Shown in pieces: positions 1-39,368 of a stretch of 39,368 nucleotides of DNA. The DNA is from Erythrobacteraceae bacterium (GTDB lineage: Bacteria; Pseudomonadota; Alphaproteobacteria; Sphingomonadales; Sphingomonadaceae). The notes beneath the pieces are model-generated. The model saw only the letters and a list, made by a program, of their open reading frames with translations. It had not been told where the DNA came from and made no database searches. Location: contig JAIYAL010000187.1 of the NCBI GenBank assembly GCA_027489095.1, positions 1 to 39,368 of the forward strand. Direction: 5' to 3'. Numbering within the stretch: the stretch's first letter is position 1; every line of letters begins with the position of its first letter. The translations under genes were made by a program, and so were the position numbers.

Positions 1-119
1 ACGCCATGTCGATCACTCCATGATCCCCCGACTGCCAGCCAAGGGAACGATCAGAACATGGGTCAAATCTCAGTGGAAATTACGGCCTCTCCCGGGTCAC
101 TTCTCAGTGGCAATCAACA
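1..119. mobile_element. Terminal end of an IS21-family-like insertion sequence (partial)
   Basis: Two direct copies of a 17-bp repeat (GGGTCA, three variable bases, CTCAGTGG) lie at 60-76 and 94-110, and the second runs into CAATCAACA ending at 119. On the other strand this end reads TGTTGATTGCCACTGAG, which resembles the multiple terminal repeats and TGT tips of IS21 elements. No istA or istB coding sequence is inside the window; it would lie beyond the left edge. The family assignment rests on recalled terminal-repeat patterns, not on a transposase. Confidence 0.6.
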
Positions 120-513
120 AATATAGAACAATATCTCAAAGACTTATCGAACTCCAAGGAACATGGACTAGCGGATCCAGAGCCGACATCAGGTGACATC
201 ATCCGGTGCATCTAGGAGAAACCGCCGATAATTGCCGGAATTCCGCCGTTCCTGGACACCGGTCTCCCGGGTACGGTGTGCCTACTTCCACCCTTCAAAT
301 CGGCGCAGTTTCGAGTCCTTGGAATACAGTCCAAACAGCATCAGGTCGACAAGACCAGAGGGATGTTTGGCTGCACTGAGGCGCTGGCCTCCGTACTGTG
401 TCGACTTGTCCTGCTGGCCAGTGGCGCGTATGTTTGACACGAATGAGGCTAAGCCCCGGTTGCGGTCGGCTGTGGCCATTATTGAGGATCATGTCCGGGC
501 TTTCAGTCCAACT
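120..513. other. Region without a supported gene, between the IS end and the ALDH gene
   Basis: This stretch is less GC-rich than the island. Short open frames occur on both strands (for example 232-570 plus and 282-479 minus), but none has a recognisable domain or a good ribosome-binding site, and the plus frame runs into the end of the aldehyde dehydrogenase gene. It may be decayed sequence between the insertion sequence and the island. I see no RNA gene or clear terminator. Confidence 0.5.
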
Positions 514-1926
514 CTAGACCAACGCAGCCTTTGCATAGTTCATCACTTTGGCTTGGGTGAACTCGAGTAGGCCGTGCATGCCCATCTCGATCCCGACACC
601 AGACATCTTGGCACCGGCGAACGGCGTATCGGGCCCGATATCGCCATGCTTGTTGATCCACACTGAGCCGGAATCAAGCCGCGCGGCGACAGCACCTGCG
701 CGGGCCGGATCCGCCGACCAAACCGAGTTGCCAAGGCCGAAACTGGTATTGTTGGCCCGGGCCACAACGTCGTCGATATCGGCAAAGCGCAGCACCGGCA
801 GCACTGGCCCGAACTGCTCGTCGGTCACGAGGCGGGCATCGTCCGCGATATCGCGCACTATCGTCGGATTGATGAAATAGCCCTCGCCCTCCGGACTGTC
901 ACCGCCCGCGATGATCGTGCCTTCGGTGCGGGTCTCTTCGATCAGGGCTTTGAGCTTTTCGAACTGCACACGGTTCTGCACCGGGCCTAGCTGGGTGCCC
1001 TGTTGCGATCCGGGGCCGACGACCGCGGCGTTCGCGATCTCGGCCAGCTTGGCGCATACCGCATCATACTGGCTTTCGTGCACATAGAGCCGCTTGAGCG
1101 CGATGCAGACCTGCCCGTTGTTGACGAAGGCAGAATTGAACAGTTGCTGCGTGACCACTTCGGGATCGCAATCATCGAGCACAATGCCGGAATCGTTGCC
1201 GCCCAGTTCGAGCGTCATGCGCTTGAGGGAGGCAGAACCTGCCGCCATAACCTTGCTACCCGTGGTGGTCGAGCCGGTGAAGCTGACTTTGCGCACTAGC
1301 GGATGGCCGGTCAGCGCATCGCCCAGATCGTTGTTGTCCGTGACCACATTGACCACGCCGGCAGGTACCAAATCCTTCCACAACGCGGCGATTTCCAGCG
1401 TAGCCAGCGGGGTTGTGGCTGCGGGTTTTACAACGACGGTGTTCCCGGTGAGCAGCGCCGCGCCAACCTTGTTGACTGCGGTGAGGACAGGGAAATTCCA
1501 AGGCACGATTGCCGCGACCACACCGAGCGGGCAGCGATGTAACTCGATCCGGCGCGCCTCGCTGTCTTCGATTAGCTCAATGGGGATAGTCTGCCCGGCA
1601 TAGTAGCGAAGGAAATAGGCCGCACCGCCCACTTCGGCCTGTGCATCGGGGATCGGCTTGCCCTGCTCGCTGGTGAGCGTGCGGGCGAGCGATTCCAGAT
1701 TGGCCTCGATGACCTCGGCCATCTGAATGAGCAAGGCACTGCGCGCTTCCGCTGTGGTCTGCGACCATGTGGGAAACGCAGCGGCGGCCGCCGTGACTGC
1801 ATCCTCGAAGTCCTCGCGGGAACCGCAAGCACAGGTGTCAAACACCTGACCCGTGGCGGGATCAACGACATTAAGCGTGCGGTTGCCGGCAACAAGCTTG
1901 CCGCCAATCAACATCTGCAGGCTCAC
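514..1926 (-). CDS. NAD(P)-dependent aldehyde dehydrogenase (ALDH superfamily)
   Basis: Oxidises an aldehyde to a carboxylic acid with NAD(P)+; 470 residues is normal for the family. Visible motifs are PWNFP with Asn144, the coenzyme-site Lys167 (VVVKPA), catalytic-base Glu240 in LELGG and nucleophile Cys274 in NNGQVC. It starts with GTG, supported by an AAGGAG Shine-Dalgarno 8 nt upstream; an ATG at codon 5 lies too far from it. The GTG overlaps the stop of the upstream PQQ dehydrogenase gene (GTGA), so the two are probably translationally coupled. Context suggests it takes the aldehyde made by that dehydrogenase, although the PQQ enzyme is exported and this one has no signal peptide, so the aldehyde would have to cross the membrane. 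Substrate unknown. Confidence 0.93.
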   Translation of the reverse strand: MSLQMLIGGKLVAGNRTLNVVDPATGQVFDTCACGSREDFEDAVTAAAAAFPTWSQTTAEARSALLIQMAEVIEANLESLARTLTSEQGKPIPDAQAEVGGAAYFLRYYAGQTIPIELIEDSEARRIELHRCPLGVVAAIVPWNFPVLTAVNKVGAALLTGNTVVVKPAATTPLATLEIAALWKDLVPAGVVNVVTDNNDLGDALTGHPLVRKVSFTGSTTTGSKVMAAGSASLKRMTLELGGNDSGIVLDDCDPEVVTQQLFNSAFVNNGQVCIALKRLYVHESQYDAVCAKLAEIANAAVVGPGSQQGTQLGPVQNRVQFEKLKALIEETRTEGTIIAGGDSPEGEGYFINPTIVRDIADDARLVTDEQFGPVLPVLRFADIDDVVARANNTSFGLGNSVWSADPARAGAVAARLDSGSVWINKHGDIGPDTPFAGAKMSGVGIEMGMHGLLEFTQAKVMNYAKAALV

Positions 1927-3989
1927 TGGTCCGACTCCTTTGCTAGCAACCGGGCTCGGTCGGCGACGTATGCCCGCACAGATTCGACATCCTCAACCGA
2001 CATCCACCTGGCGAAGCCGACCATGCCATTTTCCTTAAGCGCGCCGTCGTGCACAACCGCCTGCCACGTCGCCTTGTCGGCCAGAACGCCAGACCGGCGC
2101 AGATCGGGCAGCACGCCCGAGGATCGCACCCCGCCGCCGTGGCAGACCGAGCAGGTGTTGCCGTAAAGCTCGGCGCCCTTGGCCACCGTTTCTGGCGTCC
2201 ATTCGTTCGGGACGATGACCGGCGGTGCCTGCGGGGCGCGTTCGATCTTGTAGGAGGCCTTTCCGCCGAGCGCGAAAACCAGAAGGCGGCCATTGGGCCG
2301 CGGCCCCTGCAGTTCGGCAAACGCTGCCGGCAGGCCATAGCCGCCACCGTAGCCCGCCATCACGGCGACATACTGCACGCCCTTGACCGAATAGGTGATC
2401 GGCGGAGCAATGATGCCGATGCCAGCATCGTAGGACCACAGTTCCTTGCCGCTTGTCGCTGCATAGGCGACCAGCTTGCCTTTGGCATTGCCCGCAAAGA
2501 CGAGTCCGCCCGCGCTGGTCAGCACGCCGCCATTGCCGGGGCCGCCAAGATCGACCCGCCAGGCCTCTTTCTGCTCCACCGGGTTCCACGCAATGAGGTA
2601 GCCACGAAGCGTGGCCCGGATCGCCTTTAGCGCGGCTTTATCATCAGGAAGGGAGTTGATCGCCAGATTCACGCCAAGGTTCCAGCCGCCCGGGCGCGCC
2701 ACGAAGGGCTTGTCGCTGACATAGGCAAGTGGCACTTCCTGCGCCGGGATATAGGCGAGCCCCGCTTGCGGATTAAAAGCCATCGGCTGCCAGTTATGGG
2801 CGCCGTGGCCGGAGGGCGTGGCGACGAACACGCCCTTTTCATAGCGGGCGTCGGGATTCTCCACGGGGCGGCCCGTCGCCATATCCACGCCGGTTGTCCA
2901 GTTGACGGGCACGAAGTTCCTGGCGGAAATCAGCTTACCGTTGCTGCGGTCGATCACATAGAACAGGCCGTTCTTGGGCGCCTGCATCATGACTTTCCGG
3001 TCTGCACCGCCGATCTTGAGCGTGGCGAGAATGATCGACTGGGTCTGCGTGAAGTCCCAGCTTTCACCCGGTACGCCCTGATAGTGCCACTTGTATTCGC
3101 CGGTATCGGCATCAAGCGCAACAACCGAGGAAACGAACAGGTTGTCGCCCTTGCCGTTCGAACGCAGGCGGTGATCCCACGGCGAGCCGTTGCCGACACC
3201 GATCAGGACCTGGTTGAATTCCTTGTCATAGACGATCGAATCCCAGACCGTGCCGCCGCCGCCGAACCTGGACCAGTCGCCGTCCCAGGTAGCCTGCATC
3301 TTGGCGATGATCTTGTCAGAGGCGGCGCCATCGGGGGCCGCACCCTTGGCAGGCGGCACCGTGTAAAAACGCCAGACCATCTTTCCGGTTTGGGCGTCAT
3401 AGGCGCTGACATAGCCGCGCACACCATATTCGGCGCCGCCATTGCCGATCAGCACGTTCCCCTTCACCACGCGCGGCGCGCCGGTGATCGTGTAGGGCTT
3501 GCTCTGGTCGACCGTCAGGGTTGACCAGATGAGCTTGCCGGTCTTGGCATCGAGCGCGATCAGCCGGCCGTCGAGCGTGCCGACATAGACCTTGCCATCA
3601 TAGAGCGCGGCACCGCGATTGACGACATCGCAGCAGGCCTTGAACCCGGTCTCGCCGGGGACCTTGGGATCGTATTCCCAGAGGAGCTTTCCACTCACCG
3701 CATCAAGCGCATAGACCTTGGACCAGGCAGTCGTCGTGTAGATCACCCCGTCAGCCACCAGCGGTGTAGCCTCGAGGCCTCGCGCGGTATCGAACTCGTG
3801 GCTCCAGGCGAGGCCCAGATTGCCGACCGTGCTGGCATCAATTGCGGTCAGCTGGCTGAAGCGCTGCTCCTCGGAGGTCCCGCCGTAGGTCCGCCAATCG
3901 CCCGACGATACGGAGGTGATCGGATCAGCGATGGCCTGTGCGCAGCCCGCAAGCAAAAGCGAAAGAACGACCGGATGAAACTTGCGCAT
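1923..3989 (-). CDS. PQQ-dependent alcohol dehydrogenase with C-terminal haem c (quinohaemoprotein)
   Basis: A 688-residue periplasmic quinohaemoprotein that should oxidise alcohols and pass electrons to a fused cytochrome c domain. The N-terminus has a signal sequence ending in a lipobox-like LLAGC (Cys16). The eight-bladed PQQ domain follows, with the vicinal disulfide Cys119-Cys120 and the expected metal ligands Glu187 (GAEYG), Asn267 (GNGSPW) and Asp312 (ESWDF). Two residues after Asp312 is Thr, not Asp, which points to calcium rather than a lanthanide. The haem motif CSVCH is at 613-617, with Met656 a likely axial ligand. The frame stays open upstream to 4130, but the start at 3989 is chosen because it begins the signal peptide and avoids the TonB gene. 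It lies downstream of a hairpin terminator and overlaps the ALDH gene. Confidence 0.93.
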   Translation of the reverse strand: MRKFHPVVLSLLLAGCAQAIADPITSVSSGDWRTYGGTSEEQRFSQLTAIDASTVGNLGLAWSHEFDTARGLEATPLVADGVIYTTTAWSKVYALDAVSGKLLWEYDPKVPGETGFKACCDVVNRGAALYDGKVYVGTLDGRLIALDAKTGKLIWSTLTVDQSKPYTITGAPRVVKGNVLIGNGGAEYGVRGYVSAYDAQTGKMVWRFYTVPPAKGAAPDGAASDKIIAKMQATWDGDWSRFGGGGTVWDSIVYDKEFNQVLIGVGNGSPWDHRLRSNGKGDNLFVSSVVALDADTGEYKWHYQGVPGESWDFTQTQSIILATLKIGGADRKVMMQAPKNGLFYVIDRSNGKLISARNFVPVNWTTGVDMATGRPVENPDARYEKGVFVATPSGHGAHNWQPMAFNPQAGLAYIPAQEVPLAYVSDKPFVARPGGWNLGVNLAINSLPDDKAALKAIRATLRGYLIAWNPVEQKEAWRVDLGGPGNGGVLTSAGGLVFAGNAKGKLVAYAATSGKELWSYDAGIGIIAPPITYSVKGVQYVAVMAGYGGGYGLPAAFAELQGPRPNGRLLVFALGGKASYKIERAPQAPPVIVPNEWTPETVAKGAELYGNTCSVCHGGGVRSSGVLPDLRRSGVLADKATWQAVVHDGALKENGMVGFARWMSVEDVESVRAYVADRARLLAKESDQ

Positions 3990-4022
3990 GGAATGCAGCC
4001 TATTTGCGAATGAGTGAAGTTG

Positions 4023-4057
4023 AAAAAAATGAGGGCACCTGCGTCGCAGATGCCCTC
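4023..4057 (-). terminator. Intrinsic terminator between the TonB receptor and PQQ dehydrogenase genes
   Basis: On the minus strand a hairpin with arms GAGGGCA/TGCCCTC (4031-4057), continued by an inner CTG/CAG stem, is followed at once by an AT-7 tract (4023-4030). This is a canonical rho-independent terminator for the receptor transcript. Only about 33 nt separate it from the PQQ dehydrogenase start, leaving little room for a full promoter. Confidence 0.85.
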
Positions 4058-4068
4058 GTGATGGTCCA

Positions 4069-6666
4069 TCAGAACTTGGCGCCGACTTCGATGCCGAACT
4101 GGCGCGGTGCCGCGCGGATCCGGTAGTCACTGCCGTAGCTGCCCTCGACGTTGATTGCGTTGGGGTAGTAGAGCTTGTTGGTCAGGTTCTTGACGTAACC
4201 GGCGATGGAGAAGTGCTGCGTCGTGTAGGAGATCCGGCCATTGATCAGCCAGTACGGCGCCTGGCCTTCACCCAGCGGCCCCCTGCCCGAATTGACCGAG
4301 CTCCCCTGCGGCCCGACATAGTCGTATGAGCCGAACACGTCATAGAAATACCGCCCCGTGTAGCTGGTATCGGCGTGGAACGTCAGCGTGCCGCCATCGG
4401 TCTTGTAGGCATCCCAGTCGAGCCCGATGTTGCCCGAAACCTTGCTGGCGTAGGGGAACGGATTGCCACCGACGTCGATCTTGCCGCCACCCGTCGAGAT
4501 GCAGTTGCCAACCTGAGGCGGCGTGCCGCTGATCGGTGCGGTCGGGCAGGCGCCGTTGTCGAACTTGCTGTCGAGCACGCCGAGCCCCGCGTTAAAGCGG
4601 ATATTGTCGGTGACAGCGAAGATGAGTTCAGCATCCAGACCGGTCAGCTTCCCGTCGAGGTTGATCAGGAAGGTCACCGAGCTCGGGTCAAGCAGCTGCT
4701 GCTGCTGGCTCTTGTAATTGTAGTGGAACGCCGAGAGGTTGAACTGCAAGCGGTTGTCGAAGAAGCGGCTCTTGATACCGACTTCGAAAGCATCGACCTT
4801 TTCCGGCTTGACGAAGTAGACCTGCGCAGCGGACTGGAACGCGAGGCCGTTGTAAGTGCCACCGCGATAGCCGCGGCTGTAGCTGGCATAAAGCAGCATG
4901 TTGTCAGCCGGCTTCCAGTCGATGATCGCCCGGCCCGTCAGCGCATTCGATCCATCGCGGCGGTTGAGCGGCTTTATGCTCTTGTCGAGCGCCGGATTGT
5001 CGCCAATGAAATACTTCGAAAGCACGCCGCCGGGTGCGTAGTCGGACACGGTATAGAGGCGCGGCGCGCCCGTATCGTCATAGAACGTGGTCAGCGCGTC
5101 GAGGTAGGCGAACTTGTCCTTGGTGTAGCGCAGGCCGGCAGTGATCTTGACCGTGTCGGTCAGCTCGTAGCTGGCCTCACCATAGATCGCGTAGGACTTG
5201 CGCTCCTGGGTGTAGTTCTGCGTGGCCTTCAGCGCGGTCGCCATGCCGCTCTCGCGGCCGAGGCCAGCGGGATTGAAGTAGGTCTTGGGGTTGCCGATCG
5301 CGGCGTTCACGTCGCTGAGGAAGCCGTAGAAATCAGGCGTGTTGTTGGTGACGATCTTGTCCCAACCGTAGTAGGCGCCAACGATAGCCTTGAACCGTCC
5401 GCTTGAGTAATCAAGCCGCAGATCCTGGTTGAAGCTGCGCGAGGTCGAGGCATAGCCGATCGAGCACACGTTGTAGGGCGTGCCGTCGCAGTCGATGCGG
5501 GGCAGCAGGCCATTGCGCGTGCGGTCGAAGCCGGTGATCGAGGTGAGGTTGACCTTGTCGCCCAGCTCGAACTTGGCGTTGAGCACAATACCGAAGGTCT
5601 TGGTCTCGGCCGTGCCGATCGAGTTGCCCTCGATCTCGCGGTCGGTCAGGCCGCGGCCCTTGGCGCTGTAAGCGGGCGGGAGGAAGTCGGTGAGATCCTT
5701 GCCGTTGCCGAACAGCTGGCTGGCAAGCGGGGTATAGAAGAAGCCGAACGCCGAATCGGCAAGGCTGATGGTATCGTTTGTGAGCGAAGGACCGTGGTTC
5801 TGCGGTGAATCCTGCCCGCCGACCGACTGCGCGACATAGGCCTTGAGGTTGAGATCGATCGTTTCGGTGGGTTTGAAGCGGATCTGCCCGCGAATGCCAA
5901 ACGATTCATGCCCGCCCGGTGAGATGCCGGCGTTCTTATCGCCAAACGCGACGTTGTCGGGAACTTTCGGGTTGGACTTGATCAGGCCGACCGGTTGCAC
6001 GTTGCGCACGTAGGGATCGGAATCGACGTAGCTGCCAGCGATGCGAATGCCGAGCTTGTCTTCGATCGGGGTGACTTCGATCGCGCCCTGCGCACTAATG
6101 CGGTTGAACGAGCCGTAACCCAGCGTGATCGCGCCGTTGGAACCTTGCAGCTTGGGCTTGCGGGTGATGAAGTTGATCGCGCCGCCCGTGGTGTTGCGGC
6201 CATAGAGCGTGCCCTGGGGCCCGCGCACGACTTCCAGTTGCTCGAGATCGAACAACTGTTGGCCATGACTGGCACGGAACGACTGATAGACTTCGTCGAC
6301 GTAGATGCCGACCGGCGACGCGGCGTTGGAGTTGTACTCGGTCCCGACGCCGATGCCGCGCACGGTGAAGTTCGGCTGGGTTTCGCCGTAGGCAGAGCTG
6401 ACCTGCAGGTTCGGGATCGAGTTGTTGAGGTCGGTCGTGGAGAACACGCCCTGCTTGGTGAGCTGGGCTGCATTCACGGCGGTGATGGCCACCGGCACGT
6501 TCTGAAGGTTTTCGCTGCGTTTTGTGGCAGTCACGATGATTTCGCCGAGGCCTTCGGCCGGAGCGGCCTGCTCAGCCTGGGGGGCAGCCTGCGCATGCGC
6601 AGTCGCGGCCAGCGACAGGACACTGGCCGAAACGAGCGCAGCGCGAAGGATGGTAGGTCTGGACAT
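4069..6666 (-). CDS. TonB-dependent outer-membrane receptor
   Basis: An 865-residue outer-membrane receptor, the size usual for sphingomonad TonB-dependent transporters. It starts with a signal peptide cleaved near AHAQA, then a TonB box/plug start (EIIVTATKRSENLQNVPVAI, about residues 42-61), the plug domain with the VRGPQGTLYGRN motif, and a 22-strand barrel ending in a C-terminal phenylalanine (VGAKF). The start has an AGGGGAG Shine-Dalgarno. It heads the leftward transcript and is divergent from the HAPMO-like BVMO operon, with palindromic operators in between. It probably imports the hydrophobic compound degraded by the island; an iron-siderophore role is less likely given the neighbours. 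No N-terminal signalling extension is seen. Confidence 0.94.
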   Translation of the reverse strand: MSRPTILRAALVSASVLSLAATAHAQAAPQAEQAAPAEGLGEIIVTATKRSENLQNVPVAITAVNAAQLTKQGVFSTTDLNNSIPNLQVSSAYGETQPNFTVRGIGVGTEYNSNAASPVGIYVDEVYQSFRASHGQQLFDLEQLEVVRGPQGTLYGRNTTGGAINFITRKPKLQGSNGAITLGYGSFNRISAQGAIEVTPIEDKLGIRIAGSYVDSDPYVRNVQPVGLIKSNPKVPDNVAFGDKNAGISPGGHESFGIRGQIRFKPTETIDLNLKAYVAQSVGGQDSPQNHGPSLTNDTISLADSAFGFFYTPLASQLFGNGKDLTDFLPPAYSAKGRGLTDREIEGNSIGTAETKTFGIVLNAKFELGDKVNLTSITGFDRTRNGLLPRIDCDGTPYNVCSIGYASTSRSFNQDLRLDYSSGRFKAIVGAYYGWDKIVTNNTPDFYGFLSDVNAAIGNPKTYFNPAGLGRESGMATALKATQNYTQERKSYAIYGEASYELTDTVKITAGLRYTKDKFAYLDALTTFYDDTGAPRLYTVSDYAPGGVLSKYFIGDNPALDKSIKPLNRRDGSNALTGRAIIDWKPADNMLLYASYSRGYRGGTYNGLAFQSAAQVYFVKPEKVDAFEVGIKSRFFDNRLQFNLSAFHYNYKSQQQQLLDPSSVTFLINLDGKLTGLDAELIFAVTDNIRFNAGLGVLDSKFDNGACPTAPISGTPPQVGNCISTGGGKIDVGGNPFPYASKVSGNIGLDWDAYKTDGGTLTFHADTSYTGRYFYDVFGSYDYVGPQGSSVNSGRGPLGEGQAPYWLINGRISYTTQHFSIAGYVKNLTNKLYYPNAINVEGSYGSDYRIRAAPRQFGIEVGAKF

Positions 6667-6729
6667 AGGCTATTCTCCCCTTGGCGCGTGCAAGGCTTTC
6701 CTGCCTGCATCGAGTCGCCTTCCCTTTTA

Positions 6730-6745
6730 TCAACACCTTCGTAGA
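6730..6745. promoter_or_regulatory. Degenerate copy of the TCAACA-N4-TGTTGA palindrome
   Basis: The left half-site TCAACA is intact and the right half reads CGTAGA (4 of 6 matches). It lies 64 nt upstream of the TonB receptor start and 18 nt from a better copy. It may be a secondary operator or chance. Confidence 0.3.
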
Positions 6746-6763
6746 TGAGATAGGTCACATTCG

Positions 6764-6779
6764 TCAACAGTGGTGTTAA
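6764..6779. promoter_or_regulatory. Probable operator upstream of the TonB receptor gene
   Basis: TCAACA-GTGG-TGTTAA, one mismatch from the perfect palindrome found at 6922, 17299 and 36048. It lies about 100 nt upstream of the receptor start. On the minus strand the half-site includes TTGACG, a possible -35 element, so a repressor bound here could block leftward transcription. Confidence 0.65.
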
Positions 6780-6921
6780 AATTTTGGCTGAAACAGCCAA
6801 GACCAGCGGCGGAAGTCCGATATTATCCCTGTTTTTCCAGCAAAAAATGTTGCAAACTCGGGACTTCGCCTTTGAAATGAGCCACCCGGACCAAGCGCTG
6901 TCAGCCCCAAGCAACGTCAAA

Positions 6922-6937
6922 TCAACATACCTGTTGA
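6922..6937. promoter_or_regulatory. Probable operator of the rightward BVMO operon
   Basis: TCAACA-TACC-TGTTGA is a perfect inverted repeat with a 4-nt spacer, identical in its half-sites to the copies at 17299 and 36048. It lies 69-86 nt upstream of the candidate BVMO starts. The right half-site overlaps a -35-like TTGACT. Confidence 0.78.
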
Positions 6938-7023
6938 CTTTTACCTCGCTATTGCGGACAGGGATGCCAACGCCGCTCCGCTGATGGCGCGTGCAGGGCA
7001 ATAACACGCAGTGGCAGGTAGCT

Positions 7024-8940
7024 GTGCAACACACCGAACATCCCGATTGGCTGACCGAGGCGCTGGAGGCTGCAAATGTGCCGACTCTTGCCTGCCTGCT
7101 GGTCCAGCTGACGGGCGAACGGAGCTGGATCGAAGGCAAGTTCATTCCCACCCGCACGCGCGGGATGGACGACAACGACAGCGGCGGTCTGCCCGATGAT
7201 GTGCAGCGCGAAATCCGCGATGCCGCCCACGCCGCGCTGACCCGGCATTTTGGCGGCGAGCCGGCTCGCCTGGTGAATCCGTCAGATGCGCTGCTTGTCG
7301 AGATGATGAGCGTCTCGCTCGGCGAAACTGTCCCCGCAACATACGCCCCGATGATTCGCGCGGATCTTGATCTGCCAGCGGCTGACGGCAGAGAGCCGGA
7401 ACATGCCCAGATTCCGGATGGTTTTCGCGCGCTGATCATTGGCGCAGGGATTTCGGGCCTGTGCGCTGCCATCCAGCTGGCGAAGGCGGGCATTCCGTAC
7501 ACGATCGTCGAGCGCCATGACCGCCCCGGCGGCGTCTGGCTCGAGAACCGCTATCCGGGCGCTGCCTGCGACGTGCCGAGCCACCTCTATTCGTTCTCGT
7601 TCGCGCCCTACGACTGGTCGCGCTTCTTTGCCGGCAGCCGGGAGATCCACGGCTATCTCGAGAAGGTCGCGGACGATCACGATATCAGGCGGCACATCCG
7701 CTTCGGCGTCGAGGTGACCGAAGCGCGGTTTGACGAGGCCGCAGGCGAATGGACCGCTCTCGTCACCAACGAGACAGGCAATGCCGAAACCTTGCGTGCG
7801 TCGATTCTGATCAGCGGCGTCGGCGCGTTCAACAAGCCGCGGCTGCCCGATATCCCGGGGCTCGCAACTTTCAACGGCCCCAGCTTCCACACCGCCACCT
7901 TTCCCGATGAGGGCGTGCCGCTCGAAGGGCGCAACGTGGTCCTGATTGGCAACGGGGCGAGCGCGATGCAGGTTGCGCCCGCGATCGTGGACACCGTTGC
8001 CTCGCTGACGATCGTGCAGCGCACCCCGCAATGGGCTGCGCCGTTCCCGAAATTCGGCCAGAGCATTCCTGCACCACTCCGCCAATTGCTTGATGCGGTT
8101 CCGCTATACCGCCGCTGGTACCGCATTCGGCTGAGCTGGGCGTTCAACGACAAGCTCTACGAGGCGCTGCAACAGGACCCGGCGTGGGACGGCCGAGGCC
8201 GTTCGATCAACCCGATCAATGAGGCGCACCGCAAGGGGCTTGAGGCGTATATCACCGCCGAACTCGGCGCCGCGAAGCATTTGCTGCCGCAGGTCATCCC
8301 GGACTACCCGCCCTTTGGCAAACGTATGTTGCTGGACAACGGCTGGTTCCGCACATTGGCGAGGGACAATGTCTCCCTCGTCACAGGCTCGGTGGTCGAG
8401 GCCCTGCCGGATGGGGTCCGCACGCATGATGGCGCGGTCCACAAGGCGGACGTGCTGATCTGGGCAACCGGCTTTGACGTAGTCAACCTCCTGGCGCCGA
8501 TGAAGGTCGTCGGGCTCGGCGGACGCGAACTGCACAAGGACTGGAAGGGCGACGATGCGCGCGCCTATCTCGGCACAGTCGTTCCCGGATACCCCAACTT
8601 CTTCTGCCTCTATGGGCCCAACACCCAGTTCGGGCACGGCGGCAGCCTGATCACCGTGCTCGAGCGGCAGATGCACTATGTGATGTCGCTCATTCAGCAG
8701 ACTCTGGCCGCGGGCGCCACGCAAGTGGAAGTACGCGAGGAGGTCCACGACGCCTACAACGTCAAGGTCGATCAGACCCACGCCGGCATGGTGTGGACCT
8801 ACCCCGGTGTCGAGACCTACTACAAGAATTCCAAGGGCCGGGTCGTCGTCAACAACCCGTTCCGGATCATCGACTTCTGGACCATGACCGAGACAGCGGA
8901 TCTCGGCGAATACATCCTTGGGAGGCCTTCCTATGGATAG
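7024..8940 (+). CDS. HAPMO-like Baeyer-Villiger monooxygenase (type I, FAD/NADPH)
   Basis: Inserts one oxygen atom from O2 next to a carbonyl to give an ester or lactone. About 638 residues, with a roughly 140-residue N-terminal helical extension before the first Rossmann motif (GAGISG). This matches the architecture and length of 4-hydroxyacetophenone monooxygenase (about 640 residues). The BVMO fingerprint reads FNGPSFHTATFP, with Phe in place of the usual Trp, followed by a second nucleotide motif GNGASA. The downstream ENRYPGAACDVPSHLYSFSF block is typical of the HAPMO branch. The GTG at 7024 is preferred because GGCAGG precedes it; an in-frame GTG at 6991 lacks a Shine-Dalgarno. It heads an eight-gene plus-strand operon, and its stop overlaps the next gene by 8 nt. 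Substrate unknown; an aryl or branched ketone is possible. Confidence 0.9.
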   Translation: MQHTEHPDWLTEALEAANVPTLACLLVQLTGERSWIEGKFIPTRTRGMDDNDSGGLPDDVQREIRDAAHAALTRHFGGEPARLVNPSDALLVEMMSVSLGETVPATYAPMIRADLDLPAADGREPEHAQIPDGFRALIIGAGISGLCAAIQLAKAGIPYTIVERHDRPGGVWLENRYPGAACDVPSHLYSFSFAPYDWSRFFAGSREIHGYLEKVADDHDIRRHIRFGVEVTEARFDEAAGEWTALVTNETGNAETLRASILISGVGAFNKPRLPDIPGLATFNGPSFHTATFPDEGVPLEGRNVVLIGNGASAMQVAPAIVDTVASLTIVQRTPQWAAPFPKFGQSIPAPLRQLLDAVPLYRRWYRIRLSWAFNDKLYEALQQDPAWDGRGRSINPINEAHRKGLEAYITAELGAAKHLLPQVIPDYPPFGKRMLLDNGWFRTLARDNVSLVTGSVVEALPDGVRTHDGAVHKADVLIWATGFDVVNLLAPMKVVGLGGRELHKDWKGDDARAYLGTVVPGYPNFFCLYGPNTQFGHGGSLITVLERQMHYVMSLIQQTLAAGATQVEVREEVHDAYNVKVDQTHAGMVWTYPGVETYYKNSKGRVVVNNPFRIIDFWTMTETADLGEYILGRPSYG

Positions 8941-9709
8941 CCCAATCTACGGCCCCGTCGAGATCGAACAGCACGGCGCGGTCCTCGTCATCGCGATCAA
9001 TCGCCCGCAGCAGCGTAACGCGGTGACGCATGCGGTCTCGCTGGCCATCGCAGGCGCGCTGGACCGGCTCGATGCCGATCCCCAATTGCGGGTGGGGATC
9101 ATCACCGGGCGTGGCAGCTCGTTTTGCGCGGGGATGGACCTCAAGGCCTTTGCCGAAGGCGAACGGCCCGAGCTGGAAGGCCGCGGCTTTGCCGGGATCA
9201 CCGAAGCTCCACCTGAAAAGCCGGTGATCGCAGCGGTCGAAGGCTTTGCATTGGCAGGTGGCTGCGAGCTGGCGCTGGCCTGCGACCTGATCGTGGCAGC
9301 CGAAACCGCCTGGTTCGGCCTCCCCGAAGTGGCGCGCGGCCTGGTCGCAGGCTCGGGCGGACTGGTGCGCCTGCCACGCCGCATTCCCGAGACGATTGCG
9401 CTGGAATATGCGCTGACCGGCGCACGCATGGACGCGGCGACAGCGCACCGCTGGGGCCTCGTCAACCGGATCACGCCCGAAGGCGGCGCGCTCGAAGGCG
9501 CTCTCGCGCTCGCGCAGGCCATCACCGCCAACGCGCCGCTGAGCACGGCGATGACCAAGCGCATCATCCGCGAATCGCGCGAATGGCTTGAGGCCGAGAT
9601 CTGGGACCGCCAGCGCCCGCTCGTCGACAGCGTGCTCGCCTCTGAAGATGCAACCGAAGGCGCGCGGGCCTTTGCCGAGAAACGCCCTGCACAATGGACC
9701 GGACGATGA
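8933..9709 (+). CDS. Enoyl-CoA hydratase/isomerase (crotonase family)
   Basis: A 258-residue cytoplasmic crotonase expected to hydrate a 2-enoyl-CoA. The oxyanion-hole segment SSFCAGMDL (about 62-70) and both catalytic glutamates are present: Glu112 in LAGGCEL and Glu132 in FGLPEV. The start at 8933 follows a GGAGG Shine-Dalgarno at 8921-8925 with a 7-nt gap; an upstream in-frame TTG at 8918 is not needed. The gene overlaps the BVMO end and the following dehydrogenase start, so the three are tightly coupled. It should form a beta-oxidation segment with the next two genes. Confidence 0.93.
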   Translation: MDSPIYGPVEIEQHGAVLVIAINRPQQRNAVTHAVSLAIAGALDRLDADPQLRVGIITGRGSSFCAGMDLKAFAEGERPELEGRGFAGITEAPPEKPVIAAVEGFALAGGCELALACDLIVAAETAWFGLPEVARGLVAGSGGLVRLPRRIPETIALEYALTGARMDAATAHRWGLVNRITPEGGALEGALALAQAITANAPLSTAMTKRIIRESREWLEAEIWDRQRPLVDSVLASEDATEGARAFAEKRPAQWTGR

Positions 9710-10566
9710 ACGAAGCTTTGGCAAACCAGCAGATCGCAGTTGTCGGCGGCGGCACGATGGGCGTCGGCATCGTCTATGTCAGCGCCATGGCGGGTGCGCA
9801 TGTCACTGTCGTCGAGCCGAATGATGCGCGCGCGCTCGGCCTGCGCGACACGATCAGCAAAACGGCCGCCTCCGCGATCTCGCGCGGCAAGCTTGATGCA
9901 GCAGGTGCAGCAGCACTTGAAAACCGGATTACGCGGATTGCCGCTGTGGACCTGTTGCAGGAGGGTCTCGATCTGGTGATCGAAACCGTGCCCGAGCGGC
10001 TGGAGCTCAAGCTCGACATTCTTGCGCGGATTGCGCGCCGGACGCCAAAGCTGATCGGCAGCAATACCAGCGCGATGTCGATCGACCGGCTGGCGCAGGC
10101 CTTGCCCGATCCGGGGATCTTTCTCGGCATGCACTTCTTCAATCCGGTTTGGTCGATCCATCTGGTCGAACTGGTTGAAGGCGCGAAAACCCTGCCGGAA
10201 ACGCTGGAGGCCGCTCGCGCCTATGTGACAGCAATCGGCAAGCAGTCGCTTACAGTGCGCGATGTGCCCGGTTTTGCCACCAGCCGGCTCGATCTGATCG
10301 CCAGTCTCGAGGCGATGCGCATGCTCGAATCGGGCGTTGCTTCGGCTGAGGATATCGACCGGGCCGCGGTTGTTGCCTATCGCCATCCGGTCGGGCCGCT
10401 GCGCCTCAGTGACATTGTCGGCATCGACGTCCGGCTCGATATCGCGCGCACGCTGGAGGCCGCCCACGGCCACCGTTTCGCCCCGCCGCAAATACTCATC
10501 GACATGGTCGCCGCAGGCAAACTCGGCGCCAAATCGGGGCAGGGCTTTTTCACCTGGCCGCAGTGA
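9706..10566 (+). CDS. 3-hydroxyacyl-CoA dehydrogenase
   Basis: NAD-dependent oxidation of an L-3-hydroxyacyl-CoA to the 3-oxoacyl-CoA, with about 286 residues as in single-domain bacterial enzymes. The dinucleotide motif GGGTMGVG is at 14-21, and the active-site Ser119/Asn120 region (GSNTS), His143 in GMHFFNP and Glu155 in LVELVEG are all present. The ATG at 9706 overlaps the hydratase stop (ATGA); an ATG at 9694 would add four residues. Because a BKACE gene lies downstream, a carnitine-dehydrogenase-like role on a free hydroxy acid is an alternative, since those enzymes belong to the same family and neighbour BKACE genes elsewhere. Confidence 0.92.
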   Translation: MNEALANQQIAVVGGGTMGVGIVYVSAMAGAHVTVVEPNDARALGLRDTISKTAASAISRGKLDAAGAAALENRITRIAAVDLLQEGLDLVIETVPERLELKLDILARIARRTPKLIGSNTSAMSIDRLAQALPDPGIFLGMHFFNPVWSIHLVELVEGAKTLPETLEAARAYVTAIGKQSLTVRDVPGFATSRLDLIASLEAMRMLESGVASAEDIDRAAVVAYRHPVGPLRLSDIVGIDVRLDIARTLEAAHGHRFAPPQILIDMVAAGKLGAKSGQGFFTWPQ

Positions 10567-10593
10567 GCATATTTCAAGTCTGGAGCATTTCGA

Positions 10594-11772
10594 ATGTTGT
10601 CTGATCTTTTCCAAACAACCCTGTGCGACACCGCCGACCACCACCGCGATCTGCGTGACAGCGTCAGCAAACTCGTCGGGAAGTTTGGCCGGAAGTACTT
10701 TCAGGACGTCGTCAACAAGGGCGAGCAGCCGACCGCCCTGTGGTCCGCGCTGGGCGAGGCCGGGTTCCTGGGTGTGCACGTGCCCGAGGCCTACGGCGGC
10801 GGCGGTGGCGGCCTTTCGGAACTCAATATCTGCATCGAGGAAACCGCAGCGCATGGCTGCCCGATCCTCTCGATGGTCATCTCATCGATCACTGCGCCGA
10901 TCATTGCGGCTTGCGGCAGCGAGGCGATGAAGCAGGAGTGGCTGCCCGGCATCGCCAGCGGCAAACGCAAGATGTGCTTCGGCATCACCGAGCCGAACGC
11001 CGGGTCGAACACCCACAAGGTCACCACCCATGCAGTGCGCAAGGGTAATGGCTGGGTTATCAACGGCGCAAAGTACTGGACGTCTGACATCGATCAGTCG
11101 GACGCAGTCATGGTCGTGGCGCGTGATGGCGTACCGGTGAACGACGGCTCGCGGCAAGGTCTGTCGCTGTTCGTTGTGCCCACCAGCACACCGGGCATTT
11201 CGATGACTCAGATCGATTCCGCCCTGCGTACCTCCGAAAAGCAGTTTTCCGTGTTCTACGACAATGTAGAAGTGCCCGACGAGGCGCTGATCGGAGAACC
11301 CGGCGCGGGCCTGAAGCAGGTATTCTCGGGCCTCAATCCGGAACGCATCGCAGCCGCCGCAATCAACAACGGCATTTCACGCTTTGCCATCTCGCAGGCG
11401 GCGCAATATGCCAAGGACCGCTCGGTGTGGAACACGCCGATCGGTGCGCATCAGGGCGTCGCCCACCCGCTGGCCGAAGCCTATATCAACGTGCAGGCGG
11501 CACGCCTGCTCAATGCCCGTGCCGCGCAGCTTTGCGATAGCGGGGAAGACGCCGCCGAAACCGCCAACATGGCCAAGTTCGCGGCCGCCGAATCCTCTCT
11601 GAAGGCGCTCGATCAGGCGATCCAGGTCCACGGTGGCAACGGGCTGTCGAATGAGTACGGTCTGTCCGATCTGTGGTTCATCGCGCGCCTGCACCGCACC
11701 GCGCCGGTGAGCCGCGAGATGATCCTGAATTACGTCTCGACCCATAGCCTGGGCCTTCCGAAGAGCTACTGA
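10594..11772 (+). CDS. Acyl-CoA dehydrogenase family protein
   Basis: A 392-residue FAD-dependent dehydrogenase that should introduce an alpha,beta double bond into an acyl-CoA. The FAD/substrate motif CFGITEPNAGSNT (128-140) and the late QVHGGNG motif are clear. The usual catalytic Glu near the C-terminus (YEGT in medium-chain enzymes) appears to align with Pro371 in HRTAPVSRE. Glu250 in GLNPERI sits where isovaleryl-CoA and long-chain enzymes carry their base, so the protein is probably active on branched or unusual substrates. A GGAG Shine-Dalgarno lies about 8 nt before the ATG. An LvaC/ACAD11-like role, acting with the kinase encoded at 21504, is a further possibility. Confidence 0.9.
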   Translation: MLSDLFQTTLCDTADHHRDLRDSVSKLVGKFGRKYFQDVVNKGEQPTALWSALGEAGFLGVHVPEAYGGGGGGLSELNICIEETAAHGCPILSMVISSITAPIIAACGSEAMKQEWLPGIASGKRKMCFGITEPNAGSNTHKVTTHAVRKGNGWVINGAKYWTSDIDQSDAVMVVARDGVPVNDGSRQGLSLFVVPTSTPGISMTQIDSALRTSEKQFSVFYDNVEVPDEALIGEPGAGLKQVFSGLNPERIAAAAINNGISRFAISQAAQYAKDRSVWNTPIGAHQGVAHPLAEAYINVQAARLLNARAAQLCDSGEDAAETANMAKFAAAESSLKALDQAIQVHGGNGLSNEYGLSDLWFIARLHRTAPVSREMILNYVSTHSLGLPKSY

Positions 11773-11777
11773 TCCCC

Positions 11778-13298
11778 GTGGAAACCAACCTGCTGACTTT
11801 GCTACGCCGGAATGCGACGCTGACCCCGGATGCTCCCTGCCTGACTTTCGGCGACGAGACGCTAAGCTTTGGGGCATTCGACAAGCGGGCCAGCCGTGTG
11901 GCGCACGCGCTCGCTGCGCAGGGCGTGCAGGTTGGAGACCGGGTCGCGATCCTTGCGCGCAATGGGCCGGCGCAGTTCGAGCTGTTCTTCGGCTGCGCCA
12001 AGGCGGGTGCGATCTGCCTGCCGATCAACTGGCGGCTGGCCCCGCGCGAGATTGCCGGTATTCTTGGCGACAGCGCGCCAGCGCTGTTGATCCTGGAAGA
12101 AGCCCTGAAAGGGCTGCTGGCCGAAACACTGACACCGCCAGCCACGATCCTGCTCGCGGATTATCCCGCTTGGCGCGATGCTGAAAGTCCGGACGATCCG
12201 GGCGCCCTGCCCGCCCCGGACAGCCCGCTCCTGATCCTTTATACTTCCGGCACGACCGGCCTGCCCAAAGGCGTGGTGATGAGCCACCGCAACCTCTCGT
12301 TTTTGGCGCGGATGGCACATGAGCTGTGGGACATGTCTGCAAGCAGCGTCAATCTGGTGTCCAGCCCGCTCTTCCATATCGGCGGGATCGGCTATGCCAT
12401 GACTGCGATGAGCCAAGGTGGCCACACCGTGCTGCTGCAGCAGGTCGTGCCGGCCGAGATCGTTGCCGCGATCCAGACCTACCGCGTCACTCACGGTTTC
12501 TTCGTGCCGACCGTGATCCAGATGCTGCTCGAAGTGCCGGGCGTGGCCGAAATGGACATGTCGAGCATCAACCGCATCGTCTATGGCGGCGCGCCGATTG
12601 GCGAGGCAGTGCTCAAGCGGGCGATCACCATGCTAGGCTGTGGCTTCATGAACACTTATGGCATGACCGAGACCGCCGGGACGGTGATCATGATGGCGCC
12701 TGAGGACCACGATCCTGGCGGCCCGCGCGCGCATCGACTGCGTGCTTGCGGGAGACCCATGCCATGGAACGAGTTTGCACTGGTCAATCCGGCAACGGGT
12801 CAGCCGGTTGCTGTGGGCGAAGTTGGCGAAATCCGCATCCGGTCCGAGGCCATCATGCTCGGCTACTGGAACAAGCCCGCAGAAACCGCGAAAACGATCA
12901 CCCCCGATGGCTGGATGTGCACCGGCGATGCCGCCTATCAGGACGCCGACGGCTTCGTGTACATTCATGACCGCTTCAAGGACATGATCGTCTCCGGCGG
13001 GGAGAACATCTACCCTACCGAGATAGAGAACGTGCTCTACGATCACCCGGCAGTCGCCGCCGTCGCCGTGATCGGCGTGCCGCATGAACGCTGGGGCGAA
13101 ACCCCCAAGGCTTTCGTTGTCGCGCGGGCGGGTACCATGCCCACCGAGGCTGAGCTGATCGCGTTCACCCGCGCGCAGCTGGCGCACTACAAGTGTCCGA
13201 CCTCCGTCGCCTTCGTGGCGGCGCTGCCCCAGAACGCCTCGGGCAAGATCCTCAAAAAAGAAATGCGCGATCCGCGCTGGCTGGAAGAACAAGCATGA
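11778..13298 (+). CDS. AMP-dependent acyl-CoA ligase (ANL superfamily)
   Basis: Activates a carboxylic acid to its CoA ester through an acyl-AMP intermediate. The 506-residue protein has the P-loop YTSGTTGLPKG (155-165), the NTYGMTE motif, the GWMCTGD hinge region, GGENIYPTEIE and the A10 lysine (NASGK, Lys490). It starts with GTG 5 nt after the acyl-CoA dehydrogenase stop; the Shine-Dalgarno is weak, so translation may be coupled. It is the first of three ligases in the island. The substrate cannot be read from the sequence. Confidence 0.92.
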   Translation: METNLLTLLRRNATLTPDAPCLTFGDETLSFGAFDKRASRVAHALAAQGVQVGDRVAILARNGPAQFELFFGCAKAGAICLPINWRLAPREIAGILGDSAPALLILEEALKGLLAETLTPPATILLADYPAWRDAESPDDPGALPAPDSPLLILYTSGTTGLPKGVVMSHRNLSFLARMAHELWDMSASSVNLVSSPLFHIGGIGYAMTAMSQGGHTVLLQQVVPAEIVAAIQTYRVTHGFFVPTVIQMLLEVPGVAEMDMSSINRIVYGGAPIGEAVLKRAITMLGCGFMNTYGMTETAGTVIMMAPEDHDPGGPRAHRLRACGRPMPWNEFALVNPATGQPVAVGEVGEIRIRSEAIMLGYWNKPAETAKTITPDGWMCTGDAAYQDADGFVYIHDRFKDMIVSGGENIYPTEIENVLYDHPAVAAVAVIGVPHERWGETPKAFVVARAGTMPTEAELIAFTRAQLAHYKCPTSVAFVAALPQNASGKILKKEMRDPRWLEEQA

Positions 13299-14095
13299 CC
13301 CTCAGTCCCTCAGCGCGCCTGCTGCGCGGCTTTGCCGTCGATTTTCTTACCTGCCACAACGTGGCGGCGGTCGAGACGATCATGGAGCCCGACTATGCGC
13401 TCAGCATCGGCGGATTCGTGCTTGCTGGCCGCGACGACACCTATCTCCCCGCAACCGCCGCGCAGCTCGATCAGTTTCCCGGCCTCTGCGTGACGGTGCA
13501 CGATACGGTGATCGGTCCCGACGCCATTGCGATGCGCTTTACCGAACACGGCGCGTCTAGCCGTCACGCCGGGCGGCTTTCCACCTGGGGCGGCATCACG
13601 CTGTTCCGGATCCGGAACGGGCGACTGCATCGCGGCTGGGCCGAGGAGGACTACTACGCACGCAAGCGCCAGCTCGCCGAAAGCACCTGCGACAGGATCC
13701 GCGCCCCGCATCCCGCCCCGTGGGACGCGCCTTGCGAAGCACCGGACCAAGCGGTGGAGGCGTTGGCACAGGCTTGGCTGACGACCCCCGCAAATTGGAC
13801 CGAGAGGACAATGATCGACGAGATCAGCGCCGAAGGACCGCGCTTTGCCGATCTGGTGGCCATCGAAAACATCACAATCGACCAGCTGTTTTCTGCCGGG
13901 CAGCGCGGGGCGTTCCACCTCACTTGCACCGGCACCTATCGCGGCGGGTTTGACGATATCGATCCGGCGCAAATCGGCCAGCCGGTCACGCTGGCGCTGG
14001 CTGGCATCTTCGACTCCGAGGGAGACCAGATTGTGCATGTGCAAGTTACTGCGGACCGCCTCGGCCTCAACCGCGCGCTGATGCCGCCGCGATGA
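13295..14095 (+). CDS. Tandem NTF2-like/SnoaL-like protein
   Basis: A 266-residue cytoplasmic protein that appears to hold two NTF2-like cone folds: one at about 1-130 (start LLRGFAVDFLTCHN, then a W..GI..FRI.NG strand pair) and one at about 155-266. Single-domain members of this superfamily are isomerases, dehydratases, cyclases or hydrolases on cyclic ketones and lactones, which would suit a BVMO operon. No catalytic dyad can be assigned with confidence. The start is the ATG overlapping the ligase stop (ATGA), and the stop overlaps the next gene in the same way. Function unknown. Confidence 0.75.
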   Translation: MTLSPSARLLRGFAVDFLTCHNVAAVETIMEPDYALSIGGFVLAGRDDTYLPATAAQLDQFPGLCVTVHDTVIGPDAIAMRFTEHGASSRHAGRLSTWGGITLFRIRNGRLHRGWAEEDYYARKRQLAESTCDRIRAPHPAPWDAPCEAPDQAVEALAQAWLTTPANWTERTMIDEISAEGPRFADLVAIENITIDQLFSAGQRGAFHLTCTGTYRGGFDDIDPAQIGQPVTLALAGIFDSEGDQIVHVQVTADRLGLNRALMPPR

Positions 14096-15018
14096 GCAAG
14101 GTCATCATCACCTGCGCCGTCACCGGCGGCGCGCACACTCCGACAATGTCGGACGCACTGCCCTGCACGCCATCCGAGATCGCCGAGCAATCGATCGCGG
14201 CGGCACAGGCGGGCGCGGCCATTCTGCACCTCCATGCGCGCAATCCGGCCAACGGCCAACCCACTGGCGATCCGGCGATCTATGCGCAGTTCCTGTCGGT
14301 CATCAAGCAGCAGACCGATGCCGTGGTGAACATTACCACTGGTGGTTCGGCGACGATGCCACTAGCAGAGCGGCTGAAGGCAGCGGTCCAGTTCAAGCCC
14401 GAGATGTGCTCGCTCAACATGGGCTCGATGAACTTCGCGTTCTTCGGCGCAGCGGCGCGCATCTCCGAATGGAAACACGATTGGGAAGAGCCCTATGTCA
14501 CCGGCTCCGACGACTTCATCTTCCGCAACACCTTCCGCGATATCGCCACGATCCTCGAGGTGATGGGCGAGGCCGGCACCAAGTTCGAGCACGAGTGCTA
14601 CGATGTCAGCCACCTCTACAATCTCGCCCATTTCGTTGATCGGGGCCTGGTAAAGCCGCCGTTCTTCATCCAGATGATCTTCGGCATTCTGGGCGGCATC
14701 GGCCCCGATCTCGAAAACCTGATGTTCATGAAGTCGACTGCCGACCGTCTGTTCGGCCGTGACAATTTCCAGTGGTCGGTGCTTGCTGCCGGGCGGCACC
14801 AGATGCCGTTCCTGACACAAGCTGCGTTGATGGGCGGCAATGTCCGCGTCGGGCTGGAGGACAGCCTGTTCATCGAACGCGGCGTGCTCGCCGCCTCGAA
14901 CGCGCAGCAGGTGGAAAAGATAGTGCGGATCATCCGCGAAATGGGCCATGAACCGGCCACGCCCACCGAAGCCCGCGCGATGCTGGGCCTCAAGGGCGGC
15001 GACAGGGTGGAGTTTTAG
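14092..15018 (+). CDS. Beta-keto acid cleavage enzyme, BKACE (DUF849/Kce family)
   Basis: Enzymes of this family use acetyl-CoA to cleave a beta-keto acid, giving acetoacetate and a new CoA ester. The 308-residue protein is a TIM barrel with zinc ligands His46 and His48 (HLHAR) and a Glu in RVGLED (Glu256), the pattern of 3-keto-5-aminohexanoate cleavage enzyme. It overlaps the NTF2-like gene by ATGA and is followed after 3 nt by a cyclase-family gene. Since no thiolase is encoded in the window, this may be the carbon-carbon cleavage step. The keto acid handled is unknown; the neighbours do not suggest an amino acid. Confidence 0.92.
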   Translation: MSKVIITCAVTGGAHTPTMSDALPCTPSEIAEQSIAAAQAGAAILHLHARNPANGQPTGDPAIYAQFLSVIKQQTDAVVNITTGGSATMPLAERLKAAVQFKPEMCSLNMGSMNFAFFGAAARISEWKHDWEEPYVTGSDDFIFRNTFRDIATILEVMGEAGTKFEHECYDVSHLYNLAHFVDRGLVKPPFFIQMIFGILGGIGPDLENLMFMKSTADRLFGRDNFQWSVLAAGRHQMPFLTQAALMGGNVRVGLEDSLFIERGVLAASNAQQVEKIVRIIREMGHEPATPTEARAMLGLKGGDRVEF

Positions 15019-15021
15019 AGC

Positions 15022-15798
15022 ATGGTGCGCACGATTGTGGACTTGTCGATCTATCTCGAGAACGATGTGATCTCCGATCCGCCGCCGTATCAGCCGAAGA
15101 TCAGCTACATAGACCACAAGACTTCGGTCCCCGATCTGATCGGCTTCTTCCCCGGACTGAAGCCCGGTGACCTGCCCGATGGCGAGGCATGGGCGATCGA
15201 GAAGATCGAGCTCATCACGCACAACGGCACGCATCTCGATGCGCCCTACCACTTCGCCTCGACGATGAATCGGGGCGAACGCGCGATCACAATCGACGAA
15301 GTGCCGCTCGACTGGTGCTTTCAGCCCGGCGTGAAGCTCGATTTCACCGCCCTGCCGGATGGCTATGTCGTCACTGCAGCTGATGTCGAGGCAGAACTGG
15401 CGCGCATCGGCCACACACTCTCGCCGCTCGAAATCGTGGTGGTCAACACGGCAGCCGGCAAGCGTTATGGCCAGGACGATTACGTAACCGCCGGTTGCGG
15501 CATGGGCTACGACGCCACCATGTACCTGCTGGAGCGAGGCGTGCGGCTGACCGGCACCGATGGCTGGAGCTGGGACGCGCCTTTCGTCCACACGCGTGAG
15601 GCCTATGAGGCGACAGGCAATGCCGCCCTGATCTGGGAAGGCCACAAGGCGGGCCGCGATATCGGCTACTGCCACCTCGAAAAGCTGCACAATCTGGAAG
15701 TTCTGCCCGCCACCGGCTTCACCATCGCGTGCTTCCCGATGAAGATCCGCGCGGCTTCAGCGGGGTGGACCCGCGCGGTGGCGATCTTCGAGGATTAG
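15022..15798 (+). CDS. Cyclase-family metal-dependent hydrolase (kynurenine formamidase-like fold)
   Basis: A 258-residue protein with the family signature HNGTHLDAPYH at 67-77, providing metal-binding His67, His71, Asp73 and His77. Relatives hydrolyse N-formylkynurenine, isatin or cyclic amides and esters; in a BVMO operon a lactone or ester hydrolase role is a reasonable inference. It is the last gene of the rightward operon and meets the GST gene end to end with no visible hairpin terminator in between. A second, only distantly similar member is encoded at 20617-21498. Confidence 0.87.
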   Translation: MVRTIVDLSIYLENDVISDPPPYQPKISYIDHKTSVPDLIGFFPGLKPGDLPDGEAWAIEKIELITHNGTHLDAPYHFASTMNRGERAITIDEVPLDWCFQPGVKLDFTALPDGYVVTAADVEAELARIGHTLSPLEIVVVNTAAGKRYGQDDYVTAGCGMGYDATMYLLERGVRLTGTDGWSWDAPFVHTREAYEATGNAALIWEGHKAGRDIGYCHLEKLHNLEVLPATGFTIACFPMKIRAASAGWTRAVAIFED

Positions 15799-15799
15799 G

Positions 15800-16465
15800 T
15801 CAGACAATCTTTTCCGTGAGGGCGAACATTACTGGCGCCGTTGCGCGCACCGATGGCCGATCGCGGTGGAACGCCTCGAACCGCGCTAGGTTGGGGTAGA
15901 GTTCGTGCCATGGCGCCATATCCGGCACATAGGCCTGCCAAAGCGGGATCATGCCCGTCTCGATCACGATGTCCTGATTGCCGAGCAGCGCGATTACCGC
16001 GATGTCCGCCAGCCCGAAGCGGTCGCCGACCACATACTCGCGCGTCCCCACACGGCGGCTGAGTTCGGTCAGCCCGCCCTTGACCTTGCGCAGCTGCCGC
16101 TGCGCCCATTCAGCGCTCGGCTGGGGCCGCTGCATTTCCCAGAACAGCAGCACAGTTGCATCGAGCACCCCTTCGGCGATCACCTGCACCTGCTTCGCCT
16201 CCAGCGCCGCCTCGGGCGCATCGGGGAGCATCGGCGGCGTGGGATAGCGCCACTCGATCCAGTCCATGATGTGTGAGGATTCGAATACCGGGTCAGCGTC
16301 ATCGGGGATCAGGACCGGCAGCTGCTCCAGCGGGTTGTAGCGCGACGTCTGGGTGTCGGCGTGCCAGGGTATCTCGTTCTGCAAGGTGAAGGGCACGCTC
16401 TTCTCCATTAGGGCGATGCGCACCTTGCGCGCAAACGGGCTCGGTGTGGCGCTGATCAGGATCAT
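15800..16465 (-). CDS. Glutathione S-transferase family protein
   Basis: 221 residues with an N-terminal thioredoxin-like domain (ATPSPFARKVRIAL, cis-proline segment LPVLI, ESSHI glutathione-binding motif) and an all-helical C-terminal domain with the GDRFGLADIAV motif. It may conjugate or isomerise an electrophilic intermediate. A GAGGAG Shine-Dalgarno lies 7 nt before the ATG and the gene follows the SDR by 10 nt, so they form a two-gene leftward operon. The catalytic residue (Ser near position 9) is an inference. Substrate unknown. Confidence 0.9.
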   Translation of the reverse strand: MILISATPSPFARKVRIALMEKSVPFTLQNEIPWHADTQTSRYNPLEQLPVLIPDDADPVFESSHIMDWIEWRYPTPPMLPDAPEAALEAKQVQVIAEGVLDATVLLFWEMQRPQPSAEWAQRQLRKVKGGLTELSRRVGTREYVVGDRFGLADIAVIALLGNQDIVIETGMIPLWQAYVPDMAPWHELYPNLARFEAFHRDRPSVRATAPVMFALTEKIV

Positions 16466-16475
16466 CTTGGGCTCC

Positions 16476-17246
16476 TCAGTTCATCCAGTGTCCACCGGTG
16501 ACGTTGACCGCCTGTCCGGTCATGTAGGAGGCTCGATCCGAAGCCAGAAAGGCGACGAGTTCGGCAATTTCATCAGGCTTTCCGGCGCGGCGCAGCGGAA
16601 TCGCCTGAACCCGCGTGGCCACATCGGGCAGGCCCTGCGCGCGGTTCATTTCCTCTGCCTCCGCGCGCATTTCGGTATCGACGATGATGCCCGGGCACAC
16701 TGCGTTGATGCGAATGCCCGAACTGCCGAATTCGCCTGCAAGGCTCTGCGTCAGGTTGATGATCGCCGCTTTGGTAGCGCCATAGGCAGCGTGGTTAGGC
16801 ACGCCCTTCTTGCCGGTCCACGAAGAGACATTGACGATAGCCCCGCTCTTGCGCGCCACCATGGCGGGCAGCACCGCCTGCGAAAAATGAAACACGCCGT
16901 CGAGATTGATCGCGAATATGCGCCGCCAATCCTCCTCCGTCACGTCAAGGAAAGCAGCCGTGCGCAGGACTCCGGCGTTGTTCACCAGAATGTCGATCTG
17001 GCCCAGTTCACTGATGATTGCCTCGACTCCGCGAACCACCTCAACGCGGCTCGCAACATTTCCAGATGCAACCACTGCCCGCCGGCCAAGCGCGTTGATC
17101 GCCTCCGCCGTCGCGCGGGCTCCCGCAGCATTCAGATCAAACAGGCCCACATCGGCACCGCCCATCGCAAGCCGCAGCGCAACGGCCCGGCCGATGCCCG
17201 CACCCGCGCCGGTCACCAGCGCAACCTTGTTTGTCAGATCATCCAT
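16476..17246 (-). CDS. Short-chain dehydrogenase/reductase (SDR)
   Basis: A 256-residue classical SDR with TGAGAGIG (12-19), NNAG (89-92), Ser142 and the YxxxK pair Tyr155/Lys159. It probably interconverts an alcohol and a ketone with NAD(P), which would supply ketone to the divergent BVMO. The ATG at 17246 is chosen because AAGG lies 8 nt upstream; a GTG at 17255 is in frame but poorly placed. Its promoter region contains the shared palindrome at 17299. Confidence 0.92.
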   Translation of the reverse strand: MDDLTNKVALVTGAGAGIGRAVALRLAMGGADVGLFDLNAAGARATAEAINALGRRAVVASGNVASRVEVVRGVEAIISELGQIDILVNNAGVLRTAAFLDVTEEDWRRIFAINLDGVFHFSQAVLPAMVARKSGAIVNVSSWTGKKGVPNHAAYGATKAAIINLTQSLAGEFGSSGIRINAVCPGIIVDTEMRAEAEEMNRAQGLPDVATRVQAIPLRRAGKPDEIAELVAFLASDRASYMTGQAVNVTGGHWMN

Positions 17247-17269
17247 AGCCGACACCTTACCAGTGGGTA

Positions 17270-17298
17270 TTGATTAAACCCAGCGGGTTTTCTATGTT
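17270..17298 (+). promoter_or_regulatory. Probable sigma70-type promoter of the BVMO operon starting at 17387
   Basis: TTGATT (17270-17275) and TATGTT (17293-17298) are separated by exactly 17 nt, a normal -35/-10 arrangement on the plus strand. The predicted start point falls inside the adjacent palindrome at 17299-17314, as expected for repression. The -35 box itself sits inside another inverted repeat, TGGGT-N9-ACCCA (17264-17282), which may be a second protein site. Confidence 0.55.
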
Positions 17299-17314
17299 TC
17301 AACATATGTGTTGA
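17299..17314. promoter_or_regulatory. Probable operator between the SDR-GST and BVMO operons
   Basis: TCAACA-TATG-TGTTGA is a perfect palindrome that abuts the -10 box of the rightward promoter and lies 53 nt upstream of the SDR start. The half-sites are identical to those at 6922 and 36048. Confidence 0.8.
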
Positions 17315-17386
17315 TTCGAGCTCGTGTCGAGCGCAAAAATGCGGCTCGACAAGTGCCAGACCAAATGAGTGAGGGGATTTCCGTCG

Positions 17387-19012
17387 ATGTCCGAGCCTGT
17401 CAGCGTCCCGATCAAGACAGACTACGATGCTGTCGTCGTGGGCGCGGGCTTCGCCGGGCTCTACATGATCCACAAGCTGCGCAGCCTCGGCCTTTCGGTG
17501 CTCGCGTTCGAGGCAGGCAGCGGCGTCGGGGGCACGTGGTTCTGGAACCGCTACCCCGGCGCGCGCTGCGATGTGTACAGCCTCGAATACTCTTATTCGT
17601 TCGACGAGGCGCTGCAGCGCGAATGGGTCTGGACCGAGCGCTACCCCGCACAGGCCGAGATCCTGCGCTATATCGAGCATGTGGCCGACCGGTTTGATCT
17701 CCGCGGCGACATCCGCTTCAACACGCGTGTTGCTTCTGCGCACTATGACGAGCCGACGAACCTCTGGCACATCGAGACCGAAACCAGTGAGGCGGTTACC
17801 GCGCGGTTCTGCATCATGGCATCCGGCGCGCTCTCCGCGCCGCGCAAGCCTGACTTTGCCGGCCTCGATGATTTTGCCGGCACCTGGTATCACACAGGCC
17901 ACTGGCCTCACGAGCCAGTGGATTTCTCAGGCCAGACCGTGGCGGTGATCGGCACCGGCTCCTCGGGTATTCAGGTCACGCCGATGATCGCAGAAGCGGC
18001 GAAGCATCTCTTCGTGTTCCAACGCACGCCCAACTTCAGCATCCCGGCATGGAACCACCCGCTCGCTGATCACGTGCAGGACGCATGGAAGCGCGATGCC
18101 GCCCAGCTCAGGGCCAAGGCCAAAGCCACCAAATCCGGCGCGCTCTACGATTATGGCCAGCGCGGCGCATTCGAAGTGAGCGAGGAAGAGCGCCAGCGCG
18201 AGTTCGATGCCCGCTGGGCCCGCGGCGGCGCAAACTTCACGCATGCCTTCAATGACCTGTTCAAGGACAAGGCAGCCAATGATCTGGCGGCGGACTACGT
18301 GCGCGGCAAGATACGGGAAATCGTCAAAGACCCCGCTGTCGCGGCCAAGCTGACCCCAACCGATCATGCCATTGGCACCAAGCGCATCTGCGTCGACACC
18401 GATTACTACGAGACCTTCAACCGCGAGAATGTGACGCTGGTCGATGCACGCGAAACGCCGATTACCCGCATCACGCCAACTGGCATCGAAGCCTCCGGCG
18501 TCCACTACACTGTCGATAGCATCGTGTTCGCCACCGGCTATGACGCGGTCACCGGCGCGCTCACGCGGATCGACATTCGCGGACGCGGCGGTGTCTCGCT
18601 TGCTGAGAAATGGCAGGACGGGCCAAAGACCTATCTCGGGCTGATGGTCGCGGGCTTTCCCAACCTCTTCACGATCACCGGTCCCGGCAGCCCCTCGATC
18701 CTTACCAATGTCGTCATGGCGATCGAGCAGCATGTCGACTGGATCGGCGATTGCCTCGCCTATGTGGAGAGCCAAGCCGCCACGACAATCGAAGCAGAAC
18801 CCAAGGCCGAAGAGGATTGGGTGAACCACGTGCGCGAGGTGGCCGAGACGACGCTGCATGTGCAGGCCAACAGCTGGTACATGGGCGCCAACATCCCTGG
18901 AAAACCGCGCGTGATGCTGCCCTATGTCGGGGGGCTCGGGGTCTACACCGGGATCTGCAACGACATTGCTGCCGATGGCTATCGTGGCTTTGTGCTTGGG
19001 CGTGAGAACTGA
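17387..19012 (+). CDS. Baeyer-Villiger monooxygenase (cyclohexanone monooxygenase-like)
   Basis: A 541-residue type I BVMO using FAD and NADPH to convert a ketone to an ester or lactone. It has GAGFAG (19-24), the full fingerprint FAGTWYHTGHWP (163-174) and the second Rossmann motif GTGSSG (189-194), all intact. The length matches the cyclohexanone/cyclopentanone enzymes. The ATG at 17387 follows an AGGGGA Shine-Dalgarno; a GTG at 17369 is less likely. It leads a seven-gene operon. It is closely similar to the BVMOs encoded at 28280 and 36096, sharing the NRYPGARCDV and HVADRF blocks, which suggests paralogues from duplication. Substrate unknown. Confidence 0.94.
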   Translation: MSEPVSVPIKTDYDAVVVGAGFAGLYMIHKLRSLGLSVLAFEAGSGVGGTWFWNRYPGARCDVYSLEYSYSFDEALQREWVWTERYPAQAEILRYIEHVADRFDLRGDIRFNTRVASAHYDEPTNLWHIETETSEAVTARFCIMASGALSAPRKPDFAGLDDFAGTWYHTGHWPHEPVDFSGQTVAVIGTGSSGIQVTPMIAEAAKHLFVFQRTPNFSIPAWNHPLADHVQDAWKRDAAQLRAKAKATKSGALYDYGQRGAFEVSEEERQREFDARWARGGANFTHAFNDLFKDKAANDLAADYVRGKIREIVKDPAVAAKLTPTDHAIGTKRICVDTDYYETFNRENVTLVDARETPITRITPTGIEASGVHYTVDSIVFATGYDAVTGALTRIDIRGRGGVSLAEKWQDGPKTYLGLMVAGFPNLFTITGPGSPSILTNVVMAIEQHVDWIGDCLAYVESQAATTIEAEPKAEEDWVNHVREVAETTLHVQANSWYMGANIPGKPRVMLPYVGGLGVYTGICNDIAADGYRGFVLGREN

Positions 19013-19013
19013 C

Positions 19014-20627
19014 ATGCAACCGCCGATCAGCCGCACCTTCCCCGAACTACTGCGCGAACAGGCAGCAACTGCGCCGGAACGGTGCGCAGTGATCGATGGC
19101 GACCTCTCGGTCACTTACGCCGAGCTGGCGCAGCGTGCCCGACTGATCACGAACGCGCTCAGGGCCGCAGGCGTCCAGCGCGGTGACCGGGTCGGCGTCC
19201 TCCTGTCCAACAGGATCGAATGGCTTGAAATCTTCTTCGGCGCGAGCGCAGTGGGTGCAGTCGTCGTACCGATCAGCACATGGTCCAAGCCCGCTGAGCT
19301 CGAGTTCATTCTGGGCGACGGCGACGTTTCGCTGCTGTTTGCGATGCCGTCTTCGGGCAAGGAAGACTTCTTTGCTGCGCTGCAGGCATTGGTTCCCGAA
19401 GCTTTCGAGCGAAGTGAATGGGCGAGTGCGCGCCTGCCCCGTCTCCGCGAACTGATTGCGCTCGCGCAAGAGGCCCCGGGCCCGGGCTGGAACACCTATG
19501 ATGCCTTCTGCGCCGCCGCGCCTGATCTGGCGGCTGGCCAAGGACCCGATGCAGCAGACGATGCTCTGATCCTGTACACCTCGGGCTCGACCAGCAAGCC
19601 GAAGGCTGTCCGCCTCGCCCATGGCGCAGTGATCGAGAATGGTTTCAACATCGGCGAACGGATGGGCCTCGAGCGCGATGACCTGGTGTTTGTCTCGGCA
19701 CCGTTGTTCTGGGCATATGGCTCGGCCAACGCGCTCCCTGCCGCCATGAGCCACGGCGCTGCGATCATTCTGCAAGAGCGGTTTGAACCGGGCGCAGCGC
19801 TGGCGCTGATCGAGCAGCACCGTTGCACCGCGATCTACACTCTGCCTACGATGACCGCCGCCCTCGTTGCACACCCTGCTTTTGCCCCGGCCCGCACCGC
19901 CAGCCTCAGAACCGGGCTAACCATCGGCAGCCCGCAGGATGTGATCGCGGCGGCAAAGCAGCTGGGCGCAGCGCATATCTGCAACATCTACGGTTCGAGC
20001 GAGACTTGCGGCAATTGCTGCGTCACGCCGTGGGATTGGCCGCTGGAACGCCGCGCGGCTTGCCAGGGCCCGCCACTCCCAGGGGTCAGCCTCAGGCTGA
20101 TCGATGCCGAAACCGGCCACGAGGCTGCACCCGGCCAACCCGGACTCATCGAGGTGAAGGGCTATCTCATGACAGGCTACGGCGGGCTAAGCGCCAGCCA
20201 CAACGCAGCCGCCTTCACCACGGACGGCTGGTATCGCACTGGCGACCTTGGCCAGTTGTCTGATGATGGAGACCTGATCTTCCTTGACCGTGCGACCGAG
20301 ATGATCAAGCGCGCCGGGATCAATGTGTCACCCGCAGAGGTGGAGGACGTGCTGCTGCAGCATCCAGCCGTGGCACAGGTCGCGGTGGTCGGTGCACCCG
20401 ATCCGGCGCGCGGTGAGATCATTGTCGCATTCGTTGTCTCGGCCCAGCCCGCAACCGAAGCCGAGCTCATTGCCCACGCCCGCGCGCTGTCTTCGACCTA
20501 CAAGGTGCCTGACCGGATCGTGTTCCGCACCGACCTGCCCGCCACCGCCACCGGCAAATTGCAGCGCCAACCGCTCAAGGCGGAAGCTGCAGCACTCACC
20601 GAGGAGGGAACAGCCGATGTCGCGTGA
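19014..20627 (+). CDS. AMP-dependent acyl-CoA ligase (ANL superfamily)
   Basis: A 537-residue ligase with the P-loop YTSGSTSKPK (188-197), NIYGSSE, GWYRTGD, the AGINVSPAEVE motif and an A10 lysine (TATGK). It should activate an acid made after BVMO and ester hydrolysis. The ATG at 19014 is 1 nt past the BVMO stop; a longer in-frame extension back to 18924 lies inside the BVMO gene and is rejected. The last 11 nt overlap the following cyclase-family gene. Confidence 0.92.
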   Translation: MQPPISRTFPELLREQAATAPERCAVIDGDLSVTYAELAQRARLITNALRAAGVQRGDRVGVLLSNRIEWLEIFFGASAVGAVVVPISTWSKPAELEFILGDGDVSLLFAMPSSGKEDFFAALQALVPEAFERSEWASARLPRLRELIALAQEAPGPGWNTYDAFCAAAPDLAAGQGPDAADDALILYTSGSTSKPKAVRLAHGAVIENGFNIGERMGLERDDLVFVSAPLFWAYGSANALPAAMSHGAAIILQERFEPGAALALIEQHRCTAIYTLPTMTAALVAHPAFAPARTASLRTGLTIGSPQDVIAAAKQLGAAHICNIYGSSETCGNCCVTPWDWPLERRAACQGPPLPGVSLRLIDAETGHEAAPGQPGLIEVKGYLMTGYGGLSASHNAAAFTTDGWYRTGDLGQLSDDGDLIFLDRATEMIKRAGINVSPAEVEDVLLQHPAVAQVAVVGAPDPARGEIIVAFVVSAQPATEAELIAHARALSSTYKVPDRIVFRTDLPATATGKLQRQPLKAEAAALTEEGTADVA

Positions 20628-21498
20628 TGCCTGGGGCCGTTGGGGCACAGGCGACGAGATTGGTGCGCTCAATCTCGTCGGCACAGGTGAAGTGCTGGCC
20701 GCCACGGGACTCGTGCGGCAGGGCCGGGTGGTCAGCCTCGCGCAGCCGCTGTCCAAGAAAACTCCGGTGCCCGGCAACCGCACGGGCCTCCTCCATTTCA
20801 TGGACCGCGACGGCGGGGACTACGCGGCCGGCGCGCGTGTCGCCAACGGCTTCCAGTTTGCCGACGACAGCGTGGTCATGCCGCTCCACATCGGTACGCA
20901 CCTCGATGCGCTGTGCCACGTGTGGACCGAGGACCAGCTCTACAACGGGCACCCCGGTTCAGGGACCAGGAGCACCCATGGCGCAAAGAAATGCGGCGTG
21001 GAGAAGCTGCCGCCCATCGTCACGCGCGGGCTGCTGCTGGATGTGGCGGCGCTGCATGATGCGCCCCTGCCCTTTGGCTATTCAATCGGGGTGGACGAAC
21101 TGAAGGAAGCCGCGAGCCGCGCCGACGTGGAACCCGCTAGCAGTGATGCCGTGCTGATCCGCACAGGATGGCAGGAAAACCAGGCAGGCAAGCCGCCACA
21201 CACCGTAGATTTCAACGAGGAACCGGGCATCGACGTCGAGGCCGCGCTCTGGCTTGCCGAGGCCGGTGTCGCACTCGTTGGCGCCGACAACTATGCGATC
21301 GAGGCAATGCCCTTTCCGGCAGGCACGACCTTCCCTGTTCACCAGCGCCTGATCCGCGACTTCGGCATCCCGCTGCTGGAGGGGCTTGTGCTGCAAGACT
21401 TCGCAGCGCATGGCGTGCCGGAGTTCCTGTTCGTGGCCGCGCCGCTGCCGATCGTCGGCGGCACCGGCAGCCCGATCACTCCGCTGGCAATCTATTGA
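20617..21498 (+). CDS. Cyclase-family metal-dependent hydrolase
   Basis: A 293-residue member of the cyclase/kynurenine formamidase-like family with metal motif HIGTHLDALCH (91-101). The N-terminal WGRWGTGDEIGALNL block marks the longer, 290-330-residue branch of the family. It probably hydrolyses a cyclic or linear ester or amide; lactone opening after the BVMO is an inference. The start is set by GAGGAGGGAA at 20601-20610, and the gene overlaps the ligase by 11 nt. It differs from the shorter relative encoded at 15022 in length and N-terminus. Confidence 0.87.
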   Translation: MSRDAWGRWGTGDEIGALNLVGTGEVLAATGLVRQGRVVSLAQPLSKKTPVPGNRTGLLHFMDRDGGDYAAGARVANGFQFADDSVVMPLHIGTHLDALCHVWTEDQLYNGHPGSGTRSTHGAKKCGVEKLPPIVTRGLLLDVAALHDAPLPFGYSIGVDELKEAASRADVEPASSDAVLIRTGWQENQAGKPPHTVDFNEEPGIDVEAALWLAEAGVALVGADNYAIEAMPFPAGTTFPVHQRLIRDFGIPLLEGLVLQDFAAHGVPEFLFVAAPLPIVGGTGSPITPLAIY

Positions 21499-21503
21499 TC
21501 CCT

Positions 21504-22529
21504 ATGGCGACGGACGCTCAGGAGACGGACGCGATCACCGGACACGTTGCCGATGGGCTGGCGCAACTGGTGCGCCATGCGATCCCTTCGGCGCGCGATA
21601 TCCAGTTCACCGGGCTCACTCGCTCGGCGGGTGGCCTCAGCCGCGAGAACTGGTCTTTCGACGCGACCTGGAACGATGACTGCGGCTTCCACATGCACCG
21701 CCTGATGCTGATGCGCGATGCCAGCGGCACCCTGCTCAAGACCGAGCGCCGCCGCGAGTTCGATGTGTTGAGGGCGCTCGAAGGCAGCGCGGTGGTGGCA
21801 CCGGCGGTGTTCTGGATGGACCCTGACGGACAGTTCCTCGGCGCACCTTCGCTCATCATGGAGCGTGTTTCAGGCCACTGCGACTACATGGTGCTGAATG
21901 GCGCGCGGCCACTGGAAGAGCGGCTGGAACTCGCCCACACCTTCCTGCGGCTGCTGACCGATATTCAGGCCATCGACTGGCAGGCGCGCGGCCTCGGTTC
22001 CAGCCTCGGCGTGCCTGCAGGCTCGCCGTCCCAGATCGCGCTAGGCGAGTGGGAGGCGGAATATCGCCGCGTCCAGCTCGAAGCCCATCCGGAGCTCGAC
22101 TATGTGCTGGCGTGGATGCGCCGCACGGCCCCGCAAGCGCACGAAATCGTGCTCGTCCATGGCGATTTCAAACCGGGCAACGCGCTGATCGAGGGCACGC
22201 GGATCACCGCCAAGCTCGATTGGGAAACCGCTCATTTGGGCGATCCGCTGGAAGACCTTGGCTGGATCACTAATCCCGTGCGTCGGCGCGAGCACCAGAT
22301 CCCCGGTCACTGGGAACGCGCGCACATCGTTGAGGCCTACACCCGCCTGACCGGGCGAGTCGTGGACGACACCGCTCTCACATGGTGGAACGTGTTTTCG
22401 TGCTGGAAGCTCGCGGTGATCCAACTGACGGCGGTGAACGAGTTCGTCTCAGGTCGCTACAACCGCGTGTTCCAGACCCCTTCGTGGCTCTTCCGGCCCA
22501 TGTTGCAGATGATGGAGCGCGCGGCATGA
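21504..22529 (+). CDS. APH-family kinase, LvaA/ACAD10-11-type phosphotransferase
   Basis: A 341-residue kinase-fold protein of the aminoglycoside phosphotransferase superfamily. It has the catalytic loop VHGDFKPGN (Asp221, Asn226) and the metal site LDWE (Asp239). The N-lobe pattern LMLMRD...RREFDVLRAL resembles the branch found in LvaA of levulinate catabolism and in the kinase domain of ACAD10/11, which phosphorylate 4-hydroxyacyl-CoAs. Drug resistance is therefore unlikely. It starts 5 nt after the cyclase-family stop and overlaps the next small gene by ATGA, a pairing that recalls lvaA-lvaB. The substrate is inferred to be a hydroxyacyl-CoA. Confidence 0.85.
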   Translation: MATDAQETDAITGHVADGLAQLVRHAIPSARDIQFTGLTRSAGGLSRENWSFDATWNDDCGFHMHRLMLMRDASGTLLKTERRREFDVLRALEGSAVVAPAVFWMDPDGQFLGAPSLIMERVSGHCDYMVLNGARPLEERLELAHTFLRLLTDIQAIDWQARGLGSSLGVPAGSPSQIALGEWEAEYRRVQLEAHPELDYVLAWMRRTAPQAHEIVLVHGDFKPGNALIEGTRITAKLDWETAHLGDPLEDLGWITNPVRRREHQIPGHWERAHIVEAYTRLTGRVVDDTALTWWNVFSCWKLAVIQLTAVNEFVSGRYNRVFQTPSWLFRPMLQMMERAA

Positions 22530-22981
22530 GGCCTTCAGTCGAGGAGCAGCTGCTAGGCACCTGCCGCATTCTGGAAACCGTGGTCGCGCCCGCTGTCGCA
22601 GAACCCTTTGCGCGCACGATACTCGACAACCTCATCGCGAACTTACGCATGGTGACCGAGGCGCTGCCCGCCGTGCCGGGCTTCCTGCGCTGGGATAACG
22701 CGGCGACACTGAGCCTGCTGCAAGATATGCGCAGCGCATTGCCGTCCGGGCTCGCCGCCAACATAGACGCCGCGCTGGAAACCGCTGAAAATGATATGCT
22801 CGAGAGCGCCGCGCAGACTGCGCGTAACGACCTGCTGCGCGCCCTGCTTGCCGAAGCCGCCTGCAACCCGGACCTGTCGCCTGATCTGCACCGCGCCATT
22901 CAGGATCACATGATCGCCCGCGCCTCACGCGTACCCATGCGCTACGTGCCGTCCGCCACTCCTTCTTCAACGAGATCATAA
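22526..22981 (+). CDS. DUF6285/LvaB-like small protein, probable partner of the kinase
   Basis: A 151-residue, mostly helical soluble protein with no signal peptide. The start EEQLLGTCRILETVVAPA and the later RMVTEALPA segment fit the DUF6285 type that commonly follows APH-family kinases; LvaB, needed for LvaA activity in levulinate catabolism, is the functional model. It overlaps the kinase gene by ATGA. A longer frame back to 22382 lies inside the kinase gene and is ignored. The family link is from memory and should be confirmed by profile search. Confidence 0.7.
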   Translation: MRPSVEEQLLGTCRILETVVAPAVAEPFARTILDNLIANLRMVTEALPAVPGFLRWDNAATLSLLQDMRSALPSGLAANIDAALETAENDMLESAAQTARNDLLRALLAEAACNPDLSPDLHRAIQDHMIARASRVPMRYVPSATPSSTRS

Positions 22982-22985
22982 CCCC

Positions 22986-24113
22986 ATGCTGACCGCACTT
23001 GACGATACGCTGTGGCACCAGTTGCCGACCACATTCGACCACGTCTGGACCAGCGACCCCCGGTTCTTCGACCGCTACTGGTTCGCGATCTATTCGGGCG
23101 ACGGGCGCGTCGCGATCCAGATCACGATGGGTGCCTATCGCAACATGAACGTGCTCGATGCCGGGGCGGTGATGATCGTCGATGGCAAGCAGTACAACCT
23201 GCGTGTCTCGCGCTCGCTCAACGGGAGCGTGGAGACCGTTTGCGGCCCGATCCGTATCACGCCCATAGAGGCGCTGCAGACGCTCGATATCGTGATCGAG
23301 CCCAGTAAAGGCTTGCTCCATGGCCGCATCCGCTGGGACGGAGTGGAACCCGCGCACGAGGAGCATCCACACTATACCCGCCTGCAAAGCCGCACGGTCG
23401 AGGATTATCGCCGCTTCGATCAGATCGGCGTCGCCAGCGGTTATCTGGAGGTCGAAGACCAGCGCATCGATATCGACAACTGGTGGTCGTGTCGCGATCA
23501 TTCGTGGGGCGTGCGGCGCGGCATGGGCGTGCCTGAGCCGGTCACGGGCCCCAAGCTGCCGCTCTCCGAGAAGGGCCATGTCATGTCCTTCCTGTTCTTC
23601 TCCACCACCGCGATGAGCGGCAGTCTGCTGTTCTCCGGACGCGGCGATGATACGCCCTACACCACTGGCGTGATTACATTGCGCGAGACCGAAACGGCAC
23701 ACAACGTGACCCATATCGCGCTCGCAGTGGATCTCCACGAAGGCACCCGCCGCTTCCGCCGCGCCGTCGTGGTCGCGCAGATGGAGGGCGCTGGTGAACT
23801 GCGGCTGGAGCTCGATGCGCAGGGCGCCTCAATCGCAATGCAGGGCCTTGGCTATAGCGGCGGCTTCAACGACGGGCGCGGTCTCGGCGCTTGGCGTGGC
23901 GAGATCTGCCTTGAAACCGATGTATGGGATGTGTCGCACCCCGCCAAGGTGATTTACCCCGATGGCACAGAGAAGGTCCACTGGCACCGCATCCAGCCTG
24001 TCTCCATCAAGGCAAGCCTGAACGGGGAAGCCAGCACGGGCACGGGCAGCATGACACTGACCATCGCCGGACAGCTGCCCGCGCATCTGCAAGTCCAGTC
24101 CGCCGCCACCTAG
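22986..24113 (+). CDS. Protein of uncertain function, DUF7064/CrtC-AttH lipocalin-like
   Basis: 375 residues without a signal peptide, starting 4 nt after the DUF6285-like gene. It is rich in beta strands, with conserved-looking WW.CRDHSWG.R (about 164-175) and a late HWHRIQP segment. This resembles proteins now called DUF7064/7065, once likened to hydroxyneurosporene synthase (CrtC), which binds hydrophobic polyenes and hydrates a double bond. A lipid-binding or hydratase role on a terpenoid-like substrate is conceivable but not shown. Its stop codon lies inside a palindromic repeat. Confidence 0.65.
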   Translation: MLTALDDTLWHQLPTTFDHVWTSDPRFFDRYWFAIYSGDGRVAIQITMGAYRNMNVLDAGAVMIVDGKQYNLRVSRSLNGSVETVCGPIRITPIEALQTLDIVIEPSKGLLHGRIRWDGVEPAHEEHPHYTRLQSRTVEDYRRFDQIGVASGYLEVEDQRIDIDNWWSCRDHSWGVRRGMGVPEPVTGPKLPLSEKGHVMSFLFFSTTAMSGSLLFSGRGDDTPYTTGVITLRETETAHNVTHIALAVDLHEGTRRFRRAVVVAQMEGAGELRLELDAQGASIAMQGLGYSGGFNDGRGLGAWRGEICLETDVWDVSHPAKVIYPDGTEKVHWHRIQPVSIKASLNGEASTGTGSMTLTIAGQLPAHLQVQSAAT

Positions 24114-24215
24114 AGCGAAATCCGTTCCGATTGCATCGGACGGATCGCTCTAGATTATTGTTTTACCGCGTTTTCCGAGTCACCAGATGATTCCATCTGG
24201 TTCGAAAACGCTCTA
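24111..24215. repeat. Composite palindromic intergenic repeat
   Basis: Two large hairpins sit side by side. The first pairs TAGAGCGA (24111-24118) with TCGCTCTA (24145-24152), with an inner TCCGAT/ATCGGA stem. The second pairs CGTTTT (24169-24174) with AAAACG (24205-24210) and ACCAGATG with CATCTGGT. The heptamer TAGAGCG/CGCTCTA occurs three times. It resembles the small mobile palindromes common between genes of alphaproteobacteria. It includes the upstream stop codon and could act as a partial terminator or mRNA stabiliser. Confidence 0.75.
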
Positions 24216-24232
24216 GAACGCAGGAGACCCGA

Positions 24233-25441
24233 TTGTCCGAATCCGTGCTTGGCGATGTGCTGCGCCCGGGCGACCGCGTAGTCGTGGGTCAGGCAACAAG
24301 CGAGCCGGTCGGGCTAGTGGAAGACTTGTTTGCCGCAGCAGCGCAGATTGATGATTTGACGGCGTTCTGCGGTTTTTCGCTCAATCCGGCGTGGAAGGGG
24401 GCCGTGCCGGACGCGCTGCGGATCACCACCTATTGCGGGCTCGGTTCGATGGGGGCGCTCACCCGCCATGGCCGCGCCAAGGTCATCCCTTTTGCCATGT
24501 CGCAATTGAGCGCCGCGCTCGCCGCGCGCACCTTGCCGGCGGATGTGGTGCTGCTGCAGGTCTCCCCTGCCGATGCCGATGGCTATCACAGCCTCGGCTT
24601 TGCCGCCGATTACGTCTGGGAAGCGGCTCATTTGGCACGGGTCGTGGTGGCCGAGGTCAATGCGCGCGTTCCGATCACACGCAGCCCCTGCCGCCTGCAT
24701 CGCAGCCAGATCGTCATCGCGCGCGAGAGCAATAATCCACTCCCCGAAGCTCCGCCCGAGCCGGTGGGTGACATGCAGACCCGCGTCGCGCGCGAAGTGG
24801 CAAAGCTGGTGCCAGACGGTGCGACCCTTCAGATCGGTATCGGCAAGCTCTCCGATGCGATCGCGCACGCACTGCAGGACCGGCGCGGCCTCAAGATCCG
24901 CTCGGGCATGGTAGGTGAGTGGTTCCCCGCGCTGGTGGATGCAGGGGCGATCGACACAGCCTCCCCCGATGCCTGCCTCGTCTCACTCGCTGTAGGTAGC
25001 GGCGCGTTTTACGATTGGCTGGATCGCAGCGATCTGCTCGGTTTCGCATTGCCAGAGCAACTCGTTGTCCCCATCCCCGGTTCACCGTTCATGGCAATCA
25101 ACTCCGGCATCGAGGTCGACCTGCGCGGGCAAGTCAATGCCGAGTTTCTGGGGGACCGCTATGTCGGGGCATCCAGTGGCCAGCCGGACTATTTCCGCGC
25201 AGCGCGGCGTTCGGCGCGTGGCCTCGCGATCCTTGCCCTGCCATCAGTCAACGAGCGCGGTGACGTTAGCCGCATCGTGCCGCGCATTGCCAGCGGATAC
25301 GTCACATCCGCGCAGAGCGATGTGGACGTGATCGTCACAGAAAACGGCGCGGCCGATCTCCGCGCGACCGATTTCGACGAACGCCGCAGCCGCATCGCAG
25401 CCATCGCCGATCCGCGCCTGCGCGACATTCTGATCCTTTAG
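24233..25441 (+). CDS. Family I CoA-transferase/acetyl-CoA hydrolase-type protein
   Basis: A 402-residue protein like 4-hydroxybutyrate CoA-transferase and acetyl-CoA hydrolase. These move CoA between acyl groups through a glutamyl-CoA intermediate. Glu229 in SGMVGEW is the likely nucleophile, and the QIGIGKL and GSGAFYDW blocks fit the family. Translation starts at TTG, supported by AGGAGA at 24222-24227. It is the last gene of the rightward operon, separated from the DUF7064-like gene by the palindromic repeat, and converges on a TetR gene 8 nt away. It could activate a hydroxy acid without ATP or release a keto acid for the BKACE enzyme. Confidence 0.87.
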   Translation: MSESVLGDVLRPGDRVVVGQATSEPVGLVEDLFAAAAQIDDLTAFCGFSLNPAWKGAVPDALRITTYCGLGSMGALTRHGRAKVIPFAMSQLSAALAARTLPADVVLLQVSPADADGYHSLGFAADYVWEAAHLARVVVAEVNARVPITRSPCRLHRSQIVIARESNNPLPEAPPEPVGDMQTRVAREVAKLVPDGATLQIGIGKLSDAIAHALQDRRGLKIRSGMVGEWFPALVDAGAIDTASPDACLVSLAVGSGAFYDWLDRSDLLGFALPEQLVVPIPGSPFMAINSGIEVDLRGQVNAEFLGDRYVGASSGQPDYFRAARRSARGLAILALPSVNERGDVSRIVPRIASGYVTSAQSDVDVIVTENGAADLRATDFDERRSRIAAIADPRLRDILIL

Positions 25442-25449
25442 GTTGGTCT

Positions 25450-26061
25450 CTACTGCCCCGCTGGCACACCCGCCATGGCCAGGATCAGGCTCGAAACCTC
25501 ATCCGCGAGAGCTTCCAGCGAAAGGCGGCCATCGGGGCGGTACCAGACATAGGCCCAGCTCACGAGCCCGCCGATCGACAGCGCCGCGACATAGGGATCG
25601 TTCAGATGGAATTCGCCTGCATCCACCCCTGCTTGCAGCAGAGCGACCAGTTTCCTGTCAAAATCGCGCCGAAGCACACTGAGCCGCTCGAAATCAGCCG
25701 GCTCAAGGCTCTTTTCCTCACGCGTGAGGATGGCAATGTAGCGCTGGTTGCTGAGCACCGCCGTCAGGAAACCGCGCGAGAGCATCCTGAGCTTCTCGGT
25801 AGGAGAGACTTCGGCCGCGAGTGCGGCATCCATCGCCACCAGTGAAGCGCTGACCCCGCGTGTACAGATGTCGGCGAGCAGTTCGGCCTTTGATTTGAAA
25901 TGGTTGTAGATGAACGGCTTGGTGACGCCCATAGTCTCAGCGACGGCTTCGAGCGTGGTCTTCTCGTAACCGCGATCATAAAACAGCTGTGCCGCTGCCT
26001 CGACCGTGCGCTCGCGCTTCAGCGCTGTCACTTCATCCCGGATCGTCGCGAATTCAGCCAT
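25450..26061 (-). CDS. TetR-family transcriptional regulator
   Basis: About 203 residues, with an N-terminal helix-turn-helix (TLEAVAETMGVTKPFIYNHF, roughly residues 31-50) and a ligand-binding C-terminal domain. It lies at the end of the leftward gene series, 1 nt after the FMO stop. The ATG at 26061 is preferred; in-frame ATGs at 26085 and 26145 would overlap the FMO gene, and no clear Shine-Dalgarno separates the options. It is one of two candidates for binding the TCAACA-N4-TGTTGA palindromes. Confidence 0.9.
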   Translation of the reverse strand: MAEFATIRDEVTALKRERTVEAAAQLFYDRGYEKTTLEAVAETMGVTKPFIYNHFKSKAELLADICTRGVSASLVAMDAALAAEVSPTEKLRMLSRGFLTAVLSNQRYIAILTREEKSLEPADFERLSVLRRDFDRKLVALLQAGVDAGEFHLNDPYVAALSIGGLVSWAYVWYRPDGRLSLEALADEVSSLILAMAGVPAGQ

Positions 26062-26062
26062 G

Positions 26063-27361
26063 TCAGACCGGTCGATTAACGCCATTGGCGGCATAGTCCA
26101 GAGCCAGCCGCCTCCGATAGCGGCGCGGATCGAGTTCCAGCCCATAGCGCGGGCTATCGGGGAACTGGCTCTGCGCCCAGGCGCGCTCGGTCTCGATCGC
26201 AGCGAGCATGGCGCTCTCGCTCGGCCGCCGGATCGCGCCAGTCGCCATGGCGGCGATATAGGCGGCCTGATCGTCCATCATCCGGATATTGCTGCCGCCG
26301 GTCACATCGAAGTAGCCGATGAAGAACAGACCTGGCACGCTGGGATGCGCCACTCGATTGTAGAGCGCGACGTGGGTCGTCGCTTCCTCGACCGGCGAGA
26401 TTGCCGCAGGCAGGAACGGGATGGCGGTGGTGTAGCCAGTTGCTGCGATGATCGCGTCAAACCTGTCTTCGCTGCCATCGCTAAACTGCACATTTGTTCC
26501 GTTCACCGACTTGATCCCCGGCTTCACCGTGATCCGGCCCCATGCAATCTGCGAGATCAACGTGGGATGGCTGATCGGGTGCGTGCGCGTTTTGGGTGTG
26601 CGAAAGCCCCACTGCTCCATCCGGCCGTGAAACATCCGCGTAAGGGTGGTGCGGATCCACACTCGCACCTGCCAGGGCAGGAACGGCCGCTCCAGCTTCA
26701 TCAGCGTGCGCGAATTGGGCACGCCGAACATCATGCGCGGCATGATCAGCACCGGCGAACGGGCGGAAAGCACCGTATGCTCGGTCACCGTGCAGATATC
26801 GGCTGCAATATCGACACCGCTGTTGCCCGGTCCGATCACCAGCACGCGCTTGTCGGCATAGGGATCGGGCACCCGGTATGCATGTGCATGGACATAGTGT
26901 CCGGTATAGCCATCGATTTGCGGGGGGTGGCGCGGCACGCTCTGGTGCCCGCTGGCGACCACCACACCGTCGAAGGTCTCGGCAGTTCCGTCCTCAAGTT
27001 CAATGCGGAAGCTGTCGCCAGTCGGTGTGATCTGCTTGACACGCGCCTTGAAGCGGATGCGGCGCGTCAGATCGAAATGATCGGCATAGCGCGCGAAGTA
27101 GCGGCTCATCTCGGCATGATCGGGGTAGAGCGGGGCATCGTCCGGAAAAGGAAAATCAGCGAGGTTGCTGACTTTCGCTTCGGAATTGATGTGCAGCGAC
27201 TTGTAGGCCGGGCTCATCCCGCTGTCGTTGTTGTAGACCCAAAGCCCGCCGACCTGCGATCCGGCTTCGAACAGGGACACCTCGATGCCCTGCCCAGTCA
27301 GATAGCGCGCGGCACAGAGCCCGCCCGCGCCCGCACCGACAATGGCGAAATGGCGGCTCAT
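26063..27361 (-). CDS. Flavin-containing monooxygenase (class B FMO)
   Basis: A 432-residue FAD/NADPH enzyme with GAGAGG (9-14), the FMO identifying motif YTGHYVHAHAY (152-162, ending in Tyr rather than the BVMO Trp-Pro) and GPGNSG (177-182). FMOs usually oxidise nitrogen or sulfur atoms, but some bacterial FMOs perform Baeyer-Villiger reactions, so it may add to the ketone-oxidising set. The ATG overlaps the esterase stop (ATGA), indicating coupling. A start 18 nt upstream (27379) is possible but less likely. Confidence 0.91.
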   Translation of the reverse strand: MSRHFAIVGAGAGGLCAARYLTGQGIEVSLFEAGSQVGGLWVYNNDSGMSPAYKSLHINSEAKVSNLADFPFPDDAPLYPDHAEMSRYFARYADHFDLTRRIRFKARVKQITPTGDSFRIELEDGTAETFDGVVVASGHQSVPRHPPQIDGYTGHYVHAHAYRVPDPYADKRVLVIGPGNSGVDIAADICTVTEHTVLSARSPVLIMPRMMFGVPNSRTLMKLERPFLPWQVRVWIRTTLTRMFHGRMEQWGFRTPKTRTHPISHPTLISQIAWGRITVKPGIKSVNGTNVQFSDGSEDRFDAIIAATGYTTAIPFLPAAISPVEEATTHVALYNRVAHPSVPGLFFIGYFDVTGGSNIRMMDDQAAYIAAMATGAIRRPSESAMLAAIETERAWAQSQFPDSPRYGLELDPRRYRRRLALDYAANGVNRPV

Positions 27362-28278
27362 GCCAGCGTCTTCAGCCATTCGCCCGCTGCTGCCATGGCT
27401 TCGTCCGCGCGGGTCAGCGAGCCGGCCATGCCCATGAAGCCGTGGTTCATGTCGTCATAGTGCACCAGCGTGGTGTCCACACCCGCAGCAATCAGCCGAT
27501 CCGCAAAGGCTTTGCCTTCATCGCGCAGGAGATCGTATTCGGCGGTGATGACATAAGCGGGCGGCAGATCGCTGAGGTCGGCTACGCGCAACGGCGAGGC
27601 ATGCGGATGCCCCCGGTCGTCCGGGTTGGTGATATAGAGATCCCAGCCCCAGCGCATGGCCTTGGCGGTAAGCCCGCAGTCTTCGCCCCGCTCGATGTAC
27701 GAGGCGGGCAGAGTGTCGGGATAGTCGGTGACCGGGTAGATCAGAAACTGTGCGACAATCGCGGGGCCGCCCGCATCGCGCGCGCGCAATGCCGTTACGA
27801 TCGCCATCGTCGCGCCCGCGCTGTCGCCTGCCACGACGAGCCGCGCCGGATCGCCACCGAAGCTCGCGGCATTCGCAGCCACCCACTGGGTGGCAGCGAA
27901 GCTGTCGTCGGGTCCGGCAGGGAACGGGGCTTCGGGCGCCAGGCCATAGTCGACCGAGACCACGACCGCGCCCGATTGCAGGCACAGATGGCGGCACAGC
28001 ACATCATGCGTGTCGATACTGCAGATCACGAAGGCGCTGCCATGGAAGTAGGTGATAACGGCGTGGCCTTCATCCATATCAGGCCGATAGATGCGCACAC
28101 GAATCTCACCGCGCGGGCCGGGGATCATCCGGTCTTCCACATGCGCCACATCCGGGCGCGGCGCCTTGGCGGTCAGCGCCTCGTAATTGGCGCGCAGCAC
28201 GGCGGGTTCGACGCTTTCCATCGGCGGCAGGCCGGCAGAGGCATCGACGATTGCCTGAAGCTGGGGATGCAGGGCCAT
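27358..28278 (-). CDS. Alpha/beta hydrolase, hormone-sensitive-lipase type esterase
   Basis: About 306 residues with nucleophile Ser153 in GDSAG, the acid in YDLLRDEG and the histidine in MNHGF. The oxyanion-hole motif of the family, HGGG, is altered to HGSAF (79-83). Esterases next to BVMOs commonly hydrolyse the ester products, which is the inferred role here. The gene sits directly downstream of a BVMO gene (1 nt from its stop if the ATG at 28278 is used; an ATG at 28290 would overlap by 11 nt) and overlaps the FMO gene. Confidence 0.91.
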   Translation of the reverse strand: MALHPQLQAIVDASAGLPPMESVEPAVLRANYEALTAKAPRPDVAHVEDRMIPGPRGEIRVRIYRPDMDEGHAVITYFHGSAFVICSIDTHDVLCRHLCLQSGAVVVSVDYGLAPEAPFPAGPDDSFAATQWVAANAASFGGDPARLVVAGDSAGATMAIVTALRARDAGGPAIVAQFLIYPVTDYPDTLPASYIERGEDCGLTAKAMRWGWDLYITNPDDRGHPHASPLRVADLSDLPPAYVITAEYDLLRDEGKAFADRLIAAGVDTTLVHYDDMNHGFMGMAGSLTRADEAMAAAGEWLKTLA

Positions 28279-28279
28279 G

Positions 28280-29875
28280 TCAGTTTCCATTCGCTATCTG
28301 AAAGCCGGCGTATCCGCTGGCCGCGACCGCGTCGCAAATCTCCCGGTAGCGGCCTATGCCGCCAACAAAGGGCATGAAAACACGTGGTTTTCCCGGAATA
28401 TTGGCTCCAAGATACCAGGAGTTCGCCTGCACGAAGAGCGTCGCTTCCGCCGCATTGTTGACCTGCTGGACCCAGGCGTCTTCCGCTTCGGGTTCAGGCT
28501 CGATCCGCGTGGCACCGCACTGCGCCAAATGATGGATGCACCCCGCGATCCAGTCGATGTGCTGCTCGATACCCACCACCATGTTGACCAGCACCGAAGG
28601 GCTTCCCGGACCTGTCACGATGAACATGTTGGGAAAGTCCGCTGTCATCAGCCCGAGGTAGTTGCGCGGCCCATCAGCCCATTTGGCGCTCAGCGCCGCA
28701 CCACTACGCCCGCGGATATCGATCTGTGCCAGCGCCCCGGTCAGCGCGTCGTAGCCTGTCGCGCAGACGATCACGTCGACCGGCAAAACGGCTTCACGGG
28801 TGTGGATCGAATGCGCGTCGATCATCGTGACCGGGTCGACCTGCAGATCAACGAGCGACACGTTCGGGCGGTTGTAGGTCTCGTAGTAGTCAGAGCCGAC
28901 GCAGATGCGCTTTGCTCCCAGCGGATAGCCGCATGGGCAGAGCTTTTCTGCTGTCTGAGGATCATCGACCAGTTCGCGAATAAGGGCACGGACGAAATCG
29001 GCCGCCGTCTGGTTGGCTGCCAGATCGGTCATGATATCGCTGAACGCGTGGACGAAGTTGACCCCGCCCAGTTCCCACCGGCGGCGATACTCCGCCTCGC
29101 GCGCCTCGGCGCTGACCGAAAGCGCAGGGGTCTGGCTGAAATCGTAAAGGGTGCCAACTTGCCGCGCCTGCGCGCGGTAATCAGCATAAGCCACCTTCCA
29201 GGCCGTCTGCTTCTCATCACTCAGCGGCTGGTTGCGCGCGGGCACCACGAAATTGGGCGTGCGCTGCAGGACCACCAGCCGCTCGGCCGAACGGGCGATT
29301 TGTGGAATGGCCTGCACGCCCGACGAGCCCGTGCCGATGACTGCAACAGACTTGCCCGCAAAGTCCACGCCGTCATGCGGCCAGGCTCCAGTGTGGAGGA
29401 TCTGCCCCGCGAACGTTTCGATCCCGGGGATATCGGGCAAGCGCGAGGCCGACAGCGATCCGCTCGCCATAATGCAGAAGCGCGCAGTGACCGCGTCGCC
29501 GCGATCGGTTGTCACATGCCAGCGGTCCAGCGTCGCATCGAAATGCGCAGAGGTGACCCTTGTGCCAAAGGAAATCAGCGGCCGCAGTTCGAACCGGTCA
29601 GCCACATGATGGAGGTAGGCCAGAATCTCGCCCTGCTGTGCATAGCGCTCGGACCAGACCCATTCCTGCTGCAGCGGATCATCGAACGAATAGCTGTACT
29701 GCAGGCTTTCCACATCGCAGCGGGCGCCGGGATACCGGTTCCAGTGCCATACCCCGCCAACATCGTCCGCGGCCTCGAACGCGTGGATGGCAAGGCCTTG
29801 AGCCCGCAGCTTGTGCAGCGCGTAGAGGCCGGCAAACCCCGCGCCGACGACAACAACGTCCATTTCGCGCGTCAT
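28280..29875 (-). CDS. Baeyer-Villiger monooxygenase (cyclohexanone monooxygenase-like)
   Basis: A 531-residue type I BVMO with GAGFAG (11-16), fingerprint FAGQILHTGAWP (155-166) and GTGSSG. It is closely similar to the enzymes encoded at 17387 and 36096. The NRYPGARCDVESLQYSYSFD block follows the first Rossmann fold. The ATG overlaps the CoA-transferase stop (ATGA). The esterase gene follows directly, giving a ketone-to-ester-to-acid-plus-alcohol module. Substrate unknown. Confidence 0.94.
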   Translation of the reverse strand: MTREMDVVVVGAGFAGLYALHKLRAQGLAIHAFEAADDVGGVWHWNRYPGARCDVESLQYSYSFDDPLQQEWVWSERYAQQGEILAYLHHVADRFELRPLISFGTRVTSAHFDATLDRWHVTTDRGDAVTARFCIMASGSLSASRLPDIPGIETFAGQILHTGAWPHDGVDFAGKSVAVIGTGSSGVQAIPQIARSAERLVVLQRTPNFVVPARNQPLSDEKQTAWKVAYADYRAQARQVGTLYDFSQTPALSVSAEAREAEYRRRWELGGVNFVHAFSDIMTDLAANQTAADFVRALIRELVDDPQTAEKLCPCGYPLGAKRICVGSDYYETYNRPNVSLVDLQVDPVTMIDAHSIHTREAVLPVDVIVCATGYDALTGALAQIDIRGRSGAALSAKWADGPRNYLGLMTADFPNMFIVTGPGSPSVLVNMVVGIEQHIDWIAGCIHHLAQCGATRIEPEPEAEDAWVQQVNNAAEATLFVQANSWYLGANIPGKPRVFMPFVGGIGRYREICDAVAASGYAGFQIANGN

Positions 29876-30996
29876 GCGTTGGGCTCCCGGCGCAGCGGTG
29901 TGCGTACAGTTGTGCGCTTACCGTTGAACGTGGCGGGAAACAGGGTCTGCAAGCGACCATCGGCGCGTTGGACAAAGCCGCTTGCGCGCACCTGCTCCGA
30001 GGAGAGCGCTTCGCCCAGATCCAGTACGGGTGACAGGCAGCAATCCGCATTGGCGAACTGCGCCTCAATCTTGGCGAGGCTTCGCCTGGCAAAGAAGGCA
30101 GTGAGCTCTGCGATCAGACTTGTCTGGGGCAGCGGATCGCCCTGCCGCAAACACCAGTCGGGCCGCCCCGCCGCCGTGCAGAAATTTTGCCAGAACCGGG
30201 GCTCGACCGGCCCCAGCATGACATACCGTCCGTCGGCAGTCCGGTAGATGTTATAGTAAGCCGCAGCCCCGTTGAGATACGTCGAGCCACGTTTCGGCAC
30301 GGTGCCGTTCGCGCCCCATTCGGCTACCTGCATCGATTGCAGCGGCATCAGGGTATCGGCAAGGCCAAGCTCGATATGCACCCCCTCGCCCGTTCGCTGC
30401 CGGGCATTGAGCGCGCCGAGAATGGCAATCGCTGCATAAAGCGCGCCCGCCATGTCCGCGATCGGCGGATCGAAGAACACCGGAGCATCGTGGCCGTTGC
30501 GGTCCAGAATGCCGCTTTCCGCCAGATAATTGCCATCATGGCCCGCCGCGTTGGCCAGCGGTCCGCTCGTTCCGTAGCCGCTGATTGAGCAGTAGATGAG
30601 TGCCGGATTGTGCAAAGCCAGCGCCGCGTAATCAAACCCGAGCCGCGCCATAACGCCGGGCCGGAAGCCTTCGATCAGCACATCGGCATCGGCCAGCAGG
30701 CCTGCCATCGCATTGCGCCCGTCGGCGGACTTGAGATCGAGCCGTCGCAGCGATTTACCTGCATTCAGGCTGGCATAGAACACCGGCTCGCCACCGGCAT
30801 CGCGCGGCCCCAGATTGCGCATGCCGTCCCCAACTGGTGGCTCGATCTTCAGCACCTCTGCGCCCATGTCAGCAAGAATCTGGCTCGCGACCGGCCCCGA
30901 AATGTACTGCGAGAGATCGAGGACTTTCACGCCCGACAGGAAAGAACCGACATAGCCCAAAAGCGCCCACCCCAGCGGGATAAGTCCCGCTTCCAT
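29872..30996 (-). CDS. Family III CoA-transferase (CaiB/BaiF type)
   Basis: Up to 374 residues, with the SGVKVLDLSQYISGP start block, GADVLKIEPP-like segment and catalytic Asp154 in GHDGNYLAESG. The protein moves CoA between carboxylates, or could racemise an alpha-methylacyl-CoA, since AMACR belongs to the same family. The extra 20 residues before the conserved start have no Shine-Dalgarno, so the true start may be downstream at a GTG or similar codon near 30930. It is the second CoA-transferase in the island, from a family unrelated to the one encoded at 24233. Confidence 0.88.
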   Translation of the reverse strand: MEAGLIPLGWALLGYVGSFLSGVKVLDLSQYISGPVASQILADMGAEVLKIEPPVGDGMRNLGPRDAGGEPVFYASLNAGKSLRRLDLKSADGRNAMAGLLADADVLIEGFRPGVMARLGFDYAALALHNPALIYCSISGYGTSGPLANAAGHDGNYLAESGILDRNGHDAPVFFDPPIADMAGALYAAIAILGALNARQRTGEGVHIELGLADTLMPLQSMQVAEWGANGTVPKRGSTYLNGAAAYYNIYRTADGRYVMLGPVEPRFWQNFCTAAGRPDWCLRQGDPLPQTSLIAELTAFFARRSLAKIEAQFANADCCLSPVLDLGEALSSEQVRASGFVQRADGRLQTLFPATFNGKRTTVRTPLRREPNA

Positions 30997-31055
30997 TCGA
31001 ACATTCTCACTGGATAGAAACCATACCGATGAGTATTATGCAAGCATGATTGCCA

Positions 31056-31802
31056 TCAATTCGACCATCCGCCGTCAATTATGTGGCACTGGCCGGTGGT
31101 GAAACGGGCCGCGTCGCTGGCCAGATAGAGCGCGAGACTGGCAATCTCGTCTACCTGCCCGAACCGCCCAAGCGGTTGCCGCGCGACAAAGGCCGCCCGG
31201 GTTTGAGCGTAATCGCCGCTTGCCCGTATCCGCGCCTCCAGTGCAGGCGTTTCAATCGTACCCGGGCAGATCGCATTGGCGCGAATGCCCTGCGCCGCGT
31301 GGTCTGCTGCCAGCGCCTTGGTCATGCCGATGATCGCTGCCTTGGTTGCAGCATACGCAAACCGGTCGGGCACGCCGCGAACCGAACTGGCAACCGACGA
31401 CATGGTGATGATCGACCCGGCCCCTTGCGCGATCATCCCTGGCAGCAAAGCGCGAATCATCCGGAACATGGCCGTGACATTGAGAGCAAACGCCCCGTCC
31501 CAGTCCGCATCACTGCAATCAAGCACCGTGCCGTAGGGCACCGTGCCTGCGCATAAGAACGCAACGTCCACCGCCCCCGCCGTCCGTGCAAACGCTTCGA
31601 CCCCGGCGGCATCAGTGAGATCGAGGGCGAAAGGCTCGCATCCGCAGGCACTCTCAAGGGAGGCCAACCCATCCGCGTTGATATCCACCGCCAGCACGCG
31701 CGCACCTTCGCGCGCAAAGCGTTCGGCACTGGCCCTGCCGATCCCCTGACCGGCGCCGGTGATGACCGCCGTCATGCCGTGCAGGGCGCCAGGAACGGTC
31801 AA
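31056..31802 (-). CDS. Short-chain dehydrogenase/reductase, DHRS6/BDH2-like
   Basis: A 248-residue SDR with TGAGQGIG (15-22), LCAG in place of NNAG (83-86), Ser136 and Tyr150/Lys154. The segment SSVASSVRGVPDRFAYAATK resembles the 3-hydroxybutyrate dehydrogenase type 2 group. The TTG start at 31802 overlaps the TetR stop (TTGA) and restores the normal N-terminus (GALHGMTAVITGAG); an ATG at 31775 would cut it short. It probably oxidises a hydroxy acid or alcohol intermediate. Confidence 0.9.
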   Translation of the reverse strand: MTVPGALHGMTAVITGAGQGIGRASAERFAREGARVLAVDINADGLASLESACGCEPFALDLTDAAGVEAFARTAGAVDVAFLCAGTVPYGTVLDCSDADWDGAFALNVTAMFRMIRALLPGMIAQGAGSIITMSSVASSVRGVPDRFAYAATKAAIIGMTKALAADHAAQGIRANAICPGTIETPALEARIRASGDYAQTRAAFVARQPLGRFGQVDEIASLALYLASDAARFTTGQCHIIDGGWSN

Positions 31803-32479
31803 TAGGGCGATTCCAGCCCGGCCAGCACCATCTCGGCGTAGATCTTGCCGATTTCCTCCGCGCTGACGTCGCTTTCCGCCGGCCTGAACCAGCGGTGCGT
31901 CCAGCCGACAATGCCGAGCACGCCATAGGCCACGACCTTGGATGAACCAACGTTGCGGAAGGACTTGTCGGCATAGCCCTGCTCGATGATCGCGATCACC
32001 GCATCGGACATCTGCCTGTTGAGATCGCGCATGTAGCGCGACCACTCTGAGCGCTTGTCGCTGACATTGCTGAGGTTTTCGCGAATGTAGATATACATCA
32101 GCGGGTAGTGTTCGCCGTAGGACGACATCAGCGCGATGATCAGGTCGCTGAGCTTGCGCCGAGGTCGCATGTCGCTGGCCTGAATCTTCTGCGCCAGTGC
32201 CACGTTGCGCTCCACCACGGTGCGCACGATCTCGTCGAAGAGCTCCTCCTTCGACGAGATGTAGTAGTAGAGTGAGGCCCGATCGATATTCAATTCGGCA
32301 GCGACAGCAGTCATGCTCGCCCGCTGGAATCCCATCCGGTTGAACACCCGGATCGCCGCTTCGCCGATTTCCTTGCGGCGTTGCTGGTGCGAAACGCTGG
32401 AATCCTCGCGCGCCGCAGTGCGCCGTTTGCCGATACCGCTTTCGGAGGGTGCCATCATTGGCTTGCCGTGTTTCATCAT
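31799..32479 (-). CDS. TetR-family transcriptional regulator
   Basis: Up to 226 residues with a helix-turn-helix at roughly 54-77 (MTAVAAELNIDRASLYYYI) after a basic, probably disordered N-terminus. The C-terminal domain (YIYIRENLSN, GWTHRWFRP) is the type often found beside acyl-CoA catabolic genes in actinobacteria and sphingomonads, so its ligand may be an acyl-CoA. The gene is embedded between two SDR genes and overlaps one. The exact start is unsure, with several ATGs in the first ten codons. It is a strong candidate for the regulator of the shared palindrome. Confidence 0.91.
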   Translation of the reverse strand: MMKHGKPMMAPSESGIGKRRTAAREDSSVSHQQRRKEIGEAAIRVFNRMGFQRASMTAVAAELNIDRASLYYYISSKEELFDEIVRTVVERNVALAQKIQASDMRPRRKLSDLIIALMSSYGEHYPLMYIYIRENLSNVSDKRSEWSRYMRDLNRQMSDAVIAIIEQGYADKSFRNVGSSKVVAYGVLGIVGWTHRWFRPAESDVSAEEIGKIYAEMVLAGLESPY

Positions 32480-32525
32480 GCGCCGCCAATTACGCGATCA
32501 TGCGCGCCATTTCCAGTTGCAGGGC

Positions 32526-33296
32526 TCATCCGCGTGGCCCTCCGGCAACATAGAGCACTTGCCCGGTTACATAGCCTGACCGTTCATCGACGAAGAATGA
32601 AACCGCATGGGCAATATCCTCGGGCTGGCCGACCCTGCCAACCACGGTTCCGGCAATCGCCTGTTGCTTCATGTCCTCGAACGTCATGCCGACTCGCGCG
32701 GCCACTTCCGCCGTCATGGCGGTCTCGACAAAGCCCGGAGCAACCGCGTTTGCCGTGATCCCATAGCGACCAAGTTCGATGGCCAAGGTCTTGGTCAGTC
32801 CCTGCACACCGGCCTTGGCTGCGGCATAGTTGGCCTCGCCGAGATTCCCAAGCGCGGCCGTGCTGGAAAGGTTGACGATCCGGCCCCAGCCTGCAGCGCG
32901 CATGTGCGCTTGCACCGCGCGGCTCATCAGGAAGGCGCCGCGCAAGTTGACGTTGATCACGAGGTCCCAATCCGCCAGCGACATCTTGCCGATCGTGCGG
33001 TCACGCAGAATGCCTGCGTTGTTGACCAGAATCGTGGGCGGCCCGAGCGCAGCGGTCACATCAGCCACTGCCTGCTCAACAGCGGTTTCGTCGGCGACGT
33101 CCGCGCCGACCGCAAGGGCCCGTCGCCCGAGTGCCTCGATCCCGCGCACGGTCTCGCTGCAGGCCAACGCATCGAGATCGATCACGGCAATGTCATGGCC
33201 ATCTGCGGCAAGGCGGAGCGCAATGCTCGCGCCAATGCCGCGCGCGGCTCCGGTGACAATTGCGACCCGCGTTGTGCTAGCGCCTGCCTCGCTCAT
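32526..33296 (-). CDS. Short-chain dehydrogenase/reductase, FabG-like
   Basis: A 256-residue SDR with TGAARGIG (15-22), NNAG (92-95), Ser144 and Tyr157/Lys161. The GYVTGQVLYVAGG C-terminus is typical of 3-oxoacyl reductases. In a degradative operon it may work as a 3-hydroxyacyl-CoA dehydrogenase or alcohol dehydrogenase. The ATG overlaps the upstream ligase stop (ATGA). It is followed after 46 nt by the TetR gene. Confidence 0.92.
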   Translation of the reverse strand: MSEAGASTTRVAIVTGAARGIGASIALRLAADGHDIAVIDLDALACSETVRGIEALGRRALAVGADVADETAVEQAVADVTAALGPPTILVNNAGILRDRTIGKMSLADWDLVINVNLRGAFLMSRAVQAHMRAAGWGRIVNLSSTAALGNLGEANYAAAKAGVQGLTKTLAIELGRYGITANAVAPGFVETAMTAEVAARVGMTFEDMKQQAIAGTVVGRVGQPEDIAHAVSFFVDERSGYVTGQVLYVAGGPRG

Positions 33297-35011
33297 GCCG
33301 CCTCCACCATGCGAGCGACGGCTTCCGCCAACATGAACTTGCGGGCGCGGCCCGATGCGGTTGTGGGAATGTCCGTTGCCTTCACAAAAAACAGGTGACG
33401 CGGTACCTTGAAGCGCGCGAGGCGTTCTTGAACGAGAGCCAGCAGCGCCTCACTCGTAATCTCTGCACCATCACATGGCACAACCAGCGCCACGCCAACT
33501 TCACCCATGCGTTCATCGGCCAAGGGCACGACATGCGCCTGCATCACATCGGGATGCGAAGTCAGTACGTCCTCCACTTCACTAGGCAGCACCTGCTCCC
33601 CGCCGCAGCGGTAGGATTCTTTGAGTCGCCCGGCTAGCGTGAGATAGCCCTCGCTGTCGATCCGCCCCAGATCGCCGGTGCGAAACCAGCCCTCGGCATC
33701 GAACGCCGCCGCCGTCTCAGCCGGCTTGTTATAATACCCGCGCGTCACGCCAGGCCCCTTCGCGCGCAACTCACCTACCGCGCCGGCAGGCAGGACCGCC
33801 TCGCTGTCCGGATCGACCACCCTGTACGCAACCAGTTGTCCGCCAAGCGCCGGATCACCAGCCACGCCCGCATCGCGCAGCCGGCCGTTGGTCTCGAGCA
33901 GCCGCTCGAACGGGTCATCGGGGCGGGTGACGGTGGAGGATGCGGTGACCTCGGTCATGCCGTAGCCGGTCGTGATCTCGGCCACGCCCAACACGCTGCC
34001 GATCTCACGCCAAATGCGCTCAGGAGCACGGGTGCCGGAGGAAAGGACTGAGGTTAGCGCGGAGAGATCCCAAGCAGCATCTCGCGCCGCCTCGATCACG
34101 GCCAGAGTCATGGTCGGCACCAGCAAGGCATCGGTGACGCGGTGCAGCGCGATGGCCTGAAGCAGATCCGCGGCCTCGAACCGCAACCGCGGAACGATTG
34201 CACCGCCGACGAACAGCACCGGCAGCATGCCCTCACCGTAGCCATAGACGTGGTACATCGGCAGCGCGAACACGATGCGCCGTGCGTCTTCGAATGCTCG
34301 CGACAAGGCACTGGCGAAGGCAGTGCGCAAGACCTGATCGTGGCTCAGCATCACGCCCTTGGGCGCCCCGGTGGTGCCAGAGGTATAGATGATATCCGCA
34401 ACCGCATCCGGGGACGAGGAAGGGAAGGCCAGCCCCTCGGGCGCGCGATGCTCCAGCGCGGCGAAGGGTGTGGCCTGGGCCCGGGCTGGCTCCGAACCCG
34501 TGGGGAACACGACGACCGTCCGCAACTTCGGAAAGGCCTGCCCGCCACCGTGCTGCTCCCAGCCAGGCATGAGCTGATCGAGCATTGCCAAGGTATCGAG
34601 GCCCCGAAAGCAGTCCATGGTCACGAGCATGACCGCATCGGATTGGGCCAGAACATAGCCCAACTCCGCCTGCCGGTTCAGGATATTGAGGGGCACGGCC
34701 ACTGCCCCGACCCGCGAAATGGCGTACTTGAGCGCAACGAACTCAGGGTAGTTGGCCATGAGCAGCGCCACATGGTCACCTGGCCGTACCCCCGCCGAAA
34801 TCAGACCGGTAGCCAGCCGCAGTGACCAGTCCGCCAGTTCACGATAGCTCCAGGACCGTTCGTCCGTGATGACATACGGCCGGTCAGGAAACTCCCCTGC
34901 TGCCGAATCCAGCATGCCGTCCAGCGAGCGCGCAATCCATTTCGGAAAGCGCGTCGCCAGCGCGCCTTGTCGGTCCAAAGCGGACGACCGCAGGGCAGCC
35001 TCTTCCGTCAC
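33293..35011 (-). CDS. AMP-dependent acyl-CoA ligase-like protein with altered A10 lysine
   Basis: A 572-residue ANL protein with the P-loop YTSGTTGAPKG, TGYGMTE, GWFRTGD and GGEQVLPSEVE motifs. The C-terminal A10 motif, normally containing the catalytic Lys of the adenylation step (TGK), reads TASGRARKF with Arg555 instead. The enzyme may be slower in adenylation or use another residue; the nearby Lys557 is out of register. It starts with GTG overlapping the crotonase stop (GTGA). It is the third ligase in the island. Confidence 0.9.
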   Translation of the reverse strand: MTEEAALRSSALDRQGALATRFPKWIARSLDGMLDSAAGEFPDRPYVITDERSWSYRELADWSLRLATGLISAGVRPGDHVALLMANYPEFVALKYAISRVGAVAVPLNILNRQAELGYVLAQSDAVMLVTMDCFRGLDTLAMLDQLMPGWEQHGGGQAFPKLRTVVVFPTGSEPARAQATPFAALEHRAPEGLAFPSSSPDAVADIIYTSGTTGAPKGVMLSHDQVLRTAFASALSRAFEDARRIVFALPMYHVYGYGEGMLPVLFVGGAIVPRLRFEAADLLQAIALHRVTDALLVPTMTLAVIEAARDAAWDLSALTSVLSSGTRAPERIWREIGSVLGVAEITTGYGMTEVTASSTVTRPDDPFERLLETNGRLRDAGVAGDPALGGQLVAYRVVDPDSEAVLPAGAVGELRAKGPGVTRGYYNKPAETAAAFDAEGWFRTGDLGRIDSEGYLTLAGRLKESYRCGGEQVLPSEVEDVLTSHPDVMQAHVVPLADERMGEVGVALVVPCDGAEITSEALLALVQERLARFKVPRHLFFVKATDIPTTASGRARKFMLAEAVARMVEAA

Positions 35012-35913
35012 GCGTCCGCAGGGCCGCGATCTCGTTCGGCCTCATAGGCCTCAAGGTACGTTCGATAGGGCGCGAAAGGCGCGTCGCGCATACGCACGGC
35101 CGGGCGGACCCCACCCTCGCGCCACACCTTGGTAAACTCTTCCATCCCCGGCCCGGCAATGCCGAGCGCATCGAGATCGTTGGCCGCAGCCATGCCGGCC
35201 TGCATGCCGGCCGCCTCGAACCAGCGGTTGGTCACTTCCTTGTGGCTGTAGATCGCATCGAGCGGCACATTGGATACGCGCTTGGCATAGGCCATCGCCA
35301 CGGCTTCCAGTTCCTCGCGCGGCACCGCCCGGTTCACGAGGCCCATTTCAGCGGCTTCCACGCCGGTCATGTTATCACCGGTGAACAGCCACTCCTTGGT
35401 CTTGCGCATGCCGAGATGGATCGGCCACATTGCGAAGACATGAAGCTCACCCATGGCGCGTGCCTCGGGCTGGCCGAGCAGGGCATCTTCGGCGGCAAAG
35501 GCAATGTCGCACACGCCGATCAGATCGAGCGATCCGGCAACGCAGTGTCCGTGGACCACCGCGATCGTGCACTGGCGCAGGCGGAACAGGCGCATCCAAC
35601 GCTCGCGCGAGAGGTGGAACTCGCGCCGCGACCAGACCGGATTGCGGCGATGCGGGCGGCGCTGCACTTCGTTGATCGCGCTGTCGGCGTCCCAGAGGTA
35701 GGAGAACTCCTTGAGATCGTACCCCGTGCCGAAATGGGCGCCGTTGGCCTTGATCACGAGCACACGCGTCTCGTCGTCATGATCAAGATCGTCCATCACC
35801 CGGTCAAGCTCATCGCGCAGCTGCACCGAAATCGCGTTGCCGGTGTGCGGCCGGTTGAGGGTGACTGTCGCAATGCGGTCAGCCTTTTCGTAAATCAGGG
35901 TCTCAAACTGCAT
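35008..35913 (-). CDS. Enoyl-CoA hydratase/isomerase family protein (crotonase)
   Basis: A 301-residue crotonase, longer than the typical 260, with an Arg-rich insertion at about 85-110 after the oxyanion region (HFGTGYDLKEF). In the catalytic loop the first glutamate is replaced by Asp130 (AGSLDL), while Glu150 (LGQPEA) is kept. It may be a hydratase, isomerase or hydrolase of an unusual acyl-CoA. The ATG at 35913 has AAGGA at an 8-nt distance; upstream ATGs at 35922 and 35937 are less well placed. It opens the long leftward gene series, divergent from the last BVMO. Confidence 0.89.
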   Translation of the reverse strand: MQFETLIYEKADRIATVTLNRPHTGNAISVQLRDELDRVMDDLDHDDETRVLVIKANGAHFGTGYDLKEFSYLWDADSAINEVQRRPHRRNPVWSRREFHLSRERWMRLFRLRQCTIAVVHGHCVAGSLDLIGVCDIAFAAEDALLGQPEARAMGELHVFAMWPIHLGMRKTKEWLFTGDNMTGVEAAEMGLVNRAVPREELEAVAMAYAKRVSNVPLDAIYSHKEVTNRWFEAAGMQAGMAAANDLDALGIAGPGMEEFTKVWREGGVRPAVRMRDAPFAPYRTYLEAYEAERDRGPADA

Positions 35914-35975
35914 TGCCAGCATCCTTGGTTGTCGCATTCTCTGGTCATGGTGGCTATCGCCAAGGAACGCCCTAG

Positions 35976-35991
35976 TCAACAGATACGTTGA
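35976..35991. promoter_or_regulatory. Probable operator upstream of the crotonase-led leftward operon
   Basis: TCAACA-GATA-CGTTGA differs by one base from the perfect palindrome. It lies 63 nt upstream of the crotonase start. On the minus strand the intact half-site contains TTGACT, a possible -35 box. Confidence 0.65.
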
Positions 35992-36047
35992 TTTTATCCG
36001 TGCGAGCCCAGAAACCGGGGGTCTTGAATGCACCGGAAGCAGCTTAA

Positions 36048-36063
36048 TCAACATAAGTGTTGA
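36048..36063. promoter_or_regulatory. Probable operator upstream of the rightward BVMO gene
   Basis: TCAACA-TAAG-TGTTGA is a perfect palindrome, 33 nt before the BVMO start at 36096 and so likely near or over the transcription start. Its half-sites equal those at 6922 and 17299, and it is 57 nt from the copy at 35976. Confidence 0.8.
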
Positions 36064-36095
36064 TTCACGATCACAGAAGAGATATCCGGATCGCC

Positions 36096-37751
36096 ATGAC
36101 GAATGATCAATCCCACATCACTGTTGACGTTCTTGTCGTAGGCGCCGGCCTCGCCGGACTCCGCGCGCTTTATTCCATGCGCGAGGCCGGATTCTCGGTC
36201 GCCGTGCTGGAGGCGAGCGACGATCTGGGCGGGGTCTGGCACTACAATCGCTATCCCGGCGCACGCTGCGATGTCGAGAGCTACGACTATTCATACTTGT
36301 TCTCGCCCGAGCTTGAGCAGGAATGGCGCTGGAGCGAGCGCTACGCGACTCAACCTGAAGTGCTTTCGTACATCCGCCATGTGGCGGAGCGCTTCCACTT
36401 GCGCCCTACCATCCAGTTCAACACGCGCATGGCGCGCGCCGAGTTCAATGAGGCCAGCAATCGCTGGTCCGTGACTACAGAGGATGGCCGCACCTGGGAT
36501 GCGGGCACTCTGATCATGGCGGTTGGCCAGCTTTCAACGACCAAGCAGCCCACTCTGCCAGGGCAGGAAAGCTTCACCGGCGCGATCTATCACAGCGCCG
36601 CCTGGCCGCGCGAAGGCGTCGATTTGGCGGGCAAGCGGGTCGGGATCATCGGCACAGGCTCCTCCGGCGTACAGATGACGCCGCTGATAGCCGCCGAGGC
36701 AGCGCATCTCACCGTGTTCCAGCGCTCTGCAAACTTCAGCATTCCGGCCGCCAATGCACCGATCTCGGCTGAAGAGGACGCCGCGATAAAGGCGGACTAT
36801 CGGGCCCGCCGCACCCGCGCGCTCAATTCTCCCAGCGGCCTGGGCTTCGTGCCTAATGGCGCATCGGCCCTCGAAGCCTCGGCAGAAGAGCGCCAGGCGG
36901 TTTATGAAGCGGCGTGGGTCCGGCTCGGCTTCGGCTTCGCCCTTGCCTACAAGGATATCCTGCTCAACGAGGCCTCGAACGAGACGGCTGCAACGTTCAT
37001 CCGCGACAAGATCGCCGCACAGGTCAAGGATCCGTCGACCCGCGAGCTGCTGACCCCGCGAGGCTTCCCCTTCGGTGCAAAGCGGCCCTCGGTCGACAGC
37101 AACTACTTCACCACTTTCAACCGCAACAATGTGGCGCTGGTCGATATCAAAGCCGATCCGATCAAGGCCCTGACCCCGACCGGCCTCAGCACCGGAAATG
37201 CACACTACCCGCTCGATGTCCTGATCTACGCGACCGGATTTGATGCGTTCACCGGCTCGCTGCTGCGGCCCGATATCATCGGCCGGGACGGGCTCAGCCT
37301 GCGGGACAAATGGTCAGCCGGCCCGGCGACCTACCTCGGGCTTGGAGTCTCTGGGTTTCCCAACATGTTCATTCTGGTCGGTCCCGGCAGCCCATCGCTT
37401 CTCAGCAACGTAATCCTCTCGATCGAGCAGCAGGTCGATTGGCTGACCGAGATGCTGGTCCATGCAAAGACACTGGGCGCAGCACGGATCGAAGCCAGCC
37501 CAGATGCCGAAGCGCGCTGGGTCGATCATGTCAACGAACGCGCGCAGGAAACCCTCTACCCGAGGGCGGCGTCATATTATGTCGGTGCCGAGATTGAGGG
37601 CAAGCCGCGCGTCTTCATGCCCTATTCGGGCGGCGTGCGCGGTTACCGGCGCGAGTTGGAGCGCGTGGCCGCGAACGGCTACGCCGATTTCGGGATACCA
37701 GGCAAAGCCTCAGCAGGCGGGGGCACACCTGGGGGCATTCAGAACAATTGA
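36096..37751 (+). CDS. Baeyer-Villiger monooxygenase (cyclohexanone monooxygenase-like)
   Basis: A 551-residue type I BVMO with GAGLAG (16-21), fingerprint FTGAIYHSAAWP (160-171, Ser for the usual Thr) and GTGSSG. It is similar to the BVMOs encoded at 17387 and 28280 but more divergent in its C-terminal half. The ATG at 36096 gives the normal N-terminus; an earlier in-frame start at 36057 would overlap the operator. It is a single-gene transcript with its own palindromic operator, divergent from the ten-gene leftward series. Substrate unknown. Confidence 0.94.
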   Translation: MTNDQSHITVDVLVVGAGLAGLRALYSMREAGFSVAVLEASDDLGGVWHYNRYPGARCDVESYDYSYLFSPELEQEWRWSERYATQPEVLSYIRHVAERFHLRPTIQFNTRMARAEFNEASNRWSVTTEDGRTWDAGTLIMAVGQLSTTKQPTLPGQESFTGAIYHSAAWPREGVDLAGKRVGIIGTGSSGVQMTPLIAAEAAHLTVFQRSANFSIPAANAPISAEEDAAIKADYRARRTRALNSPSGLGFVPNGASALEASAEERQAVYEAAWVRLGFGFALAYKDILLNEASNETAATFIRDKIAAQVKDPSTRELLTPRGFPFGAKRPSVDSNYFTTFNRNNVALVDIKADPIKALTPTGLSTGNAHYPLDVLIYATGFDAFTGSLLRPDIIGRDGLSLRDKWSAGPATYLGLGVSGFPNMFILVGPGSPSLLSNVILSIEQQVDWLTEMLVHAKTLGAARIEASPDAEARWVDHVNERAQETLYPRAASYYVGAEIEGKPRVFMPYSGGVRGYRRELERVAANGYADFGIPGKASAGGGTPGGIQNN

Positions 37752-37969
37752 ATGAGAATTCCCATTTTTTTACATTTGTTTAAGCCATTTTCTAGCCGCC
37801 CTCCGTCTCCGCCACCGGCACGTTTGCAGGTATCCAAGAATGTCTGCCAACGATTGAAGCCCGGATAGCCCATTCCGGTTGAACTGACTTCCTTTACGCG
37901 AACGGTGTCCTGGCACAGATCCGGTGATCTGCGAATGACTACCCCTCGCTCCGGAGGCGGCAATACCGG
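37752..37969. other. Intergenic region between the last BVMO and the usher-like gene
   Basis: Both flanking genes converge on this 218-nt stretch. It holds an AT-rich part with a T8 run (37764-37771) and a perfect inverted repeat CAGATC-CGGT-GATCTG (37916-37931) that could form a small hairpin. A weaker CATTCA/TGAATG stem (37736-37754) precedes the T run by about 10 nt. No canonical terminator and no supported gene are seen. Confidence 0.5.
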
Positions 37970-39368
37970 TCAGTGCCCGACGATGAGATGCGCATCGCTG
38001 ACCAGCAGCGTCTCGCGGTTGAGGGTGACCGGCACCGCCGCCGCATGCTCCGCCTCCAGCCGCCACTGACCCATCGGCACGCCGTCGAAATAGGCCAGAC
38101 CTTCGAAATCGCTGCGCGTTACCGCAAAGCGTTTGCCGGTGGCGTCGACCAGCGCGACTTCGACGCCCGGCAGCGGCCGGCGCACATCGCCGTTGACGGC
38201 TTCGACCTGGGCTTCGATCTCGCCCGTCTGGCGCAGCGGCACCGGGACATCGAGCACCTGGCCGGGGCGCAGCACGGCGTTCACCCCGCCCTGCGTGGGG
38301 CGCAGCCGGAGATCGGGGAGCGAGGCCAGCTGCACCTCCACATCGACAGCAGTGTTCGGCATCAGCCCGCCGATCCGCACCCGGCCGTCGCTTGCCGTCG
38401 CTTCGGGGCGGACGCTGCTGTCGACGATGAAACTGGCGCCGGCGATGTCGGGCTCGCCCGCCCCTTGCGCGCCGTCGCCATCGACATCTTCAAAGACGTG
38501 CGGCTGCAAGGTGCCGCTGCGGCTGATGCCGCCCCTTGTGAGGTGATAGCCGCGATGGTCGGGGAACAGCGCTGCCGAGAGCGACAAGCCTACCCGCCAG
38601 GCACCGGCGCCCATGCCGGCGCTGACACCGACCGAATAGGCACCGAAGTGGCGCTGCGCTGTTGCTGCGATGCTGGCGCTGCGGCGCTCGGCATCCCAGC
38701 CCAGATCGAGCCCGAGACTGCCGCGCTGCGTGGCACGGGCCGCGGAAAGACCGAGCTGGCGCAGGCGGAGCCCCCGGTTGGCGCTGATATCGGCGCCGGC
38801 GCGCAGGCGCCAGTTGCCGACGCCGCGCGCCACGCTAAAATTGCCAAGCAGGGTCGGCGCATCGCCACTGCGCTTTTCGAGGCTGAAACCCTGATTGAAG
38901 CGCCATTCGCCCAGCGCCAGCGCGAGGGTGGTATCGACCCGGTCCCGCGTCATGCCAGCGCGGCTGACCGAATGTCGCCAGCTGGCGAGGAGCGGCAGGC
39001 TGCGGCGGCCTGCGGCGATGCGGGTTTCCGCCGAGATGCCGAATTCGCGTGCCAGATCGCTGACCGCGGTGGGCAGCGACGGTCCGCTGAGGCTGCCATA
39101 GTCGGCGGCATCGAACTTGATGTTGGTCCGCCCCCATTGCCGCACGCCGCGCATGGCAAGCGCCGGGCGGCCTGTGCCGTCGCCAGCGAGGAGCAGGCTG
39201 CCAAAGCCCCCCAGCAGCGCGGCATGGACCCCCGCTGCCACCGCCGGTTTGCCGCCATCGAGCGGCGCCCGTACGTCGACGCGCATCGAGACGCCGCCAG
39301 ACATGCCATGTTCGACGGTGGCAAAAGCGACCTTGCCGGTTGCGGTCTGCGTTGAACTCGGCGCGCCA
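37970..39368 (-). CDS. Outer-membrane usher-like protein, C-terminal part (gene runs off the right edge)
   Basis: At least 466 residues are open to the window edge, so the true start is outside; a Met at 39304 is internal. The sequence has many short alternating strands typical of a beta-barrel (residues before about 270), then a DVDGDGAQGAGEPDIAGA segment like the calcium-binding, carboxypeptidase-regulatory or SdrD-B type domains, and a final Ig-like region. This arrangement resembles ushers of the CfaC/TcfC (alternative chaperone-usher) type, which assemble pili. It is unrelated to the catabolic genes and marks the right border of the island. Confidence 0.6.
   Translation of the reverse strand, partial: GAPSSTQTATGKVAFATVEHGMSGGVSMRVDVRAPLDGGKPAVAAGVHAALLGGFGSLLLAGDGTGRPALAMRGVRQWGRTNIKFDAADYGSLSGPSLPTAVSDLAREFGISAETRIAAGRRSLPLLASWRHSVSRAGMTRDRVDTTLALALGEWRFNQGFSLEKRSGDAPTLLGNFSVARGVGNWRLRAGADISANRGLRLRQLGLSAARATQRGSLGLDLGWDAERRSASIAATAQRHFGAYSVGVSAGMGAGAWRVGLSLSAALFPDHRGYHLTRGGISRSGTLQPHVFEDVDGDGAQGAGEPDIAGASFIVDSSVRPEATASDGRVRIGGLMPNTAVDVEVQLASLPDLRLRPTQGGVNAVLRPGQVLDVPVPLRQTGEIEAQVEAVNGDVRRPLPGVEVALVDATGKRFAVTRSDFEGLAYFDGVPMGQWRLEAEHAAAVPVTLNRETLLVSDAHLIVGH

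Follow-up and report, generated by a model that had tools for sequence, protein, structure and literature searches.

The stretch of DNA analyzed here (the window; 39,368 nucleotides of an Erythrobacteraceae bacterium, contig JAIYAL010000187.1) carries an island of approximately 31 genes in six predicted transcripts, with two genes for TetR-type proteins:

514..6666, minus strand: transcript 1; TonB receptor, PQQ/cytochrome-c alcohol dehydrogenase, aldehyde dehydrogenase
6991..15798, plus strand: transcript 2; BVMO1 (N-terminally extended), enoyl-CoA hydratase, 3-hydroxyacyl-CoA dehydrogenase, acyl-CoA dehydrogenase, AMP ligase, SnoaL-like, BKACE, cyclase-family hydrolase
15800..17246, minus strand: transcript 3; SDR1, glutathione-transferase-like protein
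17387..25441, plus strand: transcript 4; BVMO2, AMP ligase, cyclase-family protein, phosphotransferase-like (APH), small ORF, ORF 22986-24113, acetyl-CoA hydrolase/transferase-like
25450..35913, minus strand: transcript 5; ECH2, AMP ligase, SDR3, TetR2, SDR2, CoA transferase III, BVMO3, alpha/beta hydrolase, FMO, TetR1
36096..37751, plus strand: transcript 6; BVMO4
31799..32479, minus strand: TetR2 (P0002); PF00440 HTH and PF17932 C-terminal domain, KstR2/PfmR-like fold; proposed cognate repressor
25450..26145, minus strand: TetR1; second TetR, PF17932 class; last gene of the tetR2 operon

The genes of transcript 2 are separated by short or negative gaps, transcript 4 has a 119-bp gap ahead of its last gene, and the largest intergenic gap in transcript 5, of which ECH2 is the first gene, is 59 bp. 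The best solved-structure matches of two of the BVMOs are steroid and phenylacetone monooxygenases, and ORF 22986-24113 has no Pfam domain above cut-off. Gene starts were judged by eye (TonB receptor 6666, minus; BVMO1 GTG 6991, plus; SDR1 17246, minus; BVMO2 17387, plus; ECH2 35913, minus; BVMO4 36096, plus).

An initial annotation had placed a palindrome, TCAACA-N4-TGTTGA, at five positions in the divergent gaps between these transcripts, and all five copies are present, three of them exact and two with one mismatch. They are listed here as candidate operators (strand not applicable), followed by examples of unsupported ORFs that run across the gaps:

6764..6779: operator copy I-a; one mismatch, TCAACAGTGGTGTTAA; 97 bases from the TonB receptor start
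6922..6937: operator copy I-b; exact; TonB receptor/BVMO1 gap; 53 bases from the BVMO1 GTG start
17299..17314: operator copy II; exact; SDR1/BVMO2 divergent region of 140 bp; 52 bases from the start codon of SDR1 and 72 from that of BVMO2
35976..35991: operator copy III-a; one mismatch, core TCAAC-N6-GTTGA kept; 62 bases from ECH2
36048..36063: operator copy III-b; exact; 32 bases from the BVMO4 start
6531-7502, minus strand: unsupported ORF
17234-17911, minus strand: unsupported ORF
35242-35991, plus strand: unsupported ORF

Such long antisense or out-of-frame ORFs span all three gaps, and "intergenic" here refers to the gene calls; the starts 17308, 36054 and 36057 of the ORF list sit inside the sites and were rejected as gene starts. 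The same annotation had noted no copies in other intergenic regions. This holds for matches of up to one mismatch, whose five intergenic copies in the gene calls all fall in the three divergent regions. A further one-mismatch copy, which it had left unlisted, lies at 17718 within the BVMO2 gene. Two-mismatch copies, likewise unlisted there, are found at 6730, 36112, 641 and 26811. The one-mismatch sequence of I-a occurs identically in genome G397 (C331:10624). Matches to sigma-70 promoters are weak in all three gaps, and blocking of a -35 element is therefore only suggested.

The palindrome at the divergent promoters is real and far beyond chance. With up to two mismatches the window contains 10 matches against 0.68 expected (100 shuffles; largest shuffle count 3), and the core TCAAC-N6-GTTGA has 4 exact matches against 0.02 expected. 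TCAACA is the sole hexamer of 4096 with three exact copies in the window when followed by N4 and its reverse complement; at spacers of 0-3 and 5-8, every hexamer has at most two. When one mismatch is allowed at N4, the GC-rich GCGCCG is the one hexamer that outnumbers TCAACA, with 8 copies, none of them exact, versus 6, three exact. A genome-wide scan, which the initial annotation had proposed, did not find the motif at equal frequency in the rest of the genome: all three exact copies in the assembly (3,317,900 bases, 223 contigs) lie at the window's three divergent promoter regions. Nine places in the assembly match with at most one mismatch, against 0 for a reversed-letter control. The six one-mismatch places comprise two in the divergent regions (6764, 35976), the one in BVMO2 (17718) and three on other contigs, all within long ORFs that are program-called only; one of these, C57:1304, retains the core.

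TetR2 itself has the domain make-up of its family. It matches PF00440 at 46.4 bits (cut-off 24) and PF17932 at 55.9 bits (cut-off 26.4), and its AlphaFold2 model (mean pLDDT 80.8) comprises ten helices. The top PDB fold matches to this model from Foldseek are TetR-family regulators, the best being KstR2 (4w97) at approximately 26% identity; phmmer against the PDB ranks PfmR (3vpr) first and KstR2 third and fourth. Across 18 aligned TetR2 homologues the recognition-helix region, R-A-S-x-Y-Y-Y-x-S-S-K-E-x-L-F, is nearly invariant, with few substitutions. With an HTH, a helical C-terminal domain and a conserved palindrome at its own promoter as candidate operator, TetR2 would fit a TetR family repressor.

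The motif recurs at TetR2 loci in other genomes. In a de novo search of the 300 bp upstream of TetR2 homologues, TCAAC-N6-GTTGA was the most recurrent 5-mer inverted repeat, present in 9/11 stretches; its own shifted form aside, the next-best repeats reached at most 2/11, both near-identical loci. Nine loci have the motif immediately ahead of TetR2, and at loci whose operon begins with a gene other than tetR2 the site heads the likely operon (the window, L096, L097, L100, L101, and plasmid pSFD01 at 79125 and 192154). The spacer is always 4, as 347,167 bp of cluster DNA hold 17 exact copies (the window's three included) and none at other spacers from 0 to 10. This count and that of 41 sites omit the near duplicates L096, L098 and L101, of which L098 was retained in the upstream scan. 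They likewise omit L091 and L095, which are siteless, and L094, which has one exact unlinked site; the 41-site count also excludes the in-gene copy at 17718, and the 17-copy count excludes G297 and the siteless outer pieces L084, L088 and L090.

Placement is conserved as well. The counterpart regions of I-b in G290 and on pSFD01 have sites with at most one mismatch; site II recurs on pSFD01 (49639) as an identical 16-mer at the equivalent position, and the corresponding gap in G290 has an exact site; in L096 and L097, III-a has a one-mismatch counterpart and III-b an exact one, each in the same place. All exact sites of G290 (4/4) are on its TetR2-bearing contig; of its 20 places that match within one mismatch, 12 fall on other contigs (control 3). 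In Sphingopyxis FD7 (G215), pSFD01, which carries TetR2, holds 3/3 of the exact sites of the genome and 8/9 of those with at most one mismatch. The pairing of site and gene has exceptions: G297 has a TCAACG variant of the site, the TetR2 copy at 73603 on pSFD01 has upstream sites with two mismatches only, and for a TetR2 homologue in G198 (61%), which lies outside such a cluster, the 20 kb examined contain no copy even when two mismatches are allowed. A homologue on a Rhodococcus ruber plasmid (38%) has a dissimilar neighbourhood. As background only, and dropped from the site counts, 67 distant loci (L108-L174, Bacillota by title; 1,274,859 bp), whose base composition may differ, contain 0 exact and 3 one-mismatch sites. 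The palindrome has exact copies in 61/197 other relatives and its reversed-letter control in 11/198 genomes, which makes the motif the commoner of the two in the order; TetR2 was sought in only part of the 197. Because the related loci were picked via TetR2, these data are silent on the motif occurring without it.

The fixed half-sites, the free spacer bases, the exact N4 and the recurrence in divergent promoters of the same genes argue for a dimer-type operator governing six transcripts; the comparative data, across genera, thus bear out the initial suggestion of a dimeric-repressor site. Of the two TetR proteins, the evidence points to TetR2, and nothing to TetR1. We propose, with a probability of roughly 0.86, that TetR2 reads the palindrome as its operator and acts as an autoregulated, KstR2-like repressor on the six transcripts. 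We infer binding, repression (versus activation), ligand and substrate along the following lines. At every divergent gap a TetR2 dimer would sit on TCAAC(A/g)-N4-(T/c)GTTGA, blocking the promoters on both sides. Since tetR2 lies in the fifth transcript, behind site III, TetR2 would limit its own synthesis. Once substrate enters the cell and is converted, an intermediate would release TetR2 from the DNA; by likeness to its near structural relative KstR2, this intermediate is most likely a CoA thioester (acyl-CoA). Release would jointly switch on uptake, alcohol oxidation, Baeyer-Villiger steps, CoA ligation and beta-oxidation, the putative regulon comprising TonB uptake, four Baeyer-Villiger-type monooxygenases, and the CoA ligase and beta-oxidation enzymes.

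It is also conceivable, if unlikely, that TetR1 and TetR2 share the sites and sense different intermediates. Both are PF17932-type proteins co-transcribed in the island, and the 15 intergenic stretches of TetR1-bearing clusters contain no second, unrelated recurrent palindrome that TetR1 might read; against such two-input control, clusters elsewhere have no adjacent TetR1, which is only 24-29% identical to TetR2 homologues. That TetR1 alone binds the palindrome and TetR2 has another role is very improbable, although TetR1 belongs to the same operon and domain class and is retained beside the cluster in G290, L097 and L100. Seven genomes that carry the site at TetR2 (G215, G388-G393) have no TetR1 match above 42% identity, none of 17 TetR1-homologue loci, the window and G290 included, has a site with at most one mismatch or the core within approximately 1.5 kb, the motif directly adjoins TetR2 in the nine loci described above, and no second palindrome recurs in the 15 stretches from TetR1-bearing clusters; we reject TetR1 as the reader. 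We regard as similarly improbable a regulator encoded elsewhere, for which the association with TetR2 would reflect joint inheritance of the cluster. The choice of loci via TetR2 and the copies in many other genomes of the order would suit such a regulator, but site and TetR2 are neighbours in several genera, on a plasmid and amid differing sets of genes, and the bases beyond it are weakly conserved at most. Chance, or a structural or repeat element without regulatory role, can be dismissed, for although the motif is short, palindromes are common and a GC-rich hexamer is commoner in the window with one mismatch, a chance origin is refuted by the window, assembly, hexamer and upstream counts, and the fixed spacer, the recurrence at matching gene gaps elsewhere in the comparison and flanks that differ among copies also speak against this explanation.

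The reading of TetR2 as a KstR2-like, autoregulated repressor has precedents. In mycobacteria and rhodococci the KstR2 regulon has three palindromes, all divergent, intergenic and near the regulator gene; KstR2 controls one catabolic cluster of 15 genes and itself, and its motif was derived from promoters of regulator orthologues (PMC3068626). TetR2 resembles KstR2, its closest PDB fold, in being of the TetR repressor type and in site layout, and a divergent-gap layout is ordinary for KstR2-type regulons. The operators differ: the KstR2 sequence AnCAAGnnCTTGnT (PMC3068626) has 1 one-mismatch match in the window versus 0.57 expected by chance, and a KstR2-class operator was rejected at this chance level. 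Judged by Pfam content, the window would encode another pathway than the steroid C/D-ring catabolism of the KstR2 gene set. EdcR, the estrogen-dependent TetR-type repressor of Caenibius tardaugens, is likewise a sphingomonad regulator with divergent catabolic operons, a common palindrome and proposed autoregulation (PMC8700777); its proposed operator TnnCnnTACnAnTnGTAnnGnnA has no window match with up to one mismatch, and we rejected that class too. BkaR of mycobacteria is an autoregulated TetR dimer with a 16-bp core palindrome, N4 and local acyl-CoA-type genes, and differs in its half-sites, GTTA(N)T...A(N)TAAC, and actinobacterial origin (PMC3920632). The pdc cluster of Caenibius tardaugens, with a BVMO, an LLM monooxygenase, and TetR and LuxR regulators, also places a sphingomonad BVMO gene beside a TetR gene (PMC12239570); it has four genes in 4.6 kb versus the ~31-gene island, a LuxR-type domain occurs in none of the scanned window ORFs, and the main text describing it never uses the word "operator" (PMC12239570).

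No cluster, regulator or substrate described in the mostly non-subscription literature searched comes with this operator, nor was the TetR2-operator pair found there; the substrate candidates (steroid/progesterone, geosmin or other terpenoids, abscisic acid) were sought in literature only. More tentatively, at somewhat less than even odds, TetR2 may represent an undescribed regulator family shared horizontally among sphingomonads and at least one Steroidobacteraceae MAG, in which the single code TCAAC(A/g)-N4-(T/c)GTTGA links TonB uptake to a multi-monooxygenase pathway for an alicyclic or polycyclic ketone. If so, the operator would pull every gene of the pathway from a genome. Comparison alone has tied an uncharacterised TetR to a likely DNA site and a whole catabolic regulon, in a group with few described regulators of such pathways in the literature surveyed. 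The site could be used to find missing pathway genes in other genomes, for which pSFD01 with its additional TetR2 copies and clusters is an example, for inducer discovery with a reporter, and as a part for small-molecule sensors.

All five copies of the palindrome TCAACA-N4-TGTTGA, a putative operator with the core TCAAC-N6-GTTGA, that the initial annotation had described were found: exact copies at 6922-6937, 17299-17314 and 36048-36063, and one-mismatch copies at 6764-6779 and 35976-35991. By our gene calls, the three divergent promoter regions hold 5/5 of the intergenic places with at most one mismatch, which upholds the further claim that other intergenic regions lack copies; the copy at 17718 lies inside BVMO2, one of four Baeyer-Villiger-type monooxygenase genes (BVMO1-4). 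Transcripts were drawn from Pfam scans and gap lengths, with start codons read by eye, and this layout suggests that six transcripts, comprising about 31 genes from 514 to 37751, likely arise from the three gaps.

6667-6990, gap I: leftward, TonB receptor, PQQ alcohol dehydrogenase, aldehyde dehydrogenase; rightward, BVMO1 to cyclase-family hydrolase
17247-17386, gap II: leftward, SDR1, GST-like protein; rightward, BVMO2 to acetyl-CoA hydrolase-like protein
35914-36095, gap III: leftward, ECH2 through TetR2 to TetR1; rightward, BVMO4
31799-32479 (-), TetR2, the proposed cognate repressor
25450-26145 (-), TetR1, the island's other TetR protein

The rightward transcript of gap II has a 119-bp gap ahead of its last gene, the acetyl-CoA hydrolase-like gene, which could leave room for a further promoter. 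An ORF at 31056-32489 was rejected as a single gene; the stretch holds TetR2 and SDR2 (about 31056-31772). The best solved-structure matches of BVMO2 and BVMO3 are steroid and phenylacetone monooxygenases, matches that do not name a substrate. Just right of the site at 6764-6779 lies a separate perfect inverted repeat, TGGCTG-AAA-CAGCCA (6785-6799), whose core was not common to 14 other intergenic stretches compared. A 375-aa protein at 22986-24113 (+) had no Pfam domains above the cut-off and is 75-97% identical in related clusters (G290, L097 and L100). At the island's right edge, a 444-aa ORF at 37970-39304 (-), by eye a surface or secretion-type protein in appearance, converges with BVMO4 and lies outside the site-bearing transcripts.

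The counts speak strongly against a chance origin of the copies. With up to two mismatches, the site matches 10 places in the window versus 0.68 expected, and the core is found exactly 4 times versus 0.02 expected. When every hexamer was tallied in the window as an inverted repeat at spacers of 0 to 8, only TCAACA at spacer 4 reached three exact copies, and the other 119 hexamers of its composition (either strand) had none at that spacer. Allowing one mismatch at spacer 4, the GC-rich GCGCCG occurs at 8 places (none exact) versus 6 for TCAACA. Rather than being equally frequent elsewhere in the assembly (3,317,900 bases, 223 contigs), the exact motif is confined to the window's three copies. 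Allowing one mismatch raises the total there to nine places, 6 in the window and 3 elsewhere, the latter all within long mechanical ORFs; a reversed-letter control gave no match in these 3,317,900 bases even at one mismatch. Exact copies are present in 62/198 relatives, this genome counted, with at most three per genome, and the control matches 11/198 by our own tally of the table. Across the order the motif therefore turns up more often than its control, but the three copies of this genome, packed into 30 kb, do not look like scatter.

The site also travels with tetR2. A TetR2 scan of genome contigs gave 79 loci, 12 of them (L096-L107) at 67% identity or more, and window proteins and sites were mapped onto related loci, themselves chosen via TetR2. 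A site lies immediately upstream of tetR2 in L098, L099, L102, L103, L104, L105, L106, L107 and G290, those of L099, L102 and L104 all being one-mismatch sites, and heads a likely tetR2-bearing operon in L096, L097, L100 and L101. De novo, TCAAC-N6-GTTGA ranked first among 5-mer inverted repeats in the 300 bp upstream of TetR2 (9/11 stretches; the two without it are one pSFD01 copy and G198); because L098 and L107 are near-identical, the independent cases are fewer than nine. The 13 sources compared, with the window among them, total 347,167 bp and contain 17 exact copies at spacer 4, 14 of which come from beyond the window; no exact copy has another spacer between 0 and 10, and the 59 other orderings of these six letters give none. 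The Novosphingobium MAG C1_MAG_00068 (L096 and L107) carries TetR2 twice, on separate contigs; the copies are 100% and 94% identical to that of the window, and each has sites of its own.

Plasmid pSFD01 (NZ_AP017899.1, 242612 bp; contig C2 of G215) belongs to Sphingopyxis sp. FD7, from industrial cooling water according to PMC7273453. By its annotation 6/8 of its sites are intergenic; the other two, 57838 and 57992, run into a TonB receptor gene at its annotated 5' end, and the start assigned to that gene may be too far upstream. A site heads a likely tetR2-bearing operon twice, and one TetR2 copy has only two-mismatch sites upstream. The region at about 30000-85500 (L086/L087) carries the island in duplicated form, interrupted by IS elements: similarity to BVMO2 stops at 50069, just ahead of IS genes, the annotation splits the first BVMO1 copy into two ORFs, and 40730-41191 holds a truncated copy of TetR2.

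A search for both regulators covered 296 genomes of the order. TetR2 was found in five (G000, the window's own, and G290, G215, G198 and G297). With at most one mismatch, G290 has 20 sites (control 3), 8 of them on contig C18, which bears both TetR genes and all four exact copies; G215 has 9 (control 1), 8 of them, and all three exact copies, on C2. TetR1 (E up to 1e-25) was found in 17/296, at 70% identity or more only in the window genome and G290 and at most 41% in the others. Neither site nor core occurs at any of the 17 TetR1-homologue loci, which span about 3.6 kb apiece and include those of the window and of G290, and no second, unrelated palindrome was common to TetR1-bearing clusters in 15 intergenic stretches. 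Among 11 genomes searched, only G394 (genome of L100) has a TetR1 match above 42% (63%); G215, G388-G393 and G395 have a site at TetR2 without one, the L096 contig of G395 ending short of the expected tetR1 position. Judged by this distribution, TetR1 is not needed for the site.

Against TetR2 stands G198: its 61% homologue (L091 12120-12785) lies apart from any BVMO cluster, its neighbours being an ApbE-like and a weakly Asn-synthase-like ORF, and the 20 kb examined contain no site copy even when up to two mismatches are allowed. None of its 6 sites with at most one mismatch (control 0) is beside TetR2, and its one exact copy lies in an outer-membrane-barrel ORF near a gyrB-like ORF. Exact copies also occur in 61/197 other relatives, counted without a systematic TetR2 search there.

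A refined motif was built from 41 sites of 14 sources, picked at up to one mismatch and not all checked as intergenic. TCAAC is near-invariant (1.74 to 2.0 bits, values inflated because sites were so chosen), the sixth base is A in 66/82 and G in 13/82, and immediately outside the half-site a G or A stands in 65/82; the spacer's four bases vary freely (about 0.1 bit), in line with the fixed half-sites and varying spacer first noticed. G297, with a 55% homologue, has 5 sites with at most one mismatch (control 2), and its TetR2 lies about 16 kb from the closest of them. Its gap between BVMO4-like and ligase genes (L092 17572; stretch 1745001-1765000) has no such copy and carries the symmetric variant TCAACG-N4-CGTTGA, consistent with slow co-evolution of site and protein.

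TetR2 comprises TetR_N and TetR_C_24 Pfam domains, and its predicted model is all-helical (mean pLDDT 80.8), with KstR2, a Thermobifida TetR protein and PfmR as nearest folds. The region of its presumed DNA-reading helix, assigned as is usual for the family, is near-invariant among 18 aligned homologues. Because the half-sites contain TTGA, they can overlie -35 elements: TTGAAA-18-TTTAAT (10/12; minus strand, 17302), TTGATT (17311) and TTGACG (6767, minus) overlap sites, all as weak matches, and none was found overlapping a site in gap III. With a stricter promoter tool, gaps I and II yielded a single match each, whereas gap III yielded none. We propose that TetR2 would repress by blocking RNA polymerase on both sides of a gap, would control itself through gap III and, like KstR2 with its ligand HIP-CoA (PMC8700777), may be released by a CoA thioester. 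The layout closely matches that of the KstR2 regulon, whose three palindromes all lie in divergent gaps close to the regulator (PMC3068626). TetR2 thus seems to work like KstR2 but is not classed as KstR2: the operators differ, and the two proteins share about 26% identity. The window contains no copy of the EdcR operator at up to one mismatch.

Taken together, the sequence comparisons point to a real, conserved and locally confined regulon, with TetR2 as its likely regulator. Such a regulon is ordinary in kind and useful in detail.
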